This document shows positions 1-64,000 of a stretch of 64,000 bases of DNA, piece by piece; positions within the stretch are counted from its first letter, which is position 1, and the number at the start of each line of letters is the position of its first letter. Both the position numbers and the translations under genes were made by a program. Under the pieces are notes generated by a model that was not told the DNA's origin, did not search any database, and saw only the letters and a program-made list of their open reading frames with translations. Source of the stretch: Paracoccus sp. SMMA_5_TC (GTDB lineage Bacteria > Pseudomonadota > Alphaproteobacteria > Rhodobacterales > Rhodobacteraceae); assembly GCF_009696685.2 (NCBI RefSeq), contig NZ_CP102356.1, positions 109,501 through 173,500 of the forward strand. The letters run 5' to 3'.

Positions 1-2
1 CG

Positions 3-1157
3 GGGGCCACGCGCGAAAACACCGGACAGGCCGCGCATTTCAGCCTGCTGGGCCGGGATTACTGGGTAGAGAAAACCGCTGTGTTGCAGCCCGACCAGAT
101 CCAGCTGATGCAGGACATGGCGCAAAGTCGTTTGCAGCGGCGTTTCCATTTCATCCCCTATGCCTTCGGTGCGGTGCCGGTGCGGGTTACGGGGGATATC
201 GTCTCGCAGCCGGCGCACGGGCTTTTTGGCATCATCGACGTGGTGCCGCAGGGCTGGGCGATCCCCGCCGCGCTGCAACCCGCGATCACCCCCCCGCGCA
301 GCGCCACGTTGCAATTGCAGCGGCTGGCCGGATTGGGGCTGATCGATGCCGATGACACGCGGCTGCCCGCCTGGCGCAGCGCGCCGCTGAGCCTGGCGCA
401 GGCCGGGCCCGGCTGGCTGCAATTCGGCGCCCCGGTCACCTATCACGGCGTGGTGCTGGACCCCGAACGGCCGGCGAATGCGCCCAGGGTCCGCATCCGC
501 GAATTCGTCATCTTCTATCAGGATGGGCTGAACCATCACGACAGCCGCTCCAAGATCGTCTGGCGGATGAACGACCGGGCGATGCCGGAATTGCGCCTGA
601 CGCCGGATTGCCCGGTGTGCGACGACAGCTATGACCGTGGCGAACAGGGGGTCAGCTATCGCTCGCGGCCCTTTGCCAGCCTGCTGCGCTTTGCCGACAT
701 CGGCCGCGACGGCCGGATCGAGGCCAGCGACGATCTGAACGCGCTGCGCTTTCCCGACCGCTTCTTTGCCGGCCAGGGCTCGGGTGGCGGGCCGACGGAA
801 GCCGCGCGCCAGCCGCTGACACTGGGCGCCTGTCCGGGCGATCAGGTGCTAATCCGGGCCGTTCATCCCGGCGGCAGGGCCAGGCAGCGGGCCTTTGCTC
901 TGAACGGGTTGGGTTATGACGATCTGTTCCCCGGCTTCGGCTTTCCCAACGCCGCGCTGCTGGCGCCGGGCAAGGCGGTATCGGCCTGGGTGCATCCGCC
1001 CGCCCGGCTCTTGCGTGCGGGCCCCGGCCAAGCCGCGCAGCGCCAGCCCTTTACCGGCAAGGTGCTGTGGCACGATGGGCCGAATTTCCTGATGGCCGGC
1101 GGCACCTGGGGTCTGCTGGAATTCGACCCGCGCCATTGCGAGGGACCGGCGAAATGA
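3..1157 (+). CDS. Multicopper-oxidase/cupredoxin-like protein, C-terminal part (5' end outside window)
   Basis: The reading frame is open from the first bases of the window, so this is the C-terminal ~385 residues of a longer protein; the first ATG inside the window is not trusted as its start. The last ~120 residues have the layout of a C-terminal cupredoxin domain of multicopper oxidases (a GDQVLIRAVHPGG strand, a LAPGKAVSAWV stretch and a final WHDGPNFLMAGGTWGLLEF stretch), but the His-Cys-His copper ligands expected in that last stretch are missing, so it may be a structural or non-catalytic relative. It overlaps the next gene by ATGA and belongs to the block upstream of the amine dehydrogenase genes; a copper-handling or TTQ-maturation role would be inference. 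The family call is moderate because the N-terminal half is not visible. Confidence 0.55.
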   Translation, partial: GATRENTGQAAHFSLLGRDYWVEKTAVLQPDQIQLMQDMAQSRLQRRFHFIPYAFGAVPVRVTGDIVSQPAHGLFGIIDVVPQGWAIPAALQPAITPPRSATLQLQRLAGLGLIDADDTRLPAWRSAPLSLAQAGPGWLQFGAPVTYHGVVLDPERPANAPRVRIREFVIFYQDGLNHHDSRSKIVWRMNDRAMPELRLTPDCPVCDDSYDRGEQGVSYRSRPFASLLRFADIGRDGRIEASDDLNALRFPDRFFAGQGSGGGPTEAARQPLTLGACPGDQVLIRAVHPGGRARQRAFALNGLGYDDLFPGFGFPNAALLAPGKAVSAWVHPPARLLRAGPGQAAQRQPFTGKVLWHDGPNFLMAGGTWGLLEFDPRHCEGPAK

Positions 1158-2923
1158 CAGCGGGCTGGCGGGCGGCGGTCGCGCTGCTGCTGGGGCTGGC
1201 CAGCGCGGGCACCGCGCAGGAGTTGAAAGAGCCTCTGACCGCCAGCGCGGCCTTTGTCGACGACACCGGCCAAAGCTTGGCCGAGATCACGCCGGGCGTG
1301 CCCTTTCGCATCCGGCTGCAGTTTCAGGCGGCCATGGGCTCGGTCCCCTCGGACTTGCGGCCGATGGCCTGGCTGCGCCAGCCCGGCCAGGGCGACCTGA
1401 CCTGCGCCGAAACCGCCGCCGCCTATCGCGCCAGCGGCAGCGCCGCCTTGGGCAGCGTCGATCTGAACGGCCCGGTTCTGGCGGTGCTGGCCCGCGACGG
1501 GGCGCTGTCGGTGCTGGACCCGCAGCGCTCGCTGGGCAGCGCCAACCTGCTGGCCGCGCATCTGTTTCAGGAGGGTGCCCCCGCGGATATGGTGGCCGAT
1601 CCCCAGAGCGGGCGGTTCCTGCTGAGCCTGCCCGCGCGGGGCGAGGTGGTGGCCATGACCCCCTATGGCCAGATGCAGCCCGTCGCCCGCGGCCTTGATC
1701 GCCCGGGCGCCTTGCTGGCGGCCGCCTCGGGCGGGGCCTGGCTGATCGAGGAGGGCAGCGGCGACCTGCTGCGGCTTGGCGCGGGGACAACCGCGCGCTG
1801 GCCGCTGGGCGCCCGTGCCCTTGTCGGCGACGCTGCCGCGGGGCCGGCGCGGCGGGTGGCGGTGCTGGCGGGCGACAAGGTGGTAGTCCTGCAGGACGAT
1901 GGCACCACGCTGCTGAACCACCCGGCGCCCGGTGCCCTGGCGGTCGGTCTGGGGCCCGACGCGGTGATGTGGCTGCGTCCCGGCAGGCTGCATCTGCTGT
2001 GGCTGGATACGCCCGAGCGCGAAGTGCAGATCGCCCTGCCGGGCAATTTCGACCGCTTGGCAGTCAGTCCGCAGGGCCGCATGATCTATCTGTTCGCCCA
2101 TGATCGCAGCGGGTTCGCCGTTCTGGACCTGGCGCTGGGGCGCGTGGTGCAAGGGGCCGAAACCGCCAGCCCCGTGGCCGAGGTGGCGTTCCTGCCCGAC
2201 ACCGCGATGCTGCGGCTGCAGGACCAGTCTGTGGTCGGGGTGATGGATCTGCGCCTTGTCCGCCCGGATGCCGAGGCCGCGATGGGGCAGGTGGCGCTGG
2301 GTCCGCCGCAGCCGGTCTGGGACGGCGGCTTGCAACGCCTGCTGGTCCCGCTGCTGCCGGAGCCGGCGATGCTGGCCATTCACGCCGACAGCTTCACCGG
2401 CTTCGTGCTGGACGCGCGCAACGCCCTGAGCAACCGCCCGCCGATGGAGGCGATGCGCTTGCGCGGGGGCATCCCCCGCATGGCCTCTGTGCTGGACCGC
2501 AGCCTGCGCCCGCAGGGTCCGGGCCAGTTCATCGCCGCGGCCAGCCTGCCCCGTCCCGGTCCCTGGCAACTGGTGGTCAGTGCCGGGCTTGGTCAGGCGG
2601 CGTTCTGCGCCCTGCTGCCGGTGGCACCGGGCGAACAGCCGCCCGCGCTGCCCCAGGGACGGATCACCGCCCAGACCCAGCCCGACGGCACGCTGCGGTT
2701 GCGCCTGTTGCGGGACGATGGCCAGCCGGTCGCGGACCTGACCGGCTGGGTGGATATGGCGGCGCTGATCGGCAACTGGCGCCAGCGGCAGCCTTTCCAG
2801 ACCGATTCCTCGGGCCTGACGCGGCAAGGCTGGAAGCTGGACGGCATGCGGCCGCTGGTCGTCACCGTCAGCGCCGACACTGCGGTCGAATTTCCCCCCC
2901 TGATGCTGGAGGAGCCGCGATGA
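1154..2923 (+). CDS. Periplasmic YVTN/YncE-like beta-propeller protein
   Basis: A 589-aa protein with a Sec signal peptide (hydrophobic residues 7-19, cleavage near GTAQ). The ATG at 1154 is chosen because it overlaps the preceding stop as ATGA; the open frame further upstream is a shadow of the previous gene. The middle (about residues 85-400) consists of repeated short beta-strand pairs of the type VLAVLARDGALSVLD and FLLSLPARGEVVAMT, as in seven-bladed YncE/PQQ-type propellers; the C-terminal ~150 residues look like an extra beta domain. No catalytic motif is evident. It lies in an overlapping four-gene run ending just before aauB and is probably co-expressed with it. Role unknown; an assembly or scaffold role in amine-dehydrogenase maturation is inference. 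Confidence 0.6.
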   Translation: MTAGWRAAVALLLGLASAGTAQELKEPLTASAAFVDDTGQSLAEITPGVPFRIRLQFQAAMGSVPSDLRPMAWLRQPGQGDLTCAETAAAYRASGSAALGSVDLNGPVLAVLARDGALSVLDPQRSLGSANLLAAHLFQEGAPADMVADPQSGRFLLSLPARGEVVAMTPYGQMQPVARGLDRPGALLAAASGGAWLIEEGSGDLLRLGAGTTARWPLGARALVGDAAAGPARRVAVLAGDKVVVLQDDGTTLLNHPAPGALAVGLGPDAVMWLRPGRLHLLWLDTPEREVQIALPGNFDRLAVSPQGRMIYLFAHDRSGFAVLDLALGRVVQGAETASPVAEVAFLPDTAMLRLQDQSVVGVMDLRLVRPDAEAAMGQVALGPPQPVWDGGLQRLLVPLLPEPAMLAIHADSFTGFVLDARNALSNRPPMEAMRLRGGIPRMASVLDRSLRPQGPGQFIAAASLPRPGPWQLVVSAGLGQAAFCALLPVAPGEQPPALPQGRITAQTQPDGTLRLRLLRDDGQPVADLTGWVDMAALIGNWRQRQPFQTDSSGLTRQGWKLDGMRPLVVTVSADTAVEFPPLMLEEPR

Positions 2924-3501
2924 TCGCCCGCATCCTTCGGTGCGCAGCCGTGGCCGGGACGCTGGCGTTACCCGCGCTGGCGATGGACGAGTCGCCGGCG
3001 GCAATCGCTTTGCGCGGTGATCGCACGCGCGAACACTTGCTGTTGCCGGATCTGCCGGTGACCGACAGCACTGGCCACCGGCAGGGGTTCGTATCGCGCT
3101 ATGCCGATGCCGGGCCGGTGCTGATCGCCTTTCTCTATACCAATTGCACCGAATATTGCGGGCTGACGATCTCGGTGCTGGGGATCGTCGACATGCTGCT
3201 GCAGGAGCCAGGGGCGCCGCGGCTGCGGGTGGTGGCGATATCCATCGATCCGCGCCGTGACACCCCGCAGGTTCTGGCGGAAATGGCCGGATTGGTGCAG
3301 GCGAGCCCGCGCTGGGACTGGGTGGTGGCCAGCCCCGCGGACACGCCCACGCTGTTGCAGGCCTTTGGCTTGCCGACCGGGCCATTGGAACAGCATCCGG
3401 CCACCTATCTGCTGGGCGATCTGCGCAGCGGGCTGTTCCAGCGCCTGCCGGGCGATGCCCAGCCCGAGGATCTGCTGGCGCTTGCGCGGCAATTGCGATG
3501 A
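2920..3501 (+). CDS. SCO1/SenC/PrrC-family copper chaperone / thiol protein
   Basis: A 193-aa exported thioredoxin-fold protein of the SCO family. An N-terminal signal peptide covers residues 1-21. The diagnostic copper site is intact: C76 and C80 in TNCTEYC and the distal H159 in EQHPATYLL; the DPRRDTP loop typical of SCO proteins is at about 110-116. SCO proteins deliver copper to CuA centres or act as periplasmic thiol-disulfide proteins. Here the gene is translationally coupled (ATGA overlaps) to the beta-propeller and cytochrome genes and has a good GGAGGA ribosome site, so it probably serves a metalloprotein or disulfide-rich protein of this cluster rather than cytochrome oxidase. The disulfide-rich amine dehydrogenase small subunit is an obvious possible client, by inference. 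Confidence 0.88.
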   Translation: MIARILRCAAVAGTLALPALAMDESPAAIALRGDRTREHLLLPDLPVTDSTGHRQGFVSRYADAGPVLIAFLYTNCTEYCGLTISVLGIVDMLLQEPGAPRLRVVAISIDPRRDTPQVLAEMAGLVQASPRWDWVVASPADTPTLLQAFGLPTGPLEQHPATYLLGDLRSGLFQRLPGDAQPEDLLALARQLR

Positions 3502-4469
3502 GGACGGCATGGATCGCGCTGTGGCTGCTGATGCCCGCAAGCCTGCCGGCGCAGGATGGGGCGGCGATCTATGAACGCGGCCAGGGGCTGACGGCGCATC
3601 TGGGCTCGCTGGAGGGTGCCGAACTGCCGGCGGCGCGGGTGACTTGCGCGGGATGTCATGGCCGCGATGGGCGCGGCGGCAGCGAAGGCGGGGCCCAGGC
3701 TGCCCCCGCCATCGGCTGGTCGCTGTTGTCGGCGCCGACGCCCGAGCGGCCGGGTTACGACGCCGAGGCGTTGGGGCGGTTGCTGGCGCAGGGCGTCACG
3801 CCTTCGGGGCGGGTGATTTCGGGGCGGATGCCGCGTTTTCGCCTGGCACCCGAGGCTTTGCCTGCGCTGATCGCGCATCTGTCGGCGCTGGACGCGCAGG
3901 ATCGACAGGGGGTTGGCCCGCAGACCATCGCCGTTGCCCTGCCCGACGCGCCCGAGGCGGCGGCCGCCGCGCAAGCCGCCATCGCCGCCTTCAATGCCGA
4001 GGGGGGCGCCTTTGGCCGCCTTATTGTCGTCGGACAGCCAGAATTCCTTGCGCTGGACGATGTCATTGCCATGCTGGTTCCCCGCCTGCGCGCGGCCGAG
4101 GCGGCGCGTCTGGATCAGATATGGCGCGAGAATCCGGCGCTGAAACCCCCTGTCGATCCGTTGCCGCCCGAGGCCCCGCAGAAGGTCGCGGGGACGCTGG
4201 ACGAAATCGGCCCGCAGCTGCCGCAGTTGCTTGGGGCCAATGCCGATGTCACCGTGATCGGCCCCTCGGCCGAGGCGATGCGTTGGGCGATCGCCGCCGG
4301 CTCTACCGGCGCGGGCGCCCATGCCTATGCGGCGGTGCGCGCCGCGCTGGACCTGCTGCGTCAGCAAGGCCGCGATCTTGGGCGTGCCCGCTATCTGCGC
4401 GATCTCGAGCGGCTCGATTACGGGGGCCTTGTCGAGACCTACCGCCAGTCCCAGACGCGGCAACCGTAA
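3498..4469 (+). CDS. Mono-haem cytochrome c with a C-terminal non-haem domain
   Basis: A 323-aa protein with a signal peptide (residues 1-18). The N-terminal ~120 residues form a class I cytochrome c: haem site C50-AG-C53-H54 and a likely axial Met at M111 (SGRMPRF). Residues ~145-323 contain no haem motif; stretches such as AIAAFNAEGGAFGRL and AHAYAAVRAALDLL recall type 1 periplasmic ligand-binding proteins, but no clear family can be assigned. It overlaps the SCO gene by 4 nt and ends the upstream block of the AADH cluster. It could pass electrons from the amine dehydrogenase or take part in TTQ biogenesis, a job done by the di-haem protein MauG in methylamine dehydrogenase clusters; here only one haem site is present. 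Confidence 0.8.
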   Translation: MRTAWIALWLLMPASLPAQDGAAIYERGQGLTAHLGSLEGAELPAARVTCAGCHGRDGRGGSEGGAQAAPAIGWSLLSAPTPERPGYDAEALGRLLAQGVTPSGRVISGRMPRFRLAPEALPALIAHLSALDAQDRQGVGPQTIAVALPDAPEAAAAAQAAIAAFNAEGGAFGRLIVVGQPEFLALDDVIAMLVPRLRAAEAARLDQIWRENPALKPPVDPLPPEAPQKVAGTLDEIGPQLPQLLGANADVTVIGPSAEAMRWAIAAGSTGAGAHAYAAVRAALDLLRQQGRDLGRARYLRDLERLDYGGLVETYRQSQTRQP

Positions 4470-4749
4470 GCGCTCGTCCCCTATCCTGTTTGATTTAACA
4501 CGATATTTTTGGCGCAGCCACCCCAGATATTGGCACCATAGTCCAAGACCGGACAGGGGGCTTCATGCTGTCCTTGGCCAGGAGGCGGCGGAAGGTCACA
4601 GCCGTGGGGGAGTGCATGAAAACCTTGGCCATACCAGCCGTCACGCTGGCCGAACTGCGCGCCTGTCGATCCGCCCGACGTGTCCGATCCGCGCGGTCGG
4701 GCGCTGCCCGATGCCTGAGCCCCGTCCACCCCAGAACAGCAGGTTGCCA
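4470..4749 (+). other. 280-bp gap upstream of aauB
   Basis: No convincing gene. The first ~90 bases are locally AT-richer and contain two related GATATT...GGC stretches (near 4501 and 4527), so a promoter or regulator site for aauB may be here, but I could not pick out confident -35/-10 boxes or a sigma-54 site. The short open frames crossing it have no recognisable content. Confidence 0.4.
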
Positions 4750-5886
4750 ATGAAAACATATCTTATCGCAACGGTTTCGGCCTTGGCGCTGTCGGCCATG
4801 CCGGCACTGTCGCAGGACAAGGACATCCAACCCGAAACGCTGACGGTGCAGGAACGCATTCCCGAAGGTCCGCATGTCTATGTGATGGATTTCGGAATCA
4901 ACGGCTCCAGCCCGATTTATGTGCTGGATGCGGACGATCTGTCGCTGGTGGGCAGCATCGGCACCGGCACCTTTGCCCAGATGATGATGACGCCGGACAA
5001 GTCGGCGCTGTATTCGGCGTCGGTCTATCTGCGGCGCTATACCTATGGCGATGTCGAGGCGGTGATCCATGAGTGGGATCCCCAGACCCTGCAGATGCGA
5101 CGCGAGGTCATGGTCTCGGACAAGATTGCCCAGGCGCTGAGCCAGCGCGGCATCATCAACCTTTCGGCCGATGGCAAATACATGGTGGTGCAGAACGCCA
5201 CCCCCGCCACATCGGTCGATATCGTCGACATGGCGGCGGGCAAGCCCCTGGTCGAAATACCGACCCCCGGCTGCTGGACCGCCTATCCCAGCGTGGAAGG
5301 CACGGCCTTCACCACCCTGTGCGGTGACGGCACCATCGCCAAATACAGCTATGGCGCCGACGGCAGCTTCGGTCAGGGTGCGAAATCCGACAAGATCTTC
5401 GACCCCGACACAACGCCGCTGTTCGGCGATGCCCATCGCGTCGATGGCAAGCTGGTCTATGTGTCCTACACCGGCAGCCTGTTCGTGATCGACGACAGCG
5501 GCGACAAGCCGGTGCTGAGCGCCGAGCACAAGTTCGCCGAAGAAGGCTGGGCGCCCTCGGGCTACAACCTGATGGCCTATCACCAGCCCAGCAACACCAT
5601 GTTCGTGCTGATGCATGCCAATCCCAGCGACGGCTCGCACAAGATGCCGGCCGAAGAAATCTGGGCGGTCAGCATGGCCGATGGCAAGGTTGTCGGGCGG
5701 TCCAAGGCCCATGGCGAATCCAGCATCACCGTCAGCCAGGATGACAAGCCGGTGCTGGTGGGGATCGACCACCTGGGCGGCGTGCATCGCTATGACGCCG
5801 AAATGGGCGATACGGTGACCCTGACCGAAACCAAGGCCCGGGAACAGGTTGCCACCTTCCCGACCATCGTTGCGACCGATTTCTGA
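4750..5886 (+). CDS. aauB: Aromatic amine dehydrogenase large (alpha) subunit
   Basis: A 378-aa periplasmic seven-bladed beta-propeller subunit of a tryptophan tryptophylquinone (TTQ) amine dehydrogenase. The ATG at 4750 gives a clean signal peptide (MKTYLIATVSALALSAMPALS) and is preceded by AGG; the long in-frame extension upstream is a shadow. Segments such as VVQNATPATSVDIVD, PGCWTAYPS, PSGYNLMAYH and HKMPAEEIWAVSM match the aromatic amine dehydrogenase type better than the methylamine dehydrogenase type as I remember those families. The heavy subunit carries no cofactor; it forms an alpha2-beta2 complex with the small subunit and shapes the substrate pocket for amines such as tyramine or phenylethylamine. 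It is the first gene of the core block, followed at once by aauE, aauD and aauA. Confidence 0.9.
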   Translation: MKTYLIATVSALALSAMPALSQDKDIQPETLTVQERIPEGPHVYVMDFGINGSSPIYVLDADDLSLVGSIGTGTFAQMMMTPDKSALYSASVYLRRYTYGDVEAVIHEWDPQTLQMRREVMVSDKIAQALSQRGIINLSADGKYMVVQNATPATSVDIVDMAAGKPLVEIPTPGCWTAYPSVEGTAFTTLCGDGTIAKYSYGADGSFGQGAKSDKIFDPDTTPLFGDAHRVDGKLVYVSYTGSLFVIDDSGDKPVLSAEHKFAEEGWAPSGYNLMAYHQPSNTMFVLMHANPSDGSHKMPAEEIWAVSMADGKVVGRSKAHGESSITVSQDDKPVLVGIDHLGGVHRYDAEMGDTVTLTETKAREQVATFPTIVATDF

Positions 5887-5887
5887 C

Positions 5888-6424
5888 ATGGGCGCGCAGG
5901 CAACTTTGGCGTCGGTTACGATCACCGGGTTTCTGGCGATCCTGCTGGCGCGCAGCCTCTGGCACAAGACCGGGCGGTTTCTGGAAACCGTAGGCTTCGC
6001 CCAGGGCTATGGGCTCTTGCCCGAGGCATGGACCGCGCCCGTGGTCCGGCTGTTGATCGCGGTCGAGGCCACCAGCCTGCTGGCGCTGCTGTGGCCCGGC
6101 CTGCGCCAGACCGGCGGCGTGCTGGCGGCGGCGCTGTTTGCCGGTTACGGCCTGGCCATGGCACTGGCGTTGGCGCGCGGGCGCAGCCGCATCGAATGCG
6201 GTTGCGGCGGACCGCCACAGATCGTGTCGGCCTATACGCTGATGCGCAACGGCGTGCTGACGCTGCTGGCGCTGGCTCTGGCGCTGCTGCCGGCGGGCAC
6301 GGTCAGCCCGGCCGAGGCCGCCGCCGCCATCCTGGCCGCGCTGATGCTGTCGGCCATCCACGCCACCATCGAACGTCTGGCCTCGCATTTGCCCAACATC
6401 AGAACCGGGGGATCGGTAAAATGA
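5888..6424 (+). CDS. aauE: MauE/AauE-type membrane protein for amine dehydrogenase maturation
   Basis: A 178-aa integral membrane protein with about four hydrophobic segments (near residues 8-20, 46-63, 72-88 and 115-165). It carries an ECGCGG motif around residue 102, typical of MauE-type members of the DoxX-like family. MauE and MauD are required to form the six disulfides and stabilise the small subunit of methylamine dehydrogenase; the same role is expected here. The start at 5888 lies one base after the aauB stop; the upstream in-frame ATG would overlap aauB and is less likely. It overlaps aauD by ATGA, fitting the fixed B-E-D-A order of TTQ dehydrogenase clusters. Confidence 0.88.
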   Translation: MGAQATLASVTITGFLAILLARSLWHKTGRFLETVGFAQGYGLLPEAWTAPVVRLLIAVEATSLLALLWPGLRQTGGVLAAALFAGYGLAMALALARGRSRIECGCGGPPQIVSAYTLMRNGVLTLLALALALLPAGTVSPAEAAAAILAALMLSAIHATIERLASHLPNIRTGGSVK

Positions 6425-7011
6425 ACCTGCTCGTCTTTTCCAATGTGCTGCTGTGGATCATCATGCTGATCCAGCTGGGGGTCTGCTTTGCTCTGGCGCG
6501 GCAGATCGGCATCCTGTTCGAGCGGGTCTCGCCGGTGGGCGCGATGATCTCGGACAGCGGGCCCGAACTTGGCGATCAGGTGGCGCCGCTGGAGCTGCCG
6601 AACCTGAACGGCCCCGGCCTGACCCTGGGCCAGGGCGGCGGACGCGCGCAGCTGGTGTTCTTCCTGTCCACCAGTTGCCCCATCTGCAAGGCGCTGCTGC
6701 CGGCGCTGAAATCCATCCGCGCCGACGAAGGCAACTGGCTGGACGTGGTGCTGGCCTCGGACGGGCGCGAGGCGCTGCATCGCCGCCTGATCGAGGCCGA
6801 GGGGTTGCAGGCATTTCCCTATGTCCTGTCGCCGGAACTGGGGATGCGCTTCCGCGTCGCCAAGCTGCCGTTCGCGGTGCTGATCGATGCCCAGGGCCGC
6901 GTGCGCGCCAAGGGTCTGATCAACAGCCGCGAACAGCTGGAAAGCCTGTTCACCGCATCCGAAACCGGCATCCCCTCCTATCAGGCCGCCATCGCCGGCG
7001 TCACTTCGTAA
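6421..7011 (+). CDS. aauD: MauD/AauD-type membrane-anchored thioredoxin-like protein
   Basis: A 196-aa protein with an N-terminal membrane anchor (residues 3-27) and a thioredoxin-like domain exposed to the periplasm. The redox motif is CPIC, inside FFLSTSCPICKALLP at about residues 81-95. The family works with MauE in forming the disulfides of the TTQ small subunit. It starts on the ATGA overlapping the aauE stop and ends 30 nt before aauA, which has its own ribosome site (AGCAAGGGA). Together with the SCO protein upstream the cluster encodes two periplasmic thiol proteins. Confidence 0.9.
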   Translation: MNLLVFSNVLLWIIMLIQLGVCFALARQIGILFERVSPVGAMISDSGPELGDQVAPLELPNLNGPGLTLGQGGGRAQLVFFLSTSCPICKALLPALKSIRADEGNWLDVVLASDGREALHRRLIEAEGLQAFPYVLSPELGMRFRVAKLPFAVLIDAQGRVRAKGLINSREQLESLFTASETGIPSYQAAIAGVTS

Positions 7012-7041
7012 TTCAACCGACATCAGCAAGGGAATCGATCC

Positions 7042-7569
7042 ATGCCCCGCTTTATCGACAATCTCTTCAAGCGCCTCGACAAGACGGTCGAACGCAATGT
7101 CCGCAGCTCGGCCCGCCAGTTCGGCCGTCGCTCGTTCCTGGCCAAGGCCGGCACCAGCCTGCTGGGTGCGGCGGTGCTGACCCCGGTGCTGCCCTTCGAC
7201 CGGCGCGGTGCCATGGCCTCGACCGATGCGGCGGATGCCTGCAGCTATTGGCGGCAATGCGCCATCGACGGCTTTCTGTGCGCGGAATCGGGCGGGTCGC
7301 TGACCAGCTGTCCGCCGGGGTCCACCGTCTCGGCCGTGTCCTGGGTCGGCACCTGCCATAACCCCGAGGACGGCAAGGACTATCTGGTCAGCTACAACGA
7401 CTGCTGCGGCAAGCCCGCCGTCGCCACCCATGCCACCTTCTGCAACAACAACAAGGGCGAGCGCCCCGGCTATCGCATGGGCCTGTATAACGACATCAAC
7501 TGGTGCATGGCCAATACCGACAAGGGCTATCATTGCACGGTGTCGGTGGTGGTGGGGCTGGCCGAATGA
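7042..7569 (+). CDS. aauA: Aromatic amine dehydrogenase small (beta) subunit, TTQ-bearing
   Basis: A 175-aa subunit that carries the catalytic tryptophan tryptophylquinone. A long Tat-type leader holds the twin-arginine motif GRRSFLAKAG (residues 28-37). The two TTQ-forming tryptophans are W101 (VSWVGTC) and W154 (NDINWC); the conserved acids are D76 (CAIDG) and D120 (YNDCCG, expected catalytic base). The pattern TCHNPEDGKDYLVSY and NWCMAN is the aromatic-amine-dehydrogenase version of the family. Ten cysteines are present (67, 73, 80, 90, 105, 121, 122, 134, 155, 165) instead of the canonical twelve: the pair equivalent to C38 and C86 of the methylamine dehydrogenase light chain is absent. 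AauD and AauE from the same operon are the expected maturation factors. Confidence 0.93.
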   Translation: MPRFIDNLFKRLDKTVERNVRSSARQFGRRSFLAKAGTSLLGAAVLTPVLPFDRRGAMASTDAADACSYWRQCAIDGFLCAESGGSLTSCPPGSTVSAVSWVGTCHNPEDGKDYLVSYNDCCGKPAVATHATFCNNNKGERPGYRMGLYNDINWCMANTDKGYHCTVSVVVGLAE

Positions 7570-8015
7570 TGCGTGCCCTGATCGCGACATCCATCCTTGC
7601 GGGCCTGCTGGCCGGGCCCGCATCCGCCCAGGACGCGACCCTGGACCCCGCCGCCCAGTTCGAGGCCCATTGCGCCATGTGTCACAATACAGCCGGCACT
7701 GGCACGGCGGGCCTGGCGCCGGCGCTGGACCGGCCCGAGTTCTGGCAGGCCTTGGGTGACAATGCCGGCAAATATGCGGCCGGCGTGGCGGCCAAGGGGT
7801 TGAACATGGCGATCACCGTGCGCGGCGAAAGCTTTCGGGGCATGATCATGCCGCCCCCCGCCGGCATCCCCGACGATCAGCTGGCTGCGGCCGCGACCTA
7901 TGTCGTGGCCACGCTGGGCCAGACCGACCATGTCGTGACCGCCGACGATATCGCCGCCGCGCGCCAGGGCGTCAGCAACGACGATTTGAAGGCGATGCGA
8001 CCGCCAAGCGAATGA
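7566..8015 (+). CDS. Periplasmic mono-haem cytochrome c
   Basis: A 149-aa class I cytochrome c with signal peptide (residues 1-22) and haem site C36-AM-C39-H40; a likely axial Met is M93 or M95 in FRGMIMPPP. The start on the ATG at 7566 overlaps the aauA stop; a second ATG follows immediately. It follows aauA directly, as does a small c-type cytochrome gene in the known Alcaligenes aau cluster, and is the best candidate for the direct electron acceptor of the dehydrogenase in the absence of an azurin or amicyanin gene. That pairing is inference from position. Confidence 0.85.
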   Translation: MMRALIATSILAGLLAGPASAQDATLDPAAQFEAHCAMCHNTAGTGTAGLAPALDRPEFWQALGDNAGKYAAGVAAKGLNMAITVRGESFRGMIMPPPAGIPDDQLAAAATYVVATLGQTDHVVTADDIAAARQGVSNDDLKAMRPPSE

Positions 8016-8028
8016 GTTGAGGAACGCC

Positions 8029-8469
8029 ATGGCTCGATACCTGTTGACGGCCTGCCTTGTCCTTGGCGCAAGCGCGGCCCTTGCCGACGGGGCGCCGCAC
8101 CTGGGCAAGCCGCGCGCCGATTACATCCTGCACTGCGCCGGCTGTCACGGCATGACAGGCGAGGGCACGGTTCAGGGCGGCGTGCCGCCCTTTCCCGGGT
8201 CGGTGGGCCATATCGCCGGCAGCGACATCGGCCGCAGCTACATCATGCATGTGCCGGGGGTGATCTCGACCGGCATGAACGACGCCGAGATTGCCGAGGT
8301 GCTGAACTATATCCTCGACAACTGGGGGCAGGGGGCCGAGCCTTTCACCGCGCAAGAGGTGACGCGCCGCCGTGGCATCGACATTGGCGATGTCGTCGCC
8401 TATCGCCGCGAGGTGGTGGCCGATCTGCGCCGCGCGGGAATCGAGATCGCGGAATACCCCTGGCCATGA
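8029..8469 (+). CDS. Periplasmic mono-haem cytochrome c (second)
   Basis: A 146-aa protein with a signal peptide (residues 1-19) and haem motif C36-AG-C39-H40. The ATG at 8029 is preferred to an in-frame TTG at 8017 because a GAGG ribosome site sits between them. The C-terminal part (VTRRRGIDIGDVVAYRREV) extends beyond the usual cytochrome fold. With the preceding cytochrome and the downstream membrane and tetrahaem proteins it probably forms a haem relay from the amine dehydrogenase to the respiratory chain. Confidence 0.85.
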   Translation: MARYLLTACLVLGASAALADGAPHLGKPRADYILHCAGCHGMTGEGTVQGGVPPFPGSVGHIAGSDIGRSYIMHVPGVISTGMNDAEIAEVLNYILDNWGQGAEPFTAQEVTRRRGIDIGDVVAYRREVVADLRRAGIEIAEYPWP

Positions 8470-8502
8470 CCATTCCCTGACGACGCGCAGCGGAAACACT
8501 CC

Positions 8503-9267
8503 ATGTCCATGCTTGCCGCCATGATCGCGGGGATATTCGCCCTGGGGTTCCTGACATTTCCATGGCTGGGTGGCGGCTGGTTCTGGGATCTGGGCAATGG
8601 TCTGGGGTTTCTGGCCTATGGCGGGCTGCTGTTTCAGGCCATCCCGGGCCGCCGCGGCAGGATGCTCAGGCGGCATGAAACGCTGGGCTATGCGGTCCTG
8701 GGTCTGGTGCTGGCACATGGGTTCTGGCTGCTGACCGGTGACGCGGCGGTGCGCTTTTACCTGCTGCCGGGAGCGCCCATCCATATGTGGCTGGGCCTGA
8801 CAGGCGTGATCCTGCTGTCGGTGCTGACGGTCCTGGCACGCCTGCCCGATCGCCGGAACCTGCACCGCGACCATGGCAGCTTCCGGCGGTGGCATCGCGG
8901 GCTGGGGCTGGCGGTGGTGCTGGCCGCGGCCGGGCATGTCCTGCTGAGCGGCTTTTACCTGCCGCATTGGTGGCAAGTGGCTGGGCTGTTGCTGCTGAGC
9001 CTTGGCGCCGGGCTGGGGCGGGGCGCCTGGGCCCGGCTGGGTCCGCCGCCGGCCGCGACCGTGCGCGGCTATCTGGGGCTTGGGCTGTTGGCCGTCGCGG
9101 CTTTCGTGACCCGCGGGGTCTGGGGTCATGAAGCTGTGGCTGGCCTTTGCCTTTGGGCTGTGGCTGGGCTCGGTGCTGCTGGGCTGGCCCGGCATCGGCC
9201 CGCCCATCCAGCGCGCGCCGCTGCCGGGAACGACCCTGGCGGTGCTGCCCATGCGTTTTGGCCATGA
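8503..9267 (+). CDS. Membrane b-type cytochrome-like protein (ferric-reductase/cyt b561-like fold)
   Basis: An open frame of 254 aa with about six transmembrane segments over residues 1-210. Conserved-looking membrane histidines (HETLGYAVLGLVLAH and HRGLGLAVVLAAAGH) suggest b-haem ligation as in ferric-reductase-like or cytochrome b561 domains; a role in moving electrons between the tetrahaem cytochrome and the quinone pool is inferred. The C-terminal ~45 residues run for 140 nt through the next gene in another frame and look like a read-through shadow: the natural end would be near 9128. Either the overlap is real or a one-base shift near 9100-9130 removed the original stop. Confidence 0.65.
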   Translation: MSMLAAMIAGIFALGFLTFPWLGGGWFWDLGNGLGFLAYGGLLFQAIPGRRGRMLRRHETLGYAVLGLVLAHGFWLLTGDAAVRFYLLPGAPIHMWLGLTGVILLSVLTVLARLPDRRNLHRDHGSFRRWHRGLGLAVVLAAAGHVLLSGFYLPHWWQVAGLLLLSLGAGLGRGAWARLGPPPAATVRGYLGLGLLAVAAFVTRGVWGHEAVAGLCLWAVAGLGAAGLARHRPAHPARAAAGNDPGGAAHAFWP

Positions 9268-9496
9268 CGACCATCTGGGCCTGCCTTGCGCGGGCTGCCA
9301 CCACGAATTCGTCGATGCGACCACCGGTCCGCCCTGCCTGACCTGCCATGTCACCGATGTGAAGGTCTCGCCATTGCTGCGCGAGCAGTTCCACCAGCTT
9401 TGCCAATCCTGCCACACCGAAACCCGGACCCGCGGGCAAGCCTCGGGGCCGATGCGTCGCTGTGGCGATTGCCATGTGCCCGACACCGAATTCTAG
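9128..9496 (+). CDS. Tetrahaem cytochrome c (c3/c7-like), membrane-anchored or exported
   Basis: A 122-aa protein with an N-terminal hydrophobic segment (residues 3-20) and four CxxCH haem sites: C54-C57-H58, C70-C73-H74, C92-C95-H96 and C112-C115-H116. Extra histidines (H46, H49, H59, H89) can supply bis-His ligation, as in class III/c7-type multihaem cytochromes. It is the last gene of the + strand cluster and pairs naturally with the b-type membrane protein before it, forming a plausible quinone-linked electron module for the amine dehydrogenase. Such a module is not part of the classical mau clusters. Confidence 0.85.
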   Translation: MKLWLAFAFGLWLGSVLLGWPGIGPPIQRAPLPGTTLAVLPMRFGHDDHLGLPCAGCHHEFVDATTGPPCLTCHVTDVKVSPLLREQFHQLCQSCHTETRTRGQASGPMRRCGDCHVPDTEF

Positions 9497-9511
9497 GCCG
9501 GTCCTGCCCGG

Positions 9512-10444
9512 TCACGGCGCCGGCAGTCCCAGCCTTGCGCAGTCCTCGGCCACCCAGGCGGTGATCAGCGCCATCACCTCGTCGTCAAGGCGCGGCGCCG
9601 AATTGGCGGTGATGTGCAGGTCGATCGGGGTGCCCGGCACGCCATAGGCATGGATGCCGACACAGACCGGCGCGTCCTGGCCATCGTCCTGCACCCAGAC
9701 CGGGGCGCCGGATTGGCCGCTGACGGTATCCACGTCGTAAAACAGCCGCCGGCGGGTGACGGCCATGATCCGGTTGGCGTGGTGATATTGCGTCCGCGCC
9801 AGATCCTTGTCGGTCGGATAGCCCGAGATGTTGACCAGCCGCCCGATCAGGTCGGCATCGTCGCGCACTTGCAACGGGAACCACCCCGTGCGCTGGCCCA
9901 GCGGTTCTTGCAGATGAATGGCGGCGATGTCGTAATCGGCCGCCTGTCCCTCGATCCACAGGTTCAGGGTCGAGAAATATTCGGCCCTGATCTGGCCAAA
10001 GGGAAAATTGCCGCCGCCGCGCCCGGCCGCGACCAGGACGTGATCGGCCCAGCCTGCAAAGAACGGCGGATAGTGCAGGCAATGCCCGGCGGTCAGCACC
10101 GTGGCCGGGCCGATCAGAAAGCCCGTGCCCTTGAAGGTGCCGCGGCTGCCGATCAGGTCCAGCTGGCAGATGCGCCGCCAGGGATCGGTGCTGGCATCCG
10201 CGACCGGCTGGCGTTCGTCGGTATCGCCGATGATGGTTTCAAAGCCGGTCAGCGGGTTGCGTTGACGGGTGCCTGGCAGCGGCGGCCCCTTGCCCTGCAC
10301 CGGCACAGGATTGTCCGAAACCTTGCCCGTCGGCGCGGCCGCCACGCCGGCCTCGGGGGCGGCGGGCGGCGTGGCCGGGTCTGCCTCTGTCGCGGCCGGC
10401 GACGGGGGCGGGAAAGGCTTGTTGCTGACGCTGAACAGGGCCAT
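9512..10444 (-). CDS. Trypsin-like (V8/S1-type) serine protease
   Basis: A 310-aa protein, last gene of the long - strand operon. The first ~90 residues are Pro/Ala-rich and disordered-looking, with no signal peptide. The protease domain has a complete triad: H121 in TAGHC, D172 in AADYDIAAI and S245 in GQSGAP. The layout (GTGFLIGPATVLTAGHC) is that of chymotrypsin-fold glutamyl-endopeptidase-like enzymes. It starts 4 nt after the tyrosinase stop. A second trypsin-like protease, fused to an EAD1 domain, is the first gene of the operon, so the cluster is bracketed by two proteases; this one could be an effector or process other products of the operon (inference). Confidence 0.85.
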   Translation of the reverse strand: MALFSVSNKPFPPPSPAATEADPATPPAAPEAGVAAAPTGKVSDNPVPVQGKGPPLPGTRQRNPLTGFETIIGDTDERQPVADASTDPWRRICQLDLIGSRGTFKGTGFLIGPATVLTAGHCLHYPPFFAGWADHVLVAAGRGGGNFPFGQIRAEYFSTLNLWIEGQAADYDIAAIHLQEPLGQRTGWFPLQVRDDADLIGRLVNISGYPTDKDLARTQYHHANRIMAVTRRRLFYDVDTVSGQSGAPVWVQDDGQDAPVCVGIHAYGVPGTPIDLHITANSAPRLDDEVMALITAWVAEDCARLGLPAP

Positions 10445-10448
10445 GGCG

Positions 10449-11978
10449 CTACCTCAGCAAGGCGATGCTGGACACGGTGACCTGCGGCGCGGGGCCGGCC
10501 TCGACGCCGCCCTCGGTCGGGGTGACGCGCGGCACGATTTCGACACCCACCGGCCCGCCTTCATAGATGCCATCCTGGATCTGGCGGTCGATCAGCCCGC
10601 TGACATCGTAGCTTTCGCTGTAGGTGTCATCGCCTTGCGGCACGCTGAACGGGGCGAACAGGCCGACGAAATAGCGCGGGTCCATATCGCGGGCGCCACC
10701 CTCGGGCGGGTTCAGATAGACCTCGAATATGGTGCGGGGCGGCGCGTCATAGCGAATGTCGCCCAGGCGCAGGACCACCGGCCGATCCAGATCCTGCGGG
10801 CTGGTGGTGGCGAACAGCTCGGCCCCGCCGGCCTCGACCAAGGGCTGCGCCTCGACCCGGACGGGCTGGCGCGACAGCGTTACCGGGGCCGATGTGGCGG
10901 CCAGTTCGGTCACCATGCCGCCGGCCTCGATGCCGCTGCCGGCCTGTGCCAGCACCACGGTGCCGGCCTCCGGCGCGCTGGCGTCGTCATAGCGGTAATC
11001 CAGCCTGGTGACGGTATCCATCACCTCGCGGGTGGTCATTTCGACCAGGTTGCCGTCCTCGTCCCAGAAACGGTGAACGCGCGCCAGAAAGGCGGAATCG
11101 GTCGGGTTGGTGCGCCCCTGGGCAATCCAGCGCGTCCACAGCCTGTCGATGTTGCAGTGATGCAGCCAGAATATCGGGTCCAGCGCCGCCGTGGCCGGGT
11201 CCGACATCAGCCCGTCATCACCCCCCAGCGCGACATGGATGACGTTATGCGGCTGGCTTTCGATCATCTGATAGAAGCCCGGGCGGACCCCGGCCGGTGC
11301 TGCGACGGTTTCGCGCATGGCCGCGCTGGTGCTGACGGTCGCGGCACCCAGCGCGGTGCCGCCATTGATCCCCGCGGCGCGTTCGGCCCGGAACAGTGCA
11401 TTGCCGGCCGGATTGTCCTTGTCTCGGAAGGCCTCGGGCAGGGCGCGCTCTGCCACGGAATCGGTATAGTTCCAGTAGGGCAGCGCGAAATCTGGCTGGT
11501 TGGCGGCCTTGCGCAGGATGCGTTCAAAGAAATACAGATACATCCGGTGCCAGGGCAGAAAGCGCAGGTTGCGATGCTGGCACAGGTTCCCGGGCGCCAG
11601 ATACATCTGCAATTCCGGCGGCAGGTTGGCGAAATCGGCCGCATCGGCCGGGTTGGGCAGGTGGATTGCCGCCTGAAAGCGCCAGCTGGTGACATCGCTG
11701 AAGGGCTTGGCCATCATCGCCTGCACCCCGCGCCGATAGGCGTCGATGGTGGCGCGACCCTCGGCGGTCTGGGCCAGGGCATAGATGTTGCGCCGCACCC
11801 GGCTGCCCTGGGTGGTGCTTCCGCCAGAGCCCCCGGAACCGCCCGAGCCACCACTGGGCTGGGCGGGGGCCTGGGCGGCCCAGAACAGGCCGGCTGCTGT
11901 GCTGCCGATCGCTGCCGCGCGCAGGAAGCCGCGGCGCGACAGCGGCAGGACGGGCGGGAAAATCGGGGATCTGGTCAT
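10449..11978 (-). CDS. Tat-exported tyrosinase / polyphenol oxidase
   Basis: A 509-aa type-3 copper enzyme that would hydroxylate phenols and oxidise catechols to quinones. The leader has a twin-arginine motif ([10 protein letters not shown], residues 14-23), followed by a low-complexity GGS-repeat linker (43-54). CuA ligands are H106 (AAIH), H135 (CQH) and H144 (LPWH); CuB ligands are H244 and H248 (QPHNVIH) plus the HH pair 273-274 in [12 protein letters not shown]. The order and spacing resemble plant-type polyphenol oxidases. The C-terminal ~170 residues (from about 340) form a beta-rich domain as in PPO C-terminal regions. The gene overlaps the preceding one by 4 nt, so it is part of the operon, yet it is the only member with an export signal. 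Confidence 0.9.
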
Positions 11979-14071
11979 GGCAAAACTCCGACTGTGGCGG
12001 CGGGCTGGGGATGCCGGCCGACGGGAATGGATAAAGGCGGCCGGCCGTCCGCCATCAGGCGCGACAGCCAGCCGTCGGGGTGCAGATAGACCGCCGCGCG
12101 CAGCCGGCCACGGCGATCAAGCGTCAGGGTGTGCAGGCTGCGCCGCGCCTCGCCCGCACGGCGCAGGTCGGTCATCAGTTGCAGCAACGACTGGGGGTCA
12201 AGACCAAGGTTCGTCGCCCAACCGGCCAGCGCCGCATATTCGTGTTCTGGCCGCCAGATGACCTGCCGTTCGGCGCGTGTGGCCAGCGTCAGATCGGCGC
12301 AGATCCCGGCCTGCGGGTCCAGCCGCACCGCCAGCCCCGAGAGCACGCGCCCGGCTTGGGCATGGCTCAGCAGGCCCGGAATCGTCGGATCGAACCCTGG
12401 GGGCAGCGACATGCCCAGACACGCGGCCGCGCGGCGGGTGGCGACTGGATCATGCGCGGGCAGTTCCCAATAGATCTTGGCCCCCACCCGGGCCTGGGGG
12501 GCCACGGCCAGGCCGATCTGCTGAGGGCGGGCGGTTGGCGCCATGGCGGCATCCAGGTCGGCCAGCCCGTCGCGGATTCGGTTCCCACCCAGGGCAAGGT
12601 GAACGCGTTCAGCGAGATCCAGCCTTGCGCCGCTGTCGGGGCCGGCATGGGCCAGGTTGGCATAAAGTTTCAACACCGGGATCAGCCGGCCATCCTGCCA
12701 GGTCGCGTCCAGCCCGCCCCATAGCCAGAAACGATCATCGCCCACCGGCGCGGCGGCAAACGCCGCCATCAACGGGCACAGCGCCGCGACCATGGGGGCC
12801 GCATCCAGCCCCAGCCACGCGGCCGCGCGCAGCAGCGAGCCCTTGGCCACCCGCGCCCGCGCCGGACCCGGCAATCGCGGATCGCCCAGATCGCAGGCCA
12901 GCCGCAGTGCCGGGTGAGGTTGCGGGGACAGCGGGGCCGAAAACTCCAGCGGCCAGCCCCGCGCCAGGCTTGAGACCGCCGGGTTCGGCCATGGCAGCGG
13001 CGCCGAGATCAAGGGCCGCAGCAGCGCCATGGCGGCCTGCGTCAGGGTCGCGGCCGGATCGGTGGGCAGCCCCTGGGCTTCGGCCAGTTCGCGCAGGCCA
13101 CGGGCCAGCCCTTCGACCCGCGCCGGCGCGGCGGGGCGCGGCGGCCTGACACGCGGGGGCAGTTCGCAGGCGCCCAGCGCACGCATTGCCGCCGCCAGGG
13201 TAAAGACCCCGGCGCCCTCCAGGCTTTCCTCGCCCCGCGCGCTGGCCGGATAGCGCGGCGGTGCCAGCAGACGCGCTTCGGCCGCCGGGAACGGCTGCGG
13301 GCGTGCGATTTCGGCGATCAGCGCTGCCGAGCCGCCCGCGGGGTCCAGCAAGGCCCGGGCATGGGCGATCAGCAGGCGGTCAAGGCTGGCGGCCGCAGGG
13401 TCAGCAGGCTGGGGCCAGCGCGGCGGGGGCTCGGGCCGGCCGGCGGCATGCCAGAGTTCGATGGCAGTCACGGTGGCAACGCCCGGTCCCGGCCACCAAT
13501 AGGCGCGCCAGTGCCCCGCCTTGTCCTGCAGCGGCGCCAGACGCTGGCGCCACAGCTTGCACAGCGCCGCCGGGCCAAGCGCGCCCGCCCCCGCCAGCGC
13601 CAGCCCGCAGGCGGCGTCCACCTCGGGGCAGGGCAGCGACCAGGCGTCCCAGCGCCGCATCGGGCCATAGGTCGCCCAGCCGTCATGAACATCGCCCTGC
13701 GCCAGCAGGAAGTCGGAGGCGGCTGCGGGCGGCGGTCGGTCCAGCGCCGCGAGCAAGCGAAGCACCGCCGCGGTGCTGTCGCTGTCGGCGGGCAGGTCGG
13801 GGTGATAGCCCCAACCGCCGGCGGGCCGCGCCATTGCCAGCAGCCGATCTGCCGCAACCCCCGCCGCGTCCAGTGCCCGCGCGGCCAGGGGCGCGGGCAG
13901 ACGACCGCTGTGCCCGGCCTGGGCCAGGGCCAGCGCCGCCACCGCGCCCACCCATTCCCGGCTTTGCCCCGGACCCATGCGGAATGCCCCCCACAGCCCG
14001 TCGCGCCCTTGTTGGCGCAACATATGCCGCGTCAGTGCCGCCAGCAGCGGTGCAGGGGTCGGGTGTGTCAT
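11975..14071 (-). CDS. Two-part protein: terpene-cyclase/prenyltransferase toroid-like N-terminus, possible ABBA-prenyltransferase-like C-terminus
   Basis: A 698-aa protein starting at the ATG that overlaps the upstream stop (4 nt); the longer open frame upstream is a shadow. Residues ~1-160 look like an alpha/alpha toroid of the squalene-hopene-cyclase/prenyltransferase superfamily: a QW-like motif QQGRDGLWG (20-28), and [17 protein letters not shown] (85-101) resembling the region before the DxDD acid of class II cyclases, here with DSDS. The C-terminal ~250 residues ([40 protein letters not shown]) resemble aromatic prenyltransferases of the ABBA/DMATS type, with spaced K-x-Y strands. Both assignments rest on short motifs. 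If right, the product would be a prenyl- or terpenoid-modifying enzyme next to a tyrosinase, hinting at phenolic metabolite chemistry. Confidence 0.45.
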
Positions 14072-16308
14072 GTGCCGCCCCCGTCTTTTGGCGGCACAAA
14101 CACGAACAGCGTATCGCCGACATGTTCGGCCTCGGTGCTCCAGGGGCCGAAACCGTCCGCCCAGACGCCGCGCGCGCGCACGCTTAGCCGCAGGAAACCA
14201 TCCGCCTGCGGGTCGGCCGCGCCGGTCAGGTCGTCCAGATTGCGCGGAAAAGTCAGGCTGCGTTCGGGCGTGCCGGCCATCAGCGTCGCCTGCACAGGCG
14301 CCCGCCCCGGGCGCGCCATCTGCACCTCGACCGCGATGGGCTGATCGGGGGCGGGTGCGGCGGCGGCCGCGGCCAGTTGCGGGCTGATGATGCGCAGCTG
14401 CCAGCCGGCGCCACCGGCGGGTGCCAGCGCGTGGATGGCGCGCAGCGCGACATCGGGGTCCAGATCGACGGCCAGCCCGGCCAGCACCGGCACCACGGCG
14501 TTCCATATCGCCCCCTCGGGTGCCGAGACCGGGGCAAAGGTCAGCCCGGCCTGAGCCCCGGGTGCCAGCGTGATCGGCAGGCTTTCCGCCGGCTGAGCAG
14601 CCAGCACATTGGCCGGCAGCAACGCATTGGCATCCAGCAGCAGCAACGCTGCCTGCGCCTGGGCCAGGGTGACGGGCTGGGCGGCGCGGTTGGTGATCTC
14701 GACCCGGTCGGGATTGATCGCGGCACTGGCGACGCGCCGTTCCAGCGGCAGCGCGCCCAGCCGCTGGAAGCTGAGGCTCAGCGGTATGCGCCGGCTGCTG
14801 GCCGGGCGGTCGCCGCTTGCCGGTGTCAGCACCGCCTCGACCCAGCCGTTCAGCCCGACCGGACCGGTCAGGATGGTGACCAGCAGCGCGTAATATTCCT
14901 CGCTCAGGTCCAGTGTCAGGTCGAAGGGTGTAGTCACGTCGACCGCCAGCCCGTCCCCCGCGCCATCAAGGGCGATGTCCTCGGGAAAGATGGTCAGCAA
15001 TTGCAGCCGCGCCGACTGGATGCCGCCGCCGATCACCTGCGGATGCAGATAGGCGCCGCCGGTCTGTCGTGACAGCGCCGCCTGCAACCCGGCCACGCGG
15101 GTGGTGTCGAACCAGGGTTCGGCCCGCAGGATGACGCGGATGCGGCGGCTGCCGTCGCTGGCCTGATACTGCACCGGCAGCATATGCGGCAGGCCGCGGG
15201 CGCCGTCATAGGACAGGCGGAATTCATGCGGCAGCAGATAGACGGTATTGACGAATTCGGCCGGGCATAGCGTGCCCCATTCGCTGTCCTGCCATTCACC
15301 GGGCAGTTCGGCGCGGCCGGCAATGGCGCGAAAGATCGCGGCGTGCTGATCCAGGCTGCGATCGAAGAAAAACGCCAGTCGCCGGCTGAACCGGGTCTCG
15401 ACCCGCCGCTCGCTGCTGCTGTCGGGTGGCAGGGTCAGTTCGGGAATGTCGATCAGGCGGCGGTCGCGCCAGCGTTCGATCAATTCGGGTGCGATCACCG
15501 CCGAGGCGCTGACAAAGGCGCCGTCGCCCAGCCTGACGGGCGCCACCGCCACCCTGGGGCTGTGTTCTGCGGCCACCAGCAGCCCCGACAGCTGTCCGGG
15601 CGGCATGGCCAGCGTGCCGGTGACGCCGGACAGGTCGGTGGGCAGGGCCACCACCTCGCCAGGGTTGGGCCGGGGATGTTCGATCAGCACCGGCGGCAGG
15701 CGCGGCAGTCGCTGCCAGGGCCGGCGCGGCCTTGGGCCATGCGGGTTGGTGTCGGCGGTGGTGCGCAACAGATAGCTGGCGACATGGTCGATGACCAGCA
15801 CCGCCCCGGCATGGGCATCGGTCATTGCCGCCACCAGCCGCGCCACGTCATCGGGGGTCAGCCGCGCCAGGATGCGCAAGCCGCCGCCATCGACGGGTGT
15901 CGGTTCGGGCAGGGGCAGGCTGCCGCCGTTCCAGTCGATGCGGGGCGGCCCGACCGGGCTGCCCAGCGGCAGGGCGCCTTCGGGCAGGCTCTGGACCAGG
16001 CCGATGTGCAGATAGGTCGCGCCGTCGAGTTCGCGCAGGAACATCACGTCCGGTCCCGGAAGGCTGCCCTGACGCTCGCCCAGGCGCAGATCGGGTCGCG
16101 CATAGCTTTGCCCGTCCAGCGCCCGATAGCTGCGGCCGTCGGCCACCGGTTCTTCGGCGCTGGCAAACACCGGCTCGGCGGTCATGGCCATGCGCGCGGC
16201 GCGCATCACCATGCCCATGTCGGCTGCCGCCGGCCGCGGCCGCGGGCTGATCTCGACCGCCGCAAGCGGAGCCGGCGAAACGCTGAGAATGGCCTTGTCC
16301 ATCGGCAC
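14068..16308 (-). CDS. Large hypothetical protein of the operon, family not recognised
   Basis: A 746-aa protein with no signal peptide and no membrane segment. The first ~45 residues are Ala/Met-rich. Residues ~90-175 contain alternating short strands and a helix (DDVARLVAAMTDAHAGAVLVIDHV). Residues ~340-500 are richer in aromatic residues (FSRRLAFFFDRSLDQH, EFVNTVYLLPHEFRLSYDG, RIRVILRAEPWFDTTRVAGLQ). The C-terminal ~250 residues look like beta-sandwich material, loosely similar in texture to the repeat regions of its giant neighbours, but I find neither the GGFL nor the YxDP signature, so I do not place it in that family. It overlaps the next gene by 4 nt and starts just after the fifth giant paralogue. 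Function unknown. Confidence 0.7.
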   Translation of the reverse strand: MPMDKAILSVSPAPLAAVEISPRPRPAAADMGMVMRAARMAMTAEPVFASAEEPVADGRSYRALDGQSYARPDLRLGERQGSLPGPDVMFLRELDGATYLHIGLVQSLPEGALPLGSPVGPPRIDWNGGSLPLPEPTPVDGGGLRILARLTPDDVARLVAAMTDAHAGAVLVIDHVASYLLRTTADTNPHGPRPRRPWQRLPRLPPVLIEHPRPNPGEVVALPTDLSGVTGTLAMPPGQLSGLLVAAEHSPRVAVAPVRLGDGAFVSASAVIAPELIERWRDRRLIDIPELTLPPDSSSERRVETRFSRRLAFFFDRSLDQHAAIFRAIAGRAELPGEWQDSEWGTLCPAEFVNTVYLLPHEFRLSYDGARGLPHMLPVQYQASDGSRRIRVILRAEPWFDTTRVAGLQAALSRQTGGAYLHPQVIGGGIQSARLQLLTIFPEDIALDGAGDGLAVDVTTPFDLTLDLSEEYYALLVTILTGPVGLNGWVEAVLTPASGDRPASSRRIPLSLSFQRLGALPLERRVASAAINPDRVEITNRAAQPVTLAQAQAALLLLDANALLPANVLAAQPAESLPITLAPGAQAGLTFAPVSAPEGAIWNAVVPVLAGLAVDLDPDVALRAIHALAPAGGAGWQLRIISPQLAAAAAAPAPDQPIAVEVQMARPGRAPVQATLMAGTPERSLTFPRNLDDLTGAADPQADGFLRLSVRARGVWADGFGPWSTEAEHVGDTLFVFVPPKDGGGT

Positions 16309-16310
16309 AC

Positions 16311-18581
16311 CTATCGCAGGATGACAAAGGGATCTTCGGTATCGACCGGCGGTTCGGTCAGGTCGTCGGCGGGACTGCGACCCACGCGCCGCACGCTGTA
16401 GCGAAAGCCGCGCCGCGCCGGATCGGCCAGCAGCACCGTCCAGCTTTGCAGCTTGAGGCCGGTGTCGGAAAACAGCATCGGCTTGCGCAGGGCCAGGCCG
16501 TTGTCGGGATCGGCATAGTCCAGCGTCACCATCACCCGCGCATAGCGCGCCCAGTCGACCATTTCCGCATCGACGATGATTTCCAGCGCATCGGCGCCGG
16601 TCGGCCCGACGGTGATCACGTCCCCCAGACGGCCACGATGGCTGCTGCGGTTTTCCGAGCCGTTGCGCCGCAGCACCTGCACGTCATAGGCAAAATCCAG
16701 CAGATCCTTGTCCGCCAACCGCACGGTCCAGGGGGCGGTGCGCGTGGTGCCGTCCAGCGTCAGGGTGATACGCTCGGTCAGGTCATGGGCGGGGTCGGCA
16801 TAAGTTGCGATGACCAGGATCGATTGCACGTCATTGGCGAAATCGCCGCGGCCGACGAAGGTGGTCGTCACCCGCGCCTCGAAGGGGCTGGTGATGGTCA
16901 GCGTCTCGGCGGCGTTCTCGTCGGCGGGCAAGGACAGGGTGGTGCCGTCGGTCATGCGATAGGTCCGCTCCACCCGATAGGGTCGGATCGGCCCGCCCGC
17001 CGGGACCGACACCAGCCAGCTGCCGGTGGGCTGGGCCTGCGACAGTGTCAGCGTCTTGACCGCGCCGCGCGCCGCCGGGTCGGGATAGGTCAGCGTGACA
17101 TCGACCGAGGCGACCTCGGGCGGCATCGGCGCCAGCAGCAGATCGACCTTCAGCTGTCCAAGCTGGGCGTAGCTGATGACCAGATATTCGCTGCTGGCGG
17201 TATTCCACCCCCCGGCCGGGGGATGTTCGGCCGTCACCATCGAGCCGACGAAATGGATCACCGTGCGATAGCGATAGTCCAGCTTGGGCGTGCGGTCGGT
17301 ATTCATGGCCAGCTCGAAGGCGAATTGCTGCGGTTCGCCGTTGCGGCTGAGCTGCAATTGCCGTTGCGTGCGGATGCGCCGGCCGCGGATGTCGTCGAAC
17401 TGGTCATAATCGACGAACACGCTGACGCTCTGGATCGGGTCGATCTGGAAATTGATGTTGGGCGCCACCGTCAAGCGCATGATCGGAATATTGGCCTGGC
17501 TGAGGTTGGCATAGACGATGGCGGCGGCGGTATCGGCGGGCGTCAGCTCGGCACCCAGGATCGCGTTGGCACCATGTTCGATCTGCACCACGTCGCGGCG
17601 GCTGATGGTGACATCGACGCTGCCGGTGTCTGTGGTGGTTTCGCGAAACCAGTAGCCGCGATCCTTTTCCGCGTCGGTTTCGTCCTCGGCGGGGATGGCG
17701 CGTTCAAAGAACCCCGGCAGGATGTTGTTCTGCAGGATGTTCATGGCCATGCGTTCCAGTTCCTGGGTCAGATCCTCGGACGGGTCGGCGTCGCGGAAAT
17801 CGCCGTCGTCGATTTCGACCGTCAGGCTGTGATGGCTGCTGCGAAAACTGGACAGCGTCGGCGGAGGATACCAGACCGGCCGCAGCACGATGCCGCCGCC
17901 CAGGGTGACATAGCGACGCATGATCGCGTTCTGTCGGGCCTGTTCCAGGAATTCTTGCCGATCCGCGCGGATGCGGATGGTCAGCGCCGGAATGCGGGCA
18001 ATCATCATCAGCCCCTGATAGCGGACCTGGATGGGCAGGACGCCCTCTTCCATGGTCTGGCGCAGCAGGCGGGCGCCGCTTTGGGTCAGCTGATAGGAAA
18101 AGCTGGCGCTGTTGACGCCCGTGGACATGATCGGGCAACTGCCCTGGGCGGCGATCTGCAGCTCCTCGCCAAAGGTGGTGGCAACCGCCGTGCCGCCGAT
18201 GAACTGAGGGGCATAACCCAGTTCGGGCTCGCCCGGAAGCACCGGCATGCCCAGAAAGCGAAAGCCGCGGTCGACCTCTTCTGCCAGGCGCTGGCGCAGG
18301 TGATCGCGGATGCGAGTCTGTTCGGCAAGCGAAATCGCCAGCCCCACCGTCATCTGCAACTGCCCGCGTTCGACATCGTCGTTTGGCGGCCGGGGCTGGG
18401 ACAGGTCGCGGACATAGGCGATCAGGTCCAGCATCGGCCGGCTGGTCGGGTCCCGGGGATCGGCGCGCAGGATCCGCGGCTTGCCCGAGACCATGTAGAA
18501 CTTGCGCGGGTTTTCGTCGTCGCGATACAGCACGACATCCGGCACCCCGGGAACCGTGAAACTGCCATAAAGGGAAAGCAT
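16311..18581 (-). CDS. Giant beta-repeat paralogue 5 (756 aa)
   Basis: The most divergent member of a five-protein family unique to this operon. The N-terminus (LYRDDENPRKFYMVSGKP, 18-35) matches the start of its sisters, though the GGFL motif is replaced (GQLQMTVGLAIS). The shared middle segment is clear: ASFSYQLTQSGARLL (159-173) followed by PIQVRYQGLM (183-192) and PALTIRIRAD (198-207). The C-terminal half holds four repeats marked by a Y-x-D strand end: Y392 (VDYDQFDD), Y499 (LTYPDPAARG), Y594 (ATYADPAHD) and Y689 (LDYADPDNG), about 95-107 residues apart. The last two are followed by W-T-V-L-L-A-D-P-type strands (WTVLLADPARRGFRYSV, 714-730). No signal peptide or catalytic motif. Probably a structural or binding protein; function unknown. 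Confidence 0.8.
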   Translation of the reverse strand: MLSLYGSFTVPGVPDVVLYRDDENPRKFYMVSGKPRILRADPRDPTSRPMLDLIAYVRDLSQPRPPNDDVERGQLQMTVGLAISLAEQTRIRDHLRQRLAEEVDRGFRFLGMPVLPGEPELGYAPQFIGGTAVATTFGEELQIAAQGSCPIMSTGVNSASFSYQLTQSGARLLRQTMEEGVLPIQVRYQGLMMIARIPALTIRIRADRQEFLEQARQNAIMRRYVTLGGGIVLRPVWYPPPTLSSFRSSHHSLTVEIDDGDFRDADPSEDLTQELERMAMNILQNNILPGFFERAIPAEDETDAEKDRGYWFRETTTDTGSVDVTISRRDVVQIEHGANAILGAELTPADTAAAIVYANLSQANIPIMRLTVAPNINFQIDPIQSVSVFVDYDQFDDIRGRRIRTQRQLQLSRNGEPQQFAFELAMNTDRTPKLDYRYRTVIHFVGSMVTAEHPPAGGWNTASSEYLVISYAQLGQLKVDLLLAPMPPEVASVDVTLTYPDPAARGAVKTLTLSQAQPTGSWLVSVPAGGPIRPYRVERTYRMTDGTTLSLPADENAAETLTITSPFEARVTTTFVGRGDFANDVQSILVIATYADPAHDLTERITLTLDGTTRTAPWTVRLADKDLLDFAYDVQVLRRNGSENRSSHRGRLGDVITVGPTGADALEIIVDAEMVDWARYARVMVTLDYADPDNGLALRKPMLFSDTGLKLQSWTVLLADPARRGFRYSVRRVGRSPADDLTEPPVDTEDPFVILR

Positions 18582-18596
18582 ACGGTTCTCCTTTTG

Positions 18597-19298
18597 CTAG
18601 GGGGCCGAAAATCCGGCCCAGAGAGACGGCGGCAGGCCGATGCCCCCGTCGCCGTCGGCGGCGCGGACCGGCCTCAGGGGTGCCAGAGCCAGTTCGCCGG
18701 TGACCCGACGACGGCTGTGAATGCTTTCCTGGCGGGATTCGTGGCGTATCTGGCCTGGCGCCAGGATCAGCCGCAGCCGCTGGTCGCTGAAGCCGGATTC
18801 GACCGCGCTGGAAATACCCTGCACGCGCAGCCGCATGGTTGCCTGCAGATGCGGCAGTCCGGCGTCCCAGTCGCGTGCCAAGGCGGCGCCCGCCTCGCCG
18901 ACGGGAACCTCGCCCGACAGAACGATGTCGCTGCCCTGCCAGTTCGGAGCGTCATGGCGGACCACCACGCCGGCGTCGGCAGACAGGGTCACGCTGAGAT
19001 CCAGCGCCGCCACCACCGGCGACAGGCGCAGCTGGTCGGGATCGCTGCCCAGCCAGGCCGCGATTATCTGCCGGCGCTGCATCGGCGGTGGGCAGGCGGT
19101 GAGCGGCAGATTGAAGAAACCGCCCAGGATCGCGCGTGGCTCGTGACGGGCGCCGCGCCCCATCACCGTCAGCGTGGCGCCTTCGGCCACACGCAATCGC
19201 AGCGGCAAGACATGGTGCAGCCCGAGATCGCCGTCGTCGTCAAATATCACCAGGTCGTCGCGATCGGGCGGCATCCGGGCAGAGGACAAGATCAGCAT
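18597..19298 (-). CDS. Short one-domain relative of the giant paralogues (233 aa)
   Basis: A 233-aa protein between the phospholipase-D gene and paralogue 5. Its N-terminus (VIFDDDGDLGLHHVLPL, 17-33, then ILGGFFNLPL, 57-66) matches the paralogues' FYYLP...GGFLTL signature in sequence and spacing. Residues ~95-175 correspond to the shared middle segment (LSPVVAALDLSVTLSADAG, VGEAGAALARDWDAGLP, LQATMRLRVQG). The whole C-terminal repeat region is missing, so it is either a natural single-module version, perhaps a cap or adaptor, or a truncated copy. It keeps a proper start and 15-nt spacing to its neighbours, which argues for a working gene. Confidence 0.65.
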   Translation of the reverse strand: MLILSSARMPPDRDDLVIFDDDGDLGLHHVLPLRLRVAEGATLTVMGRGARHEPRAILGGFFNLPLTACPPPMQRRQIIAAWLGSDPDQLRLSPVVAALDLSVTLSADAGVVVRHDAPNWQGSDIVLSGEVPVGEAGAALARDWDAGLPHLQATMRLRVQGISSAVESGFSDQRLRLILAPGQIRHESRQESIHSRRRVTGELALAPLRPVRAADGDGGIGLPPSLWAGFSAP

Positions 19299-19309
19299 CG
19301 ATAACCCCT

Positions 19310-20911
19310 CTATGATCCAGCCGGCACGCCGATATTGGCGGCAAGCATCAGGAACAGATCGGTGCCCCAGTTCTGGCGACTGTCGATTTCAAAGAGCGCA
19401 TCGGCGGCCAGGCGTTCGACCGTGGCCAGGGCCGGCACCGCCAGGGGCGTGCGGATGCGCTGCAGCACGCCCTGGCTGCCGCCCTCGGGGATGGCGAACC
19501 AGCGGTCCAGCGCCGATGCCAGATCAGGGGCGGGGGCACCGAAGATGCTGTCCCAGAGCTGGCGGCGAAAGGCGGGAACGGCGGCCTCGGCCTCGTCCAT
19601 GAAGGCAAAGCCGTGCTCGAAATCGGTGAATTGCGAGCGGACCGAGAAATTCGGCGAACCGACGAAAGCCCATTTGTCGTCGGCCAGCGCCAGCTTGCTA
19701 TGCACCACCTTGGCCGAGTGGTTGAAGATCCCGACCCGCGCCTTTTGCGCCGGGCCAAGGCCGCGCATCAGGTGAAAATTGATGGCGCGCGCCCGGGTCC
19801 AGGCGCCGATGTCGCTGGGCGGGTCGTTGGGATCGAAGCGCCCGGTGACCAGGATCACCCGGAAATCGTCGTCGGCCAGCAGGCGGGCGTTCAGCGCATC
19901 GCATAGCGGCGCCGAACTGAGCATCTGATCCTCGACATAGTAATAGGTTTCGGCCCCGGCGATGGCCGCGCGCCAGCCGCGATCAACCTCGAACACGCCG
20001 GCGGGGGCAAAGCTGCAAGGGTCGTTCATCGGCACCGGCGACAGGCCCAGCAGCGAGGGGAAATTGAACTGCGGCACCGTGCGCAGCGACTGGGCATGGA
20101 CCCGCCCGGCCGAGGCGCGACCGACGCTGCGCGCGGCGATGGCTGCGGTGGCGGCGGTGCGGTTGTCCAGGCTGATCGCGTGGGTGGCGCCGTTCAGCGT
20201 CACCGAAAACGACAGCGGCCGCACCGGGCGCGCCTGGATTTCGTTCCACATGTCGCGAAAGAAATCATGCGCGGGCTGGGACGCCGGCCCGGTCAGCCGC
20301 AGCTGCACATCGCGCCAGATCGGGTCGTGGCGGTCGTTCACGCAATCCAGCCCGCCGGTGAACACCGTCATCTGATCGTCGTTGCCGACCAGCGCCAGCT
20401 TGGCATGGACCGCGCCGGCGGGGTGGGACAGGGTGTTGCACATCACCTTGTCGGCCAGGGTCGGCTCGCTGCGCAATTCCTTGATGAAGCGCATCGTGCC
20501 GTAACTGGTGCGAAAGGCATCGGGCGCGCGCCCCTGCACCAGCGCCGAGGCCATCATTTCCGGAGCCAGCACCCAGCCCAGCACCCGCACGTCGATGCCG
20601 GCCCGCGACTTGGCCTTGAGCAGCGCCGTCATCTCGGGGCCGCCGGTCATCTTTTCCAGCGAGAACAGCGGCGTGAACCACCACCCCGCCAGCCAAAGGA
20701 TGGGGTGGCCGGCATTGGGCAGGGCGTCGATGGCGGCCTTGAGCCGGGCGAAATAGGCCGGGCCCATCAGCAGCGGTTCGACCTCGTTGGCCAGATGGAT
20801 CGGCACCACAGGCTGCGCCAGCGCCGCCCCCCCGGCCGATCCCAAGCTGCCGCTGCCCTGCACCGTTTCGCTGTCGAACATGTAGCGCTGTCTGTCGGTC
20901 TCGAAACTCAT
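19310..20911 (-). CDS. Phospholipase-D-superfamily protein
   Basis: A 533-aa protein with two PLD half-sites. The second HKD motif is canonical: H404-x-K406-x4-D411 followed by GSPN (418-421). The first (H169-x-K171) is followed by LALVGND, so the aspartate expected at 176 is a Gly and the nearest Asp is at 178; the downstream FTGGLD fits the usual GG/GS strand. PLD enzymes cleave or transfer phosphodiesters of lipids or nucleic acids. No signal peptide is visible, suggesting cytosolic action. The gene sits in the middle of the operon among the giant paralogues (15-nt and 11-nt gaps). In a conflict-type system a PLD enzyme would be a natural membrane- or nuclease-acting effector (inference). 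Confidence 0.85.
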   Translation of the reverse strand: MSFETDRQRYMFDSETVQGSGSLGSAGGAALAQPVVPIHLANEVEPLLMGPAYFARLKAAIDALPNAGHPILWLAGWWFTPLFSLEKMTGGPEMTALLKAKSRAGIDVRVLGWVLAPEMMASALVQGRAPDAFRTSYGTMRFIKELRSEPTLADKVMCNTLSHPAGAVHAKLALVGNDDQMTVFTGGLDCVNDRHDPIWRDVQLRLTGPASQPAHDFFRDMWNEIQARPVRPLSFSVTLNGATHAISLDNRTAATAAIAARSVGRASAGRVHAQSLRTVPQFNFPSLLGLSPVPMNDPCSFAPAGVFEVDRGWRAAIAGAETYYYVEDQMLSSAPLCDALNARLLADDDFRVILVTGRFDPNDPPSDIGAWTRARAINFHLMRGLGPAQKARVGIFNHSAKVVHSKLALADDKWAFVGSPNFSVRSQFTDFEHGFAFMDEAEAAVPAFRRQLWDSIFGAPAPDLASALDRWFAIPEGGSQGVLQRIRTPLAVPALATVERLAADALFEIDSRQNWGTDLFLMLAANIGVPAGS

Positions 20912-20926
20912 CGGAACGCCTCATGG

Positions 20927-23383
20927 TCAGGGGGTGGCGACGCGCAGCAGCACCAGGCTGGCATCGGTGGTCACGGGCGGCAGTTCGCGCTGTTCGCCGG
21001 TTTGCAGCAGCACGACGGTCTGGTAGGAAAAGCGCCGCTCGCCGCGCTGTTTCAGCCGCACCAGCCAGCGCGCCGGCTCGCTGCCCTCGACGAACAGGTT
21101 GGCGGTCTGGGCAAATTCCGGGTCGGCGTCCTGGGCGGTGTAGGACAGGTTGACCAGCAACCCGACGACGCCCAGCGTGGCCAGCGGCGGGCCGACATAG
21201 CGCAAGGTGACCTCCATCACATCGCCGGCCGGCACGCCAACCACTTGCAGCGTGTCGCTGAGCACGCGCCAGGGCAGGGTTTCGATCCCGCCGCTGGCAA
21301 AGATGCGGCGTTCGCGCAGCCGCACCTCGGGGCGCGGCTCGGCCGTGGGCAGGATCACTTGCACCGGCATGGCCTGCAGCGGCTCGGTCACCTCGATCCC
21401 GCCGCTGCCGACCAGGCTGCCGTTCTGGCGCACCTCGTAATCGACCAGGACCGAGCGCAGCTCGTCCAGCGGGTCCGACAGCATCACCGAAAACTGCGCT
21501 GCCGGCCGGCCCGGCACCGGCATCAGCACCAGATCGGTGGGGCGCAGCCCCTGCGGATCGGGGCGGATCTGTTCCGGCAGCGCAAGGCTGCGCCCGTCGG
21601 CAAAGATCGCCTCGGCGGCGATGCGCACGGAATCATTGGCATCGGCAAGGCGGACATGCACGGTCACGCCCGGCTGGCCGGGCAGCAGCACGAAACTGCG
21701 GCTGTCCTGGATCAGCCCGTCGGGATCGCTGTAGGTGACGCTGGCGCGCACCTCGGCCAGGTCGGGGGGCACCGCGCGCGGCAGCGCCAGGGTGATCGGC
21801 TGGCGCCGCGCCAGCATCGACGGATGCAGCGACAGCTGCCGCGCCTCGGTCGGGGTCCAGGGACCGGTCAGGGTCTGCCGGGTATCCCCAAGGCCGAAGC
21901 CCGGCAGGTAATGCAGCGTCAGCTGATATTCGTAGCCCATGCCGGCGCCGGGGTCGCGGGCAAAGACAAAGCTGGCGCGATCATCGGCACTGTCCAGGAT
22001 GAAATCGGCGGATTCGCGCGGCTGGCCGTCGGGCCGCCGGCCATAGCGCAGCCGCACCGTCATCGCCCGGATGCCTTCGGCGGCGAAATCGGTGCCGCCG
22101 GCGTCCACGTCGATGCGCAGCCGGGCAAAGAACGGGTGGTTCAGGCTGATCTTGTGGATGCGGCTACGGATCTCACGCTCGGATCCCATGAACAGCAGCG
22201 GGTTCTGCGGCCCGGTGGACCGCTGCATCGCCGTGGTGCGCGACAGGTCATAGACCACCTTGCGCAATTCGCGCTGTTGCAGGCGGCGCATGGTAAAGGT
22301 GGCGCGCGGGTGCCCCATGGCCGAGGATTGCGCCGCGACCTGGCTGTTGGCGGCCGGCGGCGGCGTGCCCTCGCCCGGCTCGGGGGGCGGGGTGTTGATG
22401 TCGGTGGGCCCGGCCATTTCGCGGCTGCTGATCGCCTGACCGATGGCCTGGCCGATCGCCGCCGGCATCCCCTGGCGGAACAGCCCGACCGAGCCGTCGC
22501 TGGCCGGCGCCGCGAACACCTCGCTTTCATTCACCGACGGATCGCCCAGCTTCAACGACGGCGCAAAGAAGGCGCCGGTGGCCAGTTCCTTGACCAGCGC
22601 GTCGATGCGGGTCTGCCGCTGGGCCAGCGCCTCGGGGGTGGATAATTCCAGGCTGCGCACGGTGTCGTCGATCCTGATCGACTGATTGTCGCGCAGCTCT
22701 TCGACGATGTTGTCGATTTCGCCGGCCACGACGATGGCGTTGAAGCCCAGCCGCGTGCGCAGGAAATCATAGACCCGCGCATAGTCGATTTCGATGCGCA
22801 GGCTTTCGACCTCGAGCAGGCCGGTATATTTCAGGTCGTAGATGGCGATCAGCGGCCGCGCCGCGCGGCCCTGTTCCAGAAGATCGGCGAAGAAGGCCGC
22901 GCCCTCTTCGCTGAGTTGCAGCGAGAACACCGCGCGATTGTCGCCGTCAAGATTGGGAACAGCGGTGCCGAATACCTTTTCGACCAGGCGCAGGCCGGTG
23001 GGGCCGGGGTCGCTGGCCGGCGGGCCGCTGCCGTCGGGGTTGATCGGGGCCACGCCGGTATCCAGCCCCGCCAGCCGCACCGAACCTTCGGTAAAGGGGA
23101 TCGAGACCAGCCGCGCCTGGCTGCCATACTGGCGGCGCAATTCGCGCAGCAACGGCTGTTCCAGCGCCCCCAGCCCGGTGGCGACGGCCAGCGTCAGAAA
23201 GCCGCCGGTCTGCAGATCCTGCGCCTGCCCGCCCTTTTCATAAAGCATCAGGTCGAACATCAGCCCGGCGCGGTCGCGCGGAATGGTCGGGTTCTGCGGC
23301 AGGTAAAAGAACACGTCGCGCTGGTCGGCGTCGCGATACAGCGTCACGCCCATAAGTTCGAACCGGGTATCGAGGTCCAGCAT
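20927..23383 (-). CDS. Giant beta-repeat paralogue 4 (818 aa)
   Basis: A family member with a clear N-terminal signature: LYRDADQRDVFFYLP (15-29), FDLMLYEKGG (43-52) and GGFLTLAV (60-67). The middle segment FSLQLSEEGAAFFADLLEQG then PLIAIYDLKYTG lies around residues 160-200. A helical insertion with a Pro/Ala/Gly-rich linker (PPPEPGEGTPPPAANSQ, about 340-355) separates it from the C-terminal beta repeats, which include LRYGRRPDG, VTYSDPDGLIQ, VDYEVRQNG and LSYTAQDADP stretches and the accompanying VHVRLADANDSVRIAAE and ARWLVRLKQRGERRFSY strands. No signal peptide, membrane segment or catalytic motif is seen. Function unknown. Confidence 0.8.
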   Translation of the reverse strand: MLDLDTRFELMGVTLYRDADQRDVFFYLPQNPTIPRDRAGLMFDLMLYEKGGQAQDLQTGGFLTLAVATGLGALEQPLLRELRRQYGSQARLVSIPFTEGSVRLAGLDTGVAPINPDGSGPPASDPGPTGLRLVEKVFGTAVPNLDGDNRAVFSLQLSEEGAAFFADLLEQGRAARPLIAIYDLKYTGLLEVESLRIEIDYARVYDFLRTRLGFNAIVVAGEIDNIVEELRDNQSIRIDDTVRSLELSTPEALAQRQTRIDALVKELATGAFFAPSLKLGDPSVNESEVFAAPASDGSVGLFRQGMPAAIGQAIGQAISSREMAGPTDINTPPPEPGEGTPPPAANSQVAAQSSAMGHPRATFTMRRLQQRELRKVVYDLSRTTAMQRSTGPQNPLLFMGSEREIRSRIHKISLNHPFFARLRIDVDAGGTDFAAEGIRAMTVRLRYGRRPDGQPRESADFILDSADDRASFVFARDPGAGMGYEYQLTLHYLPGFGLGDTRQTLTGPWTPTEARQLSLHPSMLARRQPITLALPRAVPPDLAEVRASVTYSDPDGLIQDSRSFVLLPGQPGVTVHVRLADANDSVRIAAEAIFADGRSLALPEQIRPDPQGLRPTDLVLMPVPGRPAAQFSVMLSDPLDELRSVLVDYEVRQNGSLVGSGGIEVTEPLQAMPVQVILPTAEPRPEVRLRERRIFASGGIETLPWRVLSDTLQVVGVPAGDVMEVTLRYVGPPLATLGVVGLLVNLSYTAQDADPEFAQTANLFVEGSEPARWLVRLKQRGERRFSYQTVVLLQTGEQRELPPVTTDASLVLLRVATP

Positions 23384-23404
23384 GGCAAGCTCCGGTTGCG
23401 GGGG

Positions 23405-25777
23405 TCACAGAGTCCTTAGCGAAATGATCAGTTGCAGGCCGTCGGTGCGGGTCTGCCAGTCGCTGACGGCACTGTCGCCGGTGCTGCGAAAGGCATGGGT
23501 GCGGAATTCGTAGCTCAGCGGCTGGCCGGGGCGGCGGATCAGCGTGGCCTGCGCGGTCAGCGGATCGCCGGGGCCAAAGAACAGTTCGGTCAGGCGCGGT
23601 TGGCCGGTTTCGTCGGGGGCGCGCAATTCGACCAGCACCGCGTCGAGCCCCGCCGCGGCCAGATCGCCGCCGATCAGGCGCAACGTCAACAGGTCTGGGC
23701 GCGCCGCGTCGGTGCCGACGATGTGGATGGTTTCCGGAGTTTCCACCCAATCGCCGCGCGACACGATGCCGCCTTCGCGCACGGTGGCGCGGATGCGCAC
23801 CTGCTGTCGCGCCGGGTCGAGGATCGACCAGCGCAGGGTCAGGGCGGCAAAGGGCGGCGTCAGCGTCGCGCGAAAGCTGCGGGCATAGGCGGCGGCGGGA
23901 TCGTTGTATTCCACCTCGACATCGATCCCCTCGACCGAGGGGGACAGCACGTTGGGTTGCACGATCAGCTGGCGTTCGCCGCGAAATGGCGCGTCCAGCG
24001 TGTGCAGGGGCGCGCGCGCCTGGTCGCTTGCGGCGGTCCAGGTGCCGCCCTCGGCAAAGACATAGGTCGGGCGCAGGTCGAAGCGGCCAAAGCCTTTTTC
24101 CCGGGTGCGGATCGGCCAGTCGGCGCCTTCGGGCGCCACCTCGGCCACCGGCCGGTCAAAGGGCGCCAGCAGGCGAAAGCGGCGCTCGGCCGCAAACCCG
24201 CCCGAGTCGGTGCGAAACCGGGCCTCGACGCCGATTTCGCGCACATCCGCCGGGATGCGGCCCGGGCGCAGCACCAGCCGACGATAGCCGAAATCGCCGC
24301 GCGGATCGATCATCACCGCCCGGGTGCTAGACGTTTGCCGCGGGGTGACATAGCGGCTGGCATCGACGGTCGCATCGACCGGATCGTCGAATTCATAGGT
24401 AATGTCATAGCTGACCGCCATGCTGGGCCGGCCGTTGCGCAGAAAGGCCAGCAGCCGGTGGCGCTCGCCGCCGGGACGACAGATCAGCGGCGGCTTGATT
24501 TCGGGCGGGCGCTGCGGGTCGTCGTCGCCATAGCTCATGCTGACGACGGCCTGGCGCAGGTTCAGTTCGGCAAAAACCGCGTCCTCGGGCAAGGACACGA
24601 TGGCTTCGACCCGGTCGAAAAACGCCGATGCGGTGCCCAGGTTGATGACAGTGGTGTGGCTGGCGTGGTCCTGTGGCGCAATCAGCGTCTGCAGAAAGGC
24701 CTGCGGCGCGTCGGTGCGGGTGCTGGGCATGCGCGCGTCATAGCGGAACTCGCCCGACAGATCGGCGGTCTCGTGCTGGAATTTCAGCGTCAGCCCCAGT
24801 GATCCGCCGGTCGCTGCCGCAGCGGCGGCATTGCCGGCAGCGGCCGCGCCCCCGCCTGCGGCCGCCCCCGCGCCGCCAAGCGCGGCAATGGCCTGGCCCA
24901 GCCCCTGGCCCGGCGCCGGCTGCGGCGGCTGCGGCAGGCTGGGGCGGAAAAGGGTCTGGATGATGTCCTCCTTGAACAGGGCGAGTGCGCGGGCCTCGGC
25001 CTCGCGCGCGGCATCGGCATCAAGCAGGATCGAACTTTCGATCTGCACCGCATTCGTCTGCACCAGCTGGTCGATCGCGGCCGAGACATCGGCGCGGAAC
25101 CATTGCACCTGGCCTTGCAGCCCGCCGCCGAAATGCTGGCGCAGCTTGTCCATATCGGCGCGGACAACCACCTGCACCGCCGGCGACAGCCCCTGAAAGC
25201 TCAGCTCATAGACCACGCCCACCGGCATGCCGCCATTCTCGAACATGCCCGACATGAAGGCCGCGCCGCGGTCGCTGAGCGAGATCGAAAAGATCGCCTG
25301 CAAATCGCCCAGCAGCGCCGGCCGGCCCGCCCCCAGCACCGCGGTGACAAAGCGCGGCCGCCCGGCCGCCGGCTCGCCCGCGCCGGTGTCGCCGCCTGCG
25401 CTGACCGCATCCAGCGCGATCAGGCTGACCTTGCCCTCGGAATAGGGGATCGGCGACAGCGTCACCCGGTCCTCGTCGTCAAGCGACAGCGCCCGCGCCA
25501 CCGCCTTGCGCGCCCGCCGCAACGCCGCATCGTCATGACGGCAATTGACGCCCAGGGTCAGAAAGCCGCCGCCCATTTCCTGCGGAATCTGCGTGCCGCC
25601 CAGGAAACTGTGGACCAGCGCCTCGGTATAGATCCACAGGTCGAACATCGGCCGCCGGCCGGGGCCGATGGCCAGACGCGGGTCTGCGGCGCTGTAATAC
25701 CACAGCAGCGGATCCTCATGATCGGGGAACAGGATGATGCCGTCTGCTTCGACATGCGGGGTTTCGAAACTCAGCAT
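23405..25777 (-). CDS. Giant beta-repeat paralogue 3 (790 aa)
   Basis: N-terminal signature: LFPDHEDPLLWYYSAADP (16-33), MFDLWIYTEA (44-53) and GGGFLTLGV (69-77). The shared middle segment IFSISLSDRGAAFMSGMFENGG then VGVVYELSFQGLSPAVQVVVRAD lies at about 165-210. An Ala/Gly-rich low-complexity linker (alternating GG and AAA runs, roughly residues 295-330) precedes the C-terminal repeats (SYGDDDPQRPP, VEYNDPAAAYARSF, LRWSILDPARQQVRIRA, LVELRAPDETGQ). No signal peptide or catalytic motif. It sits 12 nt downstream of paralogue 2 and 21 nt upstream of paralogue 4, so the two are surely co-transcribed. Confidence 0.8.
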   Translation of the reverse strand: MLSFETPHVEADGIILFPDHEDPLLWYYSAADPRLAIGPGRRPMFDLWIYTEALVHSFLGGTQIPQEMGGGFLTLGVNCRHDDAALRRARKAVARALSLDDEDRVTLSPIPYSEGKVSLIALDAVSAGGDTGAGEPAAGRPRFVTAVLGAGRPALLGDLQAIFSISLSDRGAAFMSGMFENGGMPVGVVYELSFQGLSPAVQVVVRADMDKLRQHFGGGLQGQVQWFRADVSAAIDQLVQTNAVQIESSILLDADAAREAEARALALFKEDIIQTLFRPSLPQPPQPAPGQGLGQAIAALGGAGAAAGGGAAAAGNAAAAAATGGSLGLTLKFQHETADLSGEFRYDARMPSTRTDAPQAFLQTLIAPQDHASHTTVINLGTASAFFDRVEAIVSLPEDAVFAELNLRQAVVSMSYGDDDPQRPPEIKPPLICRPGGERHRLLAFLRNGRPSMAVSYDITYEFDDPVDATVDASRYVTPRQTSSTRAVMIDPRGDFGYRRLVLRPGRIPADVREIGVEARFRTDSGGFAAERRFRLLAPFDRPVAEVAPEGADWPIRTREKGFGRFDLRPTYVFAEGGTWTAASDQARAPLHTLDAPFRGERQLIVQPNVLSPSVEGIDVEVEYNDPAAAYARSFRATLTPPFAALTLRWSILDPARQQVRIRATVREGGIVSRGDWVETPETIHIVGTDAARPDLLTLRLIGGDLAAAGLDAVLVELRAPDETGQPRLTELFFGPGDPLTAQATLIRRPGQPLSYEFRTHAFRSTGDSAVSDWQTRTDGLQLIISLRTL

Positions 25778-25789
25778 CGGCGTCCTCCC

Positions 25790-28093
25790 CTATAGCTGAA
25801 AGCGCATCTGCGGGACGCGGAACAGCGCCAGATCGCGGTCCAGCCCTTGCCAGCCGGTGCTGTCGGGAAAGCCGTCGGCATTGCGCCAGTCGGCCCGCAC
25901 CCGCAGGCCGGAGACGGGCGGGACGAAACGCGGAAAGCTCCAGACGCCCAGATCGCCATCGGTCCGGTCGGCGTCGACCAGGACACTATGGGGATGCAGG
26001 GACACCGCGCCGGGACCAATGGCCTCGGCCGACAGGCGCAGCTGGGCCAGGCCGTGCGCGGCCAGCGGCAGGCCCAGCACCCGAAGGCGCACGGCGCGCA
26101 TCTCGACCAGTTCGCGGCCAAGAACGATGGTGGTGTCGGTGGTCTCGCGCCAGTCGCCCTGCACGAAGCCGCGCCCCAGGATCAGCGCGGTCAGCCGGAA
26201 CTGCAGCCGATCCAGCGCCGGGTCGGCGACGGCGTAATCGCGGTCCACCACCGGCTGATCGGAGCTCAGGGTCACGCGTTCGTCGATGTGCAGCCCGTTG
26301 GCGTCGTCGTCATAGCGGATCTCCAGAAAGGCCAGGCCGACCTCGGCCCAGGGCAGGCTGACGAAGAAGGTCGCGCGCCGGCGGTGCGGCAGCGGGTCGG
26401 GCAGGGTGATGCGCAGGCCGGTTTCATCCTGCCAGTCGCTGATCACCGGCCCGCCTTCGGGCATGGGGCGCTCGAACCGGGTGCGGAACTGGAACCGTTC
26501 GGGCTGGGCGCCATGGCCGCGAAAGATCCAGCGCGCCTCGGGCGTGTCGGCGCGCAACAGCAGCGCGCCGCGCTGGGTTTCGACGCCGTCCTCGACCCGC
26601 CGCAGATCGATCGAGACCTGCGGGAACTGCGCAAAGGGAAAGCCGGGCGTCACCGCCAGCAGCGGTGCGCGCAGCCGATACGGTCCGTCGACGCGCGGAT
26701 CGACGATCAGCTCGCCAGCACGGCCCTGGGTCCAGGGGCCTTCCTCGGTCGGGCGGGGGCCGAAGGCGCTGGCGGGATCGTAATGGCAGCGCAGGCGATA
26801 GTGATAGGGATCGGTCAGCAGCCGCGCCGGCTGGTCCAGCAGGTTGACGGCGTAGAGGTGCTGCTGGTTTGCGTCGTGAAACACCACCGTGCGCGGGTGC
26901 AGCGGCACGGCCGCATCGGGTGCGGACAGCGCGATGTCCAGCTCGACCGCCGCAAGCCCGTCGCTGGCGAACCGGTCCATGATGCCCAGTCGGATTTCGC
27001 GGCGCGGGATGGCGGCGATGTTCACCCCGCCGATCAGCCGGTCGCGCAGCGAGGGCCAGTCGGCGCGTTCGACGCCGGTTTCGTCGATGCGGCGGGCGTT
27101 CAGCTCGGCCCCCAGGGTGGCCTGGAACACCAGGTCGCGTCGCCGCGCCAGCGTGCGCTGCAAGACGGCGTGAACCTGGCGCAGATCCTCGGTCCGGCGG
27201 GATTTCAGCTTGAAGGAGGCGCCGGGCATCAGCGTGTCGAACAGTTCCGCGACACCGCCCAGCAGGCCGTCCACCAGGCCGGCGGCGGGCCCGGCCGGGG
27301 CAGGTGGCACGGGCTGTGGATCGAAGAAGCTGTCGGTGATCCAGTCCAGCAGCGCGCGTTCGGCCGCCGCGGCATCGTCCTGGGCGGTTTCGTCCATGAC
27401 CACGGTATCGACCCGCACCCCGGCCGCGGCCATCGCCAGCCGGGTTTCCCGGGCGATGTCTGCGCGCAGGTAATAGACATTGGCACGAAACCGCGCGTCC
27501 AGTTCGTCTTGCAGACGCGACAGATCGCCATTGACCTGGATGCGATAGCCCGGTTGCAGGCCGGTCAGTGCCATGCGGTAGATCACCAGCGCCGGCAGGG
27601 TCGGGTCGCCAACCGCCGCCTCGATGAAGGCGGCGGCGGTGTGGTTCAGCGCCACCTGAAAGCTGGCGGCATTGCGCCCGGCCATCGCGGGGCGCGCGCT
27701 GCCCAGCACATCGACCTGAAAGGGGCCGGGATTGCTGCCGGGGTCGGCGCCGCTGGCCTGGCCCAGCAGCACCAGCTCGACCTGGCCATCGTCGAACAAC
27801 GGTTGGCTCAGTTGCACGACCCGACCGATCTGATCGGCCAGTTGCTGGCGGATCAGTGCCTGAACGCCGTCAGGCACGGTCAGTTCGGTGGCAAGCGACA
27901 GAAACCCACCGGCAAGCGCCGCCCCCCCGGCATCGTCGCCCAGATAGCGCATCAGCCCAAAGGCCGGGTCGCCATTGGCGGCCAGCGCCAGCGCCGGCGC
28001 TGCGGGCAGGACATGGAACAGGTCGGCGCGGTCGTGGTCGGCCAGAACCGGGTGGCCGGCGATCAGCCTGATCGGAGGGGCAAAGGACAGCAT
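25790..28093 (-). CDS. Giant beta-repeat paralogue 2 (767 aa)
   Basis: The start at 28093 gives the family N-terminus MLSFAPPIRL; the longer open frame upstream runs through paralogue 1 and is a shadow. Signature: LADHDRADLFHVLP (17-30), PAFGLMRYLG (43-52) and GGFLSLATEL (62-71). The middle segment ASFQVALNHTAAAFIEAAV then PALVIYRMALTGLQPGYRIQVNGD follows. The C-terminal half contains repeat strands (LEIRYDDDANGLHIDERV, ALDRLQFRLTALILGRG, RWIFRGHGAQPERFQFRTR). As in paralogue 3, a helical region with a Pro/Gly-rich loop (VPPAPAGPAAGLVDG) interrupts the protein before the repeats. No export signal; function unknown. Confidence 0.8.
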   Translation of the reverse strand: MLSFAPPIRLIAGHPVLADHDRADLFHVLPAAPALALAANGDPAFGLMRYLGDDAGGAALAGGFLSLATELTVPDGVQALIRQQLADQIGRVVQLSQPLFDDGQVELVLLGQASGADPGSNPGPFQVDVLGSARPAMAGRNAASFQVALNHTAAAFIEAAVGDPTLPALVIYRMALTGLQPGYRIQVNGDLSRLQDELDARFRANVYYLRADIARETRLAMAAAGVRVDTVVMDETAQDDAAAAERALLDWITDSFFDPQPVPPAPAGPAAGLVDGLLGGVAELFDTLMPGASFKLKSRRTEDLRQVHAVLQRTLARRRDLVFQATLGAELNARRIDETGVERADWPSLRDRLIGGVNIAAIPRREIRLGIMDRFASDGLAAVELDIALSAPDAAVPLHPRTVVFHDANQQHLYAVNLLDQPARLLTDPYHYRLRCHYDPASAFGPRPTEEGPWTQGRAGELIVDPRVDGPYRLRAPLLAVTPGFPFAQFPQVSIDLRRVEDGVETQRGALLLRADTPEARWIFRGHGAQPERFQFRTRFERPMPEGGPVISDWQDETGLRITLPDPLPHRRRATFFVSLPWAEVGLAFLEIRYDDDANGLHIDERVTLSSDQPVVDRDYAVADPALDRLQFRLTALILGRGFVQGDWRETTDTTIVLGRELVEMRAVRLRVLGLPLAAHGLAQLRLSAEAIGPGAVSLHPHSVLVDADRTDGDLGVWSFPRFVPPVSGLRVRADWRNADGFPDSTGWQGLDRDLALFRVPQMRFQL

Positions 28094-28109
28094 GGCGTCA
28101 TCCCTTGCC

Positions 28110-30347
28110 TCAACCGTTGGGGGGAGGAACAAACAGCCAGTCGTCGGGGTGGGCAAAGCTCGCGGTCTGTTCCTGGCCGGCGATCCGCTCGCCCGAGGCC
28201 ATGAAGTAGTCGACCCGATAGCGGTATTCCAGCCGCTGGGGATCGGCCAGCGCCACCGACCAGACCGAACTGTCGCCGGGATTGCGCAGCAGCACGCCAT
28301 GCGTATCCAGAACGTTGTTGACCGGATCGCTATAGGACAGCGACACCGTTGCCCGCCGCACATCCGTTCCCAGCGCCAGATCGTCGCCCGAGACCGTGAC
28401 CCGGTAAAGCCCGCCCGGGGCATTGCCCACGATCACCGGCACACCGCTGGCCTGCACCACGCGCGGGGCGAAATTGCGCGCCACGCCGCTGCGGAACAGA
28501 TGAGTTTCGCTGACCGCGACCGTGCGCCGCGCCGGATCCTTCAAGGGCGCGAAAAAGGTCTTGATCTTGCCCTGATCCTCGGGGGCAAAGAACAGCGACT
28601 GCTGGGTGCGCAGGTCGTTGTCGGGATCGTTGTATGTCAGCGACACCAGGATGCCGGCCAGCTCGCTCCAATCCGCCGAAGGCACCACATCCAGCATCAA
28701 CCGGTCCTCGAACGGGGTGGGCACGCGCAGGTTGGTGGTGCCGGCCGGGGCCTCGATCCAGGGTGTCGAGACCTTCTGGTTGGGGAACACATGGGTGAAA
28801 CGATAGCGGAAAGGCTTCAGCTCGGGCGAATAGACCGGGCGGCGGATGACGACCTGTGGTGCCTCCTTGGTCAGGCTGCGTTCCTCGACAAAGGGGGTGA
28901 CGCCGCTGCGGCGATCCTCATAGGCCAGTTCGATGTCGATCGAGCGCAACTCGCCCTCGAACCCGGCGGCGGGGGCCGAGAAGGTGACGTTGATTTCGCC
29001 CGGATTGGCCACAGCGATGACCTGGGCCGGAGCCACCGATGTCGCATTCAGCAACCGCTGCTTCAGGATCGGGCCGTTGCGGTAATGCACCTCGGCCGTG
29101 ACCTGGTATTCGTTGCTGCGCCCCTTGGCGGTGACGAACTTGCGCCGGCGGTTGTCGTCCTTGGTAAAGATGAAGCTTTCCGCCTTCTGGATGCGCCGGC
29201 CGGTATCGTCGGGGCTGTCATAGGTCAGGTCCACGACGATGGAATGAACGTAATCGTCGAAGCGCTCGAAATCGAAACTGGTCGAGACATCCACCTCGAG
29301 CCGCTTGAAGAAAGGATGCGCCAGCGTGTCCACGATCAGCAGATAGTCCTTGATATCCGCCGAAATGAACGACGGGTTGATTGTCGCGCTGGGGTTGTAT
29401 TGGCGGATCACCACATCCGATTGCGTCAGCGTCAGGTCGAAGTTCTTCTGGAAGTCCTCGTTGATGAAGGTCAGCCATTCGCTGCGCAGTTCCTCGGGTG
29501 TCAGAATGCCGCCGACATTCATCCACTGTTCGTTGATGAACTTGTCCATCGCGCCCAGGGCAAAATCGCGCAGATCGGCGATCATGTCGTCGTCCAGTTC
29601 CACCTGGGCCGAGCCGGCGCGAATATCCAGCGTCACCAGATTGTTTTCGCGCAGGAATTCGCTGTAGCCGGTGCGCTTTCGCACCTGGGTCGTGGTATCG
29701 CCGCCCCAGAAATCCTCATCCACGATTTCCTGTTCGGTATAGGTCGCCACCACCTCGCGCACGCGGCCGGCGTCGATATGGGCCTCGATCACCACGGCGG
29801 GCAGGCGCACCTCGAATTCCAGGTTGTATTCGACCGCGGCGATGGCGCCGCCCTGGCGCAAAGTGTCGGCAAAGACCTCGGCCCCCATGAGCGGAAAATC
29901 GGCCACGACCGAAACCGTGTTGCTGCCGATCAGCGATGGTCGGCCCAGATCGATGCGTTCGACCAGGCTGTTGTTCGGCCCGCGCGCGATGCGCAGCACC
30001 GCCGTGCCGCCGGTGAAGGGCACGGAACGGATCTTGGGCGTCGGAATCGGCGCGCCCGGCGACGGCGCCTCGGCCCGCAGGATCGCCTGTGCGCGGTCGG
30101 TCGCCTTTTGTCCGACCACATCGGCGGGCGCGGTCAGCACCGTGGTCATCACCAGAAAGCCGCCGCCCTGCTGCTTGCCCTCGATGGGCAGGCCGGCCTG
30201 ATACAGCACGAACTGGAATTGCGGCGACCCGTCGGGATTACGTGCCAGGGCGACGGTGCTGGGCAGGTAATAGAAAACCTCGGGGGCTTCGTCGTCGCGA
30301 AAGAACTGGACGCCCTCGATTTCAAAACCATCCGTCAGGGAAAGCAT
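28110..30347 (-). CDS. Giant beta-repeat paralogue 1 (745 aa)
   Basis: The first of the five giant paralogues after the NTPase module. N-terminal signature: FFRDDEAPEVFYYLP (15-29), FQFVLYQAGLP (44-54) and GGGFLVMTTV (61-70). Middle segment VSVVADFPLMGAEVFADTLRQG then IAAVEYNLEFEVRLP at 145-183. Residues ~200-345 are mixed helical. Four C-terminal repeats are the clearest of the family, with tyrosines Y376 (LTYDSPDDTG), Y476 (LAYEDRRSG), Y572 (LTYNDPDNDL) and Y672 (LSYSDPVNNV), i.e. a period of 96-100 residues, and a second signature DPARRTVAVSETHLFRSG / DPQRLEYRYRVDYFMASG. The pattern suggests tandem Ig-like beta-sandwich modules. A candidate promoter lies in the 129-bp gap upstream, so the paralogue block may be separately transcribed from the NTPase genes. 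Confidence 0.8.
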   Translation of the reverse strand: MLSLTDGFEIEGVQFFRDDEAPEVFYYLPSTVALARNPDGSPQFQFVLYQAGLPIEGKQQGGGFLVMTTVLTAPADVVGQKATDRAQAILRAEAPSPGAPIPTPKIRSVPFTGGTAVLRIARGPNNSLVERIDLGRPSLIGSNTVSVVADFPLMGAEVFADTLRQGGAIAAVEYNLEFEVRLPAVVIEAHIDAGRVREVVATYTEQEIVDEDFWGGDTTTQVRKRTGYSEFLRENNLVTLDIRAGSAQVELDDDMIADLRDFALGAMDKFINEQWMNVGGILTPEELRSEWLTFINEDFQKNFDLTLTQSDVVIRQYNPSATINPSFISADIKDYLLIVDTLAHPFFKRLEVDVSTSFDFERFDDYVHSIVVDLTYDSPDDTGRRIQKAESFIFTKDDNRRRKFVTAKGRSNEYQVTAEVHYRNGPILKQRLLNATSVAPAQVIAVANPGEINVTFSAPAAGFEGELRSIDIELAYEDRRSGVTPFVEERSLTKEAPQVVIRRPVYSPELKPFRYRFTHVFPNQKVSTPWIEAPAGTTNLRVPTPFEDRLMLDVVPSADWSELAGILVSLTYNDPDNDLRTQQSLFFAPEDQGKIKTFFAPLKDPARRTVAVSETHLFRSGVARNFAPRVVQASGVPVIVGNAPGGLYRVTVSGDDLALGTDVRRATVSLSYSDPVNNVLDTHGVLLRNPGDSSVWSVALADPQRLEYRYRVDYFMASGERIAGQEQTASFAHPDDWLFVPPPNG

Positions 30348-30424
30348 GCCAATACTCCGTGCTGGGCTGACCCGCTGGAAGCAGGGGCCGGAACAGACAA
30401 ATCTTTCGTACCTGGGATGGGTCG

Positions 30425-30453
30425 ATCATGCCCCAGTGGCCGCAAAAAGTAAA
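30425..30453 (-). promoter_or_regulatory. Candidate promoter for the paralogue block
   Basis: In the 129-bp gap before paralogue 1, reading the - strand, TTTACT (30453-30448) and CATGAT (30430-30425) are separated by 17 nt. Each box matches four of six consensus positions, so this is weak support. It is the only gap over 100 bp inside the operon. Confidence 0.3.
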
Positions 30454-30476
30454 GCAATGGCTACGCTTGCGCCGGA

Positions 30477-33245
30477 TCAGAACGCCGATTGCACCAGATC
30501 GCCCCAGGCGGTCTGATCGGGTGCCAGCGGGCTTTGCCGCCAGGGGGTCGGGCGGGCGCGCATCGCCCGTGCCGGCAGGCCGCCGCGGCTGTGATCGATT
30601 TCGGCGGCCATCAGATCGCAGACCAGCGCCACCCGTGCAAAGCGGTGCTGGCGGTCCGGGGCGTCGTTGACCAGCGCCAGGCCGTTGGCGAAAGGTTCAT
30701 CGGGCAGCAGCATGTCGCCCAAGAGCGGCCGCGCCCGCCGGTCGCTGACGATCGAGGCGGCGCTGGCGCCGCGCAGCGCCGGGGGCAGGGCGATGCCGGC
30801 ACCGCTGCCGCGCAGGGCGGCAGCCAGAACCTGCGGGTCGCGCATGCCCAGTTCCGCCGCCAGTTCCCGCATCAACCCCGGCGTGGCCGAAAGCTGGGCC
30901 ATGACGCCATCATTGCGCAACAGCCGCTCGGCCTCGGCCACCAGGGTTTCCGGGGCGGGTCCGGGCAGGCCGCGGCGGTGGCGGTGCAGTCGCAACAGCG
31001 CCATCAGGCTGCGCAGCCGCGCCGGCGTGTTTTCCGTCAGTTGCGCCAGGTCCACCGCGCGCCTGGCGGCCTGTCCCGCGCGCAACAATGCCCGGCGGGT
31101 TTCATGGATCAGCGTTTCCACCAGCAGCAATGCCACCTGCGTCAGCCGGTCGCCGGCGGTTTCGGCGCTGGCGATGCCCTGACGCAGGATCTGCAACGCA
31201 GTTTCTGGCTGACCCAGCATGACCAGCGCCTCGGCCTCGGTCAGGAACAGCGGCGATGCCGGCAGCCGTTGCTGGCGCTGGTTCAAGACCGACAGCGCCT
31301 CTTGCGGCAACTTGTCGCGCATCAGGGCGCGGGCGGTCTGTTCGGCCGAGGTTTCCCAGGATTGCTGGTCGGCCAAGTCCTGCCATTCCGGGCGCAGGTC
31401 GATGCGCAAGCGGTTGGCCAGCCATATTTGCGCCCGGGGCGGCAGTTCGTCCAGCGCGCCAGAGAGCAGCGGCGCTGCCGCCTCGTCCCAGCGGGGGTCC
31501 AGCTCCTCGGCCGGGCTGTCCAGCGCCAGCAGGTGATAAAGCTCCTCGGCTCTGGCCAGGGCACCCGGGCGGTCGCGGTAATAGCGCACCGCCGCGCGAT
31601 CGATGTCGGCGGCAAGCTGCGGCTGATCGCGGCGCAGGTCGGTCAGCACCAGCCGGCGCACGTCCTCGCGATAGCGCAGCGCGCCGGTGCCGGGTTCGGG
31701 CTGCACCAGCGCAACCTCATGGCCGAAGCGCGTGAACAGATCCTGCGCTGCATCGCTGTCGGCAATGGTCACGCCGCAGGGTTCGGCCAGAACCGCCAGC
31801 AGGATGTCGGGGGTGATGCGGCGCAGCACCAGCCCCGGATAGGCCAACCGTCGCACCTGTTCGTCATGGATATGCCCCAGCACCCGACCGTAAAGCTGCG
31901 CCTGCACCTTTTCGGTGCGAATCTGCCCAATCAGTTGCGCCATCCGGGCGCTGTCGGCAAAGGCGTCGCGGCCCTCGGTCGCCAGAACCCGGCCTGCCAG
32001 ATAGGTGGCCAGCGGATTGCCGCGCGCAATGGCATAGACCTGATCGGCGACCGCTTGCGGCAGCGGCCCCAGCCCGGCGCTTTTTTCCAGCACGGCGCGG
32101 GCCGCGATGGGGTCCAGTGCCCGCAGCGTCACCTTTTCGGCAGGCAGACCATCTTCCTGCGCGCGTCCGGCGATGATGACGCGCAGCCGCGGGTTGCCGG
32201 ACTTGAGGCTGTCGACCAGTTGCATCAGGCGGCTGACGGCGCTGGGGCCGGTGGTCTGCGCTTCCTCGAAGGTGTCGATGACCAGCAAGACCGGCTGGTT
32301 GCCGGGAATGATGGCCATGGCCGCGCGGGCGATGCGGCTGACCTCGTGCCAGTCAACGGCGCCGCCGGTGACGGATTCCATCGTCTCGGTCGAGCGGCTG
32401 CGCAGCCGCAGCGAGGCGATGTGATCGCGCATCCCGTCCAGTTCGGGGTTCAGTTCCGGGTGCTGGATGCGCAGCTGGCGCCCGGCCTCGAGCAGCAGGG
32501 TGAACGGGTCGTCGATGACCAGTTGCGGATCGTCCAGGTTCAGCAGCAGCACCGTGGGCGGGTTCGGATCGTGCTCGACGGCGTCCAGAATGAATTTCGC
32601 CAGCACGGTCGACTTTCCGACGCCGCCCGGTCCCTGGACCATCAGCACCGCGCCGGGCGGGGCCAGGCGCAGGTGATCGGCAATCTGCGCCAGGACATCG
32701 GCGCGGCCGGCGAAATGGCTGCCCACCAGCTTGCGCAGCGGTGCCAGCAGACGCGCGCGTGCCGCCTGCTGGGCCACCTGCTGCGGATCTGGCAGGTCGG
32801 GCAGGATGCCCTGCAGCCAGGCGAGGGCCTCGGCCAGGGCGGCCAGCTGCCCGGGATCCTGCGACCGCAGCAGCGGCTCGGTGGCCGACGGCCCGGCGAT
32901 CAGCGCGGCCAGTGCCTGCTGCGTCGGGTGGTCAGGCTGCGGGTTCAGTGCCAGCTGGGCCTGCATCGCGGCGGCGTTGCCCAGCCCGGCCAGCGCCTGA
33001 CGGCGTGTATCGTCACGCAGCCGGCGCAACTGACGGGCGGCAAGGCTGGGCTGGGACAGGTCGATCAATTGCGGGATTTCCGGTGACAGCGGCGACAGGA
33101 ACCCACTGCGGGACCGCAGCGTCAGCGGGTCGAAATGCACCAGCACCGCCGCGGCTTCGACCCAGGGCCAGACATCCTGAGGGGTGGCCTCGGCCGTCGG
33201 GGCGGCGGTCAGGCTGATGCGGCCCAGCGATTCGCGCAGGTTCAT
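30477..33245 (-). CDS. STAND-like P-loop NTPase with helical C-terminal repeats
   Basis: A 922-aa signalling-type NTPase. Residues ~1-175 are helical, of unknown type. The NTPase domain has Walker A GPGGVGKST (205-213) and Walker B LLVIDTFEE (320-328), followed by a sensor-like RVIIAGRAQ strand and a winged-helix-like region (to ~560), as in AP-ATPase/NACHT-like STAND proteins. Residues ~560-850 consist of helical hairpins rich in Ala and Leu (LPQEALSVLNQRQQRLPASPLF), suggesting TPR-like repeats for ligand sensing. It overlaps the EAD1-NTPase gene by 4 nt. STAND NTPases act as molecular switches that assemble on sensing a signal; here the outputs could be the EAD1 protease or the paralogues downstream (inference). 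Confidence 0.8.
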   Translation of the reverse strand: MNLRESLGRISLTAAPTAEATPQDVWPWVEAAAVLVHFDPLTLRSRSGFLSPLSPEIPQLIDLSQPSLAARQLRRLRDDTRRQALAGLGNAAAMQAQLALNPQPDHPTQQALAALIAGPSATEPLLRSQDPGQLAALAEALAWLQGILPDLPDPQQVAQQAARARLLAPLRKLVGSHFAGRADVLAQIADHLRLAPPGAVLMVQGPGGVGKSTVLAKFILDAVEHDPNPPTVLLLNLDDPQLVIDDPFTLLLEAGRQLRIQHPELNPELDGMRDHIASLRLRSRSTETMESVTGGAVDWHEVSRIARAAMAIIPGNQPVLLVIDTFEEAQTTGPSAVSRLMQLVDSLKSGNPRLRVIIAGRAQEDGLPAEKVTLRALDPIAARAVLEKSAGLGPLPQAVADQVYAIARGNPLATYLAGRVLATEGRDAFADSARMAQLIGQIRTEKVQAQLYGRVLGHIHDEQVRRLAYPGLVLRRITPDILLAVLAEPCGVTIADSDAAQDLFTRFGHEVALVQPEPGTGALRYREDVRRLVLTDLRRDQPQLAADIDRAAVRYYRDRPGALARAEELYHLLALDSPAEELDPRWDEAAAPLLSGALDELPPRAQIWLANRLRIDLRPEWQDLADQQSWETSAEQTARALMRDKLPQEALSVLNQRQQRLPASPLFLTEAEALVMLGQPETALQILRQGIASAETAGDRLTQVALLLVETLIHETRRALLRAGQAARRAVDLAQLTENTPARLRSLMALLRLHRHRRGLPGPAPETLVAEAERLLRNDGVMAQLSATPGLMRELAAELGMRDPQVLAAALRGSGAGIALPPALRGASAASIVSDRRARPLLGDMLLPDEPFANGLALVNDAPDRQHRFARVALVCDLMAAEIDHSRGGLPARAMRARPTPWRQSPLAPDQTAWGDLVQSAF

Positions 33246-34294
33246 GGCTGCCCCCCCTGGGCCGCCTGGATCGCGGCCAGGGCGACCAGCTGGATCCGCT
33301 GGGTCAGGGCCTGCGCCCGGGCATAGGGTTCGCTGTTGTCATCCCAGCCCTGATAGCACAATGACAGGATGTCATCGGTGCTATGCATGTCTGCCGGCAT
33401 GGCGTATTGCCCGATCAGAGCGTCAAGGTAATCGCGCAGATCCTCGCGGGCAAAGGCGCGCAGGCCCTGTTCCAGGATCCTTCCCGGCGGCGGGCCGGAA
33501 ATCGGTCGGTCCCAGCCCAGCAGGAACAGCCGCATGCGTTCGGGCTGGCCATTGCCGATGCTTTGCGCCAGGCCGTGCATCAGCATGGTCACGCTGTCGT
33601 CGATGCGCTGCGAATCGAAGCCGTCCAGGATCAGCCACCAGTCGCGATCCAGCTTGCGACCCATGGCCGCCAGCCAACGCACCATCCGCATCACCGCCGT
33701 CGAATCCTGCGGCTGGTCGGCCAGGGACGGCGGCGCGCCCAGGTCCATGAACAGGGCCATATCCTCGACCAGGTCGCGGGCGGTGGTCGTCGGCTCGACC
33801 ATGGGGATATGATAGACCTCGGCCCCGATGCTGCGGGCGACATGGCCGATCAGCGTCTGGCTGTAGCTTTTGCCGCTGGCATTGGCACCGGTGACCTGAA
33901 GAACCTTGGGGCCGAAGGATTGGGTCATGGTTTGCAGCACATGGCGCAGCGGGTGCTGATTGACGAAGGGCGCGCCGTCCAGGACCAGTTCCAGATGCGG
34001 CTGCGGCGCGGCGGCGGTGCGCGGCCCCGTCAGCCGGTCGATCAGCGCCAGCAGTGCCGGGTTGATCGGATCGGCCTGGCGTAACCCCTGGCACAGCCGG
34101 TCCATCCAGCCTTCGTCATTGGCCGCCTGCACCAGGCGATGATACTGCACGTCCAGCGTATCGGGGGCGCTGATGCGCGCCAGCGCCCGCTCGATCGGCG
34201 GGGCGGTCAGGATCATGTCCAGCCGGGCCGCCTGCGGGAAGGCGGCGATCAGCGCCCGCAGCAGTTCCTGACATTCGGCGCCGCTCAGCCTCAT
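33242..34294 (-). CDS. EAD1 domain fused to a P-loop NTPase
   Basis: A 350-aa protein. Residues 1-90 form an effector-associated domain of the EAD1 type: helices ending in LVQAANDEGWMDRL and the DPINPALL motif (75-82). A P-loop domain follows, with Walker A GANASGKS (136-143) and Walker B LILDGFD (221-227). EAD1 domains pair by homotypic contact; the same domain is at the N-terminus of the protease gene immediately upstream (4-nt overlap), so the two proteins are expected to bind each other. The small NTPase could couple the large STAND protein to the protease. The domain call relies on known motif texture rather than a profile search. Confidence 0.75.
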   Translation of the reverse strand: MRLSGAECQELLRALIAAFPQAARLDMILTAPPIERALARISAPDTLDVQYHRLVQAANDEGWMDRLCQGLRQADPINPALLALIDRLTGPRTAAAPQPHLELVLDGAPFVNQHPLRHVLQTMTQSFGPKVLQVTGANASGKSYSQTLIGHVARSIGAEVYHIPMVEPTTTARDLVEDMALFMDLGAPPSLADQPQDSTAVMRMVRWLAAMGRKLDRDWWLILDGFDSQRIDDSVTMLMHGLAQSIGNGQPERMRLFLLGWDRPISGPPPGRILEQGLRAFAREDLRDYLDALIGQYAMPADMHSTDDILSLCYQGWDDNSEPYARAQALTQRIQLVALAAIQAAQGGQP

Positions 34295-35364
34295 GGCGGC
34301 ACCTGGGTCCAGAAGGGATCGACCTGGCCGGTCAGCCGGCCGATGATGGCGGCAAGTGGCACCGCCTGGTTGAAGGCGGCGGTGCGGGCAAAGTTCGGGT
34401 CGCCCGCATGGTGCAGGCCGATCAGGTCGAGGTTGCGGTTGAACACCGGCGCGCCGGAGGATCCCGGTTCGGTCGCAACATCGTGCCGCCAGCGCAGCCC
34501 GTGGGCCCGCAGCTCGGTCAACCTGCCCAGGCCCAGTTTCAGCGGCGCGCCCTGCGGATGCTGCAGGATCAACAGATCGTCGCCGGCCCCGGCGGGAATG
34601 GTCGGGTCGATCGTCATCCAGCCGCGCGGTGGATTGCCCGGCCCCTCCTGCCCCTGCCGGGGCTGCTCGCCCAAAGGCTCTGCCAGGCGGAGCAGGGCGA
34701 AGTCCAGGTTTTCCGGCTCGGGTTCCAGGCTTTCGTCCAGGCTGGAATCGGCGGCGTCGGGCGGGGCCGAGGCCAGCAGCCAGTCCTCGGCCAAAGGTTG
34801 CACCCGCCCCGCGCGCACCTCGACCCCTTGCGCATCCGTCAGATAGTCGAAGCGGCAGAGCAGCCGGTCGGCTGGCGTCAGATCGGCAATCACGTGCTGG
34901 TTGGTCATCACCAGATCGGGCCCGACCAGAAAGCCGGTGCCGATGGCCTTGGGCGCCGGCAAGGCGCGTTCGATGCGGCAGGTCTGGCCCTCGAGCCCGG
35001 CCAGACGCGCCATGAAGGCGGCAACATCGACGAAATCGCTGCGTTCCCGAACCAGCCGCTGCAGCGCGCTGTCGCCCGCCGCAGGGCGTTGGGTCAGGGG
35101 GCGGGCGCTGCTGAGCCCCTCGGCCAGGACCAGATCGGCCAGCAGCGGATTGCCCGGCACCGATTCATAGGCTGCCCGCGCCAGTGGCAGCAGCCAGCCT
35201 TCGGCCTCGGCCTGGGTGATGATCTGGAAATATTCGACATCCAGCGGGCCGGGGGCGGTCAGCGTGGCATAGTTGCGGTCGAAATACTGGGCCAGCAGCA
35301 TTGCCATGCGCTCGCGCAGGGGAAAGGCAGCCAGCAGGGCCTTGCGCAGCCTTGTCTTGTCCAT
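34291..35364 (-). CDS. EAD1 domain fused to a trypsin-like protease
   Basis: A 357-aa protein, first gene of the operon. Residues 1-85 are an EAD1 domain (FFQIIT-like helix, QAEAEGWLLPLA and VPGNPLL). The protease domain carries a full chymotrypsin-fold triad: H157 (TNQHVIA), D221 (NLDFALLRL) and S303 (GSSGAP), with GTGFLVGPDLVMTNQHV before the histidine as in HtrA/V8-like enzymes. The ATG at 35364 is preferred over an upstream in-frame start because the promoter boxes fall inside that extension. EAD1-protease proteins are a known element of STAND-linked bacterial conflict systems, where the protease is activated by recruitment. No signal peptide, so it probably acts in the cytosol. Confidence 0.82.
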   Translation of the reverse strand: MDKTRLRKALLAAFPLRERMAMLLAQYFDRNYATLTAPGPLDVEYFQIITQAEAEGWLLPLARAAYESVPGNPLLADLVLAEGLSSARPLTQRPAAGDSALQRLVRERSDFVDVAAFMARLAGLEGQTCRIERALPAPKAIGTGFLVGPDLVMTNQHVIADLTPADRLLCRFDYLTDAQGVEVRAGRVQPLAEDWLLASAPPDAADSSLDESLEPEPENLDFALLRLAEPLGEQPRQGQEGPGNPPRGWMTIDPTIPAGAGDDLLILQHPQGAPLKLGLGRLTELRAHGLRWRHDVATEPGSSGAPVFNRNLDLIGLHHAGDPNFARTAAFNQAVPLAAIIGRLTGQVDPFWTQVPP

Positions 35365-35407
35365 GGTAAGCCCGATGTCTTGACCAAAGAACGAAAGTGA
35401 CAGGGAA

Positions 35408-35436
35408 ATCCTAGCGCAGAAGCCCCGACCTGTCAC
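35408..35436 (-). promoter_or_regulatory. Probable sigma-70-type promoter of the EAD1/STAND operon
   Basis: On the - strand, GTGACA (35436-35431) and TAGGAT (35413-35408) are 17 nt apart: five and four of six matches to consensus. The -10 box lies 44 nt before the ATG of the EAD1 protease, in the 90-bp gap after the photolyase stop. This supports transcription of the operon independently of the photolyase. Confidence 0.55.
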
Positions 35437-35454
35437 CCGCAAGTCATGGTTGCA

Positions 35455-36891
35455 TCAGCCGGCGGGAAGGCGATCGCGGAATTGCTGATAGGCGTCCAGT
35501 GCCCTTTGTCGGCCCTGGGCGATCAGCTCGGGCGCGGCCGGCCGCCAGTTGCGGGCCAGCTGCCAGTCGGGGGGCAGCGTCTCCAGATAGGCCCGGGCCT
35601 GGGGACTGTCCGCGGTGCCGCCCTGCGGCAGCCAGGTCTTGCGATAGCGGCCGTCGGGGTCGAACTGCTCGGCCTGCCGCAGCGGGTTGAACACGCGGAA
35701 ATAGGGTGCGGCATCGGGGCCGCAGCCCGCCACCCATTGCCAGTTCATCGCGTTCGAGGCCGGATCCCAGTCGGTCAGGCTGTCCTGGAAATGCGCCAGC
35801 CCCAGACGCCAGTCGGTCAGCACATGCTTGGTCAGCCAGCTGGCGACCACCATGCGCACGCGATTGTGCATCCGCCCGGTCACCCGCATTTCCCGCAGCC
35901 CGGCATCGACCAGCGCCACGCCGGTTCGGCCCTGCTGCCAGGCGTCGAAGGCCGGACCGTGCCCCTGCCAGGGGAAATCCGACCATTCCGCCCGCCACGG
36001 CGCGCGGTCCATGCGCGGAAAATCGATCAGCAGATGCCAGGCAAATTCGCGCCAGATCAGTTCCGACAGGAATTTCTCGATACCCTCAGCCAAGGCAGGT
36101 TCGGATGAGGCGCGCGCGCGGGCGATCTGCCAGATGCTGCGCGGGCTGATTTCCCCCAGGGCCAGGGCCTCGGACAGGCCCGAGGTGGCGTCAAGGTCGG
36201 GGCGGTCGCGCAGCCTTGCATAATCGCCCGCCCGATCCAGGAAATCGTCAAGCCGGGCCAGCGCCGCAGCTTCGCCGGCGGGCAGGGCAAAGCGTTCCAG
36301 AACCGCGCGACCGCTGTGCAGATCGGGCGCCAGATTCAGGTCGTCAAGGTCCAGAATCGGCAGATCGCCCCCGGCCAAGGGCGCGGCCATGGTCAGAGGG
36401 TTCGGGGCCGGGGGTGCCGGCCGGTCGGGGCCAAGCGCCCGCAACGCGCGGGCAAACGGCGACCAGACGCGATAGACGCCGCCCTGACCGGTGCGCAGTG
36501 CGGCCGGATGCACCAGCAGATGGCCCGGATGCAGCACCAGCGCCCCACCGAGCGCTGCGGCCACCCGCTCCTGCAATGCGCGCATGGCGGGTTCGGGCCA
36601 GTCGGCCTGATGCACGCGCGGCGCGCCGCTGCGCCGCATCAGTTCGGGCAGCAGCTCTTCGGGCTCGCCCCGAAGCAGCAACAGCCCTTGCCCGCCGCGG
36701 CGGCGCAGCTCCGCGTCAAAGGCGCGCAGCGCGCATTCAAGCCGCCAGCGCGGCGCGCTGCCCATGGCCAGGGTTGCCCGATCCAGGCAGAAAACCGCCC
36801 GCAAGGGCCCGTCGCGCAGCGCCGCCAGCAGTGCCGGGTTGTCGGCAAAGCGGAAATTGCGCGACAGCCACAGCAGGCCGGCCCCGCTCAT
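35455..36891 (-). CDS. phrB: Deoxyribodipyrimidine photolyase (CPD photolyase family)
   Basis: A 478-aa FAD enzyme that repairs UV-induced pyrimidine dimers using light. The N-terminal alpha/beta antenna-binding domain starts with LLWLSRNFRFADNPALL, a variant of the usual WFRRDLR motif. The C-terminal FAD domain has the family hallmarks: WREFAWHLL, GRMHNRVRMVVASWLTKHVL, and NWQWVAGCGPDAAPYFRVFNP (about 395-415). Length and motifs are those of class I-type photolyases. It is encoded alone between the cysDNC genes and the EAD1 operon, in the same direction; a link to either is not evident. Confidence 0.92.
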   Translation of the reverse strand: MSGAGLLWLSRNFRFADNPALLAALRDGPLRAVFCLDRATLAMGSAPRWRLECALRAFDAELRRRGGQGLLLLRGEPEELLPELMRRSGAPRVHQADWPEPAMRALQERVAAALGGALVLHPGHLLVHPAALRTGQGGVYRVWSPFARALRALGPDRPAPPAPNPLTMAAPLAGGDLPILDLDDLNLAPDLHSGRAVLERFALPAGEAAALARLDDFLDRAGDYARLRDRPDLDATSGLSEALALGEISPRSIWQIARARASSEPALAEGIEKFLSELIWREFAWHLLIDFPRMDRAPWRAEWSDFPWQGHGPAFDAWQQGRTGVALVDAGLREMRVTGRMHNRVRMVVASWLTKHVLTDWRLGLAHFQDSLTDWDPASNAMNWQWVAGCGPDAAPYFRVFNPLRQAEQFDPDGRYRKTWLPQGGTADSPQARAYLETLPPDWQLARNWRPAAPELIAQGRQRALDAYQQFRDRLPAG

Positions 36892-36957
36892 CGCGCCGCC
36901 TCCCGGCTGTGGCCGGCTGCGGTTGTGTCGAGGCGCGGACCGGGATGCGCCATGGTC

Positions 36958-38880
36958 TCAGCCCAGACGGGTCAGCACATATTGCACGATCTGTTCGGCG
37001 GCCTGCTCGGGCGTCAGATCGACGGTATTGACCACCAGTTCGGCGTTCTCGGGCTGTTCATAGGGGCTGTCGATGCCGGTGAAGTTCTTCAGCTGGCCGG
37101 CGCGGGCCTTCTTGTAAAGCCCCTTGACGTCGCGCGCCTCGGCCACCTCCAGCGGCGTGTCGACAAAGACCTCGACGAACTCGCCCTCGGCCATCAGGTC
37201 GCGCACCATCCGCCGTTCGGATCGGAAGGGCGAGATGAAGGCGGTCAGCACGATCAGCCCGGCGTCGGTCATCAGCCGTGCCACCTCGCCCACGCGGCGG
37301 ATGTTTTCCACCCGGTCGGCATCGGTAAAGCCCAGATCCCGGTTCAGCCCGTGGCGGATGTTGTCGCCATCCAGCAGGAAGGTGTGCTTGCCCAGGGCAT
37401 GCAGCTTTTTCTCGACGATATTGGCGATGGTGGACTTGCCCGAACCCGACAGGCCGGTGAACCAGATGACGGCGGGTTTCTGGTTCTTCAGGCTGGCGTG
37501 GGCCTCGCGGTCGATGTCCAGCGCCTGCCAATGCACGTTCTGCGACCGGCGCAGGGCGAAATGGATCATCCCCGCCGCCACCGTGGCATTGGTCATGCGA
37601 TCGATCAGGATGAAGCCGCCCAGATCGGGATTGCTGGCATAGGGCTCGAACGGGATCGCCCGATCGGTCGAGATATTGACGACGCCGATCGCGTTCAGGC
37701 TCAGGGTCTTGCTGGCCAGATGTTCCAGCGTGTTGACGTTCACCTCGTATTTCGGCTCGGTGACCGAGGCGGTCAGCAGTTGTGTGCCGATCTTGAGCAG
37801 ATAGGGCCGACCGGGCAGCATTTCCTGTTCGGCCATCCAGACCAAGGTGGCCTCGAACTGGTCGGCGACCTCGCAAGGCGCATCGGCCTGAACGATCACA
37901 TCGCCACGCGAGCAATCGATCTCGTCGGCGAAGGTCAGGGTGATCGACTGGCCAGCGACGGCCTGATCCAGGTCGCCGTCATACGTGACGATGGCCTTCA
38001 CCGTCGTGGTCTTGCCCGATGGCAGCACCCGGATCGCATCGCCCGGCCGCACCGTCCCTGATCCGATCTGACCGGCAAAGCCGCGGAAATCGAGATTCGG
38101 GCGGTTCACCCATTGCACCGCCATGCGGAAGGGATGGTCCTGCATCCGGCTGTCGTTGACCGGTGCCTCCTCCAGATGGGACAGCAGCGTCGGGCCCTGA
38201 TACCAGGGCATCTGGGCGCTGCGGCTGACGATATTGTCGCCCTTGAGCCCCGAGATCGGGATCGGCAGAAAGCTTTCCATGCCGATCTGCTTGGCGAAAT
38301 GCGAATAGTCGCTGACGATTTCGTAGAACCGCTCGGCCGAGTAGTCGACCAGGTCCATCTTGTTCACCGCCAGCACGATGTTGCGGATCCCCAGCAGGTT
38401 CACAAGATAGCTGTGACGCCGGGTCTGGGTCAGCACGCCTTGCCGCGCGTCGATCAGGATGACGGCAAGATCGGCGGTCGAGGCACCGGTGACCATGTTG
38501 CGGGTGTATTGTTCGTGGCCGGGGGTGTCGGCCACGATGAACTTGCGCTTGTCGGTGGCAAAGAAACGATAGGCCACGTCGATGGTGATGCCCTGTTCGC
38601 GTTCGGCCGCCAGGCCGTCGACGAGCAGCGCGAAATCGATCTCGCCGCCCTGGGTGCCCACGGATTTGCTGTCGTGTTCCAGGCTGGCCAGCTGATCCTC
38701 GAAGATCATCTTGCTGTCGTAAAGCAGTCGGCCGATCAGCGTCGACTTGCCGTCATCGACAGAACCGCAGGTGATGAACCGCAGCATCGTCTTGTGCTGA
38801 TGTTTCAGCAGATAGGCGTCGATGTCTTCGGCAATCAGCGCGTCGGTGACGTAGACGGGGTCTTTGGGCGCGGCGGTCAT
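36958..38880 (-). CDS. cysNC: Bifunctional sulfate adenylyltransferase subunit 1 / APS kinase (CysNC, NodQ-type)
   Basis: A 640-aa fusion. Residues ~1-440 are the GTPase subunit of ATP sulfurylase: GSVDDGKST (P-loop, ~39-47), [16 protein letters not shown], then EF-Tu-like beta-barrel domains. Residues ~455-640 are adenylylsulfate kinase with a second P-loop [26 protein letters not shown] and [10 protein letters not shown]. The first half drives APS formation by GTP hydrolysis with CysD; the second half phosphorylates APS to PAPS. The start at 38880 overlaps the cysD stop (TGATG); the longer open frame is a shadow. Confidence 0.96.
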
Positions 38881-39815
38881 CAGAAATACCCCTCTTGTTT
38901 CTTTTTCTCCATCGAAGCGGTCTGGTCGTGGTCGATGGCCCGGCCCTGACGTTCGGATGTGGTGGTCAACAGCATTTCCTGGATGACCTCGGGCAAGGTC
39001 TTGGCGGTCGATTCGACTGCGCCGGTCAAGGGATAGCACCCCAGGGTGCGGAAGCGGACCGAGCGCATCATCGGCACTTCGCCTTCGCGCAGCCGGAACC
39101 GGTCGTCGTCGACCATGATCAGCAGGCCGTCGCGTTCCACCACCGGCCGCTCCTCTGCGAAATACAGCGGCACGATGTCGATGTTTTCCAGATGGATGTA
39201 TTGCCAGATGTCCAGTTCCGTCCAGTTCGACAGCGGGAACACCCGGATCGATTCGCCCTTGCCCTTGCGGGTGTTGTAAAGCCTCCACAATTCGGGGCGC
39301 TGATTCTTGGGATCCCAGCGGTGATTGGCCGAGCGGAAGGAAAAGATCCGCTCCTTGGCGCGCGACTTTTCCTCGTCGCGGCGCGCGCCGCCGAAGGCCA
39401 CGTCGAAATTGTATTTCGTCAGCGCCTGTTTCAGGCCATCGGTTTTCCACATGTCGGTGTGCAGGCTGCCGTGGTCGAAGGGGTTGATGCCCTTTTCCAT
39501 GGCCTCGGGATTGTGGTGCACGATCAGCCGCATGCCGGCCTGTTCGGCCGCGCGGTCGCGCAATTCATACATGGCGCGGAATTTCCATGTGGTGTCCACA
39601 TGCAGCAGGGGGAAGGGGGGCGGCGCCGGATGGAGCGCCTTCTTGGCCAGATGCAGCATGCAGGCCGAATCCTTGCCCACCGAATACAGCATCACCGGGT
39701 TTTCGGCCGTGGCCACGACCTCGCGCATGATCTGGATGCTTTCGGCCTCGAGCCGCTGCAGATGCGTAAGGGTCGAACTTGCGGTTTCGGCGCGGGCGGC
39801 GGTCTGGCTGGTCAT
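38880..39815 (-). CDS. cysD: Sulfate adenylyltransferase subunit 2
   Basis: A 311-aa N-type ATP pyrophosphatase subunit that makes adenosine-5'-phosphosulfate from ATP and sulfate. The PP-loop is [14 protein letters not shown] (about 44-57); [21 protein letters not shown] and [22 protein letters not shown] are strongly conserved in CysD. It is translationally coupled to cysNC. The ~290-bp gap upstream, shared with divergently transcribed glpD, holds a perfect 16-bp palindrome that might be an operator. Confidence 0.96.
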
Positions 39816-39941
39816 GGAAATGCCCCTGTTCTGCGGTCGGGCGTCCTTTGCCAGATTTTCACAGCAATACCAAGTCCGATTGGGGGGTTGCCGGCGGTAT
39901 CATCCCGCATGTGCGCAATGCGCGACCCGGGGGAACATCCA

Positions 39942-39957
39942 TGCTGCACGTGCAGCA
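39942..39957. promoter_or_regulatory. Perfect 16-bp palindrome in the cysD-glpD divergent region
   Basis: TGCTGCACGTGCAGCA is perfectly self-complementary and sits 127 bp upstream of cysD and about 150 bp upstream of glpD. It contains the T-N11-A pattern common in LysR-type operators, so a sulfur-assimilation regulator is possible, but nothing ties it to a particular protein. Confidence 0.4.
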
Positions 39958-40000
39958 AAATTTTGCGATTGCGGCAAGAATGTAGTTGCGAATGTTCCTT

Positions 40001-40027
40001 TTCGACAAAAAACGATCATAAACGAAA
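40001..40027 (+). promoter_or_regulatory. Candidate DeoR-type (GlpR) operator upstream of glpD
   Basis: Two direct AACGA half-sites, AACGAT (40011-40016) and AACGAA (40021-40026), lie one helical turn apart, with an inverted TTCG at 40001. DeoR-family repressors such as GlpR often bind such helically phased TTTCGTTT/AAACGAAA half-sites. The site is about 80 bp upstream of glpD, in a locally AT-rich stretch. No glpR gene is in the window. Confidence 0.4.
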
Positions 40028-40105
40028 ATTCACGCTTGACCGTTGTCATCTGGCTGTTGCACCTTCGGTTCAGATGCTGTGTTGCGCACAAGGGAGGGTT
40101 CGGGC

Positions 40106-41689
40106 TTGTCATCGGCACCAGGGCAGATTGCCGACCTGTTCATCATTGGCGGCGGCATCAACGGCTGCGGTATCGCGCGCGACGCGGCCGGGCGCGGTCT
40201 GTCCGTGACATTGGCCGAAATGGGCGATCTGGCGCAGGCCACCTCCAGCGCCTCGACCAAGCTGTTCCACGGCGGCCTGCGCTATCTCGAGTTCTTTGAA
40301 TTCCGTCTGGTGCGCGAGGCGCTGGAGGAGCGCGAGACGCTGCTGCGCGCCATGCCCCATATATCCTGGCCGATGCGCTTCGTGTTGCCCTATTCGCCGC
40401 AGATGCGTTTTGACAGCGACACGCCGACCTCGCGGCTGCTTGGGATGGTCATGCCGTGGATGCGCGGCCGGCGTCCGGCCTGGCTCATCCGCCTGGGGCT
40501 GTTTCTTTACGACAATCTGGGCGGCCGTCAGATCCTGCCCGGCACGCGGCGTCTGGATCTGGCCAACGATCCGCTGGGCAAGCCGCTGAAGCCGGGCTTT
40601 CGCCGGGGCTGGGAATATTCCGACTGCTGGGTGCAGGATGCGCGGCTGGTGGTGTTGAACGCGCGTGACGCGCAGGCGCGCGGGGCCACGATCATGACCC
40701 GCACCCGCGTGACCCGCGCCGAACGTCAGGGCGATCTGTGGCTGGTCAGCACCGAAGGTCCGGCGGGTCCGCGGCAGCATCGGGCGCGGGCGCTGGTCAA
40801 TGCGGGCGGCCCCTGGGTGGAAAACGTCATCCGCGACGTTGCCCATATCGACTCGACCGAAGGCGTGCGTCTGGTGCGCGGCAGCCATATCGTGGTGCCG
40901 CGGCTATACGATCACGACCGCTGCTATTTCTTTCAGGGCAGCGACGGGCGCATCATCTTTGCCATTCCGTTCGAGGATGACTTCACCCTGATCGGCACCA
41001 CCGACATGGATCACAAGGGCGCGCCCGGCGACGCCCGCTGCACGGATGAGGAGCGCGACTATCTGTGCGCCTTTGCCAGCCAGTATTTCGCCCGGCCCGT
41101 GACGCCCGATCAGGTGGTCTGGACCTATTCGGGTGTCCGCCCGCTTTACAACGATGGCGCCAAATCGGCGACGGCCGCCACGCGCGATTATGTGCTCAGC
41201 CTCGATGACCGGGGCGCGCCGCTGCTGAATGTGTTCGGGGGCAAGATCACCACCTATCGGCGCCTGGCCGAAAGCGCTCTGGGGCGGCTGGCGCGGTTCT
41301 TTCCGCAGGCGGGCCCGGACTGGACGGCAGGGGTGGCGCTGCCCGGCGGCGATTTCCCGGTCGATGGTTTCGATGAGCAGGTGGCGCGGCTGGGGGCGGC
41401 TTATCCGTTCCTTTCGGCCCGGCAACAGCGCCGGCTGGTGCGCACCTATGGAACCGAGGCTTTCCTGATGCTGGACGGTGCGCGCAGCGCCGCCGATCTG
41501 GGGCAGGATTTCGGCGCAGGTCTGACCGAGGTCGAGGTGAACTGGCTGGTGCGCGAGGAATTCGCGCGCGATGCCCAGGATATCCTGTGGCGACGCACGA
41601 AACTGGGATTGCACATGACGGACGAGCAGGCGCAAAGGCTGGCGGCCTATGTCCGGAACCTGCCGACCGTGAATGCGGCGGCTGAATAG
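40106..41689 (+). CDS. glpD: Aerobic glycerol-3-phosphate dehydrogenase
   Basis: A 527-aa FAD enzyme that oxidises sn-glycerol-3-phosphate to dihydroxyacetone phosphate and passes electrons to quinone at the inner membrane. The dinucleotide-binding motif IIGGGINGCGIARDAAGRG is at the N-terminus, TSSASTKLFHGGLRYLE follows, and HIVVPRLYD, GTTDMDHKG and NVFGGKITTYRRLAE are family hallmarks. I choose a TTG start at 40106 because AGGGAGG lies 8 nt upstream and it gives the usual short N-terminus; the in-frame ATG further upstream would precede the ribosome site. First gene of the glycerol operon. Confidence 0.95.
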   Translation: MSSAPGQIADLFIIGGGINGCGIARDAAGRGLSVTLAEMGDLAQATSSASTKLFHGGLRYLEFFEFRLVREALEERETLLRAMPHISWPMRFVLPYSPQMRFDSDTPTSRLLGMVMPWMRGRRPAWLIRLGLFLYDNLGGRQILPGTRRLDLANDPLGKPLKPGFRRGWEYSDCWVQDARLVVLNARDAQARGATIMTRTRVTRAERQGDLWLVSTEGPAGPRQHRARALVNAGGPWVENVIRDVAHIDSTEGVRLVRGSHIVVPRLYDHDRCYFFQGSDGRIIFAIPFEDDFTLIGTTDMDHKGAPGDARCTDEERDYLCAFASQYFARPVTPDQVVWTYSGVRPLYNDGAKSATAATRDYVLSLDDRGAPLLNVFGGKITTYRRLAESALGRLARFFPQAGPDWTAGVALPGGDFPVDGFDEQVARLGAAYPFLSARQQRRLVRTYGTEAFLMLDGARSAADLGQDFGAGLTEVEVNWLVREEFARDAQDILWRRTKLGLHMTDEQAQRLAAYVRNLPTVNAAAE

Positions 41690-41710
41690 GGTGGAGATTG
41701 GGAAAACGAC

Positions 41711-42787
41711 ATGGGGCTGGAGTTACGCGGCGTATCGCGGTCGGTAGGGGGGCGGGTTCACATCCATCCCACCGATCTGGAGTTGCAGAAGGGCACGATG
41801 AACGTGCTGCTGGGCCCGACACTGTCGGGCAAGACCAGCCTGATGCGGTTGATGGCGGGTCTGGATCAGCCCAGCACCGGCCGCATCTTCTGGGACGGTC
41901 AGGATGTCACCGGGATGCGGGTGCAGGATCGCGGCGTGGCCATGGTCTATCAGCAGTTCATCAATTACCCGGGGTTGAGCGTCTATGAAAACATCGCCTC
42001 GCCGCTGCGCATCCTGGGACGGCCGCAGGACGAAATCGACCGCAAGGTGCGCGAGACGGCCGAGATGCTGCGCCTGACCCCGATGCTGCAGCGCAAGCCG
42101 CTGGAACTGTCGGGGGGCCAGCAGCAGCGCTGTGCGCTGGCGCGGGCGCTGGTCAAGGGCGCGGGGCTGGTGCTGCTGGATGAACCGCTAGCCAACCTGG
42201 ACTACAAGCTGCGCGAGGAACTGCGCATCGAGATCCCCCGCATCTTCGAGGCGTCGGGCGCGATCTTCGTCTATGCCACCACCGAACCCGAAGAGGCGCT
42301 GCTTCTGGGCGGTCATACGGCGACGCTGTGGGAAGGTCGCGTGACCCAGTTCGGCCCGACGCCCCAGGTCTATCGTCAGCCGCGCGATGCGACGACGGCG
42401 CGGGTTTTCTCGGACCCGCCGATGAATTTCGGCAGCCTGCGCCTGCGCGCGGGTCAGGCCAGCATGGCGGATGGCACTGTGCTGGCGGGCTTCCACGGCC
42501 TGTCGGACGGCGAATATACGGCCGGGTTCCGCGCCAACCATCTGACCCTGCATCCGGTCGAAGGCGCGGCAGAGCTGCGCTGCACGCTGATCGCGACCGA
42601 AATCACCGGCTCGGAAACCTTCCTGCACCTGGATCACGGCGGCGACCGCTGGGTGGGCCTGGTCGAGGGCGTGCATCCGCTGACCGCCGGACAGCCGGTT
42701 ACCGTCTGGCTCGAGCCGCGCCACGTCTATCTGTTCGACGGCAAGGGCCAGCTGGCCGCCGCCGCCGCTTATGCAAAGGCCGCATGA
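41711..42787 (+). CDS. glpS: Glycerol ABC transporter ATPase GlpS
   Basis: A 358-aa CUT1-type ATPase with a C-terminal regulatory beta domain (about 240-358). Walker A GPTLSGKT (35-42), signature LSGGQQQR (133-140) and Walker B LVLLDEP (153-159) are intact. The switch (H-loop) region reads VYATTEPEEA (187-196), so the usual histidine is a Thr at 191. Gene order glpD-S-T-P-Q-small gene-V matches the glycerol transporter described in Rhizobium leguminosarum. With GlpT it energises glycerol uptake. It starts 21 nt after glpD with a GGAG site. Confidence 0.93.
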   Translation: MGLELRGVSRSVGGRVHIHPTDLELQKGTMNVLLGPTLSGKTSLMRLMAGLDQPSTGRIFWDGQDVTGMRVQDRGVAMVYQQFINYPGLSVYENIASPLRILGRPQDEIDRKVRETAEMLRLTPMLQRKPLELSGGQQQRCALARALVKGAGLVLLDEPLANLDYKLREELRIEIPRIFEASGAIFVYATTEPEEALLLGGHTATLWEGRVTQFGPTPQVYRQPRDATTARVFSDPPMNFGSLRLRAGQASMADGTVLAGFHGLSDGEYTAGFRANHLTLHPVEGAAELRCTLIATEITGSETFLHLDHGGDRWVGLVEGVHPLTAGQPVTVWLEPRHVYLFDGKGQLAAAAAYAKAA

Positions 42788-42788
42788 C

Positions 42789-43870
42789 ATGGCACGGATC
42801 ACCTTGCAAAACCTTGCCCACAGCTATCTGGCAGAGCCGCAATCGGACAAGGATTACGCGCTGAAGCAGATGGACCATGTCTGGGCCGACGGTGGCGCCT
42901 ATGCGCTGCTGGGGGCCTCGGGCTGCGGCAAGACCACGCTGCTCAACATCATCTCGGGCTTGCTGACGCCCAGCCATGGCCGGGTCCTGTTCGGCGACCG
43001 CGACGTGACCGATGCGCCCACGGCCGAACGCAACATCGCCCAGGTCTTCCAGTTCCCGGTGGTCTACGACACCATGACGGTGCGCGACAACCTGGCCTTC
43101 CCGTTGCGCAACCGCGGCCAGGATGCGGCCTATGTCAAGGCGCGGGTGGAACAGATCGCCCGCATGATCGGGATGGAGGCGATGCTGTCGCGCAAGGCCA
43201 TGGGCCTGACCGCCGATGCCAAGCAGAAGATCAGCCTTGGCCGCGGCATGGTGCGCGAGGACGTGAACGCGATCCTGTTCGACGAGCCGCTGACCGTTAT
43301 CGACCCGCAGATGAAATGGGAATTGCGCACGCAGCTGAAACAGCTGCATCGCGAATTCGGCCACACGATGATCTATGTCACCCATGACCAGACCGAGGCG
43401 CTGACCTTTGCCCAGCAGGTGGTGGTGATGCACGAAGGCCGGGTGGTGCAGATGGGCACGCCCGAGGAACTGTTCGAGACCCCGGCTCATACGTTCGTGG
43501 GCTATTTCATCGGCTCTCCGGGAATGAACTTCCTGCCGGCCGAGGTGCGCGGGCGACAGGCGCAACTGGCCGATGGCAGTGTTGTCGCCCTGGGGGGGGA
43601 TCATGGCAGCCCGTCGGGCCGGGTGCAGATCGGCATTCGTCCCGAACATGTCGTGCTGGCAGAAAGCGGCCTGGCGCTGAAGGTGCTGCGGGTCGAGGAT
43701 GTCGGCCGCCACCGTCTGGTCCGCGGTGAAGTGGCGGGGCAGCCGCTTAACCTGGTCCTGCCAGAGGGCCAGACCCTGCCCGCGCAGCCCCACGTCCTGC
43801 TGACGCCGCACAAGATCAACGTCTATGCCGACGACTGGCGCGTCGCTCCGGCGCAAAAGGGGGCTGAGTG

Positions 43871-43871
<1 letters not shown>
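42789..43871 (+). CDS. glpT: Glycerol ABC transporter ATPase GlpT
   Basis: A 360-aa partner ATPase. Walker A GASGCGKTT (42-50), Walker B AILFDEP (161-167) and the H-loop histidine H199 (VTHDQTEAL) are intact, but the signature motif is lost: the LSGGQ region reads LTADAKQKISLGRG (140-153). GlpS shows the opposite pattern, so the heterodimer should have one complete and one degenerate ATP site. The start at 42789 is one base after the glpS stop; an upstream in-frame ATG inside glpS is less likely. Confidence 0.92.
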
Positions 43872-44757
<886 letters not shown>

Positions 44758-44758
<1 letters not shown>

Positions 44759-45561
44759 TGCGCCTGAAATCCTCGACGCTGGTGATGGCGCTGTATCTGC
44801 TGTTCCTGATGGTGCCGATCTACTGGCTGGTCAACATGAGCTTCAAGACCAATGCCGAGATCACGGGTGCCTTCACCCTGTATCCGCATCAGCTGACCCT
44901 GCGGAACTATCAGGTGATCCTGACCGACCCCAGCTGGTACATGGGCTATGTCAACTCGATCATCTATGTGGTGATGAACACCGTCATCTCGATCGCGGTC
45001 GCGCTGCCTGCGGCCTATGCCTTCAGCCGCTACAACTTCATGGGGGACAAGCACCTGTTCTTCTGGCTGCTGACGAACCGCATGTCGCCGCCCGCAGTCT
45101 TTGCGCTGCCCTTCTTTCAGCTGTATTCATCGATCGGACTTTTCGATACCCATATTGCGGTCGCACTGGCCCATTGCCTGTTCAACGTGCCGCTGGCAGT
45201 CTGGATCCTGGAAGGCTTCATGCGCGGGGTGCCGAAGGAAATCGATGAGACTGCCTATATCGATGGCTACAGTTTCCCGCGGTTCTTCGTCAGGATCTTC
45301 ATGCCGCTGATCGCCAGCGGGATCGGGGTCGCGGCCTTCTTCTGTTTCATGTTCTCTTGGGTCGAACTCTTGCTGAGCCGCACGCTGACCAGCGTCAATG
45401 CCAAGCCGATCGCCGCGACCATGACCCGCACGGTCAGCGCGTCGGGAATGGATTGGGGGGTGCTCGCCGCAGCGGGGGTGCTGACCATCGTGCCGGGTGC
45501 CTTGGTCATCTGGTTTGTGCGCAACTACATCGCCAAGGGCTTCGCCCTGGGGAGGGTGTGA
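44758..45561 (+). CDS. glpQ: Glycerol ABC transporter permease GlpQ
   Basis: A 267-aa MalG-type permease with six hydrophobic segments. The EAA loop VPKEIDETAYIDGYSFPRFFVRIFMPL at about 160-186 is typical of carbohydrate CUT1 permeases. The ATG overlaps the glpP stop by one base, indicating coupled translation at 1:1. The name follows the GlpSTPQV transporter and should not be confused with the glycerophosphodiesterase GlpQ of E. coli. Confidence 0.92.
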
Positions 45562-45977
45562 TGACCGATCTTGCCGCGCCTCGCGCGAACTGGCCTGCGA
45601 TCTATGCGGCCGCGGTGGTGACCTTGGGCGCCGTGATGGGCCTTCTGATCTGGGCAGTGCCGGTGGTGGATGGCCAGAAACAGTGGTTTGCCCCCATGAT
45701 CCCCGGCGGCTGGATGGCCTGGACCTTTCCGGTCGCGGTATTCTTCTGGGTCATCGCCAGCCTGCTGGTGCTGTTTACCATCTTGGCAATCCGTTTCCCG
45801 GAAACGCCGCGAATGGGCATCCTGCGCATCGAGACCACGCGCGGCGACAGGCTGTTCATCTCGCTTCTGGGCTCGGCCTTCATCTGCCTGGCCTGGCTGT
45901 TCTTTGCCGGTCCGCCGCTGTGGTGGGCCCTGGCACTGTGCCTTGCATATGCCGCAGCGGTGTTCCGCTGGGTGTGA
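45561..45977 (+). CDS. Small DUF2160-type membrane protein of the glycerol transporter operon
   Basis: A 138-aa protein with four hydrophobic segments (about 12-33, 45-70, 95-113 and 115-135) and a conserved-looking loop FPETPRMGILRIETTRGDRLFISLLGS. Genes of this type are constantly found between glpQ and glpV in alphaproteobacterial glycerol operons. The role is unknown; an accessory subunit of the transporter is plausible. It overlaps the glpQ stop by one base. Confidence 0.8.
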   Translation: MTDLAAPRANWPAIYAAAVVTLGAVMGLLIWAVPVVDGQKQWFAPMIPGGWMAWTFPVAVFFWVIASLLVLFTILAIRFPETPRMGILRIETTRGDRLFISLLGSAFICLAWLFFAGPPLWWALALCLAYAAAVFRWV

Positions 45978-46010
45978 TCCATAACAAGCCGTCTCATCAG
46001 GGAGAAAGAC

Positions 46011-47732
46011 ATGAGACCCATCAAGACCACCACGGCCATGGCACTTGCGCTGCTGGTCATCGGGGCCCCGGCCTGGGCAGACATGGAGGCCGCCAAGAAA
46101 TTCCTGGACGCCGAGATCGGCGATCTGTCGACCCTGTCGCGGGCCGATCAGGAAAAGGAAATGCAGTGGTTCATCGATGCCGCCAAGCCGCTGGCCGGCA
46201 TGGAAATCAAGGTGGTGTCGGAAACCATCGCCACGCATGAATACGAATCCAAGGTGCTGGCCCCGGCCTTTACCGCCATTACCGGCATCAAGGTCACCCA
46301 CGACCTGATCGGCGAGGGCGATGTCGTCGAAAAACTGCAGACCCAGATGCAGACCGGCGAGAATATCTATGACGGCTATGTCAACGACAGCGACCTGATC
46401 GGGACGCACTGGCGCTATCAGCAGGCGCGCAGCCTGACCAAATGGATGGCCGAAGAGGGCAAGGACTTCACCAGTCCGACCCTGGATCTGGACGATTTCA
46501 TCGGATTGAAGTTCACCACCGCGCCGGATGGCGAACTGTATCAGCTGCCCGACCAGCAGTTCGCCAACCTTTACTGGTTCCGCTACGACTGGTTCAGCGA
46601 CCAGAAGACCAAGGACGACTTCAAGGCCAAATACGGCTATGACCTGGGCGTGCCGGTCAACTGGTCGGCTTATGAGGATATTGCCGAATTCTTCACCGGC
46701 CGGGACATGTCCTATATCGAGGGTGGTCCCACAAAAGCCTGGGGCAACATGGATTACGGCAAGAAGGATCCTAGCCTTGGCTGGCGCTACACCGACGCCT
46801 GGATGTCCATGGCGGGCATGGGCGACAAGGGCGAGCCGAATGGCCTGCCGGTCGACGAATGGGGTATCCGCGTCGACGAGAACAGCCGACCGGTCGGTTC
46901 ATGCGTGGCGCGAGGCGGCGCTACGAACGACGCGGCCGCGGTCTATGCCGTCACCAAGGCCATCGACTGGCTGAAGAAATACACCCCGCCGGAAGCCCAG
47001 GGCATGACATTCGGCGAGGCCGGACCGGTCCCGGCGCGCGGCGACATTGCCCAGCAGATGTTCTGGTATACGGCCTTTACCGCCGACATGGTCAAGCCCG
47101 GCACCGCCGTGGTGAACGAGGACGGAACCCCGAAATGGCGCATGGCTCCCAGCCCGCACGGCGCTTACTGGAGCGAGGGGACCAAGATCGGCTATCAGGA
47201 CGTGGGCAGCTGGACGCTGATGAAATCGACCCCGGTCGAGCGCGCCCAGGCGGCATGGCTTTATGCGCAGTTCGTGACCTCCAAGACGGTGGACGTCAAG
47301 AAATCGCATGTCGGCCTGACCTTCATCCGCGAATCGACGATCCAGGACAAATCCTTCACCGAGCGCGCGCCGAAGCTGGGCGGTCTGATCGAATTCTATC
47401 GTTCGCCTGCGCGCGTTCAGTGGTCGCCCACCGGCACCAACATCCCTGACTATCCCAAGCTGGCACAGCTGTGGTGGCAGAACATCGGCGATGCACTGTC
47501 GGGTGCCAAGACGCCGCAGCAGGCACTGGATGCGCTGTGCGCCGAACAGGAAAAGGTGCTGGCGCGGATCGAGCGTTCGGGCGTGCAGGGCGACCTGGGC
47601 CCCAAGCTGAACGAGGAAAAGGATCCGCAGGAATGGCTGGATGCCGAGGGCTCGCCCGTGGGTCCGCTGGAAAACGAAAAGCCCCAGGGCGAAACGATTT
47701 CCTATGACGAGCTGATCAAGTCCTGGCAATAA
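46011..47732 (+). CDS. glpV: Glycerol ABC transporter substrate-binding protein
   Basis: A 573-aa periplasmic binding protein with a signal peptide (residues 1-23), unusually long for the family-1 type but normal for GlpV. Segments such as IATHEYESKVLAPAFTAITGIKVTHDLIGEGDVVEKLQTQMQTGENIYDGYVNDSDLIGTH-like opening (from ~70) follow the solute-binding fold. GGAGAAAG is a good ribosome site 6 nt before the ATG. It delivers glycerol to GlpPQ. A strong rho-independent terminator follows the stop. Confidence 0.93.
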   Translation: MRPIKTTTAMALALLVIGAPAWADMEAAKKFLDAEIGDLSTLSRADQEKEMQWFIDAAKPLAGMEIKVVSETIATHEYESKVLAPAFTAITGIKVTHDLIGEGDVVEKLQTQMQTGENIYDGYVNDSDLIGTHWRYQQARSLTKWMAEEGKDFTSPTLDLDDFIGLKFTTAPDGELYQLPDQQFANLYWFRYDWFSDQKTKDDFKAKYGYDLGVPVNWSAYEDIAEFFTGRDMSYIEGGPTKAWGNMDYGKKDPSLGWRYTDAWMSMAGMGDKGEPNGLPVDEWGIRVDENSRPVGSCVARGGATNDAAAVYAVTKAIDWLKKYTPPEAQGMTFGEAGPVPARGDIAQQMFWYTAFTADMVKPGTAVVNEDGTPKWRMAPSPHGAYWSEGTKIGYQDVGSWTLMKSTPVERAQAAWLYAQFVTSKTVDVKKSHVGLTFIRESTIQDKSFTERAPKLGGLIEFYRSPARVQWSPTGTNIPDYPKLAQLWWQNIGDALSGAKTPQQALDALCAEQEKVLARIERSGVQGDLGPKLNEEKDPQEWLDAEGSPVGPLENEKPQGETISYDELIKSWQ

Positions 47733-47749
47733 GCCGGGCGCAAACGAAG

Positions 47750-47787
47750 GGCGCCGGCGGTTCATTCCGCCGGCGCCTGCCTTTTTT
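47750..47787 (+). terminator. Rho-independent terminator after glpV
   Basis: A perfect 11-bp stem, GGCGCCGGCGG (47750-47760) and CCGCCGGCGCC (47767-47777), with a 6-nt loop, followed after four bases by six T (47782-47787). The loop and right arm overlap the last codons of btuD on the other strand. Confidence 0.9.
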
Positions 47788-48544
47788 CTGAATGCAGTGC
47801 TGTCGTGGCCAGTTGCGCCAGCGGCTGCACGATCAGGCCTTCGGGGCCTTGCGCCAGATGCGCGGAAATGCCGTAGACAAGGGCCAGGTTTGCCTTGGTC
47901 AGCACCTCATGCGGCGGGCCATCGGCTGCGATCTTTCCCTGGTGCAGCAGCACCAGCCGCGTGCAATACCGCGCAGCAAGCCCCAGATCATGGCAAGAGG
48001 CGACGACCGTTCGGCCTTGTCGGGCCAGTTTGCGAAAGACTTCCATCACCCACAGCTGCGCGGCCGGGTCCAGACCCGCGATCGGCTCATCGGCCAGCAG
48101 CAGCGGCGTGTCCTGCGCCAGCGCCCGCGCGATCAGCGTGCGTGCCAGTTCCCCGCCCGACAGTCTGTCGGCAGGACGGTGGCGCAGGTCTTGCAACCCC
48201 ATGGTCGCGATGGCCGCCTCGACGGCGCTGCGGGCCGCGGCATTGCCGCTACCGCCGTGCGGAATACGGCCCAAAGCCACCACCGCCTGGACGGGCATGG
48301 GCCAGGCCATGTCGCGCACCTGCGGCAGATAGGCGACCGCACGGGCGCGTTGCGCCGCGGGCAGGCGGGCCAGCGAACTGTGGCCCTCCGCAGCCACCAG
48401 CCCCAAGGCCGCGCGCATCAGCGTGGACTTGCCGGCGCCGTTCGGACCCAGCAGGCCAAGAAATTCGCCCGGCGCCACGCTGAGGTCGATGCCCGTCACC
48501 ACGCTGCGATCCCTGCGCCTGACCGTCAATTGTCGCAGCTGCAT
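47762..48544 (-). CDS. btuD: Cobalamin ABC transporter ATPase
   Basis: A 260-aa FecE/BtuD-type ATPase. Walker A GPNGAGKST (about 34-42), signature LSGGELARTLIARAL, Walker B LLLADEPIAGLD and the H-loop SCHDL are all present. The start at 48544 overlaps the btuC stop (TGATG). Assignment to cobalamin rather than iron-siderophore uptake rests on the B12 riboswitch heading the operon. Its last codons coincide with the glpV terminator on the other strand. Confidence 0.88.
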   Translation of the reverse strand: MQLRQLTVRRRDRSVVTGIDLSVAPGEFLGLLGPNGAGKSTLMRAALGLVAAEGHSSLARLPAAQRARAVAYLPQVRDMAWPMPVQAVVALGRIPHGGSGNAAARSAVEAAIATMGLQDLRHRPADRLSGGELARTLIARALAQDTPLLLADEPIAGLDPAAQLWVMEVFRKLARQGRTVVASCHDLGLAARYCTRLVLLHQGKIAADGPPHEVLTKANLALVYGISAHLAQGPEGLIVQPLAQLATTALHSEKRQAPAE

Positions 48545-49536
48545 CACAGGCCCTCGCGCCGGGTCTTGAGGATCAGGTGCAGAAAGAACGGCGCGCCCAC
48601 CAGCGCCGTCAGCACCCCCAGCTTCAGGTCGCGGTCGGGCGCGATCAGCCGCACCGCGATATCGGCCGCCAATACCATGGCCGCCCCGCCCAGTGTCGCC
48701 GCTGGCAGCAGCCGCGCCGGGCTGCCCTGGGTCGCGCGCCGCAGCAGATGCGGCACCACCAGCCCGACAAAGCCGATGGCTCCCGCAACCGCGGTGGCGC
48801 CGCCGACCGCCAGCGCGATGCCCAGGGTCAGCACAAGCCGCACCCGGCGCAGATGCACGCCCAGCGACATTGCGGCGTCCTCGCCCAGGCTCAGTGCCTC
48901 GATGGCGCGGCCCAGCCGCCACAGCAGTGCCAGGCCCACCAGGATCGGCGGCGCGGCGATGGCCAGGTGCAGCAGCGACCGGTCGGCCAGCGATCCCATC
49001 ATCCAGAACACGATCTCGTTCGCGGCAAAGGGGTTGGGCGACAGGCTGAGCACCAGCGAACTGCCGGCCCCGGCCAGCGCCGAAATCGCGATGCCCGCAA
49101 GGATCAGCCCCAGCGCAGTGCCGTGCGGTCCCGCCAGGACCAGCACCAGCAGCATCGCGATGCCCGCCCCCGTCAGGGCGGCCAGAGGCAGCCCCAGCGC
49201 CCATGCCGCCGCCAGCCCCCCCTGCATTGCCAGCACCGCCCCCAGCGCGGCCGCGGCCGAGGTGCCGATCAGCCCCGGTTCGGCCAGCGGGTTGCGCAGA
49301 AACCCTTGCAGCGCGGCGCCGGATGCCCCCAGGGCCGCGCCGACCAGCCCACCCAGCAGCGCCCGCGGCAGGCGGATTTCGCGCATGATGGTGCCGTAAA
49401 GCCCATCGTCGGACCACAGCGCCGCCAGGCTGGCGCCGGGCGGCAATCGCGCCGGGCCGATCAGCAGCGACGCCAGGCACAGTCCCAGCACCAAAGTCGC
49501 CAGCAGTGCCAGCAGGGGGATGTCTTGGCGGGTCAC
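48544..49536 (-). CDS. btuC: Cobalamin ABC transporter permease (FecCD family)
   Basis: A 330-aa permease with about nine or ten hydrophobic helices. Hallmarks of the FecCD family are RLPRALLGGLVGAALGASGAALQGFLRNPLAEPGLIG and GAIGFVGLVVPHLLRR. A GTG at 49536 overlaps the btuF stop (GTGA) and gives the normal length, so it is preferred to the ATG at 49614. It forms the inner-membrane channel for vitamin B12. Confidence 0.9.
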   Translation of the reverse strand: MTRQDIPLLALLATLVLGLCLASLLIGPARLPPGASLAALWSDDGLYGTIMREIRLPRALLGGLVGAALGASGAALQGFLRNPLAEPGLIGTSAAAALGAVLAMQGGLAAAWALGLPLAALTGAGIAMLLVLVLAGPHGTALGLILAGIAISALAGAGSSLVLSLSPNPFAANEIVFWMMGSLADRSLLHLAIAAPPILVGLALLWRLGRAIEALSLGEDAAMSLGVHLRRVRLVLTLGIALAVGGATAVAGAIGFVGLVVPHLLRRATQGSPARLLPAATLGGAAMVLAADIAVRLIAPDRDLKLGVLTALVGAPFFLHLILKTRREGL

Positions 49537-50372
49537 GGTCGGGCGCCGATCACTTGCCGCGCGTCGCGCAGCCCTGCGATGGCGCGCAGCACATGCGGGG
49601 TGCCGCAGACCCATTCGGGCCCGGTGGCGTCGAACAGCGTGTCCTGCGCGCGCAGCCGGTCCAGCGCTGGGTGGTCCATCACCTCTTCGGCGCGGGAATG
49701 GCCTGGAAAGGGACGGTCGCGCAGCACCAGATCGGGCGCGGCCAGCAGCAACCGCTCCAACGGGATCTGGCCGCCGGCGGACAGGCCGATGCGGTCGGCG
49801 ACATTGTCAAAGCCGGCCTCGGCCAGGATCTGGCCGGCCAGACTGTCCGCCGTGGCGCTGTAGCCATTGGCACCATAAAGCGCCGCCTGCGGGCGTGGGC
49901 CGGGCGACACGGGGGCGGTCAGCGCCGCCAGATCGGCGTCGAACTGTGCCAGCAGGTCGGCTGCGCGCCGCTGGCGGCCCAGCAGCGCGCCCATGCGCAG
50001 GATATTGGCGCGGATGCCGGCGATGTCGGCGTCCGGCGCGAACACCTCGACCCGCAGCCCGTGGTCGCGCAGCATCCGCAAGGTTGAAGGCGCGGTCCAG
50101 CTGCCGGCCAGCACCAGATCGGGGCGGATCAGCAGCACCTCTTCGGCGCCGGCGCGGTTGACGGGATAGCGCCGCGCCTCGGCCGCCATGGCCGAGGAGG
50201 CGGGATCGCGTGCCAGCCAGGATACCGACACCAGCTGCCCGGGCGCGGCCAGCATCATCGCCAGCTGATCGGTGCACAGGTTCAGCGACACCACACGCGC
50301 TGGCGCGGCCAGAACGGGTGCCGTCAGCCCGGCCAGAAACAACACAGCGGCGGCCAGCAGGCGCGTTACCAC
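49533..50372 (-). CDS. btuF: Periplasmic cobalamin-binding protein
   Basis: A 279-aa class III periplasmic binding protein with signal peptide (residues 1-22). The two-lobed fold is indicated by VVSLNLCTDQLAMMLAAP at the start, PDLVLAGSWTAPSTLRMLRDHG, and GGQIPLERLLLAAPDLVL. No ATG is near; a GTG at 50372 overlaps the btuB stop by seven bases and has GGAGG four bases upstream. Hands B12 from BtuB to BtuC. Confidence 0.85.
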   Translation of the reverse strand: MVTRLLAAAVLFLAGLTAPVLAAPARVVSLNLCTDQLAMMLAAPGQLVSVSWLARDPASSAMAAEARRYPVNRAGAEEVLLIRPDLVLAGSWTAPSTLRMLRDHGLRVEVFAPDADIAGIRANILRMGALLGRQRRAADLLAQFDADLAALTAPVSPGPRPQAALYGANGYSATADSLAGQILAEAGFDNVADRIGLSAGGQIPLERLLLAAPDLVLRDRPFPGHSRAEEVMDHPALDRLRAQDTLFDATGPEWVCGTPHVLRAIAGLRDARQVIGARP

Positions 50373-52267
50373 CGCGCCTCCAGCCCGGCATAGGCGGTGC
50401 GGCCCTGACCGTAATAGCCCCAGCTTTCGGAATGGCGTTGGTCGAACAGGTTCACCACCCGCAGCGTGGCACGCAGGTTGTCGTCGATGTCATAGCCGCC
50501 CGACAGGTTGACCAGATTGATCGCCGGCAGTTCCGCGGTGGCGTAATCGCCAAAGAAGCGGGTGTCGTAATTGCCCGAAACATGCCGGTAATCGGCGGTG
50601 ATGCGGCCGCGCCCGTCCAGAACCGCCAGCGATGCGGTCAGCCCGACTTCGTGGCGCGGCCGGCGCAGCTCGATGCTGCCGTCGGGGTTGGTGGCATCCA
50701 GATAGGTATAGGCCAGTCCCACATCCAGCCGATCGGTCGGACGTAGCTGCGCGCTGACCTCGACCCCCTGGCGCGGGCTGTCGCCCGACTGGTTGCGATA
50801 GCTGAAATACTGTGTGGTGCCGTCGCTGCTGACCAGATAGTCCTCGATCTCGTCGCGCAGGGTCTCGCGGAACCAGGTGACATCGATGCTGCCGCGGTCG
50901 TCGGGCAATTGCCATTCCACCCCCAGATCGAAGCCGCGGTTCTGTTGCGGCCGCAGCAGCGGATTGCCCCGATAGACCGAAGTACCCCAGGGGCCGCTGT
51001 AGGTCGCATCGGCGAAAAGTTCCCAATAGGATGGGTTGACGATGCCCTTGCCGGCCGACCCATGCAGCCGGAACGGCCGGTCCGGCACCGCCCAGGACAG
51101 CCCCAGGTTCCAGCTGGTGGCATCGGCGAACACCTGGTTCAGGTCGCGGCGCAACCCCGCCTGCACGTCCAGCCCGTTGTCCAGAAAGCCGCGATATTCC
51201 ACCGCGACCGAGGACATCCGCCGCCGATAGTCCGGTGCGACCGAGGAATCGTCGCGCTGGCGCTCGGCCATGATGTTCAGCAGGTGGCCGGCCTGCGCCG
51301 CCGGCTGCCCGTCGAGCGACACGGTGGCGCGGTATTTCAGCTTGGCCACCCGTCCGCGATTTTGCGGCCCGTCGTCAAAGCTTTGGCGAAAATCGGTTTT
51401 CTGATATTCCAGCCGCTGGACCAACCGGCCGTCCAGGGCCGTGAATTCGGTCCATAGGGCGCCCTGGCGTTCGTCGCGGTCGCTGTGGGCGTTGGGGTCG
51501 TCGACCACGAAATCGGCCGGATCAATGGCCGCCGGGTTGGTGCCGTCATAGCCGTAGCTCTCATCCGCGCGGCGCAGGCTGGCCCCCATGCGCCAGTCCG
51601 GCGTGGCGGCGATCCAGCCCGACAGCGCAATGGTCTTGCGGTTGATGCCGTCCTTTTCGCCGCCGTCGCCCGATTGGTCGAACCCGTGGTCGTCGCGCGC
51701 CGACAGGTTCAGCGCCAGCCCGCCGCTTTCGCCGTTATGGCTGACATGGGCCGTTGCTGCCGCGCCATTGCCCAGCTCGGCGCTGGCGCCATAGTGCAGG
51801 CCAGGTTCGGTCCCCCGGCTGATGATATTGATGACGCCCGCCGCCGCGTTCGAGCCGTAGAATACCGACTGCGGGCCGCGCAGCACCTCGATGCGCTCGA
51901 TATTGGCGGTTTCCAAGCCGCTGAGGATATATTCCTCGGCGCTGCCAGTGGCCTCGATGCCATCGATCAGCAACAGCGCATGGCCCGATTCGCTGCCGCG
52001 CACCCGCAGCTGGGTATAGGACGGGCCGACGCTGTTGACCGAGACCCCCGGCACCGTGCGCAGTGCATCCTGGATGCGGCTGGACCCGCGCCGGGCGATC
52101 TGCTGTTCGTCCAGCACCGTATAGGCGCGGCCATAGGCGTTGCCGGGAACCGGCGTGAAACCGGCCGACAGGATCAGCGGTTGCAGGGTGATCGCGTCCT
52201 GGGCAAGGGCGGCCGCCGGGGACAGTGCGGCGGTCAGCGCAAGGATGGAACTGCGGGCAAGGGTCAT
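50366..52267 (-). CDS. btuB: TonB-dependent outer-membrane cobalamin receptor
   Basis: A 633-aa outer-membrane beta-barrel with signal peptide (residues 1-22). The plug domain contains RRGSSRIQDALRTVPGVSV, RVRGSESGHALLLIDG and RGPQSVFYGSNAAAGVINIIS; the barrel ends with an aromatic residue (GLEARW). BtuB-type receptors import vitamin B12 using TonB energy. The start at 52267 is chosen for the signal peptide. A cobalamin riboswitch lies about 150 nt upstream, which fixes the likely substrate. Confidence 0.92.
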   Translation of the reverse strand: MTLARSSILALTAALSPAAALAQDAITLQPLILSAGFTPVPGNAYGRAYTVLDEQQIARRGSSRIQDALRTVPGVSVNSVGPSYTQLRVRGSESGHALLLIDGIEATGSAEEYILSGLETANIERIEVLRGPQSVFYGSNAAAGVINIISRGTEPGLHYGASAELGNGAAATAHVSHNGESGGLALNLSARDDHGFDQSGDGGEKDGINRKTIALSGWIAATPDWRMGASLRRADESYGYDGTNPAAIDPADFVVDDPNAHSDRDERQGALWTEFTALDGRLVQRLEYQKTDFRQSFDDGPQNRGRVAKLKYRATVSLDGQPAAQAGHLLNIMAERQRDDSSVAPDYRRRMSSVAVEYRGFLDNGLDVQAGLRRDLNQVFADATSWNLGLSWAVPDRPFRLHGSAGKGIVNPSYWELFADATYSGPWGTSVYRGNPLLRPQQNRGFDLGVEWQLPDDRGSIDVTWFRETLRDEIEDYLVSSDGTTQYFSYRNQSGDSPRQGVEVSAQLRPTDRLDVGLAYTYLDATNPDGSIELRRPRHEVGLTASLAVLDGRGRITADYRHVSGNYDTRFFGDYATAELPAINLVNLSGGYDIDDNLRATLRVVNLFDQRHSESWGYYGQGRTAYAGLEARW

Positions 52268-52414
52268 GTCCGGGCCTTTCGGTCGCGGCGCAAGGCCGCG
52301 GTTAGCAGGGCGCGCGCGCCCCGGGCCGACCGGCCGCAAGCCCGCGCTGTGACAATCACCGCTGCGGTCGGGCCGCTTTCCGGGCGCGCCCCGCGCCGGA
52401 AATGGGTGAGTGCT

Positions 52415-52590
52415 GCGGCAGGTCTCCTGGCTTGCGGATCATCGCGCGGACCGGCCTTCCCGGGATGACCCAGTGGCCAGGGGTGGTCCTTTGCTCTCCG
52501 CTCACAGTTGCGGGGGCAGCCGCGGCCTTGCCCGAGGGCGCACCGCGTTCCCTTTTCACCCTGGCTTGCACCAGGGAACCGTAGCGGGCC
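52415..52590 (-). promoter_or_regulatory. Cobalamin (B12) riboswitch
   Basis: On the - strand, from 5' to 3': GGTTCCCTGGTGCAAGCCAG (near 52580), the GGTGAAAAGGGAAC core, a G/C-rich arm, CCGCAACTGTGAGCGG, the B12 box GCCACTG (52477-52471) with CCCGGGAAGGC, and the closing GCAAGCCAGGAGACCTGCC (52434-52416). These are the conserved blocks of adenosylcobalamin riboswitches in the expected order. It should repress btuBFCD when cobalamin is plentiful. Confidence 0.95.
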
Positions 52591-52644
52591 TGCCTTGCCG
52601 CAAGCCGGGGCCGGCTGTCAAGCATCCTGCGCCCGAAATGCCAA

Positions 52645-52672
52645 GCCGCGCCCTTCGACGAAGGGGCGCGGC
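52645..52672 (-). terminator. Hairpin after the aminotransferase gene
   Basis: A 13-bp stem with a one-base bulge, GCCGCGCCCTTCG / CGAAGGGGCGCGGC, begins 22 nt after the aminotransferase stop. On the - strand it is followed by TTGGCATTTC, not a clean T-run, so termination may be partial. It separates the aminotransferase from the riboswitch. Confidence 0.5.
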
Positions 52673-52693
52673 CGGCTGTTCAAGGCTTGCGGA

Positions 52694-53980
52694 TCAGCCG
52701 GCGGCGATGCTGGGCGTGCCGGCCTGGGCCAGGGTGGCGCGGATGGCCAGGGCCAGTCGTCGCGCACCCTCGGCCAGCTGCGCGGGCTCGTTCAGGGTAA
52801 AGTTCAGCCGCAGGGCGCGCCGGTCCAGCCCCTCGGGGTCAAAGACGCTGCTGGGCGAGATGCAGACGCCATGGGCCAGCGCCTGTTCCAGCAGCAGATC
52901 GGTGTTCAGGCGCGGATCGCGGGCGGTGGCCCAGACGAACATGCCGCCGCTGGGCACCTGCCAGTCCAGCAGATCGGCCAGATGCTGCTGCATCGCCTGG
53001 CACAGCGCATCCCTGCGGGCGCGATACAGTTCCAGGATGCGGGGCCGGATGCGTTCGGTCAGCCCCAGTTCCAGCGCGCGCAGCGCCAGCATCTGCGACA
53101 GGCCGCTGCTGCACATGTCGGTGCCCTGCTTGGCCGTGGCCAATGCCGCGATCAGCCTGGGGGCGGCGATCACCCAGCCGATGCGCAGGCCCGGCGTCAG
53201 TTCCTTGGACAGCGATCCCATGTAGATCACCGGGCCATCATAGGGCCGCCCCGGCTGGCTTGCCGCGGACAGTTCCAGCAGTCGCGGCAAGGGTTCGCCA
53301 TCGTAATAAAGAACGCCGTAGGGGTCGTCCTCGATCAGCCAGGTGCCGGTGGCATGGGCGGCCGCGACCAGTGACTGGCGTTCGGCCAAGGTCACCAGCC
53401 TGCCGCTGGGGTTCGAGAAGTTGGGCACCGTATAGGCGAATTGCGCCCCATCCAGCGCCCGCAGCGGGTCGTGGCCGGCGCTGCCGATGCGCATGGGGCG
53501 GTATTGCGGCTGATGCGGCAGCCAGGCGTCCAACGCCCCCAGATAGGCGGGGCTTTGCGCGGCAATGCTGTCGCCGGGGTGCAGCAGCACCCGGCCGACC
53601 AGGTCCAGCGCCTGCATGCCGCCGGTGGTGATCAGCACGTTGTCGCGCGTCAGCTGCACATCGCCAGTGGAATAGCGTTGCGCGATCAGGTCGCGCAGCG
53701 CTGGCAGGCCCGGGATCGGGCCATAGCCCAGCGTCTCGGCCGGGTGTTCGCGGATCAGCCGGGCCGCCAGATCGGCCATCTCTTCGACCGGCCAGGTGCC
53801 GGGATCGGGCAGCCCCCCGCCCAGGTTGATCAGCCCCGGGATCTGGCCGGCTGACAGGAACACCGAGGTCACGTCATTGGTCCGGGCCAGCCAATCGGCA
53901 AGGCGCGGCCGATGCGGGACCGGTGCGGGCAGGGCGGTGTCGGGGGTATGCTGAAGCGCAAGCGAAAGCGGTGCGGCCAT
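52694..53980 (-). CDS. PLP-dependent aminotransferase (class I/II, LysN/2-aminoadipate type)
   Basis: A 428-aa fold-type I aminotransferase. Hallmarks are INLGGGLPDPGTWP, LGYGPIPGLPALRDLIA, TTGGMQALDLVGRVLL, PNFSNPSG, EDDPYG and the PLP lysine in MGSLSKELTPGLRIGW. This is the pattern of the multi-substrate (aromatic, branched or 2-aminoadipate) aminotransferases related to MocR C-termini. The ATG at 53980 is used; upstream in-frame sequence crosses the divergent regulator. The Lrp-type gene next door probably controls it, so an amino acid is the likely substrate and effector. Confidence 0.88.
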   Translation of the reverse strand: MAAPLSLALQHTPDTALPAPVPHRPRLADWLARTNDVTSVFLSAGQIPGLINLGGGLPDPGTWPVEEMADLAARLIREHPAETLGYGPIPGLPALRDLIAQRYSTGDVQLTRDNVLITTGGMQALDLVGRVLLHPGDSIAAQSPAYLGALDAWLPHQPQYRPMRIGSAGHDPLRALDGAQFAYTVPNFSNPSGRLVTLAERQSLVAAAHATGTWLIEDDPYGVLYYDGEPLPRLLELSAASQPGRPYDGPVIYMGSLSKELTPGLRIGWVIAAPRLIAALATAKQGTDMCSSGLSQMLALRALELGLTERIRPRILELYRARRDALCQAMQQHLADLLDWQVPSGGMFVWATARDPRLNTDLLLEQALAHGVCISPSSVFDPEGLDRRALRLNFTLNEPAQLAEGARRLALAIRATLAQAGTPSIAAG

Positions 53981-54048
53981 GGCGTCCTCATCTAGCTGCA
54001 CAGAATATACACCGATTCCGGTGCCGAATCCCTGCAATCTCTTGTGCC

Positions 54049-54071
54049 ATTGCCGAATTTCGTGCAGCAAT
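54049..54071. promoter_or_regulatory. Candidate Lrp-type operator between aminotransferase and regulator
   Basis: In the 127-bp divergent gap, ATTGC (54049-54053) and GCAAT (54067-54071) form an inverted repeat with 13 bp between. The surrounding DNA is AT-richer than average. Position suggests binding by the adjacent Lrp/AsnC regulator. Confidence 0.35.
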
Positions 54072-54107
54072 TCGCCCAGTATTGGCTCAGGCAGGGTGAA
54101 TTTCGCC

Positions 54108-54554
54108 ATGATCGAACTGGATGCCATCGACCAGCGGATTCTGGCCTGTCTTGAGGCCGAGGGCCGGATGCCCATCCTGGAGCTGGCCGAACGTGTCGGC
54201 CTGTCGCCGACGCCCTGCGGGCGCCGGGTCAAGCGGCTGGAGGAATCGGGTGTCATCACCGGCTATGGTGCGCGGGTCGACGCGCGCGCGCTGGGGCTGA
54301 ATGTCAGCGTGCTGATCGCGGTGCGGCTGGCGCGCGGCGGACCCGATGCCAATGCGGTTTTCCTGCGCGGATTGCGCGGACGCCCGGAAGTGGTCGAGTG
54401 TTTCCTGGTGACCGGCAACAACATCGACTACATGCTGCGCGTTCAGGTGCGCGACATCGACGCCTTGGGCCGCTTCATCCGCGATGTCTTGCAGGCGATC
54501 CCGGCGGTGGCCGAAACCTCGACCATGGTGATCTTGAAACAGGGGCTGGACTAG
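54108..54554 (+). CDS. Lrp/AsnC-family transcriptional regulator
   Basis: A 148-aa regulator. The N-terminal winged helix-turn-helix (residues 1-60: LDAIDQRILACLEAEGRMPILELAERVGLSPTPCGRRVKRLEESGVITGYGA) is followed by the RAM ligand-binding domain (VTGNNIDYMLRVQVRDIDALGRFI). The ATG at 54108 follows AGGGTGA. It is divergent from an aminotransferase and 66 nt upstream of a transporter gene, so local control of amino acid turnover and transport is likely. Confidence 0.93.
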   Translation: MIELDAIDQRILACLEAEGRMPILELAERVGLSPTPCGRRVKRLEESGVITGYGARVDARALGLNVSVLIAVRLARGGPDANAVFLRGLRGRPEVVECFLVTGNNIDYMLRVQVRDIDALGRFIRDVLQAIPAVAETSTMVILKQGLD

Positions 54555-54620
54555 GGTCCGCGTCCTTGTATCCGTGCGCCAAGTGGTCCAGAACCTTGCG
54601 CCAGCGCCCGGAGGCAGACC

Positions 54621-55589
54621 ATGAACGCATTGAAACGGATCGGCATCGACACCTACATGCTGCTGCTGCTGGGCATGGTGGCGCTTGGGCTGCTGTTGCC
54701 CGCCCGCGGCGATGCGGCGGTGGTCTTGCGCGACGTCACCTGGTGGGCAGTGGTGCTGCTGTTCTTTCTGTATGGCGCCAAGCTGGATTCGGCCTCGGTC
54801 AGGGCCGGGCTGATGAACTGGCGGCTGCAGGGGCTGACGCTGGCCGCGACCTATGTGCTGTTTCCGCTGCTGGGCCTGGGGCTGGCCGCGGTGTTCGGGG
54901 CGGTGCTGGGGCCCAAGCTGACGCTGGGCCTGCTGTTCCTGGCGGTGCTGCCGTCGACGGTGCAAAGCTCGATCGCCTTCACCTCGATCGCCCATGGCAA
55001 TGTGCCGGCCGCGATCTGCGCCGCATCGCTGTCGAACCTGATCGGGGTGGTGCTGACACCGCTGCTGGTGGCGCAGGTTCTGCACCAGGACGGCGGCGGC
55101 GTCAGCCTGGAAGCGGTCGAGCGGATCGCACTGCAGATCCTGTTGCCATTCGTCCTGGGCCAGGTGCTGCGGCGCTGGATCGGCGGCTTTGTCCAGCGTC
55201 ACAAGCTGCTGACCACGATCGTCGACCGCGGCTCGATCCTGCTGATCGTCTATTCGGCTTTCGGCGCGGGGACGGTGGCGGGGATCTGGTCGGCGATCCC
55301 GCCATCGGGGCTGGCGCTGTGCTTTCTGGTGGTGGCGGCGCTGCTGGCCCTGGCCATGGGGATCATGGCCGCCGCCGGCCGGGTCTTTCGCCTGCCGCCT
55401 GCGGATCAGGCGGTGCTGTTCTTTTGCGGTTCGACCAAAAGCCTGGCCAGCGGTCTGCCCATCGCCAGTGCCATCTTTCCGGCAGCCAGCGTTGGCGCGA
55501 TCGTGCTGCCGGTGATGATCTATCACATGACCCAGCTGCTGGTCTGTTCGGTGGTGGCGCAGCGCCTGGCGCGCCGCGCCGGTGCCTGA
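54621..55589 (+). CDS. Bile acid:sodium symporter family transporter (YfeH/ASBT-like)
   Basis: A 322-aa protein with about ten transmembrane helices. The family marks are LFFLYGAKLD near the start, LPSTVQSSIAFTSIAHGN in the fourth core helix and CGSTKSLASGLPIA in the crossover region. Members move organic anions with sodium; the native substrate is unknown. It lies 66 nt after the Lrp gene with a GGAGG-type site and ends convergently against nrdF with no spacer. Confidence 0.88.
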   Translation: MNALKRIGIDTYMLLLLGMVALGLLLPARGDAAVVLRDVTWWAVVLLFFLYGAKLDSASVRAGLMNWRLQGLTLAATYVLFPLLGLGLAAVFGAVLGPKLTLGLLFLAVLPSTVQSSIAFTSIAHGNVPAAICAASLSNLIGVVLTPLLVAQVLHQDGGGVSLEAVERIALQILLPFVLGQVLRRWIGGFVQRHKLLTTIVDRGSILLIVYSAFGAGTVAGIWSAIPPSGLALCFLVVAALLALAMGIMAAAGRVFRLPPADQAVLFFCGSTKSLASGLPIASAIFPAASVGAIVLPVMIYHMTQLLVCSVVAQRLARRAGA

Positions 55590-56588
<999 letters not shown>

Positions 56589-56591
56589 TCA

Positions 56592-56612
56592 GGCGCGCGC
56601 AATGCGCGCGCC
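56592..56612 (-). other. Intercistronic hairpin between nrdE and nrdF
   Basis: GGCGCGCGCA and TGCGCGCGCC form a perfect 10-bp inverted repeat around a single base. There is no T-run, so it is not a classical terminator; it may stabilise or attenuate the message between the two subunit genes. Confidence 0.5.
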
Positions 56613-56617
56613 CGCGA

Positions 56618-58744
56618 TCACAGCGTGCAGCTGACGCACCCCTGCACCTCGGTCCCCTCCAGGGCTGTCTGGCGCAGACGGATGTAATAGATGGTCTTGA
56701 TGCCCTTTTTCCAGGCATGGATCTGGGCGCGGTTGATGTCGCGGGTCGTGGCCTCGGCGGGAAAGAACAGCGTCAGCGACAGGCCCTGGTCGACATGTTC
56801 GGTCGCCGCGGCATAGGTGTCGATGATCGCCTCGGGGCCGATCTCATAGGCATCGCGGTAATAGTCGAGGTTCTCGTTCGTCATGAAGGGCGCGGGGTAA
56901 TAGACGCGGCCGATCTTGCCTTCCTTGCGGATCTCGATCTTGGCGACGATCGGGTGGATCGAGCTGGTCGAGTTGTTGATGTAGCTGATCGATCCGGTCG
57001 GCGGCACCGCCTGCAGGTTGCGATTGTAAAGCCCGTGTTTCATCACCGAGGCCTTCAGGGCCGTCCAATCCTCGCGCGTGGGCAGCGCGATCCCCTCGAA
57101 CACGCGGGCGACATCGGGCAGCGTCGGCAGCCAGTCGCGGTCGGTGTATTTGTCGAAGAAACTGCCATCGGCGTATTTCGATTTCTCGAAATCGCGGAAC
57201 ACACGGCCCTTTTCCTGCGCCAGCAGGTTCGAGGCGCGGATGGCGTGATAGGCGACGGCAGCGAAATAGACCGATGTGAATTCGATGCCCTCGGGGCTGC
57301 CGTAATGAATCCGCTCGCGGGCCAGAAACCCGTGCAGGTTCATCTGGCCAAGGCCGACGGCATGGGCTTCGTCGTTGCCGCGCCGGATCGAGGGCACGGA
57401 ATCGATGGCAGACATTTCCGAAACGGCCGTCAAGGCGCGGATGGCATATTCCACCGTCTTGCCGAAATCGGGACCGTCCATGGTTGCAGCGATGTTCAGC
57501 GAGCCCAGATTGCAGGAAATGTCGGTGCCCAGATGGGCATAGGACAGATCCTCGTTATAGCTGCTGGCCTCGTTCACCTGCAGGATTTCCGAACACAGGT
57601 TCGACATGCTGATGCGGCCATGCACGGGATTGGCACGGTTCACCGTGTCCTCGAACATGATATAGGGATAGCCGCTTTCGAACTGGATTTCCGCCAGGGT
57701 CTGGAAAAAGGCGCGGGCGTTGATCTTTTTCTTCTTGATGCGCTTGTCATCGACCATCTCGGCGTATTTTTCGCTGACCGAGATTTCCGAAAACGGCACA
57801 CCATAGACGCGTTCGACGTCATGGGGCGAAAACAGATACATGTCCTCGTTGCGCTTGGCCAGTTCGAAGGTGACATCGGGGATGACCACGCCCAGGCTCA
57901 GCGTCTTGATGCGGATCTTTTCGTCGGCGTTTTCGCGCTTGGTGTCCAGAAAACGCATGATGTCGGGGTGATGCGCGTTCAGATAGACCGCGCCGGCACC
58001 CTGGCGTGCGCCCAGCTGGTTGGCATAGCTGAAACTGTCCTCGAGAAGCTTCATCACCGGGATGACGCCGCTGGACTGGTTTTCGATCCCCTTGATCGGA
58101 GCGCCGGCCTCGCGCAGGTTGGTCAGCATCAGGGCGACGCCGCCGCCGCGCTTTGACAATTGCAGCGCCGAATTGATGCTGCGGCCGATCGATTCCATGT
58201 TGTCCTCGACCCGCAGCAGGAAACAGGAAATCAGCTCGCCCCGCGATTTCTTTCCGGCATTGAGGAATGTGGGGGTGGCAGGCTGGAACCGGCCCGACAG
58301 CATTTCTTCCATGAAATGCATGGCAAGCGCCTCGTCCCCGCGCGCGAGCGTCAAGGCCACCATCACCACCCGGTCCTCATAGCGTTCGAGATAGCGCTGG
58401 CCGTCGCGGGTTTTCAGCGTGTAGCTGGTGTAATACTTGAACGCGCCCAGGAAGGTCGGAAATCGGAACTTGCGCGCATAGGCCGCATCCCAGATCGCGC
58501 GGTGGAAATTGCGCGAATACTGGTCGAGCACCTCGGCCTCGTAATAGCCTTCGTCGACCAGGTAACGCAGCTTTTCATCCAGATTGTGGAAAAAGACCGT
58601 GTTCTGGTTCACATGCTGCAGGAAATACTGATGCGCCGCCTTGCGATCCGCCTCGAAGCGGATCTTGCCGTCGCTGTCGTAAAGGTTCAGCATCGCGTTC
58701 AGCGCGTGATAGTCCAGCTCGGCCTTTACGCCATTGTCAAGCAT
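56618..58744 (-). CDS. nrdE: Class Ib ribonucleotide reductase, catalytic subunit
   Basis: A 708-aa enzyme that reduces ribonucleoside diphosphates. Active-site cysteines appear in [15 protein letters not shown] and [11 protein letters not shown], radical-transfer tyrosines near the end (TIYYIRLRQ), and the C-terminal thiol shuttle in VQGCVSCTL. The ATG at 58744 overlaps the end of nrdI by 19 nt; the longer open frame is a shadow. It lacks the long ATP-cone of class Ia enzymes, consistent with NrdE. Confidence 0.96.
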
Positions 58745-59142
58745 GTCGTCCCCCAGAATCTGTGCAACCCGTCGCGGATACGGGCAATGTCGTTGTCGTC
58801 GCCCGCCAGCTCGAATCGATACAGAACGGGGACGTTGCATTTAGCAGAAATGACCTTGGCCGACAGGGCAAAGGTCGGGCCGAAATTGCGGTTGCCGCTG
58901 CCGATGACGCCGCGCAACATTGCCCGGCGCGCGGGATCGTTCAGAAAGCGGATCACCTGCTTCGGGACAGCGCCACGACCTTCGCCATCGGCATAGGTCG
59001 GGCAGATCAGCACGAAGGGGCCACAGGCCGGGGGCATGGCATCTGCCGGCGAGATGGGGATGCGGCCGGCTGGCAGGCCAAGCCGCGCCACGAAACGCGC
59101 CGTGTTCCCCGATCCCGAAGAATAATAGATCAGCCCGCCCAT
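58726..59142 (-). CDS. nrdI: NrdI flavodoxin-like protein
   Basis: A 138-aa FMN protein that supplies oxidant for assembling the dimanganese cofactor of NrdF. FMN-binding [14 protein letters not shown] is at the start, and [18 protein letters not shown] and [11 protein letters not shown] follow the family pattern. It sits between nrdH and nrdE, overlapping nrdE by 19 nt. Confidence 0.95.
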
Positions 59143-59152
59143 GGCCCGCAGG

Positions 59153-59374
59153 TCAGGACAGCCGGCCGATCATGTCGGGCCGGAAGCCGGCCCAATGCGC
59201 TTCGCCGGCGATGACGACCGGGGCCTGGCGATAGCCCATCGAGGTGACCAGTTCCATTGCCGCCGCGTCCTCGGTCAGATCGACCAGCCGATACGCCAGG
59301 CCGCGCGCGTCCAGGGCGCGGGTGGTGGCGGTGCATTGCACGCAGGCGGGCTTGGAATAGACGGTGATGGTCAC
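59153..59374 (-). CDS. nrdH: NrdH glutaredoxin-like electron donor
   Basis: A 73-aa redoxin with the CVQC active site ([18 protein letters not shown]) and the GYRQAPVVI and WAGFRPD motifs of NrdH. The start is a GTG at 59374 with CAGGAG seven bases upstream; the longer open frame runs into noncoding DNA. It feeds electrons to NrdE and is the first gene of the operon. Confidence 0.93.
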
Positions 59375-59782
59375 GGCTCGGCTCCTGTCTGGGCGGCGGC
59401 AAAGGGCAGCGGACCCGGCTGCGCCGTTTCCGCATGGCCCCGCGCCGCTGCACGGTTTGTGGTCTTTCATCGTCATGGCGGACGCCGAGGACGTCAGTTT
59501 GTCCCCCTGCCCGGACCAGCAGATCGCTGCCTTGCAGACAGTTGCACCGAACTGGCAAGCGATGCGGAACATCCGCCCCTCCTGCTGTGCCCGGACCTTG
59601 TCTTGCGGTGCCATGACCCGTTCAATAAGCCACGCGGCGTGCCGGTCGTCAATCCATATCTAGTGGAGATCGCAAGGTAAGTGTGGATATGTGGTATCTA
59701 CGTAATGGCTTCAAACACTTGCAGATTGTAGCGCGCCCTATGGATGCCACCTGGGCTGGTGGCGCAAGGCCAGCCATACAGA
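59375..59782 (-). promoter_or_regulatory. Long nrdH leader with candidate NrdR-box pair (59654-59694)
   Basis: The 408-bp gap holds no convincing gene. On the - strand, CCACTAGATATGG (59666-59654) and CCACATATCCACA (59694-59682) each resemble part of the NrdR box (ACACWATATATWGTGT), with centres about 28 bp apart, near the three-turn spacing usual for NrdR pairs. They lie about 280 nt before nrdH, implying a long leader. No nrdR gene is in the window. Confidence 0.45.
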
Positions 59783-60610
59783 TCAGCCCCGCAGCCCCCG
59801 CCAAAGGCTCAGTGCGGCATCCACCAGATCGCCCAGCCGCGCAAGCAGGTGTTCGCGTGCAATGCCGCCCTGTGTCCCGGAGGCATCAAGCCGTTGCAGC
59901 AGGCGCAGAATCCGGCGGCGGTGGATGCCGGTCCACAATTGCACGGGGTCGGCGATCAGCCCCGCGAATGTCGTCAGCAGCGATGCCAGCGCCGCCAGGA
60001 CCAGCCCTGTCAGCACCAGTTCACCCATCGACAGCTGGGTGGGGAACAGCCCATACCACAGCCGGCCGGCCCAGTCGCCCAGCACGAAATCCTGGACCGC
60101 CTGGCTGCGCGCGCGAAATTCGGCGATGGGACCGGTCAGCGAGATGACCCCAGGCGTTGCGCGATGAAACAGCGCCAGCCCGGCCGCCAGCACCAGCAGC
60201 GATGTGGTGATCTCGGCCACGGCATTGCGGGTTTCGGCGTAATCGGCGATGGCGCGGTTGCGCGTGGCCTGCGGGGCGGCGGGGCCGATGCCCTGAGCCG
60301 CCAGATCGTCCAGCAGCAGGTGCATGTCCTGTTCGATCTGTCGGCTGACATCCGAGGTCAGAAAGACCCGGCGCCGCTGCACCCAGGCGGCCGCCTCCCT
60401 GGCCCCGGTCAAGCGCAGCAGCGCCGCGGCCAGCCGCGTCAGCAGGAACAGCGGCGACAGCATCACATTCACCGGCGCGCGCAAAAGGTCCCATCCCAGC
60501 GCCCGCCGATGCAGCGCCAGCGTGCCGCGCAAGCCGTAGCGGTCGCGCGCGAAGCGGTCGACCACGATTTCGCGGCGGGTCAGGGGGCGGGTATCGGCGG
60601 GCTGCAGCAT
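59783..60610 (-). CDS. Conserved-looking membrane protein of unknown function
   Basis: A 275-aa protein. Residues ~40-70 and ~140-225 contain about three or four hydrophobic helices (VNVMLSPLFLLTRLAAALL, ITTSLLVLAAGLALF, LVLTGLVLAALASLLTTFAGL). The N-terminus is positively charged (DRFARDRYGLRGTLALHRRALGWDLLR) and the C-terminus helical. It shows no catalytic motif. It is encoded alone, divergent from the helicase gene. I cannot assign a role. Confidence 0.75.
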   Translation of the reverse strand: MLQPADTRPLTRREIVVDRFARDRYGLRGTLALHRRALGWDLLRAPVNVMLSPLFLLTRLAAALLRLTGAREAAAWVQRRRVFLTSDVSRQIEQDMHLLLDDLAAQGIGPAAPQATRNRAIADYAETRNAVAEITTSLLVLAAGLALFHRATPGVISLTGPIAEFRARSQAVQDFVLGDWAGRLWYGLFPTQLSMGELVLTGLVLAALASLLTTFAGLIADPVQLWTGIHRRRILRLLQRLDASGTQGGIAREHLLARLGDLVDAALSLWRGLRG

Positions 60611-60697
60611 GATGGGCCGGACTCTGGTGACGGCGGCAATCTAGACCGCAGGACGCCGCGTCTCAATGAAACTCATGCGCGGTTTGGTGCGGGCGGC

Positions 60698-60726
60698 TTG
60701 ACTTTGCCAGGCGATGCGCATAGCAG
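60698..60726 (+). promoter_or_regulatory. Candidate promoter of the DEAD-box gene
   Basis: TTGACT (60698-60703) and TAGCAG (60721-60726) are 17 nt apart in the 219-bp divergent gap, about 105 nt before the helicase start. The -35 box is good, the -10 box weak. Confidence 0.35.
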
Positions 60727-60829
60727 GACCGCTTTGGCTCCGACATCCGGGCCGGCGGGCATGAGGGGCCCGGCCGCAAAGGGGAATGGTGCCGTCACCC
60801 GGATGCGCTGCATCCCCTTTCTGGCGAAG

Positions 60830-62887
60830 ATGATGATTGAACACGAGATTGCCGCGCCTCTGGCCGCGGCGCTGGCGGCCAAGGGCTATGCCAGCCTGAC
60901 TGCCGTGCAACAGGCCGTCCTGGCCGATGATGCCCAAGGCCGCGACCTGCTGGTTTCGGCCCAGACCGGTTCGGGCAAGACGGTGGCCTTCGGCATCGCC
61001 ATGGCCCCGCAGATCCTTGAGGCCGTCGATCCGAGCGCGCCGTCGCAACCCCTGGCCCTGGCGATCGCGCCGACGCGTGAACTGGCCCTGCAGGTGGCGC
61101 GCGAACTGGGTTGGCTTTACGGTGAAACCGGCGCCCGCATAGCCACCTGCGTCGGTGGCATGGATTACCGCACCGAACGCCGGGCACTGGATCGCGGCGC
61201 CCATATCGTCGTGGGCACCCCCGGCCGGCTGCGCGATCATATCGAACGCGGCTCTCTGGACCTGAGCGCGCTGCGCGCCAGCGTGCTGGACGAGGCCGAC
61301 GAGATGCTGGACCTGGGCTTTCGCGAGGATCTCGAATTCATCCTGGGTGCCGCCCCGCAGGGTCGCCGGACGCTGCTGTTTTCCGCCACCGTGCCGCCCG
61401 CAATCGAGGCGCTGGCCAAGGATTTCCAGCGCGACGCCCTGCGCATCCAGGCCCTGGGCGAGGCGCGCCAGCATGGCGATATCGAATACCGTGCCTTTTC
61501 GGTCATGCCGCGCGATTCCGAACACGCGATCTTCAATACGCTGCGCTATTACGAGGCCAGCCGTGCGATCATCTTTTGCAAGACGCGGGCGAATGTGAAC
61601 CACCTGCTGGCCCGCATGAGCAATCGCGGCTTCAAGGTGGTGGCGCTGTCGGGCGAACTCAGCCAGCAGGAACGCAGCCATGCCCTGCAGGCGCTGCGCG
61701 ACGGCCGGGCGCGGGTGTGCATTGCCACCGATGTCGCCGCGCGCGGCATCGATCTTCCGGGGCTGGAACTGGTGATCCACGCCGACCTGCCGACGAATCC
61801 GGAAACGCTGCTGCACCGCTCGGGCCGCACCGGCCGGGCCGGCGCCAAAGGCACCTCGGTGCTGATCGTGCCGTCCTCGGAATACAAGCGCGCGCAACGC
61901 CTGTTGCAGCGAGCAAAGCTGGTGGCCGAATGGGGCAAGGCCCCCTCGGCCGATGATGTGCAGGGCCGCGACGACCAACGGATGCTGGACCATCCCGGCC
62001 TGCACGAAGCGCCGGGCGAGGAGGCCGCGCTGGCCGCCGATCTGCTGCAACGCTTTGGCGCAGAACAGGTGGCCTCGGCCTTTGTGCGGCTGTGGCGCGA
62101 AGGTCGCCCCGCGCCCGAGGAACTCATGGAAAGCGCCGCCCCGACCCCGGCCGCGCCGCGTGAACGCGGTGAATTCGGGCCGGCGGTCTGGTTCCTGCTG
62201 TCGGTCGGCCATTCGGGCCGCGCCGAGGCGCGCTGGCTTCTGCCCAAGATCTGCGAAGCGGGCGCCATCACCCGCGATTCCATCGGTGCCATTCGCGTCA
62301 AGACCGAACAGACCTTCGTGCAGATCGCCGCGCCGGTCGCGGGCCAGTTCGGCGAGATGATCGAGCTTGAACCCGGCCTGACCATGCGCCGGATCGAGGG
62401 CGAGCCGCAGTTCGACGCGCCGCCCGCACGGCACCGCAAAGGCAGTGCCGAGCCTCGGCCGCAGGCTGTCGCCGCTGCGGCCGCGGCCAAACCCGCCCCC
62501 CGGCCACGCCGGCCGGCGCTGCTGGATCCGCAGGACCTGCCGCCGCCCGCTCGCGCGGCCGCGCCCGTGATCGAGCCGGAAAGCCCCGTCAAGAAACCGC
62601 GCTGGAGCACTGCCCAGAAAAAGGCGCACAAGCAGGCGACCGTGCCTGCCAGTGCCGCCGAGGGCAAGCCGGCTGGCAAGGCTGCCGCGCCGAACGCTTC
62701 TCGTGCCATTGGCTTCAAGTCGCATGGCGGTGCCCCGCGTAAACTTGGCGATGGCGCGGAGGCGCGGCCGAAACGGGCCGAGGGATTCAAGTCGCACCGC
62801 GCCGATGCCAAGCCCGCGTGGGCGGGCAAGGGCGGTGACAAGCCCTCGCGCGGGGCCGCCATCCGCCCCGGCAAGCCCAAGCGTTAG
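60830..62887 (+). CDS. DEAD-box ATP-dependent RNA helicase
   Basis: A 685-aa helicase. Core motifs are SAQTGSGKT (motif I), APTRELALQ (Ia), GTPGRL (Ib), DEADEMLDLGF (II), FSATV (III), and in the second RecA domain ATDVAARGIDL and HRSGRTGRAG (VI). Residues ~430-540 look like the DbpA-type RNA-binding domain (GHSGRAEARWLLPKICEAGAITRDSIGAI). The C-terminal ~140 residues are Ala/Pro/Lys-rich and disordered-looking, with a repeated GFKSH motif. Similar to DeaD/CsdA proteins that aid ribosome assembly and cold growth. The ATG at 60830 is chosen; in-frame starts upstream cannot be excluded. Confidence 0.92.
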   Translation: MMIEHEIAAPLAAALAAKGYASLTAVQQAVLADDAQGRDLLVSAQTGSGKTVAFGIAMAPQILEAVDPSAPSQPLALAIAPTRELALQVARELGWLYGETGARIATCVGGMDYRTERRALDRGAHIVVGTPGRLRDHIERGSLDLSALRASVLDEADEMLDLGFREDLEFILGAAPQGRRTLLFSATVPPAIEALAKDFQRDALRIQALGEARQHGDIEYRAFSVMPRDSEHAIFNTLRYYEASRAIIFCKTRANVNHLLARMSNRGFKVVALSGELSQQERSHALQALRDGRARVCIATDVAARGIDLPGLELVIHADLPTNPETLLHRSGRTGRAGAKGTSVLIVPSSEYKRAQRLLQRAKLVAEWGKAPSADDVQGRDDQRMLDHPGLHEAPGEEAALAADLLQRFGAEQVASAFVRLWREGRPAPEELMESAAPTPAAPRERGEFGPAVWFLLSVGHSGRAEARWLLPKICEAGAITRDSIGAIRVKTEQTFVQIAAPVAGQFGEMIELEPGLTMRRIEGEPQFDAPPARHRKGSAEPRPQAVAAAAAAKPAPRPRRPALLDPQDLPPPARAAAPVIEPESPVKKPRWSTAQKKAHKQATVPASAAEGKPAGKAAAPNASRAIGFKSHGGAPRKLGDGAEARPKRAEGFKSHRADAKPAWAGKGGDKPSRGAAIRPGKPKR

Positions 62888-64000
62888 GATGCCGTGGCGA
62901 TTGCCAGCCCGTCGATCACGGCGGTAAAGGCATCGCTGCGCAACAGCCGCGCCTGGGGACAGACCTCATGCGCGGCGCTGGCCACCATCTCCATCAGGCT
63001 CGAGCCGCCGACAAGGATGACATGGCCGATGTCGGCGGCGTCGACTCGGGCGAATTGCAGGGTCTGCGACATGGCATCCTGCAACTGTTGACGGTGTCCT
63101 GCCAGCGTTGCCGCCAGGGTCTCGTGCCCAAGCGAGGTTGCCAGCCCCGGTTCGATGAAATCCAGCGAGATATGGGCGATTTCACCGCCATTCGCCGCGA
63201 TCTTGCCATGTTCCACCGCAAAGGCCAGATCATGGCCCAGTTCATCCCGCAGCACTGTGACCAGCCGGCGCAACTTGTGCGGATGGACGGCAAGCCGCGC
63301 CATGTCGGCCGCCATCCGACGCGGTTCGGGCGCGTAAAGGAACGGGATCCTGGCCCAGTTTGCCAGGTCGACGTAGATCCCGTTGGGCATGGGCAACAGC
63401 CCCGGCCCCATCTCGCGCCGCAACTCTCCGCCATGACCCAGCAGGGGCATCGCGTGGCTCAGGGACAAGAGCTGGTCGAAATCGGTGCCGCCCAGGCGGA
63501 TGCCGTGATTGGCCAGGATCCGCACCCCGGTCCTGCCGCTGCGGATGACAGAGAAATCCGAGGTGCCGCCGCCGATGTCCACGATCAGCCCCAGGCTGTC
63601 GTCCGCGCCAAGACGGTGGCTGGCCAGGGCCGCGGCCTGCGGTTCGGGCAGGAAATCCACCTGGTCGAATCCGGCGGCCAGATAGCAGGCGCGCAGATCG
63701 GCTTCGGCGCGCAGATCGGCCTGTGGGTCGTTGCTATGGAAATGCACCGGCCGACCGGACAGCGCCCGGTGAAACCGCAGCCCGGTTGCCTGTTCGGCGC
63801 GTTGGCGCAATTCGGACAGAAAGGCTGCGATTACCTGCGCCAGGCTCCGGCGACGACCGGCGATCAGGCGCGTTTCATGCAGCAGCGCGGTGCCAAGGAC
63901 GCTTTTCAAGGCCCGCATATAGCGCCCCTCGTGCCCCGCGATCAGGGCCTGGGTCGCCGCCCGGCCGATGCGCATGGCGCCGCCGTCGGCGGGAAAGAAC
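62884..64000 (-). CDS. YegD-like Hsp70-family protein (5' end outside window)
   Basis: The frame stays open to the window edge (FFPADGGAMRIGRAA), so the protein continues upstream and the ATG at 63975 is internal. Actin-like ATPase motifs are visible: EPQAAALASHRL, LIVDIGGGTSDFSVI (phosphate 2), LGGTDFD and ILVGGSSLMEMV (adenosine). It lacks a peptide-binding domain like that of DnaK, fitting the short YegD group of putative chaperones. The stop overlaps the helicase stop by four bases, converging. Confidence 0.88.
   Translation of the reverse strand, partial: FFPADGGAMRIGRAATQALIAGHEGRYMRALKSVLGTALLHETRLIAGRRRSLAQVIAAFLSELRQRAEQATGLRFHRALSGRPVHFHSNDPQADLRAEADLRACYLAAGFDQVDFLPEPQAAALASHRLGADDSLGLIVDIGGGTSDFSVIRSGRTGVRILANHGIRLGGTDFDQLLSLSHAMPLLGHGGELRREMGPGLLPMPNGIYVDLANWARIPFLYAPEPRRMAADMARLAVHPHKLRRLVTVLRDELGHDLAFAVEHGKIAANGGEIAHISLDFIEPGLATSLGHETLAATLAGHRQQLQDAMSQTLQFARVDAADIGHVILVGGSSLMEMVASAAHEVCPQARLLRSDAFTAVIDGLAIATAS

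Follow-up and report, generated by a model that had tools for sequence, protein, structure and literature searches.

Do a predicted protease switch and a cluster of giant proteins, encoded side by side on a Paracoccus plasmid, constitute a single system? This question is raised by the window analyzed here, a stretch of 64,000 nucleotides from Paracoccus sp. SMMA_5_TC (genome G000; contig NZ_CP102356.1, positions 109,501 to 173,500), in which 14 co-directional minus-strand genes, hereafter g01 to g14, fill positions 9512–35364. A sequence-only reading had described them as one operon, in which EAD1 and STAND signalling proteins would relay a signal to a protease, with five large paralogues as structural or target components.

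Organization of the locus

Regarding gene content, this description holds: all 14 genes are present, in one direction and with the kinds and lengths it had assigned. The locus is carried by a plasmid, and the same 14 genes are annotated in pNSM5a (325,864 bp) of Paracoccus sp. SMMA_5, whose g04 protein shares 99.9% identity with that of the window. Consecutive genes overlap by about 4 bp or are separated by at most 21 bp, with the sole exception of a 129-bp gap (30348..30476) separating the STAND gene from the first paralogue, which splits the locus into unit A (g01–g03) and unit B (g04–g14). Both modules are well supported.

In place of the single operon, the locus has what look like, from sequence conservation, two transcription units, each with its own promoter-like element conserved across Paracoccus. 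Ahead of unit A (35408..35436, minus strand), TGACA, a 17-nt spacer and TA(A/G)GAT are found in 6 of 6 Paracoccus genomes, the window copy reading TAGGAT; the element makes 9 of 12 sigma-70 matches, and the consensus scan found one such site for 0.8 expected by chance. The element of unit B, also on the minus strand and located in the 129-bp gap, combines CTTTAC, an 18-nt spacer and a −10-like hexamer; missed by the consensus scan, it is kept in 5 of the 5 genomes compared. Having separate promoter-like elements makes joint expression of the two units less secure and thus counts against their coupling. It favors an alternative that we consider possible, if on the doubtful side, namely that the units are neighbors without a common job: unit B would be an independent cellular structure or a small-molecule locus (with the terpene-cyclase-like g12, the tyrosinase and the PLD enzyme) and unit A a defence module traveling with it in a variable region.

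A candidate protease relay in unit A

Its domains give unit A the appearance of an EAD1/STAND/trypsin relay. The first protein, g01 (34291..35364; 357 aa), matches EAD1 (42.6 bits) and Trypsin_2 (66.8 bits), both above the Pfam cut-offs, and its His, Asp and Ser motifs are present in the six aligned Paracoccus copies. The second, g02 (33242..34294; 350 aa), associates EAD1 (50.7 bits, above the cut-off) with a P-loop (Walker A GANASGKS at residue 136); its NTPase label comes from this motif alone, the top Pfam ATPase match, AAA_22, scoring 14.8 bits for a cut-off of 27, and the Walker A lysine is replaced by Arg in 2/6 Paracoccus copies (G052 and G039). The third, g03 (30477..33245; 922 aa), is a STAND-like NTPase with AAA_16 above the cut-off (34.4 bits) and Walker A GPGGVGKS at residue 205, for which Pfam gave neither a trypsin match nor a TPR call. 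Searching the whole G000 genome at E 0.01 returned just two EAD1 domains, those of g01 and g02, which argues for the relay model.

Two types of protease relays invite comparison. In System 3 (NucA-peptidase), as outlined by Kaur et al. (2020; PMC7159879), the trio stands beside a trypsin-NucA protein, and some operons have a STAND component that carries a trypsin at its N-terminus and is also joined to bDLD2. Such an arrangement occurs in G777, a genome outside Paracoccus, in which homologues of g01–g03 (38%, 28% and 36% identity, the last with E 1e-81) follow the same order and adjoin a trypsin–Endonuclease_NS (NucA) fusion bearing PF01223. With System 3 as that source describes it, the window locus shares trypsin-like peptidases (g01 and g14, above the Pfam cut-offs), a STAND NTPase and an alphaproteobacterial host, and with a subset of these systems an EAD1-trypsin, a second adjoining EAD1 protein and the absence of a further EAD1 system in the genome. 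It differs from them as described in lacking the core NucA endonuclease: PF01223 was found neither at the locus nor elsewhere in the genome in any of the six Paracoccus genomes with the trio, G000 included. It differs also in what adjoins the trio, which is unit B in the window and a 770-aa protein with hydrophobic segments in other Paracoccus.

The other type is LypABC, experimentally tested in Caulobacter, where the peptidases LypA and LypC and the ATPase LypB are required for lysis and govern the release of phage-like particles, while the downstream lytic effector is reported as unknown (Banks et al., 2026; PMC13236601). By description, unit A is akin in composition to these CARD-NLR/LypABC relays, with a small N-terminal adaptor domain, a trypsin, an ATPase domain, a second trypsin and a STAND/NLR-like partner, the one in LypABC having a Walker A motif along with TPR-like repeats. 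Moreover, the ATPase domain of LypA is described as being without conserved Walker residues, a feature partly met in some copies of g02. In contrast, unit A carries EAD1 where LypA has a CARD-like helical bundle, and it splits over two EAD1 proteins, g01 and g02, the peptidase and ATPase parts that LypA holds in one polypeptide. The trypsin-endonuclease LypC has no counterpart either, since G000 is without PF01223 and g14 is a lone trypsin; of the Caulobacter LypC homologues, one is reported without nuclease (PMC13236601). The trio of G777, ordered as in System 3 and near LypABC, and the lack of NucA in 6/6 Paracoccus trio genomes where G777 has it both favor the relay model. With the two units separable, as shown below, unit A is thus a NucA-less, EAD1-type relative of System 3 and of the CARD-NLR/LypABC relays. 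Against the relay model, g14 has no blastp similarity at E 1e-3 to the trypsin-NucA protein of G777.

Giant paralogues and enzymes of unit B

The core of unit B is composed of five paralogues, predicted to be tandem-Ig-like, and of the r1-type protein g11. Their closest reference is an eight-gene operon, r1 to r8, on plasmid p2 of Pararhizobium qamdonense (L048), in which the homologues of g04, g05 and g06 are r4, r5 and r8, respectively, with their relative order preserved. The best hhalign matches are r4 for g04 (28110..30347; 745 aa; E 9e-64) and g10 (16311..18581; 756 aa; E 3e-35), r5 for g05 (25790..28093; 767 aa; E 9e-39) and r8 for g06 (23405..25777; 790 aa; E 8e-49), g07 (20927..23383; 818 aa) matching r5 (E 2e-41) and r8 (E 3e-38). 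Each of the five reaches at least 99.9% probability with at least one profile of this unnamed family (r3, r4, r5, r8), and all align over nearly their full length with the same outside families, which bears out their description as five giant paralogues of 745–818 aa. Nor are they confined to this locus: the family is large (150 matches at E ≤0.001 among scored candidates), finds no above-cut-off match in the domain libraries searched and occurs as multi-gene clusters in several phyla. Going by source names, it spans at least seven phyla.

Members of the family have a conserved N-terminal domain followed by predicted tandem Ig/FN3-like domains; the AlphaFold model of g04 has a mean pLDDT of 80 and a pTM of 0.37, and a model of the N-terminal domain shows a very long hairpin at 185–244. 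The 233-aa g09 (18597..19298) is possibly a short relative of the N-terminal domain, with a suggestive hhalign score against the g05 N-terminus (74.5%, E 2.7e-5) and less than 2% against g04, g10, r2 and r5. The 746-aa g11 (14068..16308) is related to r1 by profile only, reaching 97.2% (E 3e-11) with a three-sequence profile and merely 1.7% with one r1 sequence.

Outside Paracoccus, these proteins keep other company. The L048 operon carries, in place of the window enzymes, r6, of no assigned kind, and the papain-like r7 (Cys, His, Asn and Gln invariant across six sequences), and tblastn at 1e-3 detected no homologue of g01–g03, g08, g09 or g11–g14 in L048 or in 12 further paralogue loci. A predicted peptidase was present near the paralogues in all seven loci examined for one, including subtilases in L031 and L035 and NAL1 in L036. 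The recurrence of peptidases, the long hairpin, the adjacency across phyla of multiple paralogues of the same architecture and the control of phage-like particle release by LypABC (PMC13236601) would all suit a different machine, which we deem unlikely: a large pore-forming or secreted particle built from the paralogues and g11, with the PLD enzyme and the tyrosinase as cargo, proteases for its maturation and unit A in control of its lytic release.

Four further proteins complete unit B. The PLD-superfamily protein g08 (19310..20911; 533 aa) scores above the Pfam cut-off for PLDc_2 (36.2 bits) and has one complete HxKxxxxD motif (residue 404), its second site, HAK at 169, being incomplete; HxKx4Dx6G[ST] is found in 40/40 homologues, g08 among them. 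For g12 (11975..14071; 698 aa), the first third resembles terpene cyclases, a three-sequence profile matching 8pak (E 7e-10) and MstE (6sbb, E 2e-6) over positions 5–217 of 692, with SQHop_cyclase_N at 12.9 bits in Pfam, under its cut-off of 26.2. The tyrosinase g13 (10449..11978; 509 aa) matches PF00264 (131 bits, above the cut-off), then DUF7868 at its C-terminus (25.6 bits, cut-off 25), and one of its PDB matches is 8bbq, the core of the Verrucomicrobium tyrosinase (E 2.5e-18). Histidines 106, 135, 144, 244, 248, 273 and 274, which we take to include the copper ligands, are conserved in 4/4 copies, as is a twin-arginine motif, SRRGFL, with an NCBIfam TAT signal at 15.3 bits, below the cut-off of 16.7. 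Finally, g14 (9512..10444; 310 aa) is a lone trypsin (40.9 bits, above the Pfam cut-off) with TAGHC and GQSGAPV in six of six Paracoccus copies. By a crude scan that overlooks the g13 leader too, g01 and g14 have no hydrophobic segment; with a Tat-type leader on g13 and none seen on g01 or g14, protease and substrate may reside in separate compartments, which counts against the relay model.

Distribution of the two units

Within Paracoccus, the 818-aa paralogue (E ≤1e-10) occurs in 4 of 125 genomes, all among the 6 possessing the EAD1-NTPase (hypergeometric P 1.5e-6, uncorrected for shared ancestry), and never without it. The co-occurrence that the sequence-only reading proposed to look for is hence found inside the genus, g01 and g02 being present in the four paralogue genomes and g03 in three, and complete unit B was seen only where g01 and g02 occur. 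Together with the domain content, this favors coupling. These genomes are related and the co-occurrence may reflect few events, as mere neighbors would allow; the absence of the paralogue from genomes without the EAD1-NTPase speaks against that alternative.

Gene order is variable. G052, G142, G047 and G039 have unit A on the far side of g14, past an opposite-strand gene missing from the window, so that the unit order of the window differs from that of other Paracoccus; that both units are still together in the window, in another order and on a plasmid, is not what unconnected neighbors would predict. Neither is the behavior of g14, which stays with unit A in G047, where g04–g13 have shrunk to a remnant, and in G039, where no trace of them was detectable in the 40 kb read; this protease from the unit B end thus also accompanies unit A. 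Other observations disfavor coupling: g01–g02 and the paralogue cluster are on different contigs in G012, where g03 was absent from the 40 kb read around g01–g02; G039 has unit A without g04–g13; G048, a Paracoccus genome lacking g02, gives a single weak g04 match (E 1.1e-4, 83 residues), although the window proteins found nothing by tblastn at 1e-3 in 35 kb of that genome; and g02 has lost its Walker lysine in some copies.

Beyond the genus, the units come apart, as the alternative of independent neighbors would have it. A linked EAD1 was found in none of the 13 paralogue-bearing genomes checked, which disfavors coupling, and the 20 kb inspected around the G777 trio contained no paralogue. 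Separation of this kind is what the sequence-only reading had itself named as refuting a single system. The proposed relay is therefore supported in its domain make-up and in its association with the paralogues within Paracoccus, and fails as a general partner of the family; the locus combines two older modules in a lineage-specific way and is not one ancient operon.

A possible link between relay and output

We tentatively propose, as a plausible reading short of a probable one, that in Paracoccus unit B is the target or effector arm of the unit A relay. The STAND protein g03 would sense a trigger and assemble; EAD1–EAD1 contacts through g02 would then recruit the EAD1-trypsin g01, assisted by g14. 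Cleavage would activate unit B products, either the tyrosinase, whose C-terminal domain may act as a lid, or the PLD enzyme, or the assembly formed by the paralogues, and the activated products would damage or lyse the cell, as in abortive infection, g13 and g08 being the candidate outputs. Proteolytic triggering is favored by the recurrent peptidases near paralogues and by the tyrosinase of Verrucomicrobium spinosum, whose C-terminal extension is described as holding the enzyme near-inactive (0.67 U/mg at full length, 213 U/mg for the core; PMC10526336). With this enzyme, g13 shares a Tat leader, a type-3 copper core and a C-terminal domain of about 150 residues, which differs in scoring as DUF7868 and whose blocking role is putative.

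A bolder version appears to us very unlikely: g04–g14 would be a protease-triggered multi-protein machine of undescribed type, placed across phyla under varied peptidases and wired in Paracoccus to an EAD1/STAND relay and a tyrosinase zymogen, as a bacterial counterpart to the prophenoloxidase cascade of arthropods. As there (PMC4700666), serine proteases and a phenol oxidase would be joined in one putative pathway, the organisms being unrelated and the likeness one of logic only.

Concluding remarks

Should the coupling of unit A with unit B be real, a large unnamed protein assembly would be under the control of a CARD-NLR-like protease relay, and the range of outputs known for bacterial death-type switches would grow. 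The locus would also supply concrete candidates for the lytic effector of LypABC-type relays. Moreover, as the paralogue family is large, multi-phylum and above no library cut-off, a function for one of its members would inform many genomes. With a predicted protease switch adjoining a giant-protein cluster, the idea of a novel machine under switch control becomes open to testing.

Gene content and putative transcription units of the locus

The 14 genes all lie on the minus strand and run from position 35364 to position 9512 of the window. Pfam domains over the cut-off were identified in g01 (EAD1 and trypsin), g02 (EAD1), g03 (AAA_16 P-loop domain), g08 (PLDc_2), g13 (tyrosinase, PPO1_DWL and DUF7868) and g14 (trypsin), while the same search gave none at the cut-off for the five large paralogues (g04–g07 and g10), g09 and g11. 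Plasmid pNSM5a (325,864 bp) of Paracoccus sp. SMMA_5 has the same 14 genes annotated, with a g04 protein 99.9% identical. Past the g14 end of the cluster, the other strand encodes at 4321-5886 a protein containing the heavy-chain domain of methylamine dehydrogenase (PF06433), with genes annotated as cytochromes in between. Three homologues of the PLD enzyme g08 (P0179, P0181 and P0183) additionally contain a glycoside hydrolase 25 domain (PF01183).

The sequence-only reading had proposed a single operon of 14 genes. We read the locus instead as two putative transcription units, unit A (g01–g03) and unit B (g04–g14), because a gap of 129 bp separates g03 from g04 and a promoter-like element precedes each of g04 and g01; all other neighbouring genes overlap or are at most 21 bp apart. 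Upstream of g04, the alignment of five genomes reveals in all of them CTTTAC followed, after 18 nt, by a -10-like hexamer; in mononucleotide shuffles of these five regions, a control that ignores common ancestry, a 6-mer common to all five arose once in 2000. Upstream of g01, TGACA, 17 nt and TAAGAT are found in the six genomes having the region, the window carrying the version TAGGAT. A simple consensus scan picked up the g01 element alone, with 0.8 expected by chance, and found no terminator.

Distribution and gene order in Paracoccus

Among 125 Paracoccus genomes, six have a g02 homologue and four the 818-aa paralogue g07 (both at E up to 1e-10), and all four fall within the six. The hypergeometric probability of this overlap, 1.5e-6, is an overstatement since the genomes are related. 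Counted against co-occurrence is G048, a genome devoid of g02 in which g04 has a single weak match (E 1.1e-4); tblastn on the 35 kb fetched there returned nothing at 1e-3.

In two genomes (G052 and G142), g04–g14 keep the order of the window, with g09 and g06 showing partial or broken coverage in tblastn, and are followed by gTM on the opposite strand and then by g01–g03. The 770-aa product of gTM has hydrophobic segments at either end plus one mid-protein, and its G142 copy gave no match in Pfam and NCBIfam searches; the gene is oriented divergently from g01 in each of the other five Paracoccus genomes with the trio (L063:14428-16728 and its equivalents in G012, G039, G047 and G052). In the window, g01–g03 stand ahead of g04 and gTM is absent; nor was it found elsewhere in this genome, by a search run without a positive control. 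G039 retains g14, gTM and g01–g03, and G047 additionally retains approximately the first 204 residues of g04 and a tyrosinase fragment. This unit B remnant, in which the N-terminal part of g04 adjoins the tyrosinase gene fragment (C1:1772213-1773045), is consistent with an internal deletion.

In G012, g04–g14 sit at a contig edge, and a different contig carries gTM, g01 and g02. Next to this EAD1 pair, the opposite strand encodes a protein of 901 aa (L068:11992-14697, contig C26) that has a trypsin domain followed by an apparent papain-like peptidase, as judged by eye. Because the 40 kb read around these genes revealed no g03, the 901-aa protein may be an alternative partner.

The two units outside Paracoccus

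In a family draw of 394 genomes, g02 (E up to 1e-8) was matched solely in the window's genome and in G777, and the paralogue profile (E up to 1e-10) solely in the window's genome and in G702; in a class draw of 385 genomes, the profile matched the window's genome, G098 and G388. In the G702 locus (L101, contig C56), a 796-aa protein matches the profile in part; a 1197-aa protein and a C69-family peptidase are encoded nearby.

In G777, the homologues of g01, g02 and g03 (38%, 28% and 36% identical, respectively) keep this order, and the STAND protein is longer, with two ATPase stretches. This trio adjoins a trypsin–Endonuclease_NS fusion and a GDSL-type protein, the latter below the Pfam cut-off. 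The 20 kb read there yielded no paralogue, and G777 is not among the profile matches (E up to 1e-10) in what is apparently the same family draw. Reciprocally, we examined 13 non-Paracoccus genomes with paralogues, i.e., G098, G388 and those behind 11 of the 12 paralogue loci (L026 left out). EAD1 exceeded the cut-off in two of them, approximately 9 Mb from the paralogues on the same contig in G517 and on other contigs in the fragmented assembly G518, and was absent at this cut-off from the other 11, including G509 with a match below it (E 0.006). In G518, paralogue matches occupy two contigs (L098, L099 and L100, on C192 and C112) and, on C192, both strands across most of its 23 kb. By tblastn at 1e-3, no homologues of g01–g03, g08, g09 or g11–g14 were found in the 12 paralogue loci, including flanks of up to 10 kb each, in the Pararhizobium qamdonense plasmid p2 locus (L048) or in those parts of G098 and G388 that were read.

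The paralogue family

The 745-aa paralogue g04 has 27 protein-database matches, itself included, with Paracoccus, Paracoccaceae, one Deinococcus and one Thermoanaerobaculia as named sources. A wider profile gave 150 matches, and the 120 listed include Acidobacteriota, Anaerolineales, Cyanobacteria, Burkholderiales, Rhizobiaceae, Amycolatopsis and Arachnia. Counting Nannocystis and Deinococcus too, the source names place the family in at least seven phyla.

On plasmid p2, the family occurs within a run of eight genes (r1–r8) annotated as hypothetical only and giving no Pfam match at E 0.5. In the comparison, which covers 7 of the 12 loci, relatives recur in the same order in loci from Mesorhizobium, Phormidesmis, Anaerolineae, Hydrogenophaga and Mariprofundaceae, some members being missing or beyond the stretch read; the order differs in Nannocystis. 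By profile comparison, g04, g05 and g06 are nearest to r4, r5 and r8, in the same relative order, g10 is nearest to r4, and g11 matches the r1 profile with 97.2% probability.

r7 is found in six of these seven loci, and six aligned sequences share invariant Cys, His, Asn and Gln residues, which we read as a putative papain-like site, although a PDB profile search gave no supporting hit. Among selected proteins examined, a subtilase domain was found in the seventh locus (L035) and in L031, and a NAL1-type protein in L036. With r7, these subtilases and NAL1-type protein and the trypsin-domain protein of G012, peptidases thus accompany both modules repeatedly.

The g04 model (28 sequences, mean pLDDT 80, pTM 0.37) predicts an N-terminal alpha/beta domain followed by tandem beta-sandwich domains. 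Its top PDB matches, at low TM-score, consist of Ig-like domains in tandem, and the VIA rows lie mostly over 450-745. Modelled alone (50 sequences, pLDDT 76, pTM 0.63), the N-terminal domain displays a long hairpin at 185-244 (pLDDT approximately 50-60) and received no fold assignment by PDB comparison, a weak or absent match being no proof of a new fold. Foldseek matched this model to an uncharacterised Medusavirus stheno protein (A0A7S7YF07; E 1.2e-6, probability 1.00, TM-score only 0.30).

Unit A and known relays

System 3 combines NucA and trypsin, to which some operons add EAD1-trypsin, other EAD1 proteins and a STAND NTPase (Kaur et al., PMC7159879). Unit A matches it apart from NucA, which is missing from each of the six Paracoccus genomes with the trio and occurs in G777. 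The CARD-NLR-like LypABC of Caulobacter comprises CARD-trypsin-ATPase, STAND and trypsin-endonuclease proteins and is required for host cells to be lysed by gene transfer agents; this lysis depends on the two peptidase domains and on the ATPase of LypB but not on nuclease activity, the downstream effector being reported there as unknown (Banks et al., PMC13236601). The LypA ATPase domain lacks conserved Walker residues; g02 keeps the Walker lysine in four of six copies. By composition, unit A resembles the System 3 and LypABC relays in its probable working; lacking NucA and the LypA fusion, it is assigned to neither of them.

In the proposed mechanism, g03 would sense a trigger and assemble, and g02 and g01 would come together via EAD1. 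The main difficulty of such a relay is that protease and tyrosinase may be in different compartments. The g13 tyrosinase has a twin-arginine leader in all four copies, and DUF7868 as its C-terminal domain; a Verrucomicrobium tyrosinase is described as held nearly inactive by an extension (PMC10526336). Proteolysis by g01 and g14 would switch on the unit B products, with the tyrosinase g13, the PLD enzyme g08 and a paralogue assembly as candidate outputs.
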